In this document: positions 1 to 64,000 of the stretch, piece after piece
How the letters are laid out: every line of letters begins with the position of its first letter
How positions within the stretch are numbered: the first letter of the stretch is position 1
Source of the DNA: Plumapathes pennacea
Taxonomy: Eukaryota; Cnidaria; Anthozoa; Antipatharia; Myriopathidae
Length of the DNA stretch: 64,000 bases
Assembly: GCA_964036295.1 (NCBI GenBank)
Contig: OZ038470.1
Span: forward strand, 9,391,078-9,455,077
Direction of reading: 5' to 3'
Translations under genes and position numbers: made by a program
The notes under the pieces: generated by a model
Told to the model about the DNA's origin: nothing
Databases searched by the model: none
What the model saw: only the letters and a program-made list of their open reading frames with translations

Positions 1-595
1 AGACGCATTAGCAAGTTTTATCTCAAATCTTAGGTTTGACTTCAGCCCACTTTGATAATAAACCCCATGATCGTCTAACAGCGGGTGAGATAGTGGAATA
101 CAATACCTCTGAGCGTAGGATAAATTCGTGAGTTTCATAATCTTAGAATCGCCAGTTTCTGCCGCTCTAATCTTTCTTTTGTCTTCTTGTCATGATTCCT
201 CTTTTCATATCTTCCTCACACGTCAACATATCATGATACCCATGAAAAATGTCATATTTGTCTGTGTCACAAATAGTTTTTCCTCCAAAGAAAATTTTCA
301 TGTGGTTCACTAAGTTTCTTGATACGTTTTGAACGAGGTGGTTGCTTGCAACACCCTTTTCTATCTTGACGTTAAACCTCAAAAACATACTCTTTGGAAC
401 GAAAACCATGTTTCATACAACCTCGGGTACATTAACATAAAGTGTTTTTCCAGGCTTAGCAGACGATGGTGTGAAAGTTGTCCTATGAACTGTCCTCTCT
501 GCCTTCATTGCCTTCGACAATCTTGGCCTTCTATTCGGATTAAGTATTTTCTGCAAACGACATATTATTTTAAAAACATCAAAACAAATCTTTAA
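1..595. repeat. 3' end of an E-type monomer
   Basis: Only the MCP 5' half of the monomer is in the window. It matches E1 and E2 at diagnostic sites, such as the CAATACC near 80 where A-D monomers read CGATACC. The HOR preceding A1 is therefore also of the A-E kind. Confidence 0.9.
1..595 (-). pseudogene. MCP: MCP 5' half, E-type copy (cut by window edge)
   Basis: The 5' part of the capsid pseudogene described at 11650-12917. It carries the shared in-frame TGA just upstream of 409 and the shared frameshift between the reading frames ending at 167 and starting at 138. The rest lies left of the window. Confidence 0.85.
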
Positions 596-1617
596 ATGAA
601 AAACATGGAAAAGATTTATTACTCTTCTAGAAAGGATATTGGAAGGGTTTATCCGCAGTCAAGAAACTTTCTACAGAAGCTAAAGTTAGCCTAGAAGAAG
701 CAAGAGATTGGCTATCAAAACAGGCGCTTTGGCAAATTTATCTTCCTCCACCGAATTATGTTCCAATACCACATTGGATTATTTCAGAACCAAACGAAAT
801 TCACCAAGCAGATCTCCTATTCCTCCCCCACGATAAAGTCGGAAGAAAAACTTATATATATATATATGCTTTAGTCGTTATTGATATTGCTTCAAGATAT
901 GTCGATGTAGAAGCTTTGACAAGTAAATCAAGTGATGAAGTGTCAAACGCTTTCAAGAAAATTTACTCAAGAAAGTAAAAATGGCCAAAAACTTGTTGAT
1001 CCGGGAAGAGAGTTTGTTGGATCTGTAACGGTTCTTATGAATGAAAAAAAGCTAGTTATCAAAGATCGAAAACTGCTAATCACAGAGCACAAGCATTCGT
1101 CGAGAGAGCGAACAAAACATTGGGAGAAAAAATATTTAGTCAACAATATGCTGACGAAATGTTAACTGAAGGTAGATCAACAAAGTGGATAAATAGATTA
1201 CCAAATATCGTGAAAACTATCAACAACCACGTCACTCGACTGACTGGCAAAAAAGCCATCGACGCTTATCGTGAGAAAATTGTTGAACAACAGACTAAGA
1301 ATTATTCAAGACCTGTTGGGTTTAATGAAAAAAGGCTTGACTCAATCGAAAAAGTAAGATATCTTGTCTTGCCAGGAGAGGAAGAAGGAGGAAACCTAAG
1401 AAGGGCAACAGATCCCATATGGAGTACAAACGTTTTTGAGTTGAAAAAATCCATAATATCTAAAAATCAACCAGTTTTGTATTATTTAGTCGATGGACCA
1501 AAAAGAGGATTCGCCAGAGAAGAGTTACTAATCATACCATATGGCACAGAATTACCTCCAAAAATTTTTCTTAAAACAATAACTTTTCTAAATATCTTTA
1601 ATCCTATAATGCCTTAA
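596..1617 (+). pseudogene. INT: Polinton integrase (rve/DDE), A1 copy
   Basis: In intact Polintons this protein joins the linear element to host DNA in the nucleus. The N-terminal part retains an alpha-helical segment (EEARDWLSKQALWQIYLPPP) followed by the first catalytic aspartate in HQADLLFLPHD. The second aspartate is in VDPGREF near 1003, and the glutamate is in AFVERANK near 1102. The two are about 35 codons apart, as expected for D,D(35)E integrases. The C-terminal part (TRLTGKKA, YSRPVGF, DGPKRGFAREELL, ELPP) is the conserved tail of Polinton integrases and the longest open stretch. The gene is broken by frameshifts after YPQS (near 650), after IYSRK (976) and near 1045, all shared with other monomers; A, C and D also lack 5 bp before VDPG. 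An extra base near 1563 replaces the native FVLKQ end with a longer tail overlapping PolB. Confidence 0.93.
853..867. repeat. TA microsatellite inside integrase
   Basis: A run of alternating T and A encodes Tyr-Ile repeats in the INT core. It is interrupted by a C in B-type monomers (near 4961) and is shorter in C (near 9027), so it is a slippage-prone marker of monomer type. Confidence 0.8.
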
Positions 1618-2362
1618 GGCTAAGGTGTCTATCCCATTTGGTAATATGTTTCTTTTATCGTCTTCCCTACTAAGTGCTATTTTGTTCACTTCTTCCGTGT
1701 ATATGTCATGATCGCGACTTCTAATTAGATTCATCACCCTCATTTTCTTACCGCCGTTGATACGACAATCTTCATAATCCTGAAAATTTATATCCTTATT
1801 AACAAGAAGGTTATTGGAATGTTTAAGGATGAAGTCGGTGGAAGACACGTTTGAAGAATCGAGTACGTAAGAGTCAAGCTTAGCTCTCAAACTGACAAAC
1901 TCTGAAATTTGTCTTCCACCGACTTCATCCTTAAACATTCCAATAACCTTCTTGTTAACTCCAGTAGTAATTCCTGAAGGATGATCCTTTGGGTAATTAC
2001 TAGTGTCAAACGATGTTAAGACATCCCCACTAATACCTTTATAAAAATCATCCGTCTCTATCTCATATATTAATGAATAAGTGTCAGTAAATAGTAACCT
2101 TGCCTTATCATTGTACTTCTCTTTGATGTAACCATAATGAAAATCATACATCAACGTTTTACTTATGTCAAGTATTGACATTCCCAAGTAAACTGGTTTA
2201 TCAAATAATAGCTTCGTCCTATGCATGTGAATAGCTGCTAAATCATTCACAAAATATTTTCCTTCTATCAAAGCTTGGTTTTGAGATAAGTTTCCTAGCT
2301 TGTGACTCGTTAGTGACCAACTTAATGTCTACCCTATTTCGGATATTTTCCATGGTTTTTCC
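1588..2362 (-). pseudogene. POLB: Family B DNA polymerase C-terminal fragment, A1 copy
   Basis: See 9759-10532 for the full description. A-type monomers add a frameshift in the KIF region (GTGAATGATT near 2250, where C has one A fewer), a 6-bp loss beside it, and the inverted duplication 1799-1958 that replaces the KKCKGVKKAVV segment. A continuous frame of 227 codons (1588-2271) results, but its middle encodes the antisense of an upstream PolB segment. The motif C codon at 2077-2079 is TAT. Confidence 0.92.
1799..1958. repeat. 49-bp-arm inverted repeat in PolB (A1)
   Basis: Arms 1799-1847 and 1910-1958 are perfect reverse complements with a 62-bp spacer. The right arm is the native PolB segment encoding NKKVIGMFKDEVGGRQ; the left arm is its inverted copy, which replaces native sequence still present in C monomers. 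It could form a cruciform, or a hairpin in RNA. Confidence 0.95.
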
Positions 2363-2820
2363 TCAGACACTTTTGATGCATACCTGCAAATTCTTCTTCC
2401 TAATTGTTTATTATTCAACAAATCTTTCTTCAAAGACTCTTCATCGTCCAAAGTAAGGATATACGAAAGTCCTTTAAAAATTCCATCAACAACTATTCCC
2501 ATTCCATCTTTCATTAACTCTTGTCCGGACTTTTCTTCATAAACTTTGAATAAACATTCTAAATCAGAATCCTTCATCTTTCTAATATCAACTGCACTTA
2601 TGTTTTCTCCTACATATTCTTCCAAACCAAGCGTCATGGCAACTGACGCAAGAATATCTCTTTTTCTCGATATTTCACTTTGTACCTCTGGATCTATTTC
2701 AGCTTCCTTTTGTGATTCTTTCTTCTTACTTTGTGTTAGTTTTCTTTTTGCTTTAGGTTTTTGTTCTTCTTTTGTTTCGTTCTTTTCAAGATTAACGTAA
2801 TCGTTTACAGTTTCTGCCAT
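2329..2820 (-). pseudogene. Charged unknown Polinton protein, A1 copy
   Basis: See 10499-10990. Here the N-terminus reads EKNETKEEQ, with the lysine shared only with D-type copies. The frame of 163 codons is open. Confidence 0.6.
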
Positions 2821-2840
2821 TTATTTGTCATAACAAAATT

Positions 2841-3436
2841 TTAAGTTGTTTGTGGAATTTCAATATGATATGAAAATGGATGGCGAAGAGAAAAACAAAT
2901 CCTTGAGTGTTTTTCATTTTTTAGTATTTCACAAATAGTTTTCTTTTCATTATTATCAATTCCAGAACCAAACTTTTTAAAAAGTAAATCTGTTCCATCA
3001 AATTCTGGATTATAAAATGCAATAATGCAACCAAGATTTTCTCTGAATGGTTTCGCAATGCTAGTCAATTGTTGAGTTAGAACCCAAACAGAAATTCCAA
3101 TATGTCGTCCACTGAAGCGAGATCGATGAGTTTGCTGCTTCGTTTCTTCACATCTGCACTCACTGCACAATCATCAAGAATTATGAGAACTTTGGTTTGT
3201 CTTTGTAAATCATCCATTTTGGTGTCGTGAAATAGATCTGCACAAATCTCCAAACACTCTTCAACATCTTCAGATTCACTCGCATTTGGCATCGTGACGA
3301 AAAAGCATTTGTCAAGATTAGCGAACCCTTCATAAGTTTTGTTAGTGGCGAACGTTGGACAAATCAAACAAAAAAGTCGAAAACATACTTGGTCGATCTT
3401 GGTCAGTAATCAAGCAAAATCGTATATTTTTAAATC
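2841..3436 (-). pseudogene. ATP: Packaging ATPase, A1 copy, Walker A deleted
   Basis: See 11011-11649. A-type copies have lost about 42 bp near 3393-3400, removing GPTNCGKT and the right arm of the hairpin found in other monomers. They also have a 1-bp deletion near 3116, in GAAGCG versus GAAAGCG in C. The frame is therefore split into 3077-3367 (with the Walker B motif) and 2841-3170. Confidence 0.88.
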
Positions 3437-4692
3437 TTATGAAGATGGCTGAATCCTTACATCTTTCACAACTCCATCACTAACGAAGACTGCTGCATCT
3501 GAAACAACAAACACGTGACAATCGACGGTCGTAGAAGCAATTCCAGCCACGTCTACAACTAATCTCACACCATCCTGAGATCTTCCAACCACAATTCCGT
3601 CTCCATGAAGATTGTTATCTGGTGTGGATCTCAAATCAATCCACAATGCGAACTTGCCATTATGAAAGTCAATTTCCTTAAAGTGATCCTCGACATAATC
3701 AAACCTTTTCAAAATCATTGGCCAAACATTCCGTCTGAAAATAACTTGTGTGGAACACCATTTATAGAAACCTTTACCGAATTAACAAGAGGATTAATAT
3801 ACTGCTCAGCTTTTCTTTCTCCTGAATCGAAACTCTTTAAAAAGAATAACATGATTCCCTTTCATACAACTTCTTGGTGTGTGTACGTGCAAATTAAAAA
3901 CAGCCCCCGTACCAATATCCTTCGAGACTAACGTTTCAAAATGATGCACATCCTCAAAGTAAAAAAGTTCTCCCACTTTGATAAACGCTACTCGCTTGAA
4001 TTGCTAAATTTTCATCTTCAATGGTTGCGTATTCCAATTCTATGTGTGTTAACTCATATCCATGGCCTTTGGTATTGTCTGAAGTTACAACTATATCAGA
4101 CGCATTAGCAAGTTTTATCTCAAATCTTAGGTTTGACTTCAGCCCACTTTGATAATAAACCCCATGATCGTCTAACAGCGGGTGAGATAGTGGAATACGA
4201 TACCTCTGAGCGTAGGATAAATTCGTGAGTTTCATAATCTTAGAATCGCCAGTTTCTGCCGCTCTAATCTTTCTTTTGTCTTCTTGTCATGATTCCTCTT
4301 TTCATATCTTCCTCACACGTCAACATATCATGATACCCATGAAAAATGTCATATTTGTCTGTGTCACAAATAGTTTTTCCTCCAAAGAAAATTTTCATGT
4401 GATTCACTAAGTTTCTTGATACGTTTTGAACGAGGTGGTTGCTTGCAACACCCTTTTCTATCTTGACGTTAAACCTCAAAAACATACTCTTTGGAACGAA
4501 AACCATGTTTCATACAACCTCGGGTACATTAACATAAAGTGTTTTTCCAGGCTTAGCAGACGATGGTGTGAAAGTCGTCCTATGAACTGTCCTCTCTGCC
4601 TTCATTGCCTTCGACAATCTTGGCCTTCTATTCGGATTAAGTATTTTCTGCAAACGACATATTATTTTAAAAACATCAAAACAAATCTTTAA
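3437..4692 (-). pseudogene. MCP: Major capsid protein, A1 copy
   Basis: See 11650-12917. In addition to the shared lesions, this copy has the 13-bp deletion near 3726 and an extra C near 3861. These are common to A, B, D and E and split the C-terminal domain. The pieces are about 4510-4692, 4264-4506, 3954-4235 and 3437-3718. Confidence 0.87.
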
Positions 4693-5682
4693 ATGAAAAA
4701 CATGGAAAAGATTTATTACTCTTCTCGAAAGGATATTGGAAGGGTTTATCCGCAGTCAAGAAACTTTCTACAGAAGCTAAAGTTAGCCTAGAAGAAGCAA
4801 GAGATTGGCTATCAAAACAGGCGCTTTGGCAAATTTATCTTCCTCCACCGAATTATGTTCCAAGACCACATTGGATTATTTCAGAACCAAACGAAATTCA
4901 CCAAGCAGATCTCCTATTCCTCCCCCACGATAAAGTCGGAAGAAAAACTTATATATATACATATGCTTTAGTCGTTATTGATATTGCTTCAAGATATATC
5001 GATGTAGAAGCTTTGACAAGTAAATCAAGTGATGAAGTGTCAAACGCTTTCAAGAAAATTTACTCAAGAAAGTAAAAATGGCAAAAACTTTGATTGTTCA
5101 TCCGGGAAGAGAGTTTGTTGGATCTGTAACGGTTCTTATGAATGAAAAGAAGCTAGTTATCAAAGATCGGAAACTGCTAATCACAGAGCACAAGCATTCG
5201 TCGAGAGAGCGAACAAAACATTAGGAGAAAAAATATTTAGTCAACAATATGCTGACGAAATGTTAACTGAAGGTAGATCAACAAAGTGGATAAATAGATT
5301 ACCAAATATCGTGAAAACTATCGACAACCACGTCACTCGACTGACTGGCAAAAAAGCCATCGACCCTTATCGTGAGAAAAATGTTGAACAACAGACTAAG
5401 AATTATTCAAGACCTGTTGGGTTTAATGAAAAAAGGCTTGACTCAATCGAAAAAGTAAGATATCTTGTCTTGCCAGGAGAGGAAGAAGGAGGAAACCTAA
5501 GAAGGGCAACAGATCCCATATGGAGTACAAACGTTTTTGAGTTGAAAAAATCCATAATATCTAAAAATCAACCAGTTTTGTATTATTTAGTCGATGGACC
5601 AAAAAGAGGATTCGCCAGAGAAGAATTACTAATCATACCATATGGCACAGAATTACCTCCAAAATTTGTCTTAAAACAATAA
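4693..5682 (+). pseudogene. INT: Polinton integrase, B1 copy
   Basis: The C-terminal frame is open from about 5146 to 5682 and keeps the native FVLKQ end. The second catalytic codon (5099-5101) reads CAT, giving VHPG instead of VDPG, so this copy would be inactive even without frameshifts. The first aspartate codon is at 4908-4910 and the glutamate codon at 5203-5205. One base is missing in GGCAAAAAC near 5080. Confidence 0.93.
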
Positions 5683-5687
5683 CTTTT

Positions 5688-6462
5688 CTAAATATCTTTA
5701 ATCCTATAATGCCTTAAGGCTAAGGTGTCTATCCCATTTGGTAATATGTTTCTTTTATCGTCTTCCCTACTAAGTGCTATTTTGTTCACTTCTTCCGTGT
5801 ATATGTCATGATCGCGACTTCTAATTAGATTCATCACCCTCATTTTCTTACCGCCGTTGATACGACAATCTTCATAATCCTGAAAATTTATATCCTTATT
5901 AACAAGAAGGTTATTGGAATGTTTAAGGATGAAGTCGGTGGAAGACACGTTTGAAGAATCGAGTACGTAAGAGTCAAGCTTAGCTCTCAAACTGACAAAC
6001 TCTGAAATTTGTCTTCCACCAACTTCATCCTTAAACATTCCAATAACCTTCTTGTTAACTCCAGTAGTAATTCCTGAAGGATGATCCTTTGGGTAATTAC
6101 TAGTGTCAAACGATGTTAAGACATCTCCACTAACACCTTTATAAAAATCATCCGTCTCTATCTCATATATTAATGAATAAGTGTCAGTAAATAGTAACCT
6201 TGCCTTATCATTGTACTTCTCTTTGATGTAACCATAATGAAAATCATACATCAACGTTTTACTTATGTCAAGTATTGACATTCCCAAGTAAACTGGTTTA
6301 TCAAATAATAGCTTCGTCCTATGCATGTGAATAGCTGCTAAATCATTCACAAAATATTTTCCTTCTATCAAAGCTTGGTTTTGAGATAAGTTTCCTAGCT
6401 TGTGACTCGTTAGTGACCAACTTAATGTCTACCCTATTTCGGATATTTTCCATGGTTTTTCC
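5688..6462 (-). pseudogene. POLB: PolB C-terminal fragment, B1 copy
   Basis: A/B/D/E form with the inverted duplication. The 5688-6371 part is one frame of 227 codons. The native arm has CCAACTTC in place of CCGACTTC, a silent change in PolB that creates a single arm mismatch. Confidence 0.92.
5899..6058. repeat. Inverted repeat in PolB (B1)
   Basis: Arms 5899-5947 and 6010-6058 with one mismatch. Confidence 0.93.
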
Positions 6463-6918
6463 TCAGACACTTTTGATGCATACCTGCAAATTCTTCTTCC
6501 TAATTGTTTATTATTCAACAAATCTTTCTTCAAAGACTCTTCATCGTCCAAAGTAAGGATATACGAAAGTCCTTTAAAAATTCCAAACAACTATTCCCAT
6601 TCCATCTTTCATTAACTCTTGTCCGGACTTTTCTTCATAAACTTTGAATAAACATTCTAAATCAGAATCCTTCATTTTTCTAATATCAACTGCACTTATG
6701 TTTTCTCCTACATATTCTTCCAAACCAAGCGTCATGGCAACACACGCAAGAATATCTCTTTTTCTCGATATTTCACTTTGTACCTCTGGATCTATTTCAG
6801 CTTCCTTTTGTGATTCTTTCTTCTTACTTTGTGTTAGTTTTCTTTTTGCTTTAGGTTTTTGTTCTTCTTTTGTTTCGTTCTCTTCAAGATTAACGTAATC
6901 GTTTACAGTTTCTGCCAT
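6429..6918 (-). pseudogene. Charged unknown protein, B1 copy, truncated
   Basis: A 2-bp deletion (CCAAACAAC near 6583 against CCATCAACAAC elsewhere) shifts the frame after GMGIVV and stops it at 6574, leaving 114 codons. It also has ACVAM in place of ASVAM. Both are constant in B copies. Confidence 0.65.
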
Positions 6919-6938
6919 TTATTTGTCATAACAAAATT

Positions 6939-7576
6939 TTAAGTTGTTTGTGGAATTTCAATATGATATGAAAATGGATGGCGAAGAGAAAAACAAATCC
7001 TTGAGTGTTTTTCAATTTTTAGTATTTCACAAATAGTTTTCTTTTCATTATTATCAATTCCAGAACCAAACTTTTTAAAAAGTAAATCTGTTCCATCAAA
7101 TTCTGGATTATAAAATGCAATAATGCAACCAAGATTTTCTCTGAATGGTTTCGCAATGCTAGTCAATTGTTGAGTTAGAACCCAAACAGAAATTCCAATA
7201 TGTCGTCCACTGAAGCGAGATCGATGAGTTTGCTGCTTCGTTTCTTCACATCTGCACTCACTGCACAATCATCAAGAATTATGAGAACTTTGGTTTGTCT
7301 TTGTAAATCATCCATTTTGATGTCGTGAAATAGATCTGCACAAATCTCCAAACACTCTTCAACATCTTCAGATTCACTCGCATTTGGCATCGTGACGAAA
7401 AAGCATTTGTCAAGATTAGCGAACCCTTCATAAGTTTTGTTAGTGGCGAACGTTGGACAAATCAAACAAAAAAGTCGAAAACATACTTGGTCGATCTCTC
7501 AAAAGATCGACCAAGTATTGTGTTTTCCCACAATTTGTTGGGCCAGTAATCAAGCAAAATCGTATATTTTTAAATC
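6939..7576 (-). pseudogene. ATP: Packaging ATPase, B1 copy
   Basis: Walker A GPTNCGKT is present at 7521-7544. It is followed by the hairpin 7483-7518, which shifts the frame relative to the LICPTF part, and by the shared 1-bp deletion near 7214. This copy reads DIKMDD, shared with D, where A, C and E read DTKMDD. Confidence 0.88.
7483..7518. repeat. 15-bp-arm hairpin next to Walker A (B1)
   Basis: Arms 7483-7497 and 7504-7518 are perfect, with a 6-nt loop. One arm encodes the residues just after Walker A (YLVDL); the other looks like an inverted copy of it. Confidence 0.95.
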
Positions 7577-8832
7577 TTATGAAGATGGCTGAATCCTTAC
7601 ATCTTTCACAACTCCATCACTAACGAAGACTGCTGCATCTGAAACAACAAACACGTGACAATCGACGGTCGTAAAAGCAATTCCAGCCACGTCTACAACT
7701 AATCTCACACCATCCTGAGATCTTCCAACCACAATTCCGTCTCCATGAAGATTGTTATCTGGTGTGGATCTCAAATCAATCCACAATGCGAACTTGCCAT
7801 TATGAAAGTCAATTTCCTTAAAGTGATCCTCGACATAATCAAACCTTTTCAAAATCATTGGCCAAACATTCCGTCTGAAAATAACTTGTGTGGAACACCA
7901 TTTATAGAAACCTTTACCGAATTAACAAGAGGATTAATAAACTCCTCAGCTTTTCTTTCTCCTGAATCGAAACTCTTTAAAAAGAATAACATGATTCCCT
8001 TTCATACAACTTCTTGGTGTGTTTACGTGCAAATTAAAAACAGCCCCCGTACCAATATCCTTCCAGGCTAACGTTTCAAAATGATGCACATCCTCAAAGT
8101 AAAAAAGTTCTCCCACTTTGATAAACGCTACTCGCTTGAATTGCTAAATTTTCATCTTCAATGGTTGCGTATTCCAATTCTATGTGTGTTAACTCATATC
8201 CATGGCCTTTGGTATTGTCTGAAGTTACAACTATATCAGACGCATTAGCAAGTTTTATCTCAAATCTTAGGTTTGACTTCAGCCCACTTTGATAATAAAC
8301 CCCATGATCGTCTAACAGCGGGTGAGATAGTGGAATACGATACCTCTGAGCGTAGGATAAATTCGTGAGTTTCATAATCTTAGAATCGCCAGTTTCTGCC
8401 GCTCTAATCTTTCTTTTGTCTTCTTGTCATGATTCCTCTTTTCATATCTTCCTCACACGTCAACATATCATGATACCCATGAAAAATGTCATATTTGTCT
8501 GTGTCACAAATAGTTTTTCCTCCAAAGAAAATTTTCATGTGGTTCACTAAGTTTCTTGATACGTTTTGAACGAGGTGGTTGCTTGCAACACCCTTTTCTA
8601 TCTTGACGTTAAACCTCAAAAACATACTCTTTGGAACGAAAACCATGTTTCATACAACCTCGGGTACATTAACATAAAGTGTTTTTCCAGGCTTAGCAGA
8701 CGATGGTGTGAAAGTCGTCCTATGAACTGTCCTCTCTGCCTTCATTACCTTCGACAATCTTGGCCTTCTATTCGGATTAAGTATTTTCTGCAAACGACAT
8801 ATTATTTTAAAAACATCAAAACAAATCTTTAA
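7577..8832 (-). pseudogene. MCP: Major capsid protein, B1 copy
   Basis: It has the 13-bp deletion and extra C of the A/B/D/E group. The 5' frame (stop at 8650) is open through 8868, into the INT start on the other strand. AAACTCCTC near 7938 is shared with E. Confidence 0.87.
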
Positions 8833-9753
8833 ATGAAAAACATGGAAAAGATTTATCACTCTTCTCAAAAGGATATTGGAAGGGTTTATCCGCAGTCAAG
8901 AAACTTTCTACAGAAGCTAAAGTTAGCCTAGAAGAAGCAAGAGATTGGCTATCAAAACAGGCGCTTTGGCAAATTTATCTTCCTCCACCGAATTATGTTC
9001 CAAGACCACACATCGGAAGAAAAACTTATATATATATATGCTTTAGTCGTTATTGATATTGCTTCAAGATATGTCGATGTAGAAGCTTTGACAAGTAAAT
9101 CAAGTGATGAAGTGTCAAACGCTTTCAAGAAAATTTACTCAAGAAAGTAAAAATGGCCAAAAACTTGTTGATCCGGGAAGAGAGTTTGTTGGATCTGTAA
9201 CGGTTCTTATGAATGAAAAAAAGCTAGTTATCAAAGATCGGAAACTGCTAATCACAGAGCACAAGCATTCGTCGAGAGAGCGAACAAAACATTGGGAGAA
9301 AAAATATTTAGTCAACAATATGCTGACGAAATGTTAACTGAAGGTAGATCAACAAAGTGGATAAATAGATTACCAAATATCGTGAAAACTATCAACAACC
9401 ACGTCACTCGACTGACTGACAAAAAAGCCATCGACGCTTATCGTGAGAAAAATGTTGAACAAAAGACTAAGAATCATTCAAGACCTGTTGGGTTTAATGA
9501 AAAAAGGCTTGACTCAATCGAAAAAGTAAGATATCTTGTCTTGCCAGGAGAGGAAGAAGGAGGAAACCTAAGAAGGGCAACAGATCCCATATGGAGTACA
9601 AACGTTTTTGAGTTGAAAAAATCCATAATATCTAAAAATCAACCAGTTTTGTATTATTTAGTCGATGGACCAAAAAGAGGATTCGCCAGAGAAGAATTAC
9701 TAATCATACCATATGACACAGAATTACCTCCAAAATTTGTCTTAAAACAATAA
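8833..9753 (+). pseudogene. INT: Polinton integrase, C1 copy, core deleted
   Basis: A net loss of about 63 bp at about 9011 removes the HQADLLFLPHD segment with the first catalytic aspartate. The second aspartate (VDPGREF) and the glutamate (AFVERANK) remain. The native FVLKQ end is kept. A private change gives TRLTDKKA and NHSRPVGF. Confidence 0.93.
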
Positions 9754-9758
9754 CTTTT

Positions 9759-10532
9759 CTAAATATCTTTAATCCTATAATGCCTTAAGGCTAAGGTGTC
9801 TACCCGATTTGGTAATATGTTTCTTTCATCGTCTTCCCTACTAAGTGCTATTTTGTTCACTTCTTCCGTGTATATGTCATGATCGCGACTTCTAATTAGA
9901 TTCATCACCCTCATTTTCTTACCGCCGTTGATACGACAATCTTCATAATCCTGAAAATTTATATCCTTATAACGACAGCCTTCTTAACGCCCTTACACTT
10001 CTTTTCCTCCTTCGTTTGAAGAATCGAGTACGTAAGAGTAAAGCTTAGCTCCCAAGCTGACAAACTCTGAAATTTGTCTTCCACCGACTTCATCCTTAAA
10101 CATTCCAATAACCTTCTTGTTAACTCCAGTAGTAATTCCTGAAGGATGATCCTTTGGGTAATTACTAGTGTCAAACGATGTTAAGACATCCCCACTAATA
10201 CCTTTATAAGAATCATCCCTCTCTATCTCATACATTAATGAATAAGTGTCAGTAAATAGTAACCTTGCCTTATCATTGTACTTCTCTTTGATGTAACCAT
10301 AATGAAAATCATACATCAACGTTTTACTTATGTCAAGTATTGACATTCCCAAGTAAACTGGTTTATCAAATAATAGCTTCGTTCTATGCATGTGAATAGC
10401 TGCTAAATCATCACAAAATATTTTCCTTCTATCAATATCAAAGCTTGGTTTTGAGATAAGTTTCCTAGCTTGTGAGTCGTTAGCGACCAACTTAATGTCT
10501 ACCCTATTTCGGATATTTTCCATGGTTTTTCC
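9759..10532 (-). pseudogene. POLB: Family B DNA polymerase C-terminal fragment, C1 (best copy)
   Basis: Palm and thumb end of a Polinton-type protein-primed DNA polymerase, which in intact elements replicates the linear genome. In order it shows GKTMENIRNRV, HRTKLLF, KPVYLGMSILDISKTLMYDF, the motif C region, YPKDHPSG, NKKVIGMFKDE, KKCKGVKKAVV, EEVNKIALS and the C-terminal DTLALRHY. Family B motif C is normally DTDS; here it reads DTYS, as in every monomer, so a metal-binding aspartate is lost. Relative to the A/B/D/E copies, C keeps the native KKCKGVKKAVV segment and FDIDRR. It still has a frameshift after DSSN and a 1-bp deletion near 9969. The 5' end is a deletion junction: exonuclease, TPR and most of the polymerase are absent, and the fragment starts inside the last codons of the upstream unknown gene. 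Confidence 0.94.
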
Positions 10533-10990
10533 TCAGAAACTTTTGATGCATACCTGCAAATTCTTCTTCCTAATTGTTTATTATTCAACAAATCTTTCTT
10601 CAAAGACTCTTCATCGTCCAAAGTAAGGATATACGAAAGTCCTTTAAAAATTCCATCAACAACTATTCCCATTCCATCTTTCATTAACTCTTGTCCGGAC
10701 TTTTCTTCATAAACTTTGAATAAACATTCTAAATCAGAATCCTTCATCTTTCTAATATCAACTGCACTTATGTTTTCTCCTACATATTCTTCCAAACCAA
10801 GCGTCATGGCAACTGACGCAAGAATATCTCTTTTTCTCGATATTTCACTTTGTACCTCTGGATCTATTTCAGCTTCCTTTTGTGATTCTTTCTTCTTACT
10901 TTGTGTTAGTTTTCTTTTTGCTTTAGGTTTTTGTTCTTCTCTTGTTTCGTTCTCTTCAAGATTAACGTAATCGTTTACAGTTTCTGCCAT
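10499..10990 (-). pseudogene. Charged unknown Polinton protein, C1 copy
   Basis: An open frame of 163 codons with a start 20 bp after the ATPase stop, as in an operon-like Polinton gene block. Residues 1-20 are acidic and 20-45 strongly basic (KPKAKRKLTQSKKK, a possible nuclear localisation signal). Residues 50-150 look helical and acidic (ISRKRDILASVAMTLGLEEY, LECLFKVYEEKSG, LTLDDEESLKKDLL). I do not recognise a family with certainty; its position suggests a small accessory or virion gene. The last 11 or so residues come from PolB DNA read in another frame, so the original C-terminus is missing. It is the only long frame intact in most monomers, but its tail shows it is truncated. This copy reads ETREEQ. 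Confidence 0.6.
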
Positions 10991-11010
10991 TTATTTGTCA
11001 TAACAAAATT

Positions 11011-11649
11011 TTAAGTTGTTTGTGGAATTTCAATATGATATGAAAATGGATGGCGAAGAGAAAAACAAATCCTTGAGTGTTTTTCATTTTTTAGTATTTC
11101 ACAAATAGTTTTCTTTTCATTATTATCAATTCCAGAACCAAACTTTTTAAAAAGTAAATCTGTTCCATCAAATTCTGGATTATAAAATGCAATAATGCAA
11201 CCAAGATTTTCTCTGAATGGTTTCGCAATGCTAGTCAATTGTTGAGTTAGAACCCAAACAGAAATTCCAATATGTCGTCCACTGAAAGCGAGATCGATGA
11301 GTTTGCTGCTTCGTTTCTTCACATCTGCACTCACTGCACAATCATCAAGAATTATGAGAACTTTGGTTTGTCTTTGTAAATCATCCATTTTGGTGTCGTG
11401 AAATAGATCTGCACAAATCTCCAAACACTCTTCAACATCTTCAGATTCACTCGCATTTGGCATCGTGACGAAAAAGCATTTGTCAAGATTAGCGAACCCT
11501 TCATAAGTTTTGTTAGTGGCGAACGTTGGACAAATCAAACAATAAAGTCGAAAACATACTTGGTCGATCTCTCAAAAGATCGACCAAGTATTGTGTTTTC
11601 CCACAATTTGTTGGGCCAGTAATCAAGCAAAATCGTATATTTTTAAATC
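11011..11649 (-). pseudogene. ATP: FtsK/A32-type packaging ATPase, C1 (best copy)
   Basis: In Polintons and related viruses this ATPase pumps the genome into capsids. Walker A GPTNCGKT is at about 11594-11617. The frame 11011-11538 then holds LICPTF, Walker B as VLIILDDCAVS (acidic pair DD), and GISVWVLTQQLTSIAKPF, a sensor-like TQQ motif typical of A32-like ATPases. The end IPQTT precedes the unknown gene by 20 bp. Only C copies are continuous across KLIDLAFSGRH. Even here the hairpin 11556-11591 puts Walker A in a different frame from the rest, and no ATG precedes Walker A: the frame opens directly after the MCP stop. About 210 codons remain, near normal for the ATPase core. Confidence 0.9.
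11556..11591. repeat. Hairpin next to Walker A (C1)
   Basis: Arms 11556-11570 and 11577-11591, perfect, 6-nt loop. Confidence 0.94.
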
Positions 11650-12917
11650 TTATGAAGATGGCTGAATCCTTACATCTTTCACAACTCCATCACTAACGAA
11701 GATTGCTGCACCTGAAACAACAAACACGTGACAATCGACGGTCGTAGAAGCAATTCCAGCCACGTCTACAACTAATCTCACACCATCCTGAGATCTTCCA
11801 ACCACAATTCCGTCTCCATGAAGATTGTTAACTGGTGTGGATCTCAAATCAATCCACAATGCGAACTTGCCATTATGAAAGTCAATTTCCTTAAAGTGAT
11901 CCTCGACATAATCAAACCTTTTCAAAATCATTGGCCAAACATCCTCTCGTAAAATTTCGTCTGAAAATAACTTGTGTGGAACACCATTTATAGAAACCTT
12001 TACCGAATTAACAAGAGGATTAATATACTGCTCAGCTTTTCTTTCTCCTGAATGGAAACTCTTTATAAAGAATAACAAGATTCCTTTCATACAACTTCTT
12101 GGTGTGTTTACGTGCAAATTAAAAACAGCCCCCGTACCAATATCCTTCGAGGCTAACGTTTCAAAATGATGCACATCCTCAAAGTAAAAAAGTTCTCCCA
12201 CTTTGATAAACGCTACTCGCTTGAATTGCTAAATTTTCATCTTCAATGGTTGCGTATTCCAATTCTATGTGTGTTAACTCATATCCATGGCCTTTGGTAT
12301 TGTCTGAAGTTACAACTATATCAGACGCATTAGCAAGTTTTATCTCAAATCTTAGGTTTGACTTCAGCCCACTTTGATAATAAACCCCATGATCGTCTAA
12401 CAGCGGGTGAGATAGTGGAATACGATACCTCTGAGCGTAGGATAAATTAGTGAGTTTCATAATCTTAGAATCGCCAGTTTCTGCCGCTCTAATCTTTCTT
12501 TTGTCTTCTTGTCATGATTCCTCTTTTCATATCTTCCTCACACGTCAACATATCATGATACCCATGAAAAATGTCATATTTGTCTGTGTCACAAATAGTT
12601 TTTCCTCCAAAGAAAATCTTCATGTGGTTCACTAAGTTTCTTGATACGTTTTGAACGAGGTGGTTGCTTGCAACACCCTTTTCTATCTTGACGTTAAACC
12701 TCAAAAACATACTCTTTGGAACGAAAACCATGTTTCATACAACATGGGGTACATTAACATAAAGTGTTTTTCCAGGCTAAGCAGACGATGGTGTGAAAGT
12801 TGTCCTATGAACTGTCCTCTCTGCCTTCATTACCTTCGACAATCTTGGCCTTCTATTCGGATTAAGTATTTTCTGCAAACGACATATTATTTTAAAAACA
12901 TCAAAACAAATCTTTAA
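11650..12917 (-). pseudogene. MCP: Polinton major capsid protein, C1 (best copy)
   Basis: Double jelly-roll capsid protein family, assigned from segment order and motifs. A 5' piece (TFTPSSAKPG, TLYVNVP) ends at an in-frame TGA just upstream of 12731. The piece 12489-12731 has NHLVQNVSRNLVNH and FGGKTICDTDKYDIF. The piece 12179-12460 has YRIPLSHPLLDDHGVYY and YELTHIELEYA. The piece 11650-12201 has MKGILLFFI, VKVSINGVPHKLF, FALWIDLRS and, near the C-terminus, DCHVFVVS. C copies lack the 13-bp deletion and the extra C of other monomers, so their C-terminal piece is the longest (183 codons). TGA and the two frameshifts (between 12489 and 12460, and at a T-run near 12190) occur in all monomers. 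About 400 codons are spanned, within the usual range. The 5' end runs into the head-to-head INT gene, and the true start is not identifiable. Confidence 0.89.
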
Positions 12918-13939
12918 ATGAAAAACATGGAAAAGATTTATTACTCTTCTCAAAAGGATATTGGAAGGGTTTATCCGCAGTCAAGAAACTTTCTACAGAA
13001 GCTAAAGTTAGCCTAGAAGAAGCAAGAGATTGGCTATCAAAACAGGCGCTTTGGCAAATTTATCTTCCTCCACCGAATTATGTTCCAAGACCACATTGGA
13101 TTATTTCAGAACCAAACGAAATTCACCAAGCAGATCTCCTATTCCTCCCCCACGATAAAGTCGGAAGAAAAACTTATATATATATATATGCTTTAGTCGT
13201 TATTGATATTGCTTCAAGATATGTCGATGTAGAAGCTTTGACAAGTAAATCAAGTGATGAAGTGTCAAACGCTTTCAAGAAAATTTACTCAAGAAAGTAA
13301 AAATGGCCAAAAACTTGTTGATCCGGGAAGAGAGTTTGTTGGATCTGTAACGGTTCTTATGAATGAAAAGAAGCTAGTTATCAAAGATCGAAAACTGCTA
13401 ATCACAGAGCACAAGCATTCGTCGAGAGAGCGAACAAAACATTGGGACAAAAAATATTTAGTCAAAAATATGCTGACGAAATGTTAACTGAAGGTAGATC
13501 AACAAAGTGGATAAATAGATTACCAAATATCGTGAAAACTATCAACAACCACGTCACTCGACTGACTGGCAAAAAAGCCATCGACGCTTATCGTGAGAAA
13601 AATGTTGAACAAAAGACTAAGAATTATTCAAGACCTGTTGGGTTTAATGAAAAAAGGCTTGACTCAATCGAAAAAGTAAGATATCTTGTCTTGCCAGGAG
13701 AGGAAGAAGGAGGAAACGTAAGAAGGGCAACAGATCCCATATGGAGTACAAACGTTTTTGAGTTGAAAAAATCTATAATATCTAAAAATCAACCAGTTTT
13801 GTATTATTTAGTCGATGGACCAAAAAGAGGATTCGCCAGAGAAGAATTACTAATCATACCATATGGCACAGAATTACCTCCAAAAATTTTTCTTAAAACA
13901 ATAACTTTTCTAAATATCTTTAATCCTATAATGCCTTAA
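12918..13939 (+). pseudogene. INT: Polinton integrase, D1 copy
   Basis: A-like form with the HQAD, VDPG and FVER motifs in different frames, the 5-bp loss before VDPG, and the longer A-type tail overlapping PolB. Private changes are GGGACAAAAA near 13446 and GGAAACGTAAG near 13713. Confidence 0.92.
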
Positions 13940-14684
13940 GGCTAAGGTGTCTATCCCATTTGGTAATATGTTTCTTTTATCGTCTTCCCTACTAAGTGCT
14001 ATTTTGTTCACTTCTTCCGTGTATATGTCATGATCGCGACTTCTAATTAGATTCATCACCCTCATTTTCTTACCGCCGTTGATACGACAATCTTCATAAT
14101 CCTGAAAATTTATATCCTTATTAACAAGAAGGTTATTGGAATGTTTAAGGATGAAGTCGGTGGAAGACACGTTTGAAGAATCGAGTACGTAAGAGTCAAG
14201 CTTAGCTCTCAAACTGACAAACTCTGAAATTTGTCTTCCACCGACTTCATCCTTAAACATTCCAATAACCTTCTTGTTAACTCCAGTAGTAATTCCTGAA
14301 GGATGATCCTTTGGGTAATTACTAGTGTCAAACGATGTTAAGACATCTCCACTAACACCTTTATAAAAATCATCCGTCTCTATCTCATATATTAATGAAT
14401 AAGTGTCAGTAAATAGTAACCTTGCCTTATCATTGTACTTCTCTTTGATGTAACCATAATGAAAATCATACATCAACGTTTTACTTATGTCAAGTATTGA
14501 CATTCCCAAGTAAACTGGTTTATCAAATAATAGCTTCGTCCTATGCATGTGAATAGCTGCTAAATCATTCACAAAATATTTTCCTTCTATCAAAGCTTGG
14601 TATTGAGATAAGTTTCCTAGCTTGTGACTCGTTAGTGACCAACTTAATGTCTACCCTATTTCGGATATTTTCCATGGTTTTTCC
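13910..14684 (-). pseudogene. POLB: PolB C-terminal fragment, D1 copy
   Basis: Form with the inverted duplication; 13910-14593 is one frame. It shares ACATCTCCACTAACACC with B, against A. A private T-to-A change near 14602 (CTTGGTATTGAG) is also in D2 but not D3. Confidence 0.92.
14121..14280. repeat. Inverted repeat in PolB (D1)
   Basis: Perfect arms 14121-14169 and 14232-14280. Confidence 0.94.
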
Positions 14685-15142
14685 TCAGACACTTTTGATG
14701 CATACCTGCAAATTCTTCTTCCTAATTGTTTATTATTCAACAAATCTTTCTTCAAAGACTCTTCATCGTCCAAAGTAAGGATATCCGAAAGTCCTTTAAA
14801 AATTCCATCAACAACTATTCCCATTCCATCTTTCATTAACTCTTGTCCGGACTTTTCTTCATAAACTTTGAATAAACATTCTAAATCAGAATCCTTCATC
14901 TTTCTAATATCAACTGCACTTATGTTTTCTCCTACATATTCTTCCAAACCAAGCGTCATGGCAACTGACGCAAGAATATCTCTTTTTCTCGATATTTCAC
15001 TTTGTACCTCTGGATCTATTTCAGCTTCCTTTTGTGATTCTTTCTTCTTACTTTGTGTTAGTTTTCTTTTTGCTTTAGGTTTTTGTTCTTTTTTTGTTTC
15101 GTTCTTTTCAAGATTAACGTAATCGTTTACAGTTTCTGCCAT
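14651..15142 (-). pseudogene. Charged unknown protein, D1 copy
   Basis: 163 codons open. The N-terminus reads EKNETKKEQ, and SDILTL replaces SYILTL (change near 14786, shared with D2 only). Confidence 0.6.
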
Positions 15143-15162
15143 TTATTTGTCATAACAAAATT

Positions 15163-15800
15163 TTAAGTTGTTTGTGGAATTTCAATATGATATGAAAATG
15201 GATGGCGAAGAGAAAAACAAATCCTTGAGTGTTTTTCATTTTTTAGTATTTCACAAATAGTTTTCTTTTCATTATTATCAATTCCAGAACCAAACTTTTT
15301 AAAAAGTAAATCTGTTCCATCAAATTCTGGATTATAAAATGCAATAATGCAACCAAGATTTTCTCTGAATGGTTTCGCAATGCTAGTCAATTGTTGAGTT
15401 AGAACCCAAACAGAAATTCCAATATGTCGTCCACTGAAGCGAGATCGATGAGTTTGCTGCTTCGTTTCTTCACATCTGCACTCACTGCACAATCATCAAG
15501 AATTATGAGAACTTTGGTTTGTCTTTGTAAATCATCCATTTTGATGTCGTGAAATAGATCTGCACAAATCTCCAAACACTCTTCAACATCTTCAGATTCA
15601 CTCGCATTTGGCATCGTGACGAAAAAGCATTTGTCAAGATTAGCGAACCCTTCATAAGTTTTGTTAGTGGCGAACGTTGGACAAATCAAACAAAAAAGTC
15701 GAAAACATACTTGGTCGATCTCTCAAAAGATCGACCAAGTATTGTGTTTTCCCACAATTTGTTGGGCCAGTAATCAAGCAAAATCGTATATTTTTAAATC
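15163..15800 (-). pseudogene. ATP: Packaging ATPase, D1 copy
   Basis: Walker A present, hairpin present, 1-bp deletion near 15438. DIKMDD is shared with B. Confidence 0.88.
15707..15742. repeat. Hairpin next to Walker A (D1)
   Basis: Arms 15707-15721 and 15728-15742, perfect. Confidence 0.94.
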
Positions 15801-17056
15801 TTATGAAGATGGCTGAATCCTTACATCTTTCACAACTCCATCACTAACGAAGACTGCTGCATCTGAAACAACAAACACGTGACAATCGACGGTCGTAGAA
15901 GCAATTCCAGCCACGTCTACAACTAATCTCACACCATCCTGAGATCTTCCAACCACAATTCCGTCTCCATGAAGATTGTTATCTGGTGTGGATCTCAAAT
16001 CAATCCACAATGCGAACTTGCCATTATGAAAGTCAATTTCCTTAAAGTGATCCTCGACATAATCAAACCTTTTCAAAATCATTGGCCAAACATTCCGTCT
16101 GAAAATAACTTGTGTGGAACACCATTTATAGAAACCTTTACCGAATTAACAAGAGGATTAATATACTGCTCAGCTTTTCTTTCTCCTGAATCGAAACTCT
16201 TTAAAAAGAATAACATGATTCCCTTTCATACAACTTCTTGGTGTGTGTACGTGCAAATTAAAAACAGCCCCCGTACCAATATCCTTCGAGACTAACGTTT
16301 CAAAATGATGCACATCCTCAAAGTAAAAAAGTTCTCCCACTTTGATAAACGCTACTCGCTTGAATTGCTAAATTTTCATCTTCAATGGTTGCGTATTCCA
16401 ATTCTATGTGTGTTAACTCATATCCATGGCCTTTGGTATTGTCTGAAGTTACAACTATATCAGACGCATTAGCAAGTTTTATCTCAAATCTTAGGTTTGA
16501 CTTCAGCCCACTTTGATAATAAACCCCATGATCGTCTAACAGCGGGTGAGATAGTGGAATACGATACCTCTGAGCGTAGGATAAATTCGTGAGTTTCATA
16601 ATCTTAGAATCGCCAGTTTCTGCCGCTCTAATCTTTCTTTTGTCTTCTTGTCATGATTCCTCTTTTCATATCTTCCTCACACGTCAACATATCATGATAC
16701 CCATGAAAAATGTCATATTTGTCTGTGTCACAAATAGTTTTTCCTCCAAAGAAATTTTTGATGTGATTCACTAAGTTTCTTGATACGTTTTGAACGAGGT
16801 GGTTGCTTGCAACACCCTTTTCTATCTTGACGTTAAACCTCAAAAACATACTCTTTGGAACGAAAACCATGTTTCATACAACCTCGGGTACATTAACATA
16901 AAGTGTTTTTCCAGGCTTAGCAGACGATGGTGTGAAAGTCGTCCTATGAACTGTCCTCTCTGCCTTCATTGCCTTCGACAATCTTGGCCTTCTATTCGGA
17001 TTAAGTATTTTCTGCAAACGACATATTATTTTAAAAACATCAAAACAAATCTTTAA
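15801..17056 (-). pseudogene. MCP: Major capsid protein, D1 copy
   Basis: Split like A1. A private variant near 16755 (AATTTTTGATG) changes NHMKIF to NHIKNF in the second piece. Confidence 0.87.
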
Positions 17057-18082
17057 ATGAAAAACATGGAAAAGATTTATTACTCTTCTCAAAAGGATAT
17101 TGGAAGGGTTTATCCGCAGTCAAGAAACTTTCTACAGAAGCTAAAGTTAGCCTAGAAGAAGCAAGAGATTGGCTATCAAAACAGGCGCTTTGGCAAATTT
17201 ATCTTCCTCCACCGAATTATGTTCCAAGACCACATTGGATTATTTCAGAACCAAACGAAATTCACCAAGCAGATCTCCTATTCCGCCCCCACGATAAAGT
17301 CGGAAGAAAAACTTATATATATATATATGCTTTAGTCGTTATTGATATTGCTTCAAGATATATCGATGTAGAAGCTTTGACAAGTAAATCAAGTGATGAA
17401 GTGTCAAACGCTTTCAAGAAAATTTACTCAAGAAAGTAAAAATGGCAAAAACTTTGATTGTTGATCCGGGAAGAGAGTTTGTTGGATCTGTAACGGTTCT
17501 TATGAATGAAAAAAAGCTAGTTATCAAAGATCGGAAACTGCTAATCACAGAGCACAAGCATTCGTCGAGAGAGCGAACAAAACATTAGGAGAAAAAATAT
17601 TTAGTCAACAATATGCTGACGAAATGTTAACTGAAGGTAGATCAACAAAGTGGATAAATAGATTACCAAATATCGTGAAAACTATCGACAACCACGTCAC
17701 TCGACTGACTGGCAAAAAAGCCATCGACCCTTATCGTGAGAAAAATGTTGAACAAAAGACTAAGAATTATTCAAGACCTGTTGGGTTTAATGAAAAAAGG
17801 CTTGACTCAATCGAAAAAGTAAGATATCTTGTCTTGCCAGGAGAGGAAGAAGGAGGAAACCTAAGAAGGGCAACAGATCCCATATGGAGTACAAACGTTT
17901 TTGAGTTGAAAAAATCCATAATATCTAAAAATCAACCAGTTTTGTATTATTTAGTCGATGGACCAAAAAGAGGATTCGCCAGAGAAGAATTACTAATCAT
18001 ACCATATGGCACAGAATTACCTCCAAAAATTTTTCTTAAAACAATAACTTTTCTAAATATCTTTAATCCTATAATGCCTTAA
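17057..18082 (+). pseudogene. INT: Polinton integrase, E1 copy
   Basis: B-like form but with GAT kept at the second catalytic codon (17463-17465). LLFRPHD replaces LLFLPHD after the first aspartate. It has the A-type extended tail. Confidence 0.92.
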
Positions 18083-18827
18083 GGCTAAGGTGTCTATCCC
18101 ATTTGGTAATATGTTTCTTTTATCGTCTTCCCTACTAAGTGCTATTTTGTTCACTTCTTCCGTGTATATGTCATGATCGCGACTTCTAATTAGATTCATC
18201 ACCCTCATTTTCTTACCGCCGTTGATACGACAATCTTCATAATCCTGAAAATTTATACCCTTATTAACAAGAAGGTTATTGGAATGTTTAAGGATGAAGT
18301 CGGTGGAAGACACGTTTGAAGAATCGAGTACGTAAGAGTCAAGCTTAGCTCTCAAACTGACAAACTATGAAACTTGTCTTCCACCGACTTCATCCTTAAA
18401 CATTCCAATAACCTTCTTGTTAACTCCAGTAGTAATTCCTGAAGGATGATCCTTTGGGTAATTACTAGTGTCAAACGATGTTAAGACATCCCCACTAACA
18501 CCTTTATAAAAATCATCCGTCTCTATCTCATATATTAATGAATAAGTGTCAGTAAATAGTAACCTTGCCTTATCATTGTACTTCTCTTTGATGTAACCAT
18601 AATGAAAATCATACATCAACGTTTTACTTATGTCAAGTATTGACATTCCCAAGTAAACTGGTTTATCAAATAATAGCTTCGTCCTATGCATGTGAATAGC
18701 TGCTAAATCATTCACAAAATATTTTCCTTCTATCAAAGCTTGGTTTTGAGATAAGTTTCCTAGCTTGTGACTCGTTAGTGACCAACTTAATGTCTACCCT
18801 ATTTCGGATATTTTCCATGGTTTTTCC
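18053..18827 (-). pseudogene. POLB: PolB C-terminal fragment, E1 copy, extra nonsense codon
   Basis: A change near 18367 turns the glutamate codon after GRQxS into TAG, splitting the frame into 18365-18736 and 18053-18355. It is present in E1, E2 and E3. Confidence 0.92.
18264..18423. repeat. Inverted repeat in PolB (E1)
   Basis: Arms 18264-18312 and 18375-18423, perfect or nearly so. Confidence 0.92.
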
Positions 18828-19285
18828 TCAGACACTTTTGATGCATACCTGCAAATTCTTCTTCCTAATTGTTTATTATTCAACAAATCTTTCTTCAAAG
18901 ACTCTTCATCGTCCAAAGTAAGGATATACGAAAGTCCTTTAAAAATTCCATCAACAACTATTCCCATTCCATCTTTCATTAACTCTTGTCCGGACTTTTC
19001 TTCATAAACTTTGAATAAACATTCTAAATCAGAATCCTTCATCTTTCTAATATCAACTGCACTTATGTTTTCTCCTACATATTCTTTCAAACCAAGCGTC
19101 ATGGCAACTGACGCAAGAATATCTCTTTTTCTCGATATTTCACTTTGTACCTCTGGATCTATTTCAGCTTCCTTTTGTGATTCTTTCTTCTTACTTTGTG
19201 TTAGTTTTCTTTTTGCTTTAGGTTTTTGTTCTTCTTTTGTTTCGTTCTCTTCAAAATAAACGTAATCGTTTACAGTTTCTGCCAT
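18794..19285 (-). pseudogene. Charged unknown protein, E1 copy
   Basis: 163 codons open. It has DYVYFEENE at the N-terminus and LKEYV for LEEYV. Confidence 0.6.
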
Positions 19286-19305
19286 TTATTTGTCATAACA
19301 AAATT

Positions 19306-19943
19306 TTAAGTTGTTTGTGGAATTTCAATATGATATGAAAATGGATGGCGAAGAGAAAAACAAATCCTTGAGTGTTTTTCATTTTTTAGTATTTCACAAA
19401 TAGTTTTCTTTTCATTATTATCAATTCCAGAACCAAACTTTTTAAAAAGTAAATCTGTTCCATCAAATTCTGGATTATAAAATGCAATAATGCAACCAAG
19501 ATTTTCTCTGAATGGTTTCGCAATGCTAGTCAATTGTTGAGTTAGAACCCAAACAGAAATTCCAATATGTCGTCCACTGAAGCGAGATCGATGAGTTTGC
19601 TGCTTCGTTTCTTCACATCTGCACTCACTGCACAATCATCAAGAATTATGAGAACTTTGGTTGGTCTTTGTAAATCATCCATTTTGGTGTCGTGAAATAG
19701 ATCTGCACAAATCTCCAAACACTCTTCAACATCTTCAGATTCACTCGCATTTGGCATCGTGACGAAAAAGCATTTGTCAAGATTAGCGAACCCTTCATAA
19801 GTTTTGTTAGTGGCGAACGTTGGACAAATCAAACAAAAATGTCGAAAACATACTTGGTCGATCTCTCAAAAGATCGACCAAGTATTGTGTTTTCCCACAA
19901 TTTGTTGGGCCAGTAATCAAGCAAAATCGTATATTTTTAAATC
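19306..19943 (-). pseudogene. ATP: Packaging ATPase, E1 copy
   Basis: Split by the 1-bp deletion near 19581. LQRPTKV replaces LQRQTKV near 19662 (also in E2, not E3). Confidence 0.88.
19850..19885. repeat. Hairpin next to Walker A (E1)
   Basis: Arms 19850-19864 and 19871-19885, perfect. Confidence 0.94.
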
Positions 19944-21199
19944 TTATGAAGATGGCTGAATCCTTACATCTTTCACAACTCCATCACTAACGAAGACTGC
20001 TGCATCTGAAACAACAAACACGTGACAATCGACGGTCGTAGAAGATATTCCTGCCACGTCTACAACTAATCTCACACCATCCTGAGATCTTCCAACCACA
20101 ATTCCGTCTCCATGAAAATTGTTATCTGGTGTGGATCTCAAATCAATCCACAATGCGAACTTGCCATTATGAAAGTCAATTTCCTTAAAGTGATCCTCGA
20201 CATAATCAAACCTTTTCAAAATCATTGGCCAAACATTCCGTCTGAAAATAACTTGTGTGGAACACCATTTATAGAAACCTTTACCGAATTAACAAGAGGA
20301 TTAATAAACTCCTCAGCTTTTCTTTCTCCTGAATCGAAACTCTTTAAAAAGAATAACATGATTCCCTTTCATACAACTTCTTGGTGTGTTTACGTGCAAA
20401 TTAAAAACAGCCCCCGTACCAATATCCTTCGAGGCTAACGTTTCAAAATGATGCACATCCTCAAAGTAAAAAAGTTCTCCCACTTTGATAAACGCTACTC
20501 GCTTGAATTGCTAAATTTTCATCTTCAATGGTTGCGTATTCCAATTCTATGTGTGTTAACTCATATCCATGGCCTTTGGTATTGTCTGAAGTTACAACTA
20601 TATCAGACGCATTAGCAAGTTTTATCTCAAATCTTAGGTTTGACTTCAGCCCACTTTGATAATAAACCCCATGATCGTCTAACAGCGGGTGAGATAGTGG
20701 AATACAATACCTCTGAGCGTAGGATAAATTCGTGAGTTTCATAATCTTAGAATCGCCAGTTTCTGCCGCTCTAATCTTTCTTTTGTCTTCTTGTCATGAT
20801 TCCTCTTTTCATATCTTCCTCACACGTCAACATATCATGATACCCATGAAAAATGTCATATTTGTCTGTGTCACAAATAGTTTTTCCTCCAAAGAAAATT
20901 TTCATGTGGTTCACTAAGTTTCTTGATACGTTTTGAACGAGGTGGTTGCTTGCAACACCCTTTTCTATCTTGACGTTAAACCTCAAAAACATACTCTTTG
21001 GAACGAAAACCATGTTTCATACAACCTCGGGTACATTAACATAAAGTGTTTTTCCAGGCTTAGCAGACGATGGTGTGAAAGTTGTCCTATGAACTGTCCT
21101 CTCTGCCTTCATTGCCTTCGACAATCTTGGCCTTCTATTCGGATTAAGTATTTTCTGCAAACGACATATTATTTTAAAAACATCAAAACAAATCTTTAA
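19944..21199 (-). pseudogene. MCP: Major capsid protein, E1 copy
   Basis: B-like. GISSTTVDCHVF replaces GIASTTVDCHVF, and YCIPLSH replaces YRIPLSH, a reliable E marker. Confidence 0.87.
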
Positions 21200-22221
21200 A
21201 TGAAAAACATGGAAAAGATTTATTACTCTTCTAGAAAGGATATTGGAAGGGTTTATCCGCAGTCAAGAAACTTTCTACAGAAGCTAAAGTTAGCCTAGAA
21301 GAAGCAAGAGATTGGCTATCAAAACAGGCGCTTTGGCAAATTTATCTTCCTCCACCGAATTATGTTCCAATACCACATTGGATTATTTCAGAACCAAACG
21401 AAATTCACCAAGCAGATCTCCTATTCCTCCCCCACGATAAAGTCGGAAGAAAAACTTATATATATATATATGCTTTAGTCGTTATTGATATTGCTTCAAG
21501 ATATGTCGATGTAGAAGCTTTGACAAGTAAATCAAGTGATGAAGTGTCAAACGCTTTCAAGAAAATTTACTCAAGAAAGTAAAAATGGCCAAAAACTTGT
21601 TGATCCGGGAAGAGAGTTTGTTGGATCTGTAACGGTTCTTATGAATGAAAAAAAGCTAGTTATCAAAGATCGAAAACTGCTAATCACAGAGCACAAGCAT
21701 TCGTCGAGAGAGCGAACAAAACATTGGGAGAAAAAATATTTAGTCAACAATATGCTGACGAAATGTTAACTGAAGGTAGATCAACAAAGTGGATAAATAG
21801 ATTACCAAATATCGTGAAAACTATCAACAACCACGTCACTCGACTGACTGGCAAAAAAGCCATCGACGCTTATCGTGAGAAAATTGTTGAACAACAGACT
21901 AAGAATTATTCAAGACCTGTTGGGTTTAATGAAAAAAGGCTTGACTCAATCGAAAAAGTAAGATATCTTGTCTTGCCAGGAGAGGAAGAAGGAGGAAACC
22001 TAAGAAGGGCAACAGATCCCATATGGAGTACAAACGTTTTTGAGTTGAAAAAATCCATAATATCTAAAAATCAACCAGTTTTGTATTATTTAGTCGATGG
22101 ACCAAAAAGAGGATTCGCCAGAGAAGAGTTACTAATCATACCATATGGCACAGAATTACCTCCAAAAATTTTTCTTAAAACAATAACTTTTCTAAATATC
22201 TTTAATCCTATAATGCCTTAA
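21200..22221 (+). pseudogene. INT: Polinton integrase, A2 copy
   Basis: Same breaks and tail as 596-1617. Confidence 0.92.
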
Positions 22222-22966
22222 GGCTAAGGTGTCTATCCCATTTGGTAATATGTTTCTTTTATCGTCTTCCCTACTAAGTGCTATTTTGTTCACTTCTTCC
22301 GTGTATATGTCATGATCGCGACTTCTAATTAGATTCATCACCCTCATTTTCTTACCGCCGTTGATACGACAATCTTCATAATCCTGAAAATTTATATCCT
22401 TATTAACAAGAAGGTTATTGGAATGTTTAAGGATGAAGTCGGTGGAAGACACGTTTGAAGAATCGAGTACGTAAGAGTCAAGCTTAGCTCTCAAACTGAC
22501 AAACTCTGAAATTTGTCTTCCACCGACTTCATCCTTAAACATTCCAATAACCTTCTTGTTAACTCCAGTAGTAATTCCTGAAGGATGATCCTTTGGGTAA
22601 TTACTAGTGTCAAACGATGTTAAGACATCCCCACTAATACCTTTATAAAAATCATCCGTCTCTATCTCATATATTAATGAATAAGTGTCAGTAAATAGTA
22701 ACCTTGCCTTATCATTGTACTTCTCTTTGATGTAACCATAATGAAAATCATACATCAACGTTTTACTTATGTCAAGTATTGACATTCCCAAGTAAACTGG
22801 TTTATCAAATAATAGCTTCGTCCTATGCATGTGAATAGCTGCTAAATCATTCACAAAATATTTTCCTTCTATCAAAGCTTGGTTTTGAGATAAGTTTCCT
22901 AGCTTGTGACTCGTTAGTGACCAACTTAATGTCTACCCTATTTCGGATATTTTCCATGGTTTTTCC
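22192..22966 (-). pseudogene. POLB: PolB C-terminal fragment, A2 copy
   Basis: Same as 1588-2362; DTYS motif and inverted duplication. Confidence 0.92.
22403..22562. repeat. Inverted repeat in PolB (A2)
   Basis: Perfect arms 22403-22451 and 22514-22562. Confidence 0.94.
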
Positions 22967-23424
22967 TCAGACACTTTTGATGCATACCTGCAAATTCTTC
23001 TTCCTAATTGTTTATTATTCAACAAATCTTTCTTCAAAGACTCTTCATCGTCCAAAGTAAGGATATACGAAAGTCCTTTAAAAATTCCATCAACAACTAT
23101 TCCCATTCCATCTTTCATTAACTCTTGTCCGGACTTTTCTTCATAAACTTTGAATAAACATTCTAAATCAGAATCCTTCATCTTTCTAATATCAACTGCA
23201 CTTATGTTTTCTCCTACATATTCTTCCAAACCAAGCGTCATGGCAACTGACGCAAGAATATCTCTTTTTCTCGATATTTCACTTTGTACCTCTGGATCTA
23301 TTTCAGCTTCCTTTTGTGATTCTTTCTTCTTACTTTGTGTTAGTTTTCTTTTTGCTTTAGGTTTTTGTTCTTCTTTTGTTTCGTTCTTTTCAAGATTAAC
23401 GTAATCGTTTACAGTTTCTGCCAT
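22933..23424 (-). pseudogene. Charged unknown protein, A2 copy
   Basis: 163 codons, same as A1. Confidence 0.6.
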
Positions 23425-23444
23425 TTATTTGTCATAACAAAATT

Positions 23445-24040
23445 TTAAGTTGTTTGTGGAATTTCAATATGATATGAAAATGGATGGCGAAGAGAAAAAC
23501 AAATCCTTGAGTGTTTTTCATTTTTTAGTATTTCACAAATAGTTTTCTTTTCATTATTATCAATTCCAGAACCAAACTTTTTAAAAAGTAAATCTGTTCC
23601 ATCAAATTCTGGATTATAAAATGCAATAATGCAACCAAGATTTTCTCTGAATGGTTTCGCAATGCTAGTCAATTGTTGAGTTAGAACCCAAACAGAAATT
23701 CCAATATGTCGTCCACTGAAGCGAGATCGATGAGTTTGCTGCTTCGTTTCTTCACATCTGCACTCACTGCACAATCATCAAGAATTATGAGAACTTTGGT
23801 TTGTCTTTGTAAATCATCCATTTTGGTGTCGTGAAATAGATCTGCACAAATCTCCAAACACTCTTCAACATCTTCAGATTCACTCGCATTTGGCATCGTG
23901 ACGAAAAAGCATTTGTCAAGATTAGCGAACCCTTCATAAGTTTTGTTAGTGGCGAACGTTGGACAAATCAAACAAAAAAGTCGAAAACATACTTGGTCGA
24001 TCTTGGTCAGTAATCAAGCAAAATCGTATATTTTTAAATC
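23445..24040 (-). pseudogene. ATP: Packaging ATPase, A2 copy, Walker A deleted
   Basis: Same 42-bp loss as A1, near 24000. Confidence 0.88.
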
Positions 24041-25296
24041 TTATGAAGATGGCTGAATCCTTACATCTTTCACAACTCCATCACTAACGAAGACTGCTGC
24101 ATCTGAAACAACAAACACGTGACAATCGACGGTCGTAGAAGCAATTCCAGCCACGTCTACAACTAATCTCACACCATCCTGAGATCTTCCAACCACAATT
24201 CCGTCTCCATGAAGATTGTTATCTGGTGTGGATCTCAAATCAATCCACAATGCGAACTTGCCATTATGAAAGTCAATTTCCTTAAAGTGATCCTCGACAT
24301 AATCAAACCTTTTCAAAATCATTGGCCAAACATTCCGTCTGAAAATAACTTGTGTGGAACACCATTTATAGAAACCTTTACCGAATTAACAAGAGGATTA
24401 ATATACTGCTCAGCTTTTCTTTCTCCTGAATCGAAACTCTTTAAAAAGAATAACATGATTCCCTTTCATACAACTTCTTGGTGTGTGTACGTGCAAATTA
24501 AAAACAGCCCCCGTACCAATATCCTTCGAGACTAACGTTTCAAAATGATGCACATCCTCAAAGTAAAAAAGTTCTCCCACTTTGATAAACGCTACTCGCT
24601 TGAATTGCTAAATTTTCATCTTCAATGGTTGCGTATTCCAATTCTATGTGTGTTAACTCATATCCATGGCCTTTGGTATTGTCTGAAGTTACAACTATAT
24701 CAGACGCATTAGCAAGTTTTATCTCAAATCTTAGGTTTGACTTCAGCCCACTTTGATAATAAACCCCATGATCGTCTAACAGCGGGTGAGATAGTGGAAT
24801 ACGATACCTCTGAGCGTAGGATAAATTCGTGAGTTTCATAATCTTAGAATCGCCAGTTTCTGCCGCTCTAATCTTTCTTTTGTCTTCTTGTCATGATTCC
24901 TCTTTTCATATCTTCCTCACACGTCAACATATCATGATACCCATGAAAAATGTCATATTTGTCTGTGTCACAAATAGTTTTTCCTCCAAAGAAAATTTTC
25001 ATGTGATTCACTAAGTTTCTTGATACGTTTTGAACGAGGTGGTTGCTTGCAACACCCTTTTCTATCTTGACGTTAAACCTCAAAAACATACTCTTTGGAA
25101 CGAAAACCATGTTTCATACAACCTCGGGTACATTAACATAAAGTGTTTTTCCAGGCTTAGCAGACGATGGTGTGAAAGTCGTCCTATGAACTGTCCTCTC
25201 TGCCTTCATTGCCTTCGACAATCTTGGCCTTCTATTCGGATTAAGTATTTTCTGCAAACGACATATTATTTTAAAAACATCAAAACAAATCTTTAA
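24041..25296 (-). pseudogene. MCP: Major capsid protein, A2 copy
   Basis: Same four pieces as A1. Confidence 0.87.
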
Positions 25297-26286
25297 ATGA
25301 AAAACATGGAAAAGATTTATTACTCTTCTCGAAAGGATATTGGAAGGGTTTATCCGCAGTCAAGAAACTTTCTACAGAAGCTAAAGTTAGCCTAGAAGAA
25401 GCAAGAGATTGGCTATCAAAACAGGCGCTTTGGCAAATTTATCTTCCTCCACCGAATTATGTTCCAAGACCACATTGGATTATTTCAGAACCAAACGAAA
25501 TTCACCAAGCAGATCTCCTATTCCTCCCCCACGATAAAGTCGGAAGAAAAACTTATATATATACATATGCTTTAGTCGTTATTGATATTGCTTCAAGATA
25601 TATCGATGTAGAAGCTTTGACAAGTAAATCAAGTGATGAAGTGTCAAACGCTTTCAAGAAAATTTACTCAAGAAAGTAAAAATGGCAAAAACTTTGATTG
25701 TTCATCCGGGAAGAGAGTTTGTTGGATCTGTAACGGTTCTTATGAATGAAAAGAAGCTAGTTATCAAAGATCGGAAACTGCTAATCACAGAGCACAAGCA
25801 TTCGTCGAGAGAGCGAACAAAACATTAGGAGAAAAAATATTTAGTCAACAATATGCTGACGAAATGTTAACTGAAGGTAGATCAACAAAGTGGATAAATA
25901 GATTACCAAATATCGTGAAAACTATCGACAACCACGTCACTCGACTGACTGGCAAAAAAGCCATCGACCCTTATCGTGAGAAAAATGTTGAACAACAGAC
26001 TAAGAATTATTCAAGACCTGTTGGGTTTAATGAAAAAAGGCTTGACTCAATCGAAAAAGTAAGATATCTTGTCTTGCCAGGAGAGGAAGAAGGAGGAAAC
26101 CTAAGAAGGGCAACAGATCCCATATGGAGTACAAACGTTTTTGAGTTGAAAAAATCCATAATATCTAAAAATCAACCAGTTTTGTATTATTTAGTCGATG
26201 GACCAAAAAGAGGATTCGCCAGAGAAGAATTACTAATCATACCATATGGCACAGAATTACCTCCAAAATTTGTCTTAAAACAATAA
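25297..26286 (+). pseudogene. INT: Polinton integrase, B2 copy
   Basis: Same as B1, including CAT at the second catalytic codon (25703-25705). Confidence 0.92.
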
Positions 26287-26291
26287 CTTTT

Positions 26292-27066
26292 CTAAATATC
26301 TTTAATCCTATAATGCCTTAAGGCTAAGGTGTCTATCCCATTTGGTAATATGTTTCTTTTATCGTCTTCCCTACTAAGTGCTATTTTGTTCACTTCTTCC
26401 GTGTATATGTCATGATCGCGACTTCTAATTAGATTCATCACCCTCATTTTCTTACCGCCGTTGATACGACAATCTTCATAATCCTGAAAATTTATATCCT
26501 TATTAACAAGAAGGTTATTGGAATGTTTAAGGATGAAGTCGGTGGAAGACACGTTTGAAGAATCGAGTACGTAAGAGTCAAGCTTAGCTCTCAAACTGAC
26601 AAACTCTGAAATTTGTCTTCCACCAACTTCATCCTTAAACATTCCAATAACCTTCTTGTTAACTCCAGTAGTAATTCCTGAAGGATGATCCTTTGGGTAA
26701 TTACTAGTGTCAAACGATGTTAAGACATCTCCACTAACACCTTTATAAAAATCATCCGTCTCTATCTCATATATTAATGAATAAGTGTCAGTAAATAGTA
26801 ACCTTGCCTTATCATTGTACTTCTCTTTGATGTAACCATAATGAAAATCATACATCAACGTTTTACTTATGTCAAGTATTGACATTCCCAAGTAAACTGG
26901 TTTATCAAATAATAGCTTCGTCCTATGCATGTGAATAGCTGCTAAATCATTCACAAAATATTTTCCTTCTATCAAAGCTTGGTTTTGAGATAAGTTTCCT
27001 AGCTTGTGACTCGTTAGTGACCAACTTAATGTCTACCCTATTTCGGATATTTTCCATGGTTTTTCC
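26292..27066 (-). pseudogene. POLB: PolB C-terminal fragment, B2 copy
   Basis: Same as B1. Confidence 0.92.
26503..26662. repeat. Inverted repeat in PolB (B2)
   Basis: Arms 26503-26551 and 26614-26662, one mismatch as in B1. Confidence 0.93.
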
Positions 27067-27522
27067 TCAGACACTTTTGATGCATACCTGCAAATTCTTC
27101 TTCCTAATTGTTTATTATTCAACAAATCTTTCTTCAAAGACTCTTCATCGTCCAAAGTAAGGATATACGAAAGTCCTTTAAAAATTCCAAACAACTATTC
27201 CCATTCCATCTTTCATTAACTCTTGTCCGGACTTTTCTTCATAAACTTTGAATAAACATTCTAAATCAGAATCCTTCATTTTTCTAATATCAACTGCACT
27301 TATGTTTTCTCCTACATATTCTTCCAAACCAAGCGTCATGGCAACACACGCAAGAATATCTCTTTTTCTCGATATTTCACTTTGTACCTCTGGATCTATT
27401 TCAGCTTCCTTTTGTGATTCTTTCTTCTTACTTTGTGTTAGTTTTCTTTTTGCTTTAGGTTTTTGTTCTTCTTTTGTTTCGTTCTCTTCAAGATTAACGT
27501 AATCGTTTACAGTTTCTGCCAT
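27033..27522 (-). pseudogene. Charged unknown protein, B2 copy, truncated
   Basis: Same 2-bp deletion as B1; the frame stops at 27178. Confidence 0.65.
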
Positions 27523-27542
27523 TTATTTGTCATAACAAAATT

Positions 27543-28180
27543 TTAAGTTGTTTGTGGAATTTCAATATGATATGAAAATGGATGGCGAAGAGAAAAACAA
27601 ATCCTTGAGTGTTTTTCAATTTTTAGTATTTCACAAATAGTTTTCTTTTCATTATTATCAATTCCAGAACCAAACTTTTTAAAAAGTAAATCTGTTCCAT
27701 CAAATTCTGGATTATAAAATGCAATAATGCAACCAAGATTTTCTCTGAATGGTTTCGCAATGCTAGTCAATTGTTGAGTTAGAACCCAAACAGAAATTCC
27801 AATATGTCGTCCACTGAAGCGAGATCGATGAGTTTGCTGCTTCGTTTCTTCACATCTGCACTCACTGCACAATCATCAAGAATTATGAGAACTTTGGTTT
27901 GTCTTTGTAAATCATCCATTTTGATGTCGTGAAATAGATCTGCACAAATCTCCAAACACTCTTCAACATCTTCAGATTCACTCGCATTTGGCATCGTGAC
28001 GAAAAAGCATTTGTCAAGATTAGCGAACCCTTCATAAGTTTTGTTAGTGGCGAACGTTGGACAAATCAAACAAAAAAGTCGAAAACATACTTGGTCGATC
28101 TCTCAAAAGATCGACCAAGTATTGTGTTTTCCCACAATTTGTTGGGCCAGTAATCAAGCAAAATCGTATATTTTTAAATC
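27543..28180 (-). pseudogene. ATP: Packaging ATPase, B2 copy
   Basis: Same as B1. Confidence 0.88.
28087..28122. repeat. Hairpin next to Walker A (B2)
   Basis: Arms 28087-28101 and 28108-28122. Confidence 0.94.
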
Positions 28181-29436
28181 TTATGAAGATGGCTGAATCC
28201 TTACATCTTTCACAACTCCATCACTAACGAAGACTGCTGCATCTGAAACAACAAACACGTGACAATCGACGGTCGTAAAAGCAATTCCAGCCACGTCTAC
28301 AACTAATCTCACACCATCCTGAGATCTTCCAACCACAATTCCGTCTCCATGAAGATTGTTATCTGGTGTGGATCTCAAATCAATCCACAATGCGAACTTG
28401 CCATTATGAAAGTCAATTTCCTTAAAGTGATCCTCGACATAATCAAACCTTTTCAAAATCATTGGCCAAACATTCCGTCTGAAAATAACTTGTGTGGAAC
28501 ACCATTTATAGAAACCTTTACCGAATTAACAAGAGGATTAATAAACTCCTCAGCTTTTCTTTCTCCTGAATCGAAACTCTTTAAAAAGAATAACATGATT
28601 CCCTTTCATACAACTTCTTGGTGTGTTTACGTGCAAATTAAAAACAGCCCCCGTACCAATATCCTTCCAGGCTAACGTTTCAAAATGATGCACATCCTCA
28701 AAGTAAAAAAGTTCTCCCACTTTGATAAACGCTACTCGCTTGAATTGCTAAATTTTCATCTTCAATGGTTGCGTATTCCAATTCTATGTGTGTTAACTCA
28801 TATCCATGGCCTTTGGTATTGTCTGAAGTTACAACTATATCAGACGCATTAGCAAGTTTTATCTCAAATCTTAGGTTTGACTTCAGCCCACTTTGATAAT
28901 AAACCCCATGATCGTCTAACAGCGGGTGAGATAGTGGAATACGATACCTCTGAGCGTAGGATAAATTCGTGAGTTTCATAATCTTAGAATCGCCAGTTTC
29001 TGCCGCTCTAATCTTTCTTTTGTCTTCTTGTCATGATTCCTCTTTTCATATCTTCCTCACACGTCAACATATCATGATACCCATGAAAAATGTCATATTT
29101 GTCTGTGTCACAAATAGTTTTTCCTCCAAAGAAAATTTTCATGTGGTTCACTAAGTTTCTTGATACGTTTTGAACGAGGTGGTTGCTTGCAACACCCTTT
29201 TCTATCTTGACGTTAAACCTCAAAAACATACTCTTTGGAACGAAAACCATGTTTCATACAACCTCGGGTACATTAACATAAAGTGTTTTTCCAGGCTTAG
29301 CAGACGATGGTGTGAAAGTCGTCCTATGAACTGTCCTCTCTGCCTTCATTACCTTCGACAATCTTGGCCTTCTATTCGGATTAAGTATTTTCTGCAAACG
29401 ACATATTATTTTAAAAACATCAAAACAAATCTTTAA
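28181..29436 (-). pseudogene. MCP: Major capsid protein, B2 copy
   Basis: Same as B1; the 5' frame is open through 29472. Confidence 0.87.
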
Positions 29437-30357
29437 ATGAAAAACATGGAAAAGATTTATCACTCTTCTCAAAAGGATATTGGAAGGGTTTATCCGCAGT
29501 CAAGAAACTTTCTACAGAAGCTAAAGTTAGCCTAGAAGAAGCAAGAGATTGGCTATCAAAACAGGCGCTTTGGCAAATTTATCTTCCTCCACCGAATTAT
29601 GTTCCAAGACCACACATCGGAAGAAAAACTTATATATATATATGCTTTAGTCGTTATTGATATTGCTTCAAGATATGTCGATGTAGAAGCTTTGACAAGT
29701 AAATCAAGTGATGAAGTGTCAAACGCTTTCAAGAAAATTTACTCAAGAAAGTAAAAATGGCCAAAAACTTGTTGATCCGGGAAGAGAGTTTGTTGGATCT
29801 GTAACGGTTCTTATGAATGAAAAAAAGCTAGTTATCAAAGATCGGAAACTGCTAATCACAGAGCACAAGCATTCGTCGAGAGAGCGAACAAAACATTGGG
29901 AGAAAAAATATTTAGTCAACAATATGCTGACGAAATGTTAACTGAAGGTAGATCAACAAAGTGGATAAATAGATTACCAAATATCGTGAAAACTATCAAC
30001 AACCACGTCACTCGACTGACTGACAAAAAAGCCATCGACGCTTATCGTGAGAAAAATGTTGAACAAAAGACTAAGAATCATTCAAGACCTGTTGGGTTTA
30101 ATGAAAAAAGGCTTGACTCAATCGAAAAAGTAAGATATCTTGTCTTGCCAGGAGAGGAAGAAGGAGGAAACCTAAGAAGGGCAACAGATCCCATATGGAG
30201 TACAAACGTTTTTGAGTTGAAAAAATCCATAATATCTAAAAATCAACCAGTTTTGTATTATTTAGTCGATGGACCAAAAAGAGGATTCGCCAGAGAAGAA
30301 TTACTAATCATACCATATGACACAGAATTACCTCCAAAATTTGTCTTAAAACAATAA
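29437..30357 (+). pseudogene. INT: Polinton integrase, C2 copy, core deleted
   Basis: Same core deletion as C1, near 29615. Confidence 0.92.
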
Positions 30358-30362
30358 CTTTT

Positions 30363-31136
30363 CTAAATATCTTTAATCCTATAATGCCTTAAGGCTAAGG
30401 TGTCTACCCGATTTGGTAATATGTTTCTTTCATCGTCTTCCCTACTAAGTGCTATTTTGTTCACTTCTTCCGTGTATATGTCATGATCGCGACTTCTAAT
30501 TAGATTCATCACCCTCATTTTCTTACCGCCGTTGATACGACAATCTTCATAATCCTGAAAATTTATATCCTTATAACGACAGCCTTCTTAACGCCCTTAC
30601 ACTTCTTTTCCTCCTTCGTTTGAAGAATCGAGTACGTAAGAGTAAAGCTTAGCTCCCAAGCTGACAAACTCTGAAATTTGTCTTCCACCGACTTCATCCT
30701 TAAACATTCCAATAACCTTCTTGTTAACTCCAGTAGTAATTCCTGAAGGATGATCCTTTGGGTAATTACTAGTGTCAAACGATGTTAAGACATCCCCACT
30801 AATACCTTTATAAGAATCATCCCTCTCTATCTCATACATTAATGAATAAGTGTCAGTAAATAGTAACCTTGCCTTATCATTGTACTTCTCTTTGATGTAA
30901 CCATAATGAAAATCATACATCAACGTTTTACTTATGTCAAGTATTGACATTCCCAAGTAAACTGGTTTATCAAATAATAGCTTCGTTCTATGCATGTGAA
31001 TAGCTGCTAAATCATCACAAAATATTTTCCTTCTATCAATATCAAAGCTTGGTTTTGAGATAAGTTTCCTAGCTTGTGAGTCGTTAGCGACCAACTTAAT
31101 GTCTACCCTATTTCGGATATTTTCCATGGTTTTTCC
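30363..31136 (-). pseudogene. POLB: PolB C-terminal fragment, C2 copy
   Basis: Same as C1, with the native KKCKGVKKAVV segment and the 1-bp deletion near 30573. Confidence 0.93.
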
Positions 31137-31594
31137 TCAGAAACTTTTGATGCATACCTGCAAATTCTTCTTCCTAATTGTTTATTATTCAACAAATCTT
31201 TCTTCAAAGACTCTTCATCGTCCAAAGTAAGGATATACGAAAGTCCTTTAAAAATTCCATCAACAACTATTCCCATTCCATCTTTCATTAACTCTTGTCC
31301 GGACTTTTCTTCATAAACTTTGAATAAACATTCTAAATCAGAATCCTTCATCTTTCTAATATCAACTGCACTTATGTTTTCTCCTACATATTCTTCCAAA
31401 CCAAGCGTCATGGCAACTGACGCAAGAATATCTCTTTTTCTCGATATTTCACTTTGTACCTCTGGATCTATTTCAGCTTCCTTTTGTGATTCTTTCTTCT
31501 TACTTTGTGTTAGTTTTCTTTTTGCTTTAGGTTTTTGTTCTTCTCTTGTTTCGTTCTCTTCAAGATTAACGTAATCGTTTACAGTTTCTGCCAT
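31103..31594 (-). pseudogene. Charged unknown protein, C2 copy
   Basis: 163 codons, same as C1. Confidence 0.6.
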
Positions 31595-31614
31595 TTATTT
31601 GTCATAACAAAATT

Positions 31615-32253
31615 TTAAGTTGTTTGTGGAATTTCAATATGATATGAAAATGGATGGCGAAGAGAAAAACAAATCCTTGAGTGTTTTTCATTTTTTAGTA
31701 TTTCACAAATAGTTTTCTTTTCATTATTATCAATTCCAGAACCAAACTTTTTAAAAAGTAAATCTGTTCCATCAAATTCTGGATTATAAAATGCAATAAT
31801 GCAACCAAGATTTTCTCTGAATGGTTTCGCAATGCTAGTCAATTGTTGAGTTAGAACCCAAACAGAAATTCCAATATGTCGTCCACTGAAAGCGAGATCG
31901 ATGAGTTTGCTGCTTCGTTTCTTCACATCTGCACTCACTGCACAATCATCAAGAATTATGAGAACTTTGGTTTGTCTTTGTAAATCATCCATTTTGGTGT
32001 CGTGAAATAGATCTGCACAAATCTCCAAACACTCTTCAACATCTTCAGATTCACTCGCATTTGGCATCGTGACGAAAAAGCATTTGTCAAGATTAGCGAA
32101 CCCTTCATAAGTTTTGTTAGTGGCGAACGTTGGACAAATCAAACAATAAAGTCGAAAACATACTTGGTCGATCTCTCAAAAGATCGACCAAGTATTGTGT
32201 TTTCCCACAATTTGTTGGGCCAGTAATCAAGCAAAATCGTATATTTTTAAATC
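31615..32253 (-). pseudogene. ATP: Packaging ATPase, C2 copy
   Basis: Continuous core frame 31615-32142, as in C1. Confidence 0.9.
32160..32195. repeat. Hairpin next to Walker A (C2)
   Basis: Arms 32160-32174 and 32181-32195. Confidence 0.94.
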
Positions 32254-33521
32254 TTATGAAGATGGCTGAATCCTTACATCTTTCACAACTCCATCACTAA
32301 CGAAGATTGCTGCACCTGAAACAACAAACACGTGACAATCGACGGTCGTAGAAGCAATTCCAGCCACGTCTACAACTAATCTCACACCATCCTGAGATCT
32401 TCCAACCACAATTCCGTCTCCATGAAGATTGTTAACTGGTGTGGATCTCAAATCAATCCACAATGCGAACTTGCCATTATGAAAGTCAATTTCCTTAAAG
32501 TGATCCTCGACATAATCAAACCTTTTCAAAATCATTGGCCAAACATCCTCTCGTAAAATTTCGTCTGAAAATAACTTGTGTGGAACACCATTTATAGAAA
32601 CCTTTACCGAATTAACAAGAGGATTAATATACTGCTCAGCTTTTCTTTCTCCTGAATGGAAACTCTTTATAAAGAATAACAAGATTCCTTTCATACAACT
32701 TCTTGGTGTGTTTACGTGCAAATTAAAAACAGCCCCCGTACCAATATCCTTCGAGGCTAACGTTTCAAAATGATGCACATCCTCAAAGTAAAAAAGTTCT
32801 CCCACTTTGATAAACGCTACTCGCTTGAATTGCTAAATTTTCATCTTCAATGGTTGCGTATTCCAATTCTATGTGTGTTAACTCATATCCATGGCCTTTG
32901 GTATTGTCTGAAGTTACAACTATATCAGACGCATTAGCAAGTTTTATCTCAAATCTTAGGTTTGACTTCAGCCCACTTTGATAATAAACCCCATGATCGT
33001 CTAACAGCGGGTGAGATAGTGGAATACGATACCTCTGAGCGTAGGATAAATTAGTGAGTTTCATAATCTTAGAATCGCCAGTTTCTGCCGCTCTAATCTT
33101 TCTTTTGTCTTCTTGTCATGATTCCTCTTTTCATATCTTCCTCACACGTCAACATATCATGATACCCATGAAAAATGTCATATTTGTCTGTGTCACAAAT
33201 AGTTTTTCCTCCAAAGAAAATCTTCATGTGGTTCACTAAGTTTCTTGATACGTTTTGAACGAGGTGGTTGCTTGCAACACCCTTTTCTATCTTGACGTTA
33301 AACCTCAAAAACATACTCTTTGGAACGAAAACCATGTTTCATACAACATGGGGTACATTAACATAAAGTGTTTTTCCAGGCTAAGCAGACGATGGTGTGA
33401 AAGTTGTCCTATGAACTGTCCTCTCTGCCTTCATTACCTTCGACAATCTTGGCCTTCTATTCGGATTAAGTATTTTCTGCAAACGACATATTATTTTAAA
33501 AACATCAAAACAAATCTTTAA
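32254..33521 (-). pseudogene. MCP: Major capsid protein, C2 copy
   Basis: Long C-terminal piece 32254-32805, as in C1. Confidence 0.89.
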
Positions 33522-34543
33522 ATGAAAAACATGGAAAAGATTTATTACTCTTCTCAAAAGGATATTGGAAGGGTTTATCCGCAGTCAAGAAACTTTCTAC
33601 AGAAGCTAAAGTTAGCCTAGAAGAAGCAAGAGATTGGCTATCAAAACAGGCGCTTTGGCAAATTTATCTTCCTCCACCGAATTATGTTCCAAGACCACAT
33701 TGGATTATTTCAGAACCAAACGAAATTCACCAAGCAGATCTCCTATTCCTCCCCCACGATAAAGTCGGAAGAAAAACTTATATATATATATATGCTTTAG
33801 TCGTTATTGATATTGCTTCAAGATATGTCGATGTAGAAGCTTTGACAAGTAAATCAAGTGATGAAGTGTCAAACGCTTTCAAGAAAATTTACTCAAGAAA
33901 GTAAAAATGGCCAAAAACTTGTTGATCCGGGAAGAGAGTTTGTTGGATCTGTAACGGTTCTTATGAATGAAAAGAAGCTAGTTATCAAAGATCGAAAACT
34001 GCTAATCACAGAGCACAAGCATTCGTCGAGAGAGCGAACAAAACATTGGGACAAAAAATATTTAGTCAAAAATATGCTGACGAAATGTTAACTGAAGGTA
34101 GATCAACAAAGTGGATAAATAGATTACCAAATATCGTGAAAACTATCAACAACCACGTCACTCGACTGACTGGCAAAAAAGCCATCGACGCTTATCGTGA
34201 GAAAAATGTTGAACAAAAGACTAAGAATTATTCAAGACCTGTTGGGTTTAATGAAAAAAGGCTTGACTCAATCGAAAAAGTAAGATATCTTGTCTTGCCA
34301 GGAGAGGAAGAAGGAGGAAACGTAAGAAGGGCAACAGATCCCATATGGAGTACAAACGTTTTTGAGTTGAAAAAATCTATAATATCTAAAAATCAACCAG
34401 TTTTGTATTATTTAGTCGATGGACCAAAAAGAGGATTCGCCAGAGAAGAATTACTAATCATACCATATGGCACAGAATTACCTCCAAAAATTTTTCTTAA
34501 AACAATAACTTTTCTAAATATCTTTAATCCTATAATGCCTTAA
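33522..34543 (+). pseudogene. INT: Polinton integrase, D2 copy
   Basis: Same as D1. Confidence 0.92.
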
Positions 34544-35288
34544 GGCTAAGGTGTCTATCCCATTTGGTAATATGTTTCTTTTATCGTCTTCCCTACTAAG
34601 TGCTATTTTGTTCACTTCTTCCGTGTATATGTCATGATCGCGACTTCTAATTAGATTCATCACCCTCATTTTCTTACCGCCGTTGATACGACAATCTTCA
34701 TAATCCTGAAAATTTATATCCTTATTAACAAGAAGGTTATTGGAATGTTTAAGGATGAAGTCGGTGGAAGACACGTTTGAAGAATCGAGTACGTAAGAGT
34801 CAAGCTTAGCTCTCAAACTGACAAACTCTGAAATTTGTCTTCCACCGACTTCATCCTTAAACATTCCAATAACCTTCTTGTTAACTCCAGTAGTAATTCC
34901 TGAAGGATGATCCTTTGGGTAATTACTAGTGTCAAACGATGTTAAGACATCTCCACTAACACCTTTATAAAAATCATCCGTCTCTATCTCATATATTAAT
35001 GAATAAGTGTCAGTAAATAGTAACCTTGCCTTATCATTGTACTTCTCTTTGATGTAACCATAATGAAAATCATACATCAACGTTTTACTTATGTCAAGTA
35101 TTGACATTCCCAAGTAAACTGGTTTATCAAATAATAGCTTCGTCCTATGCATGTGAATAGCTGCTAAATCATTCACAAAATATTTTCCTTCTATCAAAGC
35201 TTGGTATTGAGATAAGTTTCCTAGCTTGTGACTCGTTAGTGACCAACTTAATGTCTACCCTATTTCGGATATTTTCCATGGTTTTTCC
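34514..35288 (-). pseudogene. POLB: PolB C-terminal fragment, D2 copy
   Basis: Same as D1, including the private T-to-A change near 35206. Confidence 0.92.
34725..34884. repeat. Inverted repeat in PolB (D2)
   Basis: Perfect arms 34725-34773 and 34836-34884. Confidence 0.94.
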
Positions 35289-35746
35289 TCAGACACTTTT
35301 GATGCATACCTGCAAATTCTTCTTCCTAATTGTTTATTATTCAACAAATCTTTCTTCAAAGACTCTTCATCGTCCAAAGTAAGGATATCCGAAAGTCCTT
35401 TAAAAATTCCATCAACAACTATTCCCATTCCATCTTTCATTAACTCTTGTCCGGACTTTTCTTCATAAACTTTGAATAAACATTCTAAATCAGAATCCTT
35501 CATCTTTCTAATATCAACTGCACTTATGTTTTCTCCTACATATTCTTCCAAACCAAGCGTCATGGCAACTGACGCAAGAATATCTCTTTTTCTCGATATT
35601 TCACTTTGTACCTCTGGATCTATTTCAGCTTCCTTTTGTGATTCTTTCTTCTTACTTTGTGTTAGTTTTCTTTTTGCTTTAGGTTTTTGTTCTTTTTTTG
35701 TTTCGTTCTTTTCAAGATTAACGTAATCGTTTACAGTTTCTGCCAT
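35255..35746 (-). pseudogene. Charged unknown protein, D2 copy
   Basis: Same as D1 (SDILTL). Confidence 0.6.
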
Positions 35747-35766
35747 TTATTTGTCATAACAAAATT

Positions 35767-36404
35767 TTAAGTTGTTTGTGGAATTTCAATATGATATGAA
35801 AATGGATGGCGAAGAGAAAAACAAATCCTTGAGTGTTTTTCATTTTTTAGTATTTCACAAATAGTTTTCTTTTCATTATTATCAATTCCAGAACCAAACT
35901 TTTTAAAAAGTAAATCTGTTCCATCAAATTCTGGATTATAAAATGCAATAATGCAACCAAGATTTTCTCTGAATGGTTTCGCAATGCTAGTCAATTGTTG
36001 AGTTAGAACCCAAACAGAAATTCCAATATGTCGTCCACTGAAGCGAGATCGATGAGTTTGCTGCTTCGTTTCTTCACATCTGCACTCACTGCACAATCAT
36101 CAAGAATTATGAGAACTTTGGTTTGTCTTTGTAAATCATCCATTTTGATGTCGTGAAATAGATCTGCACAAATCTCCAAACACTCTTCAACATCTTCAGA
36201 TTCACTCGCATTTGGCATCGTGACGAAAAAGCATTTGTCAAGATTAGCGAACCCTTCATAAGTTTTGTTAGTGGCGAACGTTGGACAAATCAAACAAAAA
36301 AGTCGAAAACATACTTGGTCGATCTCTCAAAAGATCGACCAAGTATTGTGTTTTCCCACAATTTGTTGGGCCAGTAATCAAGCAAAATCGTATATTTTTA
36401 AATC
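35767..36404 (-). pseudogene. ATP: Packaging ATPase, D2 copy
   Basis: Same as D1. Confidence 0.88.
36311..36346. repeat. Hairpin next to Walker A (D2)
   Basis: Arms 36311-36325 and 36332-36346. Confidence 0.94.
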
Positions 36405-37660
36405 TTATGAAGATGGCTGAATCCTTACATCTTTCACAACTCCATCACTAACGAAGACTGCTGCATCTGAAACAACAAACACGTGACAATCGACGGTCGT
36501 AGAAGCAATTCCAGCCACGTCTACAACTAATCTCACACCATCCTGAGATCTTCCAACCACAATTCCGTCTCCATGAAGATTGTTATCTGGTGTGGATCTC
36601 AAATCAATCCACAATGCGAACTTGCCATTATGAAAGTCAATTTCCTTAAAGTGATCCTCGACATAATCAAACCTTTTCAAAATCATTGGCCAAACATTCC
36701 GTCTGAAAATAACTTGTGTGGAACACCATTTATAGAAACCTTTACCGAATTAACAAGAGGATTAATATACTGCTCAGCTTTTCTTTCTCCTGAATCGAAA
36801 CTCTTTAAAAAGAATAACATGATTCCCTTTCATACAACTTCTTGGTGTGTGTACGTGCAAATTAAAAACAGCCCCCGTACCAATATCCTTCGAGACTAAC
36901 GTTTCAAAATGATGCACATCCTCAAAGTAAAAAAGTTCTCCCACTTTGATAAACGCTACTCGCTTGAATTGCTAAATTTTCATCTTCAATGGTTGCGTAT
37001 TCCAATTCTATGTGTGTTAACTCATATCCATGGCCTTTGGTATTGTCTGAAGTTACAACTATATCAGACGCATTAGCAAGTTTTATCTCAAATCTTAGGT
37101 TTGACTTCAGCCCACTTTGATAATAAACCCCATGATCGTCTAACAGCGGGTGAGATAGTGGAATACGATACCTCTGAGCGTAGGATAAATTCGTGAGTTT
37201 CATAATCTTAGAATCGCCAGTTTCTGCCGCTCTAATCTTTCTTTTGTCTTCTTGTCATGATTCCTCTTTTCATATCTTCCTCACACGTCAACATATCATG
37301 ATACCCATGAAAAATGTCATATTTGTCTGTGTCACAAATAGTTTTTCCTCCAAAGAAATTTTTGATGTGATTCACTAAGTTTCTTGATACGTTTTGAACG
37401 AGGTGGTTGCTTGCAACACCCTTTTCTATCTTGACGTTAAACCTCAAAAACATACTCTTTGGAACGAAAACCATGTTTCATACAACCTCGGGTACATTAA
37501 CATAAAGTGTTTTTCCAGGCTTAGCAGACGATGGTGTGAAAGTCGTCCTATGAACTGTCCTCTCTGCCTTCATTACCTTCGACAATCTTGGCCTTCTATT
37601 CGGATTAAGTATTTTCTGCAAACGACATATTATTTTAAAAACATCAAAACAAATCTTTAA
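36405..37660 (-). pseudogene. MCP: Major capsid protein, D2 copy
   Basis: As D1 but with A for G near 37574 (SKVMKA for SKAMKA in the 5' piece), a state shared with B1 and C1. Confidence 0.87.
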
Positions 37661-38686
37661 ATGAAAAACATGGAAAAGATTTATTACTCTTCTCAAAAGG
37701 ATATTGGAAGGGTTTATCCGCAGTCAAGAAACTTTCTACAGAAGCTAAAGTTAGCCTAGAAGAAGCAAGAGATTGGCTATCAAAACAGGCGCTTTGGCAA
37801 ATTTATCTTCCTCCACCGAATTATGTTCCAAGACCACATTGGATTATTTCAGAACCAAACGAAATTCACCAAGCAGATCTCCTATTCCGCCCCCACGATA
37901 AAGTCGGAAGAAAAACTTATATATATATATATGCTTTAGTCGTTATTGATATTGCTTCAAGATATATCGATGTAGAAGCTTTGACAAGTAAATCAAGTGA
38001 TGAAGTGTCAAACGCTTTCAAGAAAATTTACTCAAGAAAGTAAAAATGGCAAAAACTTTGATTGTTGATCCGGGAAGAGAGTTTGTTGGATCTGTAACGG
38101 TTCTTATGAATGAAAAAAAGCTAGTTATCAAAGATCGGAAACTGCTAATCACAGAGCACAAGCATTCGTCGAGAGAGCGAACAAAACATTAGGAGAAAAA
38201 ATATTTAGTCAACAATATGCTGACGAAATGTTAACTGAAGGTAGATCAACAAAGTGGATAAATAGATTACCAAATATCGTGAAAACTATCGACAACCACG
38301 TCACTCGACTGACTGGCAAAAAAGCCATCGACCCTTATCGTGAGAAAAATGTTGAACAAAAGACTAAGAATTATTCAAGACCTGTTGGGTTTAATGAAAA
38401 AAGGCTTGACTCAATCGAAAAAGTAAGATATCTTGTCTTGCCAGGAGAGGAAGAAGGAGGAAACCTAAGAAGGGCAACAGATCCCATATGGAGTACAAAC
38501 GTTTTTGAGTTGAAAAAATCCATAATATCTAAAAATCAACCAGTTTTGTATTATTTAGTCGATGGACCAAAAAGAGGATTCGCCAGAGAAGAATTACTAA
38601 TCATACCATATGGCACAGAATTACCTCCAAAAATTTTTCTTAAAACAATAACTTTTCTAAATATCTTTAATCCTATAATGCCTTAA
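37661..38686 (+). pseudogene. INT: Polinton integrase, E2 copy
   Basis: Same as E1. Confidence 0.92.
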
Positions 38687-39431
38687 GGCTAAGGTGTCTA
38701 TCCCATTTGGTAATATGTTTCTTTTATCGTCTTCCCTACTAAGTGCTATTTTGTTCACTTCTTCCGTGTATATGTCATGATCGCGACTTCTAATTAGATT
38801 CATCACCCTCATTTTCTTACCGCCGTTGATACGACAATCTTCATAATCCTGAAAATTTATACCCTTATTAACAAGAAGGTTATTGGAATGTTTAAGGATG
38901 AAGTCGGTGGAAGACACGTTTGAAGAATCGAGTACGTAAGAGTCAAGCTTAGCTCTCAAACTGACAAACTATGAAACTTGTCTTCCACCGACTTCATCCT
39001 TAAACATTCCAATAACCTTCTTGTTAACTCCAGTAGTAATTCCTGAAGGATGATCCTTTGGGTAATTACTAGTGTCAAACGATGTTAAGACATCCCCACT
39101 AACACCTTTATAAAAATCATCCGTCTCTATCTCATATATTAATGAATAAGTGTCAGTAAATAGTAACCTTGCCTTATCATTGTACTTCTCTTTGATGTAA
39201 CCATAATGAAAATCATACATCAACGTTTTACTTATGTCAAGTATTGACATTCCCAAGTAAACTGGTTTATCAAATAATAGCTTCGTCCTATGCATGTGAA
39301 TAGCTGCTAAATCATTCACAAAATATTTTCCTTCTATCAAAGCTTGGTTTTGAGATAAGTTTCCTAGCTTGTGACTCGTTAGTGACCAACTTAATGTCTA
39401 CCCTATTTCGGATATTTTCCATGGTTTTTCC
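38657..39431 (-). pseudogene. POLB: PolB C-terminal fragment, E2 copy, extra nonsense codon
   Basis: Same nonsense codon as E1, near 38971. Confidence 0.92.
38868..39027. repeat. Inverted repeat in PolB (E2)
   Basis: Arms 38868-38916 and 38979-39027. Confidence 0.92.
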
Positions 39432-39889
39432 TCAGACACTTTTGATGCATACCTGCAAATTCTTCTTCCTAATTGTTTATTATTCAACAAATCTTTCTTC
39501 AAAGACTCTTCATCGTCCAAAGTAAGGATATACGAAAGTCCTTTAAAAATTCCATCAACAACTATTCCCATTCCATCTTTCATTAACTCTTGTCCGGACT
39601 TTTCTTCATAAACTTTGAATAAACATTCTAAATCAGAATCCTTCATCTTTCTAATATCAACTGCACTTATGTTTTCTCCTACATATTCTTTCAAACCAAG
39701 CGTCATGGCAACTGACGCAAGAATATCTCTTTTTCTCGATATTTCACTTTGTACCTCTGGATCTATTTCAGCTTCCTTTTGTGATTCTTTCTTCTTACTT
39801 TGTGTTAGTTTTCTTTTTGCTTTAGGTTTTTGTTCTTCTTTTGTTTCGTTCTCTTCAAAGTAAACGTAATCGTTTACAGTTTCTGCCAT
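39398..39889 (-). pseudogene. Charged unknown protein, E2 copy
   Basis: Same protein as E1; a silent change lies near 39859. Confidence 0.6.
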
Positions 39890-39909
39890 TTATTTGTCAT
39901 AACAAAATT

Positions 39910-40547
39910 TTAAGTTGTTTGTGGAATTTCAATATGATATGAAAATGGATGGCGAAGAGAAAAACAAATCCTTGAGTGTTTTTCATTTTTTAGTATTTCA
40001 CAAATAGTTTTCTTTTCATTATTATCAATTCCAGAACCAAACTTTTTAAAAAGTAAATCTGTTCCATCAAATTCTGGATTATAAAATGCAATAATGCAAC
40101 CAAGATTTTCTCTGAATGGTTTCGCAATGCTAGTCAATTGTTGAGTTAGAACCCAAACAGAAATTCCAATATGTCGTCCACTGAAGCGAGATCGATGAGT
40201 TTGCTGCTTCGTTTCTTCACATCTGCACTCACTGCACAATCATCAAGAATTATGAGAACTTTGGTTGGTCTTTGTAAATCATCCATTTTGGTGTCGTGAA
40301 ATAGATCTGCACAAATCTCCAAACACTCTTCAACATCTTCAGATTCACTCGCATTTGGCATCGTGACGAAAAAGCATTTGTCAAGATTAGCGAACCCTTC
40401 ATAAGTTTTGTTAGTGGCGAACGTTGGACAAATCAAACAAAAAAGTCGAAAACATACTTGGTCGATCTCTCAAAAGATCGACCAAGTATTGTGTTTTCCC
40501 ACAATTTGTTGGGCCAGTAATCAAGCAAAATCGTATATTTTTAAATC
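39910..40547 (-). pseudogene. ATP: Packaging ATPase, E2 copy
   Basis: As E1, except CAAAAAAGTCG near 40442 instead of CAAAAATGTCG. Confidence 0.88.
40454..40489. repeat. Hairpin next to Walker A (E2)
   Basis: Arms 40454-40468 and 40475-40489. Confidence 0.94.
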
Positions 40548-41803
40548 TTATGAAGATGGCTGAATCCTTACATCTTTCACAACTCCATCACTAACGAAGA
40601 CTGCTGCATCTGAAACAACAAACACGTGACAATCGACGGTCGTAGAAGATATTCCTGCCACGTCTACAACTAATCTCACACCATCCTGAGATCTTCCAAC
40701 CACAATTCCGTCTCCATGAAAATTGTTATCTGGTGTGGATCTCAAATCAATCCACAATGCGAACTTGCCATTATGAAAGTCAATTTCCTTAAAGTGATCC
40801 TCGACATAATCAAACCTTTTCAAAATCATTGGCCAAACATTCCGTCTGAAAATAACTTGTGTGGAACACCATTTATAGAAACCTTTACCGAATTAACAAG
40901 AGGATTAATAAACTCCTCAGCTTTTCTTTCTCCTGAATCGAAACTCTTTAAAAAGAATAACATGATTCCCTTTCATACAACTTCTTGGTGTGTTTACGTG
41001 CAAATTAAAAACAGCCCCCGTACCAATATCCTTCGAGGCTAACGTTTCAAAATGATGCACATCCTCAAAGTAAAAAAGTTCTCCCACTTTGATAAACGCT
41101 ACTCGCTTGAATTGCTAAATTTTCATCTTCAATGGTTGCGTATTCCAATTCTATGTGTGTTAACTCATATCCATGGCCTTTGGTATTGTCTGAAGTTACA
41201 ACTATATCAGACGCATTAGCAAGTTTTATCTCAAATCTTAGGTTTGACTTCAGCCCACTTTGATAATAAACCCCATGATCGTCTAACAGCGGGTGAGATA
41301 GTGGAATACAATACCTCTGAGCGTAGGATAAATTCGTGAGTTTCATAATCTTAGAATCGCCAGTTTCTGCCGCTCTAATCTTTCTTTTGTCTTCTTGTCA
41401 TGATTCCTCTTTTCATATCTTCCTCACACGTCAACATATCATGATACCCATGAAAAATGTCATATTTGTCTGTGTCACAAATAGTTTTTCCTCCAAAGAA
41501 AATTTTCATGTGGTTCACTAAGTTTCTTGATACGTTTTGAACGAGGTGGTTGCTTGCAACACCCTTTTCTATCTTGACGTTAAACCTCAAAAACATACTC
41601 TTTGGAACGAAAACCATGTTTCATACAACCTCGGGTACATTAACATAAAGTGTTTTTCCAGGCTTAGCAGACGATGGTGTGAAAGTTGTCCTATGAACTG
41701 TCCTCTCTGCCTTCATTGCCTTCGACAATCTTGGCCTTCTATTCGGATTAAGTATTTTCTGCAAACGACATATTATTTTAAAAACATCAAAACAAATCTT
41801 TAA
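40548..41803 (-). pseudogene. MCP: Major capsid protein, E2 copy
   Basis: Same as E1. Confidence 0.87.
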
Positions 41804-42825
41804 ATGAAAAACATGGAAAAGATTTATTACTCTTCTAGAAAGGATATTGGAAGGGTTTATCCGCAGTCAAGAAACTTTCTACAGAAGCTAAAGTTAGCCT
41901 AGAAGAAGCAAGAGATTGGCTATCAAAACAGGCGCTTTGGCAAATTTATCTTCCTCCACCGAATTATGTTCCAATACCACATTGGATTATTTCAGAACCA
42001 AACGAAATTCACCAAGCAGATCTCCTATTCCTCCCCCACGATAAAGTCGGAAGAAAAACTTATATATATATATATGCTTTAGTCGTTATTGATATTGCTT
42101 CAAGATATGTCGATGTAGAAGCTTTGACAAGTAAATCAAGTGATGAAGTGTCAAACGCTTTCAAGAAAATTTACTCAAGAAAGTAAAAATGGCCAAAAAC
42201 TTGTTGATCCGGGAAGAGAGTTTGTTGGATCTGTAACGGTTCTTATGAATGAAAAAAAGCTAGTTATCAAAGATCGAAAACTGCTAATCACAGAGCACAA
42301 GCATTCGTCGAGAGAGCGAACAAAACATTGGGAGAAAAAATATTTAGTCAACAATATGCTGACGAAATGTTAACTGAAGGTAGATCAACAAAGTGGATAA
42401 ATAGATTACCAAATATCGTGAAAACTATCAACAACCACGTCACTCGACTGACTGGCAAAAAAGCCATCGACGCTTATCGTGAGAAAATTGTTGAACAACA
42501 GACTAAGAATTATTCAAGACCTGTTGGGTTTAATGAAAAAAGGCTTGACTCAATCGAAAAAGTAAGATATCTTGTCTTGCCAGGAGAGGAAGAAGGAGGA
42601 AACCTAAGAAGGGCAACAGATCCCATATGGAGTACAAACGTTTTTGAGTTGAAAAAATCCATAATATCTAAAAATCAACCAGTTTTGTATTATTTAGTCG
42701 ATGGACCAAAAAGAGGATTCGCCAGAGAAGAGTTACTAATCATACCATATGGCACAGAATTACCTCCAAAAATTTTTCTTAAAACAATAACTTTTCTAAA
42801 TATCTTTAATCCTATAATGCCTTAA
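41804..42825 (+). pseudogene. INT: Polinton integrase, A3 copy
   Basis: Same as A1. Confidence 0.92.
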
Positions 42826-43570
42826 GGCTAAGGTGTCTATCCCATTTGGTAATATGTTTCTTTTATCGTCTTCCCTACTAAGTGCTATTTTGTTCACTTC
42901 TTCCGTGTATATGTCATGATCGCGACTTCTAATTAGATTCATCACCCTCATTTTCTTACCGCCGTTGATACGACAATCTTCATAATCCTGAAAATTTATA
43001 TCCTTATTAACAAGAAGGTTATTGGAATGTTTAAGGATGAAGTCGGTGGAAGACACGTTTGAAGAATCGAGTACGTAAGAGTCAAGCTTAGCTCTCAAAC
43101 TGACAAACTCTGAAATTTGTCTTCCACCGACTTCATCCTTAAACATTCCAATAACCTTCTTGTTAACTCCAGTAGTAATTCCTGAAGGATGATCCTTTGG
43201 GTAATTACTAGTGTCAAACGATGTTAAGACATCCCCACTAATACCTTTATAAAAATCATCCGTCTCTATCTCATATATTAATGAATAAGTGTCAGTAAAT
43301 AGTAACCTTGCCTTATCATTGTACTTCTCTTTGATGTAACCATAATGAAAATCATACATCAACGTTTTACTTATGTCAAGTATTGACATTCCCAAGTAAA
43401 CTGGTTTATCAAATAATAGCTTCGTCCTATGCATGTGAATAGCTGCTAAATCATTCACAAAATATTTTCCTTCTATCAAAGCTTGGTTTTGAGATAAGTT
43501 TCCTAGCTTGTGACTCGTTAGTGACCAACTTAATGTCTACCCTATTTCGGATATTTTCCATGGTTTTTCC
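42796..43570 (-). pseudogene. POLB: PolB C-terminal fragment, A3 copy
   Basis: Same as A1. Confidence 0.92.
43007..43166. repeat. Inverted repeat in PolB (A3)
   Basis: Perfect arms 43007-43055 and 43118-43166. Confidence 0.94.
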
Positions 43571-44028
43571 TCAGACACTTTTGATGCATACCTGCAAATT
43601 CTTCTTCCTAATTGTTTATTATTCAACAAATCTTTCTTCAAAGACTCTTCATCGTCCAAAGTAAGGATATACGAAAGTCCTTTAAAAATTCCATCAACAA
43701 CTATTCCCATTCCATCTTTCATTAACTCTTGTCCGGACTTTTCTTCATAAACTTTGAATAAACATTCTAAATCAGAATCCTTCATCTTTCTAATATCAAC
43801 TGCACTTATGTTTTCTCCTACATATTCTTCCAAACCAAGCGTCATGGCAACTGACGCAAGAATATCTCTTTTTCTCGATATTTCACTTTGTACCTCTGGA
43901 TCTATTTCAGCTTCCTTTTGTGATTCTTTCTTCTTACTTTGTGTTAGTTTTCTTTTTGCTTTAGGTTTTTGTTCTTCTTTTGTTTCGTTCTTTTCAAGAT
44001 TAACGTAATCGTTTACAGTTTCTGCCAT
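43537..44028 (-). pseudogene. Charged unknown protein, A3 copy
   Basis: Same as A1. Confidence 0.6.
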
Positions 44029-44048
44029 TTATTTGTCATAACAAAATT

Positions 44049-44644
44049 TTAAGTTGTTTGTGGAATTTCAATATGATATGAAAATGGATGGCGAAGAGAA
44101 AAACAAATCCTTGAGTGTTTTTCATTTTTTAGTATTTCACAAATAGTTTTCTTTTCATTATTATCAATTCCAGAACCAAACTTTTTAAAAAGTAAATCTG
44201 TTCCATCAAATTCTGGATTATAAAATGCAATAATGCAACCAAGATTTTCTCTGAATGGTTTCGCAATGCTAGTCAATTGTTGAGTTAGAACCCAAACAGA
44301 AATTCCAATATGTCGTCCACTGAAGCGAGATCGATGAGTTTGCTGCTTCGTTTCTTCACATCTGCACTCACTGCACAATCATCAAGAATTATGAGAACTT
44401 TGGTTTGTCTTTGTAAATCATCCATTTTGGTGTCGTGAAATAGATCTGCACAAATCTCCAAACACTCTTCAACATCTTCAGATTCACTCGCATTTGGCAT
44501 CGTGACGAAAAAGCATTTGTCAAGATTAGCGAACCCTTCATAAGTTTTGTTAGTGGCGAACGTTGGACAAATCAAACAAAAAAGTCGAAAACATACTTGG
44601 TCGATCTTGGTCAGTAATCAAGCAAAATCGTATATTTTTAAATC
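44049..44644 (-). pseudogene. ATP: Packaging ATPase, A3 copy, Walker A deleted
   Basis: Same 42-bp loss as A1, near 44604. Confidence 0.88.
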
Positions 44645-45900
44645 TTATGAAGATGGCTGAATCCTTACATCTTTCACAACTCCATCACTAACGAAGACTG
44701 CTGCATCTGAAACAACAAACACGTGACAATCGACGGTCGTAGAAGCAATTCCAGCCACGTCTACAACTAATCTCACACCATCCTGAGATCTTCCAACCAC
44801 AATTCCGTCTCCATGAAGATTGTTATCTGGTGTGGATCTCAAATCAATCCACAATGCGAACTTGCCATTATGAAAGTCAATTTCCTTAAAGTGATCCTCG
44901 ACATAATCAAACCTTTTCAAAATCATTGGCCAAACATTCCGTCTGAAAATAACTTGTGTGGAACACCATTTATAGAAACCTTTACCGAATTAACAAGAGG
45001 ATTAATATACTGCTCAGCTTTTCTTTCTCCTGAATCGAAACTCTTTAAAAAGAATAACATGATTCCCTTTCATACAACTTCTTGGTGTGTGTACGTGCAA
45101 ATTAAAAACAGCCCCCGTACCAATATCCTTCGAGACTAACGTTTCAAAATGATGCACATCCTCAAAGTAAAAAAGTTCTCCCACTTTGATAAACGCTACT
45201 CGCTTGAATTGCTAAATTTTCATCTTCAATGGTTGCGTATTCCAATTCTATGTGTGTTAACTCATATCCATGGCCTTTGGTATTGTCTGAAGTTACAACT
45301 ATATCAGACGCATTAGCAAGTTTTATCTCAAATCTTAGGTTTGACTTCAGCCCACTTTGATAATAAACCCCATGATCGTCTAACAGCGGGTGAGATAGTG
45401 GAATACGATACCTCTGAGCGTAGGATAAATTCGTGAGTTTCATAATCTTAGAATCGCCAGTTTCTGCCGCTCTAATCTTTCTTTTGTCTTCTTGTCATGA
45501 TTCCTCTTTTCATATCTTCCTCACACGTCAACATATCATGATACCCATGAAAAATGTCATATTTGTCTGTGTCACAAATAGTTTTTCCTCCAAAGAAAAT
45601 TTTCATGTGATTCACTAAGTTTCTTGATACGTTTTGAACGAGGTGGTTGCTTGCAACACCCTTTTCTATCTTGACGTTAAACCTCAAAAACATACTCTTT
45701 GGAACGAAAACCATGTTTCATACAACCTCGGGTACATTAACATAAAGTGTTTTTCCAGGCTTAGCAGACGATGGTGTGAAAGTCGTCCTATGAACTGTCC
45801 TCTCTGCCTTCATTGCCTTCGACAATCTTGGCCTTCTATTCGGATTAAGTATTTTCTGCAAACGACATATTATTTTAAAAACATCAAAACAAATCTTTAA
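44645..45900 (-). pseudogene. MCP: Major capsid protein, A3 copy
   Basis: As A1. Because the adjoining B3 has CAAAAGG near 45933, the 5' frame is open through 45936. Confidence 0.87.
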
Positions 45901-46926
45901 ATGAAAAACATGGAAAAGATTTATTACTCTTCTCAAAAGGATATTGGAAGGGTTTATCCGCAGTCAAGAAACTTTCTACAGAAGCTAAAGTTAGCCTAGA
46001 AGAAGCAAGAGATTGGCTATCAAAACAGGCGCTTTGGCAAATTTATCTTCCTCCACCGAATTATGTTCCAAGACCACATTGGATTATTTCAGAACCAAAC
46101 GAAATTCACCAAGCAGATCTCCTATTCCTCCCCCACGATAAAGTCGGAAGAAAAACTTATATATATACATATGCTTTAGTCGTTATTGATATTGCTTCAA
46201 GATATATCGATGTAGAAGCTTTGACAAGTAAATCAAGTGATGAAGTGTCAAACGCTTTCAAGAAAATTTACTCAAGAAAGTAAAAATGGCAAAAACTTTG
46301 ATTGTTCATCCGGGAAGAGAGTTTGTTGGATCTGTAACGGTTCTTATGAATGAAAAGAAGCTAGTTATCAAAGATCGGAAACTGCTAATCACAGAGCACA
46401 AGCATTCGTCGAGAGAGCGAACAAAACATTAGGAGAAAAAATATTTAGTCAACAATATGCTGACGAAATGTTAACTGAAGGTAGATCAACAAAGTGGATA
46501 AATAGATTACCAAATATCGTGAAAACTATCGACAACCACGTCACTCGACTGACTGGCAAAAAAGCCATCGACCCTTATCGTGAGAAAAATGTTGAACAAC
46601 AGACTAAGAATTATTCAAGACCTGTTGGGTTTAATGAAAAAAGGCTTGACTCAATCGAAAAAGTAAGATATCTTGTCTTGCCAGGAGAGGAAGAAGGAGG
46701 AAACCTAAGAAGGGCAACAGATCCCATATGGAGTACAAACGTTTTTGAGTTGAAAAAATCCATAATATCTAAAAATCAACCAGTTTTGTATTATTTAGTC
46801 GATGGACCAAAAAGAGGATTCGCCAGAGAAGAATTACTAATCATACCATATGGCACAGAATTACCTCCAGAAATTTTTCTTAAAACAATAACTTTTCTAA
46901 ATATCTTTAATCCTATAATGCCTTAA
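45901..46926 (+). pseudogene. INT: Polinton integrase, B3 copy with A/D/E-type 3' end
   Basis: The body is B-type, with CAT at the second catalytic codon near 46307. The 3' end reads PPEIFLK and carries the extra base of A, D and E monomers, not the FVLKQ end of B1 and B2. Confidence 0.92.
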
Positions 46927-47671
46927 GGCTAAGGTGTCTATCCCATTTGGTAATATGTTTCTTTTATCGTCTTCCCTACTAAGTGCTATTTTGTTCACTT
47001 CTTCCGTGTATATGTCATGATCGCGACTTCTAATTAGATTCATCACCCTCATTTTCTTACCGCCGTTGATACGACAATCTTCATAATCCTGAAAATTTAT
47101 ATCCTTATTAACAAGAAGGTTATTGGAATGTTTAAGGATGAAGTCGGTGGAAGACACGTTTGAAGAATCGAGTACGTAAGAGTCAAGCTTAGCTCTCAAA
47201 CTGACAAACTCTGAAATTTGTCTTCCACCAACTTCATCCTTAAACATTCCAATAACCTTCTTGTTAACTCCAGTAGTAATTCCTGAAGGATGATCCTTTG
47301 GGTAATTACTAGTGTCAAACGATGTTAAGACATCTCCACTAACACCTTTATAAAAATCATCCGTCTCTATCTCATATATTAATGAATAAGTGTCAGTAAA
47401 TAGTAACCTTGCCTTATCATTGTACTTCTCTTTGATGTAACCATAATGAAAATCATACATCAACGTTTTACTTATGTCAAGTATTGACATTCCCAAGTAA
47501 ACTGGTTTATCAAATAATAGCTTCGTCCTATGCATGTGAATAGCTGCTAAATCATTCACAAAATATTTTCCTTCTATCAAAGCTTGGTTTTGAGATAAGT
47601 TTCCTAGCTTGTGACTCGTTAGTGACCAACTTAATGTCTACCCTATTTCGGATATTTTCCATGGTTTTTAC
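46897..47671 (-). pseudogene. POLB: PolB C-terminal fragment, B3 copy
   Basis: As B1; one substitution near 47668 at the 5' junction. Confidence 0.92.
47108..47267. repeat. Inverted repeat in PolB (B3)
   Basis: Arms 47108-47156 and 47219-47267, one mismatch. Confidence 0.93.
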
Positions 47672-48127
47672 TCAGACACTTTTGATGCATACCTGCAAAT
47701 TCTTCTTCCTAATTGTTTATTATTCAACAAATCTTTCTTCAAAGACTCTTCATCGTCCAAAGTAAGGATATACGAAAGTCCTTTAAAAATTCCAAACAAC
47801 TATTCCCATTCCATCTTTCATTAACTCTTGTCCGGACTTTTCTTCATAAACTTTGAATAAACATTCTAAATCAGAATCCTTCATTTTTCTAATATCAACT
47901 GCACTTATGTTTTCTCCTACATATTCTTCCAAACCAAGCGTCATGGCAACACACGCAAGAATATCTCTTTTTCTCGATATTTCACTTTGTACCTCTGGAT
48001 CTATTTCAGCTTCCTTTTGTGATTCTTTCTTCTTACTTTGTGTTAGTTTTCTTTTTGCTTTAGGTTTTTGTTCTTCTTTTGTTTCGTTCTCTTCAAGATT
48101 AACGTAATCGTTTACAGTTTCTGCCAT
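47638..48127 (-). pseudogene. Charged unknown protein, B3 copy, truncated
   Basis: Same 2-bp deletion as B1; the frame stops at 47783. Confidence 0.65.
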
Positions 48128-48147
48128 TTATTTGTCATAACAAAATT

Positions 48148-48785
48148 TTAAGTTGTTTGTGGAATTTCAATATGATATGAAAATGGATGGCGAAGAGAAA
48201 AACAAATCCTTGAGTGTTTTTCAATTTTTAGTATTTCACAAATAGTTTTCTTTTCATTATTATCAATTCCAGAACCAAACTTTTTAAAAAGTAAATCTGT
48301 TCCATCAAATTCTGGATTATAAAATGCAATAATGCAACCAAGATTTTCTCTGAATGGTTTCGCAATGCTAGTCAATTGTTGAGTTAGAACCCAAACAGAA
48401 ATTCCAATATGTCGTCCACTGAAGCGAGATCGATGAGTTTGCTGCTTCGTTTCTTCACATCTGCACTCACTGCACAATCATCAAGAATTATGAGAACTTT
48501 GGTTTGTCTTTGTAAATCATCCATTTTGATGTCGTGAAATAGATCTGCACAAATCTCCAAACACTCTTCAACATCTTCAGATTCACTCGCATTTGGCATC
48601 GTGACGAAAAAGCATTTGTCAAGATTAGCGAACCCTTCATAAGTTTTGTTAGTGGCGAACGTTGGACAAATCAAACAAAAAAGTCGAAAACATACTTGGT
48701 CGATCTCTCAAAAGATCGACCAAGTATTGTGTTTTCCCACAATTTGTTGGGCCAGTAATCAAGCAAAATCGTATATTTTTAAATC
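48148..48785 (-). pseudogene. ATP: Packaging ATPase, B3 copy
   Basis: Same as B1. Confidence 0.88.
48692..48727. repeat. Hairpin next to Walker A (B3)
   Basis: Arms 48692-48706 and 48713-48727. Confidence 0.94.
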
Positions 48786-50029
48786 TTATGAAGATGGCTG
48801 AATCCTTACATCTTTCACAACTCCATCACTAACGAAGACTGCTGCATCTGAAACAACAAACACGTGACAATCGACGGTCGTAAAAGCAATTCCAGCCACG
48901 TCTACAACTAATCTCACACCATCCTGAGATCTTCCAACCACAATTCCGTCTCCATGAAGATTGTTATCTGGTGTGGATCTCAAATCAATCCACAATGCGA
49001 ACTTGCCATTATGAAAGTCAATTTCCTTAAAGTGATCCTCGACATAATCAAACCTTTTCAAAATCATTGGCCAAACATTCCGTCTGAAAATAACTTGTGT
49101 GGAACACCATTTATAGAAACCTTTACCGAATTAACAAGAGGATTAATAAACTCCTCAGCTTTTCTTTCTCCTGAATCGAAACTCTTTAAAAAGAATAACA
49201 TGATTCCCTTTCATACAACTTCTTGGTGTGTTTACGTGCAAATTAAAAACAGCCCCCGTACCAATATCCTTCCAGGCTAACGTTTCAAAATGATGCACAT
49301 CCTCAAAGTAAAAAAGTTCTCCCACTTTGATAAACGCTACTCGCTTGAATTGCTAAATTTTCATCTTCAATGGTTGCGTATTCCAATTCTATGTGTGTTA
49401 ACTCATATCCATGGCCTTTGGTATTGTCTGAAGTTACAACTATATCAGACGCATTAGCAAGTTTTATCTCAAATCTTAGGTTTGACTTCAGCCCACTTTG
49501 ATAATAAACCCCATGATCGTCTAACAGCGGGTGAGATAGTGGAATACGATACCTCTGATTCGTGAGTTTCATAATCTTAGAATCGCCAGTTTCTGCCGCT
49601 CTAATCTTTCTTTTGTCTTCTTGTCATGATTCCTCTTTTCATATCTTCCTCACACGTCAACATATCATGATACCCATGAAAAATGTCATATTTGTCTGTG
49701 TCACAAATAGTTTTTCCTCCAAAGAAAATTTTCATGTGGTTCACTAAGTTTCTTGATACGTTTTGAACGAGGTGGTTGCTTGCAACACCCTTTTCTATCT
49801 TGACGTTAAACCTCAAAAACATACTCTTTGGAACGAAAACCATGTTTCATACAACCTCGGGTACATTAACATAAAGTGTTTTTCCAGGCTTAGCAGACGA
49901 TGGTGTGAAAGTCGTCCTATGAACTGTCCTCTCTGCCTTCATTACCTTCGACAATCTTGGCCTTCTATTCGGATTAAGTATTTTCTGCAAACGACATATT
50001 ATTTTAAAAACATCAAAACAAATCTTTAA
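48786..50029 (-). pseudogene. MCP: Major capsid protein, B3 copy, 12-bp deletion
   Basis: As B1 except for an in-frame 12-bp loss near 49557 (MKLTNQRYRIP, four residues shorter than other copies). Confidence 0.87.
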
Positions 50030-50950
50030 ATGAAAAACATGGAAAAGATTTATCACTCTTCTCAAAAGGATATTGGAAGGGTTTATCCGCAGTCAAGAAA
50101 CTTTCTACAGAAGCTAAAGTTAGCCTAGAAGAAGCAAGAGATTGGCTATCAAAACAGGCGCTTTGGCAAATTTATCTTCCTCCACCGAATTATGTTCCAA
50201 GACCACACATCGGAAGAAAAACTTATATATATATATGCTTTAGTCGTTATTGATATTGCTTCAAGATATGTCGATGTAGAAGCTTTGACAAGTAAATCAA
50301 GTGATGAAGTGTCAAACCCTTTCAAGAAAATTTACTCAAGAAAGTAAAAATGGCCAAAAACTTGTTGATCCGGGAAGAGAGTTTGTTGGATCTGTAACGG
50401 TTCTTATGAATGAAAAAAAGCTAGTTATCAAAGATCGGAAACTGCTAATCACAGAGCACAAGCATTCGTCGAGAGAGCGAACAAAACATTGGGAGAAAAA
50501 ATATTTAGTCAACAATATGCTGACGAAATGTTAACTGAAGGTAGATCAACAAAGTGGATAAATAGATTACCAAATATCGTGAAAACTATCAACAACCACG
50601 TCACTCGACTGACTGACAAAAAAGCCATCGACGCTTATCGTGAGAAAAATGTTGAACAAAAGACTAAGAATCATTCAAGACCTGTTGGGTTTAATGAAAA
50701 AAGGCTTGACTCAATCGAAAAAGTAAGATATCTTGTCTTGCCAGGAGAGGAAGAAGGAGGAAACCTAAGAAGGGCAACAGATCCCATATGGAGTACAAAC
50801 GTTTTTGAGTTGAAAAAATCCATAATATCTAAAAATCAACCAGTTTTGTATTATTTAGTCGATGGACCAAAAAGAGGATTCGCCAGAGAAGAATTACTAA
50901 TCATACCATATGACACAGAATTACCTCCAAAATTTGTCTTAAAACAATAA
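50030..50950 (+). pseudogene. INT: Polinton integrase, C3 copy, core deleted
   Basis: As C1, with one substitution near 50316. Confidence 0.92.
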
Positions 50951-50955
50951 CTTTT

Positions 50956-51730
50956 CTAAATATCTTTAATCCTATAATGCCTTAAGGCTAAGGTGTCTAC
51001 CCGATTTGGTAATATGTTTCTTTCATCGTCTTCCCTACTAAGTGCTATTTTGTTCACTTCTTCCGTGTATATGTCATGATCGCGACTTCTAATTAGATTC
51101 ATCACCCTCATTTTCTTACCGCCGTTGATACGACAATCTTCATAATCCTGAAAATTTATATCCTTATTAACGACAGCCTTCTTAACGCCCTTACACTTCT
51201 TTTCCTCCTTCGTTTGAAGAATCGAGTACGTAAGAGTAAAGCTTAGCTCCCAAGCTGACAAACTCTGAAATTTGTCTTCCACCGACTTCATCCTTAAACA
51301 TTCCAATAACCTTCTTGTTAACTCCAGTAGTAATTCCTGAAGGATGATCCTTTGGGTAATTACTAGTGTCAAACGATGTTAAGACATCCCCACTAATACC
51401 TTTATAAGAATCATCCCTCTCTATCTCATACATTAATGAATAAGTGTCAGTAAATAGTAACCTTCCCTTATCATTGTACTTCTCTTTGATGTAACCATAA
51501 TGAAAATCATACATCAACGTTTTACTTATGTCAAGTATTGACATTCCCAAGTAAACTGGTTTATCAAATAATAGCTTCGTTCTATGCATGTGAATAGCTG
51601 CTAAATCATCACAAAATATTTTCCTTCTATCAATATCAAAGCTTGGTTTTGAGATAAGTTTCCTAGCTTGTGAGTCGTTAGCGACCAACTTAATGTCTAC
51701 CCTATTTCGGATATTTTCCATGGTTTTTCC
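50956..51730 (-). pseudogene. POLB: PolB C-terminal fragment, C3 copy
   Basis: One base more than C1 and C2 near 51170 makes KKCKGVKKAVV continuous with the C-terminal NKDINFQDY part (frame 50956-51372). The frameshift after DSSN and the DTYS motif remain, so it is still dead. A substitution near 51464 gives KGRLLF for KARLLF. Confidence 0.93.
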
Positions 51731-52188
51731 TCAGAAACTTTTGATGCATACCTGCAAATTCTTCTTCCTAATTGTTTATTATTCAACAAATCTTTCTTCA
51801 AAGACTCTTCATCGTCCAAAGTAAGGATATACGAAAGTCCTTTAAAAATTCCATCAACAACTATTCCCATTCCATCTTTCATTAACTCTTGTCCGGACTT
51901 TTCTTCATAAACTTTGAATAAACATTCTAAATCAGAATCCTTCATCTTTCTAATATCAACTGCACTTATGTTTTCTCCTACATATTCTTCCAAACCAAGC
52001 GTCATGGCAACTGACGCAAGAATATCTCTTTTTCTCGATATTTCACTTTGTACCTCTGGATCTATTTCAGCTTCCTTTTGTGATTCTTTCTTCTTACTTT
52101 GTGTTAGTTTTCTTTTTGCTTTAGGTTTTTGTTCTTCTCTTGTTTCGTTCTCTTCAAGATTAACGTAATCGTTTACAGTTTCTGCCAT
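51697..52188 (-). pseudogene. Charged unknown protein, C3 copy
   Basis: Same as C1. Confidence 0.6.
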
Positions 52189-52208
52189 TTATTTGTCATA
52201 ACAAAATT

Positions 52209-52847
52209 TTAAGTTGTTTGTGGAATTTCAATATGATATGAAAATGGATGGCGAAGAGAAAAACAAATCCTTGAGTGTTTTTCATTTTTTAGTATTTCAC
52301 AAATAGTTTTCTTTTCATTATTATCAATTCCAGAACCAAACTTTTTAAAAAGTAAATCTGTTCCATCAAATTCTGGATTATAAAATGCAATAATGCAACC
52401 AAGATTTTCTCTGAATGGTTTCGCAATGCTAGTCAATTGTTGAGTTAGAACCCAAACAGAAATTCCAATATGTCGTCCACTGAAAGCGAGATCGATGAGT
52501 TTGCTGCTTCGTTTCTTCACATCTGCACTCACTGCACAATCATCAAGAATTATGAGAACTTTGGTTTGTCTTTGTAAATCATCCATTTTGGTGTCGTGAA
52601 ATAGATCTGCACAAATCTCCAAACACTCTTCAACATCTTCAGATTCACTCGCATTTGGCATCGTGACGAAAAAGCATTTGTCAAGATTAGCGAACCCTTC
52701 ATAAGTTTTGTTAGTGGCGAACGTTGGACAAATCAAACAATAAAGTCGAAAACATACTTGGTCGATCTCTCAAAAGATCGACCAAGTATTGTGTTTTCCC
52801 ACAATTTGTTGGGCCAGTAATCAAGCAAAATCGTATATTTTTAAATC
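52209..52847 (-). pseudogene. ATP: Packaging ATPase, C3 copy
   Basis: Continuous core frame 52209-52736, as in C1. Confidence 0.9.
52754..52789. repeat. Hairpin next to Walker A (C3)
   Basis: Arms 52754-52768 and 52775-52789. Confidence 0.94.
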
Positions 52848-54115
52848 TTATGAAGATGGCTGAATCCTTACATCTTTCACAACTCCATCACTAACGAAGA
52901 TTGCTGCACCTGAAACAACAAACACGTGACAATCGACGGTCGTAGAAGCAATTCCAGCCACGTCTACAACTAATCTCACACCATCCTGAGATCTTCCAAC
53001 CACAATTCCGTCTCCATGAAGATTGTTAACTGGTGTGGATCTCAAATCAATCCACAATGCGAACTTGCCATTATGAAAGTCAATTTCCTTAAAGTGATCC
53101 TCGACATAATCAAACCTTTTCAAAATCATTGGCCAAACATCCTCTCGTAAAATTTCGTCTGAAAATAACTTGTGTGGAACACCATTTATAGAAACCTTTA
53201 CCGAATTAACAAGAGGATTAATATACTGCTCAGCTTTTCTTTCTCCTGAATGGAAACTCTTTATAAAGAATAACATGATTCCTTTCATACAACTTCTTGG
53301 TGTGTTTACGTGCAAATTAAAAACAGCCCCCGTACCAATATCCTTCGAGGCTAACGTTTCAAAATGATGCACATCCTCAAAGTAAAAAAGTTCTCCCACT
53401 TTGATAAACGCTACTCGCTTGAATTGCTAAATTTTCATCTTCAATGGTTGCGTATTCCAATTCTATGTGTGTTAACTCATATCCATGGCCTTTGGTATTG
53501 TCTGAAGTTACAACTATATCAGACGCATTAGCAAGTTTTATCTCAAATCTTAGGTTTGACTTCAGCCCACTTTGATAATAAACCCCATGATCGTCTAACA
53601 GCGGGTGAGATAGTGGAATACGATACCTCTGAGCGTAGGATAAATTAGTGAGTTTCATAATCTTAGAATCGCCAGTTTCTGCCGCTCTAATCTTTCTTTT
53701 GTCTTCTTGTCATGATTCCTCTTTTCATATCTTCCTCACACGTCAACATATCATGATACCCATGAAAAATGTCATATTTGTCTGTGTCACAAATAGTTTT
53801 TCCTCCAAAGAAAATCTTCATGTGGTTCACTAAGTTTCTTGATACGTTTTGAACGAGGTGGTTGCTTGCAACACCCTTTTCTATCTTGACGTTAAACCTC
53901 AAAAACATACTCTTTGGAACGAAAACCATGTTTCATACAACATGGGGTACATTAACATAAAGTGTTTTTCCAGGCTAAGCAGACGATGGTGTGAAAGTCG
54001 TCCTATGAACTGTCCTCTCTGCCTTCATTACCTTCGACAATCTTGGCCTTCTATTCGGATTAAGTATTTTCTGCAAACGACATATTATTTTAAAAACATC
54101 AAAACAAATCTTTAA
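52848..54115 (-). pseudogene. MCP: Major capsid protein, C3 copy
   Basis: Long C-terminal piece 52848-53399. Substitutions near 53275 and 53997 make it locally more like the other monomer types. Confidence 0.89.
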
Positions 54116-55137
54116 ATGAAAAACATGGAAAAGATTTATTACTCTTCTCAAAAGGATATTGGAAGGGTTTATCCGCAGTCAAGAAACTTTCTACAGAAGC
54201 TAAAGTTAGCCTAGAAGAAGCAAGAGATTGGCTATCAAAACAGGCGCTTTGGCAAATTTATCTTCCTCCACCGAATTATGTTCCAAGACCACATTGGATT
54301 ATTTCAGAACCAAACGAAATTCACCAAGCAGATCTCCTATTCCTCCCCCACGATAAAGTCGGAAGAAAAACTTATATATATATATATGCTTTAGTCGTTA
54401 TTGATATTGCTTCAAGATATGTCGATGTAGAAGCTTTGACAAGTAAATCAAGTGATGAAGTGTCAAACGCTTTCAAGAAAATTTACTCAAGAAAGTAAAA
54501 ATGGCCAAAAACTTGTTGATCCGGGAAGAGAGTTTGTTGGATCTGTAACGGTTCTTATGAATGAAAAGAAGCTAGTTATCAAAGATCGAAAACTGCTAAT
54601 CACAGAGCACAAGCATTCGTCGAGAGAGCGAACAAAACATTGGGACAAAAAATATTTAGTCAAAAATATGCTGACGAAATGTTAACTGAAGGTAGATCAA
54701 CAAAGTGGATAAATAGATTACCAAATATCGTGAAAACTATCAACAACCACGTCACTCGACTGACTGGCAAAAAAGCCATCGACGCTTATCGTGAGAAAAA
54801 TGTTGAACAAAAGACTAAGAATTATTCAAGACCTGTTGGGTTTAATGAAAAAAGGCTTGACTCAATCGAAAAAGTAAGATATCTTGTCTTGCCAGGAGAG
54901 GAAGAAGGAGGAAACGTAAGAAGGGCAACAGATCCCATATGGAGTACAAACGTTTTTGAGTTGAAAAAATCTATAATATCTAAAAATCAACCAGTTTTGT
55001 ATTATTTAGTCGATGGACCAAAAAGAGGATTCGCCAGAGAAGAATTACTAATCATACCATATGGCACAGAATTACCTCCAAAAATTTTTCTTAAAACAAT
55101 AACTTTTCTAAATATCTTTAATCCTATAATGCCTTAA
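54116..55137 (+). pseudogene. INT: Polinton integrase, D3 copy
   Basis: Same as D1. Confidence 0.92.
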
Positions 55138-55882
55138 GGCTAAGGTGTCTATCCCATTTGGTAATATGTTTCTTTTATCGTCTTCCCTACTAAGTGCTAT
55201 TTTGTTCACTTCTTCCGTGTATATGTCATGATCGCGACTTCTAATTAGATTCATCACCCTCATTTTCTTACCGCCGTTGATACGACAATCTTCATAATCC
55301 TGAAAATTTATATCCTTATTAACAAGAAGGTTATTGGAATGTTTAAGGATGAAGTCGGTGGAAGACACGTTTGAAGAATCGAGTACGTAAGAGTCAAGCT
55401 TAGCTCTCAAACTGACAAACTCTGAAATTTGTCTTCCACCGACTTCATCCTTAAACATTCCAATAACCTTCTTGTTAACTCCAGTAGTAATTCCTGAAGG
55501 ATGATCCTTTGGGTAATTACTAGTGTCAAACGATGTTAAGACATCTCCACTAACACCTTTATAAAAATCATCCGTCTCTATCTCATATATTAATGAATAA
55601 GTGTCAGTAAATAGTAACCTTGCCTTATCATTGTACTTCTCTTTGATGTAACCATAATGAAAATCATACATCAACGTTTTACTTATGTCAAGTATTGACA
55701 TTCCCAAGTAAACTGGTTTATCAAATAATAGCTTCGTCCTATGCATGTGAATAGCTGCTAAATCATTCACAAAATATTTTCCTTCTATCAAAGCTTGGTT
55801 TTGAGATAAGTTTCCTAGCTTGTGACTCGTTAGTGACCAACTTAATGTCTACCCTATTTAGGATATTTTCCATGGTTTTTCC
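55108..55882 (-). pseudogene. POLB: PolB C-terminal fragment, D3 copy
   Basis: D-type, but without the change at the KPSF lysine found in D1 and D2 (55796). A substitution at 55858 lies in the overlap with the unknown gene. Confidence 0.92.
55319..55478. repeat. Inverted repeat in PolB (D3)
   Basis: Perfect arms 55319-55367 and 55430-55478. Confidence 0.94.
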
Positions 55883-56340
55883 TCAGACACTTTTGATGCA
55901 TACCTGCAAATTCTTCTTCCTAATTGTTTATTATTCAACAAATCTTTCTTCAAAGACTCTTCATCGTCCAAAGTAAGGATATACGAAAGTCCTTTAAAAA
56001 TTCCATCAACAACTATTCCCATTCCATCTTTCATTAACTCTTGTCCGGACTTTTCTTCATAAACTTTGAATAAACATTCTAAATCAGAATCCTTCATCTT
56101 TCTAATATCAACTGCACTTATGTTTTCTCCTACATATTCTTCCAAACCAAGCGTCATGGCAACTGACGCAAGAATATCTCTTTTTCTCGATATTTCACTT
56201 TGTACCTCTGGATCTATTTCAGCTTCCTTTTGTGATTCTTTCTTCTTACTTTGTGTTAGTTTTCTTTTTGCTTTAGGTTTTTGTTCTTTTTTTGTTTCGT
56301 TCTTTTCAAGATTAACGTAATCGTTTACAGTTTCTGCCAT
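55849..56340 (-). pseudogene. Charged unknown protein, D3 copy, stops 3 codons early
   Basis: The change at 55858 makes a stop after KPWKIS, giving 160 codons. SYILTL is kept here, unlike D1 and D2. Confidence 0.62.
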
Positions 56341-56360
56341 TTATTTGTCATAACAAAATT

Positions 56361-56998
56361 TTAAGTTGTTTGTGGAATTTCAATATGATATGAAAATGGA
56401 TGGCGAAGAGAAAAACAAATCCTTGAGTGTTTTTCATTTTTTAGTATTTCACAAATAGTTTTCTTTTCATTATTATCAATTCCAGAACCAAACTTTTTAA
56501 AAAGTAAATCTGTTCCATCAAATTCTGGATTATAAAATGCAATAATGCAACCAAGATTTTCTCTGAATGGTTTCGCAATGCTAGTCAATTGTTGAGTTAG
56601 AACCCAAACAGAAATTCCAATATGTCGTCCACTGAAGCGAGATCGATGAGTTTGCTGCTTCGTTTCTTCACATCTGCACTCACTGCACAATCATCAAGAA
56701 TTATGAGAACTTTGGTTTGTCTTTGTAAATCATCCATTTTGATGTCGTGAAATAGATCTGCACAAATCTCCAAACACTCTTCAACATCTTCAGATTCACT
56801 CGCATTTGGCATCGTGACGAAAAAGCATTTGTCAAGGTTAGCGAACCCTTCATAAGTTTTGTTAGTGGCGAACGTTGGACAAATCAAACAAAAAAGTCGA
56901 AAACATACTTGGTCGATCTCTCAAAAGATCGACCAAGTATTGTGTTTTCCCACAATTTGTTGGGCCAGTAATCAAGCAAAATCGTATATTTTTAAATC
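56361..56998 (-). pseudogene. ATP: Packaging ATPase, D3 copy
   Basis: As D1, with a silent substitution near 56836. Confidence 0.88.
56905..56940. repeat. Hairpin next to Walker A (D3)
   Basis: Arms 56905-56919 and 56926-56940. Confidence 0.94.
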
Positions 56999-58254
56999 TT
57001 ATGAAGATGGCTGAATCCTTACATCTTTCACAACTCCATCACTAACGAAGACTGCTGCATCTGAAACAACAAACACGTGACAATCGACGGTCGTAGAAGC
57101 AATTCCAGCCACGTCTACAACTAATCTCACACCATCCTGAGATCTTCCAACCACAATTCCGTCTCCATGAAGATTGTTATCTGGTGTGGATCTCAAATCA
57201 ATCCACAATGCGAACTTGCCATTATGAAAGTCAATTTCCTTAAAGTGATCCTCGACATAATCAAACCTTTTCAAAATCATTGGCCAAACATTCCGTCTGA
57301 AAATAACTTGTGTGGAACACCATTTATAGAAACCTTTACCGAATTAACAAGAGGATTAATATACTGCTCAGCTTTTCTTTCTCCTGAATCGAAACTCTTT
57401 AAAAAGAATAACATGATTCCCTTTCATACAACTTCTTGGTGTGTGTACGTGCAAATTAAAAACAGCCCCCGTACCAATATCCTTCGAGACTAACGTTTCA
57501 AAATGATGCACATCCTCAAAGTAAAAAAGTTCTCCCACTTTGATAAACGCTACTCGCTTGAATTGCTAAATTTTCATCTTCAATGGTTGCGTATTCCAAT
57601 TCTATGTGTGTTAACTCATATCCATGGCCTTTGGTATTGTCTGAAGTTACAACTATATCAGACGCATTAGCAAGTTTTATCTCAAATCTTAGGTTTGACT
57701 TCAGCCCACTTTGATAATAAACCCCATGATCGTCTAACAGCGGGTGAGATAGTGGAATACGATACCTCTGAGCGTAGGATAAATTCGTGAGTTTCATAAT
57801 CTTAGAATCGCCAGTTTCTGCCGCTCTAATCTTTCTTTTGTCTTCTTGTCATGATTCCTCTTTTCATATCTTCCTCACACGTCAACATATCATGATACCC
57901 ATGAAAAATGTCATATTTGTCTGTGTCACAAATAGTTTTTCCTCCAAAGAAATTTTTGATGTGATTCACTAAGTTTCTTGATACGTTTTGAACGAGGTGG
58001 TTGCTTGCAACACCCTTTTCTATCTTGACGTTAAACCTCAAAAACATACTCTTTGGAACGAAAACCATGTTTCATACAACCTCGGGTACATTAACATAAA
58101 GTGTTTTTCCAGGCTTAGCAGACGATGGTGTGAAAGTCGTCCTATGAACTGTCCTCTCTGCCTTCATTGCCTTCGACAATCTTGGCCTTCTATTCGGATT
58201 AAGTATTTTCTGCAAACGACATATTATTTTAAAAACATCAAAACAAATCTTTAA
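56999..58254 (-). pseudogene. MCP: Major capsid protein, D3 copy
   Basis: Same as D1. Confidence 0.87.
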
Positions 58255-59280
58255 ATGAAAAACATGGAAAAGATTTATTACTCTTCTCAAAAGGATATTG
58301 GAAGGGTTTATCCGCAGTCAAGAAACTTTCTACAGAAGCTAAAGTTAGCCTAGAAGAAGCAAGAGATTGGCTATCAAAACAGGCGCTTTGGCAAATTTAT
58401 CTTCCTCCACCGAATTATGTTCCAAGACCACATTGGATTATTTCAGAACCAAACGAAATTCACCAAGCAGATCTCCTATTCCGCCCCCACGATAAAGTCG
58501 GAAGAAAAACTTATATATATATATATGCTTTAGTCGTTATTGATATTGCTTCAAGATATATCGATGTAGAAGCTTTGACAAGTAAATCAAGTGATGAAGT
58601 GTCAAACGCTTTCAAGAAAATTTACTCAAGAAAGTAAAAATGGCAAAAACTTTGATTGTTGATCCGGGAAGAGAGTTTGTTGGATCTGTAACGGTTCTTA
58701 TGAATGAAAAAAAGCTAGTTATCAAAGATCGGAAACTGCTAATCACAGAGCACAAGCATTCGTCGAGAGAGCGAACAAAACATTAGGAGAAAAAATATTT
58801 AGTCAACAATATGCTGACGAAATGTTAACTGAAGGTAGATCAACAAAGTGGATAAATAGATTACCAAATATCGTGAAAACTATCGACAACCACGTCACTC
58901 GACTGACTGGCAAAAAAGCCATCGACCCTTATCGTGAGAAAAATGTTGAACAAAAGACTAAGAATTATTCAAGACCTGTTGGGTTTAATGAAAAAAGGCT
59001 TGACTCAATCGAAAAAGTAAGATATCTTGTCTTGCCAGGAGAGGAAGAAGGAGGAAACCTAAGAAGGGCAACAGATCCCATATGGAGTACAAACGTTTTT
59101 GAGTTGAAAAAATCCATAATATCTAAAAATCAACCAGTTTTGTATTATTTAGTCGATGGACCAAAAAGAGGATTCGCCAGAGAAGAATTACTAATCATAC
59201 CATATGGCACAGAATTACCTCCAAAAATTTTTCTTAAAACAATAACTTTTCTAAATATCTTTAATCCTATAATGCCTTAA
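58255..59280 (+). pseudogene. INT: Polinton integrase, E3 copy
   Basis: Same as E1. Confidence 0.92.
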
Positions 59281-60025
59281 GGCTAAGGTGTCTATCCCAT
59301 TTGGTAATATGTTTCTTTTATCGTCTTCCCTACTAAGTGCTATTTTGTTCACTTCTTCCGTGTATATGTCATGATCGCGACTTCTAATTAGATTCATCAC
59401 CCTCATTTTCTTACCGCCGTTGATACGACAATCTTCATAATCCTGAAAATTTATACCCTTATTAACAAGAAGGTTATTGGAATGTTTAAGGATGAAGTCG
59501 GTGGAAGACACGTTTGAAGAATCGAGTACGTAAGAGTCAAGCTTAGCTCTCAAACTGACAAACTATGAAACTTGTCTTCCACCGACTTCATCCTTAAACA
59601 TTCCAATAACCTTCTTGTTAACTCCAGTAGTAATTCCTGAAGGATGATCCTTTGGGTAATTACTAGTGTCAAACGATGTTAAGACATCCCCACTAACACC
59701 TTTATAAAAATCATCCGTCTCTATCTCATATATTAATGAATAAGTGTCAGTAAATAGTAACCTTGCCTTATCATTGTACTTCTCTTTGATGTAACCATAA
59801 TGAAAATCATACATCAACGTTTTACTTATGTCAAGTATTGACATTCCCAAGTAAACTGGTTTATCAAATAATAGCTTCGTCCTATGCATGTGAATAGCTG
59901 CTAAATCATTCACAAAATATTTTCCTTCTATCAAAGCTTGGTTTTGAGATAAGTTTCCTAGCTTGTGACTCGTTAGTGACCAACTTAATGTCTACCCTAT
60001 TTCGGATATTTTCCATGGTTTTTCC
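59251..60025 (-). pseudogene. POLB: PolB C-terminal fragment, E3 copy, extra nonsense codon
   Basis: Same nonsense codon as E1, near 59565. Confidence 0.92.
59462..59621. repeat. Inverted repeat in PolB (E3)
   Basis: Arms 59462-59510 and 59573-59621. Confidence 0.92.
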
Positions 60026-60483
60026 TCAGACACTTTTGATGCATACCTGCAAATTCTTCTTCCTAATTGTTTATTATTCAACAAATCTTTCTTCAAAGAC
60101 TCTTCATCGTCCAAAGTAAGGATATACGAAAGTCCTTTAAAAATTCCATCAACAACTATTCCCATTCCATCTTTCATTAACTCTTGTCCGGACTTTTCTT
60201 CATAAACTTTGAATAAACATTCTAAATCAGAATCCTTCATCTTTCTAATATCAACTGCACTTATGTTTTCTCCTACATATTCTTTCAAACCAAGCGTCAT
60301 GGCAACTGACGCAAGAATATCTCTTTTTCTCGATATTTCACTTTGTACCTCTGGATCTATTTCAGCTTCCTTTTGTGATTCTTTCTTCTTACTTTGTGTT
60401 AGTTTTCTTTTTGCTTTAGGTTTTTGTTCTGTTTTTGTTTCGTTCTCTTCAAGATAAACGTAATCGTTTACAGTTTCTGCCAT
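59992..60483 (-). pseudogene. Charged unknown protein, E3 copy
   Basis: N-terminus DYVYLEENETKTEQ, differing from E1 at two residues; 163 codons open. Confidence 0.6.
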
Positions 60484-60503
60484 TTATTTGTCATAACAAA
60501 ATT

Positions 60504-61141
60504 TTAAGTTGTTTGTGGAATTTCAATATGATATGAAAATGGATGGCGAAGAGAAAAACAAATCCTTGAGTGTTTTTCATTTTTTAGTATTTCACAAATA
60601 GTTTTCTTTTCATTATTATCAATTCCAGAACCAAACTTTTTAAAAAGTAAATCTGTTCCATCAAATTCTGGATTATAAAATGCAATAATGCAACCAAGAT
60701 TTTCTCTGAATGGTTTCGCAATGCTAGTCAATTGTTGAGTTAGAACCCAAACAGAAATTCCAATATGTCGTCCACTGAAGCGAGATCGATGAGTTTGCTG
60801 CTTCGTTTCTTCACATCTGCACTCACTGCACAATCATCAAGAATTATGAGAACTTTGGTTTGTCTTTGTAAATCATCCATTTTGGTGTCGTGAAATAGAT
60901 CTGCACAAATCTCCAAACACTCTTCAACATCTTCAGATTCACTCGCATTTGGCATCGTGACGAAAAAGCATTTGTCAAGATTAGCGAACCCTTCATAAGT
61001 TTTGTTAGTGGCGAACGTTGGACAAATCAAACAAAAATGTCGAAAACATACTTGGTCGATCTCTCAAAAGATCGACCAAGTATTGTGTTTTCCCACAATT
61101 TGTTGGGCCAGTAATCAAGCAAAATCGTATATTTTTAAATC
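60504..61141 (-). pseudogene. ATP: Packaging ATPase, E3 copy
   Basis: As E1 but with LQRQTKV, the common form. Confidence 0.88.
61048..61083. repeat. Hairpin next to Walker A (E3)
   Basis: Arms 61048-61062 and 61069-61083. Confidence 0.94.
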
Positions 61142-62397
61142 TTATGAAGATGGCTGAATCCTTACATCTTTCACAACTCCATCACTAACGAAGACTGCTG
61201 CATCTGAAACAACAAACACGTGACAATCGACGGTCGTAGAAGATATTCCTGCCACGTCTACAACTAATCTCACACCATCCTGAGATCTTCCAACCACAAT
61301 TCCGTCTCCATGAAAATTGTTATCTGGTGTGGATCTCAAATCAATCCACAATGCGAACTTGCCATTATGAAAGTCAATTTCCTTAAAGTGATCCTCGACA
61401 TAATCAAACCTTTTCAAAATCATTGGCCAAACATTCCGTCTGAAAATAACTTGTGTGGAACACCATTTATAGAAACCTTTACCGAATTAACAAGAGGATT
61501 AATAAACTCCTCAGCTTTTCTTTCTCCTGAATCGAAACTCTTTAAAAAGAATAACATGATTCCCTTTCATACAACTTCTTGGTGTGTTTACGTGCAAATT
61601 AAAAACAGCCCCTGTACCAATATCCTTCGAGGCTAACGTTTCAAAATGATGCACATCCTCAAAGTAAAAAAGTTCTCCCACTTTGATAAACGCTACTCGC
61701 TTGAATTGCTAAATTTTCATCTTCAATGGTTGCGTATTCCAATTCTATGTGTGTTAACTCATATCCATGGCCTTTGGTATTGTCTGAAGTTACAACTATA
61801 TCAGACGCATTAGCAAGTTTTATCTCAAATCTTAGGTTTGACTTCAGCCCACTTTGATAATAAACCCCATGATCGTCTAACAGCGGGTGAGATAGTGGAA
61901 TACAATACCTCTGAGCGTAGGATAAATTCGTGAGTTTCATAATCTTAGAATCGCCAGTTTCTGCCGCTCTAATCTTTCTTTTGTCTTCTTGTCATGATTC
62001 CTCTTTTCATATCTTCCTCACACGTCAACATATCATGATACCCATGAAAAATGTCATATTTGTCTGTGTCACAAATAGTTTTTCCTCCAAAGAAAATTTT
62101 CATGTGGTTCACTAAGTTTCTTGATACGTTTTGAACGAGGTGGTTGCTTGCAACACCCTTTTCTATCTTGACGTTAAACCTCAAAAACATACTCTTTGGA
62201 ACGAAAACCATGTTTCATACAACCTCGGGTACATTAACATAAAGTGTTTTTCCAGGCTTAGCAGACGATGGTGTGAAAGTTGTCCTATGAACTGTCCTCT
62301 CTGCCTTCATTGCCTTCGACAATCTTGGCCTTCTATTCGGATTAAGTATTTTCTGCAAACGACATATTATTTTAAAAACATCAAAACAAATCTTTAA
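61142..62397 (-). pseudogene. MCP: Major capsid protein, E3 copy
   Basis: As E1, with one substitution near 61613. Confidence 0.87.
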
Positions 62398-63418
62398 ATG
62401 AAAAACATGGAAAAGATTTATTACTCTTCTAGAAAGGATATTGGAAGGGTTTATCCGCAGTCAAGAAACTTTCTACAGAAGCTAAAGTTAGCCTAGAAGA
62501 AGCAAGAGATTGGCTATCAAAACAGGCGCTTTAGCAAATTTATCTTCCTCCACCGAATTATGTTCCAATACCACATTGGATTATTTCAGAACCAAACGAA
62601 ATTCACCAAGCAGATCTCCTATTCCTCCCCCACGATAAAGTCGGAAGAAAAACTTATATATATATATATGCTTTAGTCGTTATTGATATTGCTTCAAGAT
62701 ATGTCGATGTAGAAGCTTTGACAAGTAAATCAAGTGATGAAGTGTCAAACGCTTTCAAGAAAATTTACTCAAGAAAGTAAAAATGGCCAAAAACTTGTTG
62801 ATCCGGGAAGAGAGTTTGTTGGATCTGTAACGGTTCTTATGAATGAAAAAAAGCTAGTTATCAAAGATCGAAAACTGCTAATCACAGAGCACAAGCATTC
62901 GTCGAGAGAGCGAACAAAACATTGGGAGAAAAAATATTTAGTCAACATATGCTGACGAAATGTTAACTGAAGGTAGATCAACAAAGTGGATAAATAGATT
63001 ACCAAATATCGTGAAAACTATCAACAACCACGTCACTCGACTGACTGGCAAAAAAGCCATCGACGCTTATCGTGAGAAAATTGTTGAACAAAAGACTAAG
63101 AATTATTCAAGACCTGTTGGGTTTAATGAAAAAAGGCTTGACTCAATCGAAAAAGTAAGATATCTTGTCTTGCCAGGAGAGGAAGAAGGAGGAAACCTAA
63201 GAAGGGCAACAGATCCCATATGGAGTACAAACGTTTTTGAGTTGAAAAAATCCATAATATCTAAAAATCAACCAGTTTTGTATTATTTAGTCGATGGACC
63301 AAAAAGAGGATTCGCCAGAGAAGAATTACTAATCATACCATATGGCACAGAATTACCTCCAAAAATTTTTCTTAAAACAATAACTTTTCTAAATATCTTT
63401 AATCCTATAATGCCTTAA
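62398..63418 (+). pseudogene. INT: Polinton integrase, A4 copy, further damaged
   Basis: A-like, with two new lesions: TGG to TAG near 62533 in the N-terminal helix, and a 1-bp deletion near 62946 after IFSQ. Beyond 63085 it matches other monomer types (ACAAAAGAC, GAAGAATTAC) rather than A1-A3. Confidence 0.92.
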
Positions 63419-64000
63419 GGCTAAGGTGTCTATCCCATTTGGTAATATGTTTCTTTTATCGTCTTCCCTACTAAGTGCTATTTTGTTCACTTCTTCCGTG
63501 TATATGTCATGATCGCGACTTCTAATTAGATTCATCACCCTCATTTTCTTACCGCCGTTGATACGACAATCTTCATAATCCTGAAAATTTATATCCTTAT
63601 TAACAAGAAGGTTATTGGAATGTTTAAGGATGAAGTCGGTGGAAGACACGTTTGAAGAATCGAGTACGTAAGAGTCAAGCTTAGCTCTCAAACTGACAAA
63701 CTCTGAAATTTGTCTTCCACCGACTTCATCCTTAAACATTCCAATAACCTTCTTGTTAACTCCAGTAGTAATTCCTGAAGGATGATCCTTTGGGTAATTA
63801 CTAGTGTCAAACGATGTTAAGACATCCCCACTAACACCTTTATAAAAATCATCCGTCTCTATCTCATATATTAATGAATAAGTGTCAGTAAATAGTAACC
63901 TTGCCTTATCATTGTACTTCTCTTTGATGTAACCATAATGAAAATCATACATCAACGTTTTACTTATGTCAAGTATTGACATTCCCAAGTAAACTGGTTT
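63389..64000 (-). pseudogene. POLB: PolB C-terminal fragment, A4 copy (cut by window edge)
   Basis: It has the inverted duplication and the DTYS motif, and reads GVSGDV, where A1-A3 read GISGDV. Its 5' part lies right of the window. Confidence 0.9.
63600..63759. repeat. Inverted repeat in PolB (A4)
   Basis: Perfect arms 63600-63648 and 63711-63759. Confidence 0.94.

What the first reader, a model, noticed from the sequence alone, without database searches (positions are those of the whole stretch)
1..64000. A Polinton/adintovirus fragment turned into a macrosatellite
All 64 kb consist of a 4.1-kb internally deleted Polinton segment repeated head to tail. Polintons are known as dispersed 15-20-kb elements with terminal inverted repeats; long tandem arrays of a deleted core are not something I know to be described. 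The array may be a chromosomal satellite, or a multimeric extrachromosomal form.
Basis: partly seen in the sequence, partly recalled or inferred. Interest (0 to 1): 0.9.

Follow-up and report, generated by a model that had tools for sequence, protein, structure and literature searches.

The report
Viral-transposon fragment turned chromosomal macrosatellite
A middle piece of a virus-like jumping gene (a Polinton) has been copied head to tail about 98 times in the middle of one chromosome of an animal, and two other chromosomes carry similar clusters made from other Polintons, so this genome seems to have turned virus-like elements into satellite DNA more than once.

Summary
The window is a head-to-tail array of a ~4.1-kb Polinton segment, part of one array of about 98 units, C9:9,085,419-9,488,310 of a 290-Mb animal genome, with repeat-rich chromosomal sequence on both sides. 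The window is an ordered 5-unit higher-order repeat of 20.6 kb (3 differences in 20,604 bases between two blocks). The unit is an internal segment (end of a late gene, ATPase, capsid-like gene, integrase, PolB C-terminus) without terminal repeats. An older 6.2-kb unit survives at the left edge; the 4.1-kb unit arose by a ~2.1-kb deletion with 4 bp of microhomology. That junction was found 93 times in the array and nowhere else. A template-switch allele forming a 49-bp-arm hairpin was found 73 times, again only there. Markers recombine between units. It reads as a chromosomal satellite evolving in concert; an extrachromosomal multimer is not needed. Two further clusters, from other Polinton lineages, lie on C3 and C5. 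Small Polinton-related satellites are in print; my searches listed no multi-gene one. Centromere function is untested.

The parts
1..64000 (+). part of a ~403-kb head-to-tail array (C9:9,085,419-9,488,310) of a ~4.1-kb Polinton segment
686..21289 (+). higher-order repeat, first full 5-unit block in the window (20,604 bp)
   Evidence: 3 mismatches of 20,604 against the next block; spacing; lag-5 divergence
21290..41893 (+). higher-order repeat, second block (20,604 bp)
41894..62487 (+). higher-order repeat, third block (20,594 bp)
14681..18823 (+). one representative unit, from junction J2 to the next J2
14681..14684 (+). junction J2 (PolB joined to the late-gene region, TTCC microhomology); 15 such junctions in the window, the others starting at 2359, 6459, 10529, 18824, 22963, 27063, 31133, 35285, 39428, 43567, 47668, 51727, 55879 and 60022
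   Evidence: 14 of 15 read TTCC, one reads TTAC
14651..15142 (-). C-terminal part of an uncharacterised late gene (X), open 163 aa; its end runs across J2
   Evidence: collinear with the dispersed copy L032:1759-2232
15163..15722 (-). packaging-ATPase remnant, frame broken; the window pieces themselves had no Pfam match
   Evidence: the dispersed copy's ATPase matches Pox_A32 at 1.2e-15
15801..17119 (-). capsid-like gene in broken pieces (extent inferred)
   Evidence: Capsid_N E 0.013 on one piece, below Pfam cut-off; collinear with L032
17035..18082 (+). rve-type integrase, frame broken in this unit
   Evidence: rve E 2.8e-4, below cut-off; a dispersed 327-aa copy finds 3,037 homologues, the 120 listed bearing PF00665
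13910..14684 (-). C-terminal part of protein-primed DNA polymerase B, cut at J2
   Evidence: the window piece had no Pfam match; homologous to the 638-aa left-edge frame, for which 7,995 homologues were scored
14121..14280 (.). derived allele D: 49-bp inverted repeat with a 62-base spacer, from a templated inverted insertion; 13 of the 16 sites in the window carry it

Best explanation
A chromosomal macrosatellite born from one Polinton insertion. Read from the structures: (1) a tandem duplication of an internal segment made a 6.2-kb unit (junction J1); (2) a ~2.1-kb deletion across J1, with 4 bp of microhomology, made the 4.1-kb unit (J2); (3) units with J2 came to number 93 of about 98; (4) a template-switch mutation in one unit made allele D, now in 73 units; (5) blocks of several units were copied, the closest copies being the 20.6-kb five-unit blocks of the window. 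The order of these steps is inferred from what the edges keep. Inferred too is the enzymology: J1 and J2 by microhomology-mediated repair or replication restart; expansion and homogenisation by unequal exchange and gene conversion between units. Most coding frames are broken, and the array is most likely non-coding satellite DNA in TE-rich, perhaps pericentromeric, chromatin.
For: Anchor 40-mer: 98 forward matches (the 97 that I took from the list all lie in the array) and 3 reverse ones on C1, C9 and C10, in 290 Mb. J2: 93 forward, all in the array, 0 reverse. D: 73 forward, all in the array, 0 reverse. The left edge keeps the 6.2-kb unit and J1; the right edge runs 1.2 kb on into PolB. Unit collinear with dispersed copies on C9, C10 and C1, pieces 76-92% identical. 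Nearest PolB outside the array among the scored candidates: 87% aa. Repeated multi-unit runs: 10 units 86.7 kb apart, 9 units 136 kb apart, 9 units 20.6 kb apart. Marker association with D falls from mean r2 0.37 at 100-300 bases to 0.06 at 600-1000; 2,214 of 8,778 marker pairs show all four combinations (41 of about 98 units). In the right part, lag-5 divergence is 0.47% against 1.05-1.43% at lags 1-4. Integrase reads in one frame in 12 of 48 places, ATPase in 5 of 46.
Against: I read letters for only 45 complete units; the middle (9,180,001-9,391,077) is known mainly through pattern places. Twelve of 48 places still hold an integrase in one frame, so selection on it is not excluded. r2 rises again slightly (0.12) at 1,500-2,100 bases. 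J1's microhomology cannot be read exactly, because the PolB relative used there is ~79% identical. No reads: unit number and block order depend on the assembly.
Confidence: 0.82

Rival explanations
1. The array arose by excision of a Polinton segment as a circle, rolling-circle amplification, and re-insertion as a multimer, as proposed for Bari1 in Drosophila.
For: Head-to-tail order; a published precedent with an 80-repeat cluster; a proposed circular or stem-loop intermediate for Mavericks.
Against: A one-step multimer predicts like units and flanks unrelated to the unit (inference). Instead the edges hold longer units and PolB sequence that continues beyond the unit, and units differ by up to 2.6%. 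A circle could still have made the first 6.2-kb tandem.
Confidence: 0.12
2. Assembly artefact: true copies are fewer or dispersed and the assembler chained them.
For: Blocks of 20.6 kb differ by only 3 bases, which reads might not resolve. No reads were available.
Against: Both edges lie in other sequence on one chromosome, with longer, more diverged units at the left edge, no N in the stretches read, and J2 and D found only in the array. Only 3 anchor copies were found elsewhere.
Confidence: 0.05
3. Repeated insertion of Polintons into one another or into one hot spot.
For: The genome is rich in Polintons, and a partial second copy stands beside the C1 copy.
Against: Units lack terminal inverted repeats (unit self-comparison finds only the 160-bp hairpin), and the array shares one orientation and one private junction.
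Confidence: 0.01

Closest known systems
LmiSat34-299 of the migratory locust (PMC4935994, passage seen)
   Same: satellite DNA with homology to Polinton coding sequence
   Different: 299-bp unit by its name; no parent, junction or higher-order structure in the passage seen
CgiSat52 of the Pacific oyster (PMC8268682, table row seen)
   Same: satellite annotated DNA/Polinton
   Different: 1,656 in the table's length column; no multi-gene unit mentioned in the row seen
Bari1 tandem cluster of Drosophila melanogaster (review PMC9659126, section 8 read)
   Same: DNA transposon turned into an 80-repeat heterochromatic cluster
   Different: a Tc1-mariner element with rolling circle and reinsertion proposed; here an internal Polinton segment with stepwise junctions
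Human macrosatellites such as D4Z4 and DXZ4 (recalled)
   Same: kb-sized units in one long array
   Different: not derived from a virus-like DNA transposon (recalled)
Maverick remnants next to bracovirus locus 7 in Glyptapanteles (PMC2646287, passages seen)
   Same: Maverick gene block without terminal repeats
   Different: a single block beside a proviral locus in the passages seen, not a satellite

Membership tests
Polinton/Maverick (as origin of the unit) | rve integrase | tested here: met
   Below Pfam cut-off, but the 120 listed of 3,037 homologues bear PF00665
Polinton/Maverick (as origin of the unit) | protein-primed DNA polymerase B | tested here: met
   7,995 homologues scored for the left-edge frame, among the 120 listed Nematostella, Nymphon, Actinostola and Amphiura proteins; one of the 120 bears PF03175. 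The query itself had no Pfam, PHROG or PDB match; polymerase motifs recognised by eye (recalled)
Polinton/Maverick (as origin of the unit) | FtsK/A32-type packaging ATPase | tested here: met
   Pox_A32 1.2e-15 in the dispersed copy; that protein finds 46 array places
Polinton/Maverick (as origin of the unit) | double jelly-roll major capsid protein | tested here: inconclusive
   Capsid_N E 0.013, below cut-off; longer edge frames had no match; no structure predicted
Polinton/Maverick (the unit as an element) | terminal inverted repeats with 6-bp target duplication | tested here: not met
   Unit self-comparison shows only the internal hairpin. The unit derives from a Polinton but is not one
Polinton/Maverick (the unit as an element) | element of 15-20 kb | tested here: not met
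   4.1-kb unit
Adintovirus | virus particles or free genomes | not testable with these tools
   No reads or virions
Macrosatellite | kb-sized units, tens of copies, head to tail, one locus | tested here: met
   About 98 units, one orientation, one locus
Satellite with higher-order repeats | multi-unit blocks more alike than neighbouring units | tested here: met
   Right part, lag 5: 0.47% against 1.05-1.43% at lags 1-4; 3 of 20,604. In the left part no such lag-5 drop (1.36%)
Centromeric satellite | CENH3 binding at the primary constriction | not testable with these tools
   Only position and TE density available

The most novel reading that the evidence does not exclude
Virus-like Polintons are this genome's recurrent source of (peri)centromeric macrosatellites: at least three chromosomes have independently turned internal Polinton segments into tandem clusters inside each chromosome's Polinton-dense zone. 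On C9 a hairpin-forming allele made by a template switch may have helped the winning unit expand.
Probability: 0.22. Interest if true: 0.82.

Novelty: new variant of a known kind. Interest (0 to 1): 0.6.

Why it matters
TE-derived satellites are known, but a locus that keeps so many steps of their birth should be rare (my judgement). Here dispersed relatives, an early tandem unit, the deletion that made the winning unit, a later marker mutation and recent higher-order blocks can be read in one genome. It also adds a virus-like DNA element of several genes to the sources of macrosatellites; a review's Table 1 of recorded TE-to-satellite cases shows no Polinton or Maverick row. If the C3, C5 and C9 arrays mark centromeres, the question whether viral elements seed centromeric satellites becomes testable in one species.

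Tried and rejected
Extrachromosomal multimer: rejected on the edges. Terminal repeats inside the unit: none found. Candidate terminal repeats of the C10 copy (126 bp, 96%, ends 12.4 kb apart): no matching target duplication seen by eye, left open. PolB against Pfam, PHROGs and PDB: no match; homologue search used instead. Host name: a search on assembly size and chromosome number found no fit; the 120 listed COX1 homologues carried no species name. Gene-density control with kinase genes: 2 of 67 thinned places fall in the Polinton-dense zones against 5.0 expected, too few to conclude. Array placement near other Polintons: C3 P 0.024, C5 P 0.074, C9 P 0.127, suggestive at best. Passages in PMC12368964, PMC12859917, PMC4992247, PMC12694884, PMC9026859, PMC13130569, PMC10586311 and PMC12220107 gave no Polinton tandem array.
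Full report
WHAT IS THERE. The window is G000:C9:9,391,078-9,455,077 of a 290,015,204-base genome in 24 contigs. C1-C12 each exceed 14 Mb and sum to 289.3 Mb, and C13 has 0.1 Mb, so n = 12 is likely. C24 (17.7 kb, presumably mitochondrial) holds an interrupted COX1 whose two main pieces lie 854 bases apart. Its COX1 reads sensibly with AGA as arginine, which points to a non-bilaterian animal; the residue pattern looks anthozoan (both recalled). Of nine contig starts read, two show a TTAGG/TTAGGG-type mixture and three read N. No species could be named.

THE ARRAY. One unit tiles the window and the array runs from C9:9,085,419 to 9,488,310. A conserved 40-mer has 98 forward and 3 reverse matches with up to 3 mismatches. 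I took 97 forward places from that list and all lie in the array; the list was cut, and a double-length interval at 9,189,436-9,197,712 with two J2 junctions in it marks the place of one more unit. The three reverse matches are dispersed Polinton copies on C1, C9 and C10, in pieces 76-92% identical to the unit; the C1 copy has a second partial copy beside it.

THE UNIT. In array orientation it reads: end of late gene X (-), ATPase (-), capsid-like gene (-), integrase (+), C-terminal PolB (-) (names and from collinearity). The same order is found in the dispersed copy at C9:8.78-8.79 Mb, whose PolB belongs to another lineage; the C10 copy has the integrase and a related PolB side by side. The unit shows no terminal repeats.

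HOW THE UNIT AROSE. At the left edge the first anchor-to-anchor unit is 6.2 kb long. Behind the integrase it keeps a 638-aa PolB frame and then joins, at ~9,089,580 (J1), to sequence that lies behind gene X in the dispersed copies. The 4.1-kb unit lacks ~2.1 kb across J1; its junction J2 keeps one copy of TTCC, present on both parental sides. J2 was found 93 times, all in the array. The five units left over fit the first, the last (which runs 1.2 kb on into PolB, 96.8% identical to the left-edge stretch), two 3.1-kb units and one 3.7-kb unit (inferred from lengths and BLAST pieces).

A MARKER MUTATION. In 73 units (none found elsewhere) about 40 bases of PolB are replaced by an inverted copy of a stretch about 60 bases downstream, giving a 49-bp-arm hairpin; among the 45 units read the first keeps the older form. 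In the window 13 of 16 sites carry it; ten have perfect arms and three have one mismatch. This is the mark of a template switch during replication or repair (inference).

HOW IT EVOLVES. Pairwise divergence of 41 ordinary units is 1.38% on average, 2.6% at most. In the right part units five apart differ by 0.47% on average, those one to four apart by 1.05-1.43%; in the left part there is no such drop at five (1.36%). Two 20,604-bp blocks in the window differ at 3 sites. Whole-array spacing plus the D/A code shows copied runs of up to 10 units. The association of markers with D fades within about 600 bases: mean r2 0.37 at 100-300, 0.17 at 300-600, 0.06 at 600-1000, then 0.07 and 0.12; the 0-100 value (0.78) is inflated because the inserted stretch itself counts there. 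Of 8,778 marker pairs 2,214 show all four combinations. Units therefore exchange sequence as well as being copied in blocks.

CODING. Integrase spans at least 90% in one reading frame in 12 of 48 array places and ATPase in 5 of 46 (tblastn stretches may contain stops). The array behaves as decaying sequence, but selection on some integrase copies was not tested.

OTHER ARRAYS. A PolB N-terminal query gave 123 matches, on all 12 large contigs (lower bound, 111 of 441 candidates scored). On C5, 14.79-14.97 Mb, 17 matches of a PolB 40-mer stand in one orientation; the one 10-kb stretch read holds a 7.0-kb tandem, pieces 97.4-98.5% identical, that also includes other TE sequence. On C3, 8.17-8.31 Mb, the same 40-mer (2-3 mismatches) recurs 21 times in one orientation, 8 of 20 intervals being 3,882-3,890 bases. 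The C5 series is less regular (5 of 16 intervals 6,964-7,330).

PLACE IN THE CHROMOSOME. Polinton places gather in one zone per chromosome: 74 of 100 thinned places fall in the best 15% stretch, against 40.9 (sd 2.6, maximum 52 of 2,000 draws) for random places; with most array places removed, 65 of 91 against 38.0 (sd 2.6). The three arrays lie in such zones, at 29% (C3), 56% (C5) and 53% (C9) of their chromosomes. Kinase genes are not clearly depleted there: 2 of 67 against 5.0 expected. That the zones are pericentromeres is a guess.

WHAT IS KNOWN. Seen in papers: a locust satellite (LmiSat34-299) with homology to Polinton coding sequence (PMC4935994, passage); an oyster satellite labelled DNA/Polinton, length 1,656 (PMC8268682, table row); a remark on Polintons beside Triatoma satellites (PMC5983683, passage); a Polinton-like cluster with ChIP/input ratio 2.12 in a CENH3 table of Tribolium (PMC7598501, table row); a review whose Table 1 of TE-to-satellite cases has no Polinton row (PMC9659126, outline and sections 7, 8 and 14). 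Searches for Polinton, Maverick or adintovirus with satellite, tandem, tandem array, macrosatellite or centromere terms listed no multi-gene Polinton macrosatellite by title or abstract; two listings were cut (25 of 48, 15 of 40), only listings and the named passages were read, and most subscription papers are not held.

VERDICT. Real in this assembly, chromosomal, and a new variant of a known kind: TE-derived satellite DNA, at macrosatellite scale, from a virus-like element, with birth steps preserved and with two sister clusters in the same genome.

Noticed in passing
G000:C5:14,790,000-14,970,000 (L035): Second Polinton-derived tandem cluster; in the 10 kb read a 7.0-kb unit that includes other TE sequence, pieces 97.4-98.5% identical.
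   Followed up: partly
G000:C3:8,167,746-8,305,771: Third cluster: a PolB 40-mer recurs 21 times in one orientation, often 3,887 bases apart.
   Followed up: partly
L025:4872-7606 and L033 (C10:9,358,716-9,361,645): The right flank of the array resembles sequence beside the C10 Polinton copy (two longest pieces 90-93% identical); one ORF looks Helitron-like (recalled).
   Followed up: no
L033/L034, C10:9,361,775 and 9,374,149: 126-bp inverted repeats, 96% identical, ends 12.4 kb apart: candidate ends of a dispersed Polinton, without an evident target duplication.
   Followed up: partly
L029/L030, C1:13,298,957-13,303,387 and 13,306,146-13,310,209: A 2.0-kb inverted repeat, 99% identical, with a ~0.4-kb spacer, near a directly repeated Polinton segment (83% identical copies).
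   Followed up: no
G000:C3:14.04-15.95 Mb: 29 of the kinase matches lie here, 27 on the + strand, tens of kb apart, mostly in frames of ~274 aa: a large tandem gene family or another amplified element.
   Followed up: no
G000:C24:4629-6872: COX1 is interrupted by about 850 bases, suggesting an intron.
   Followed up: partly
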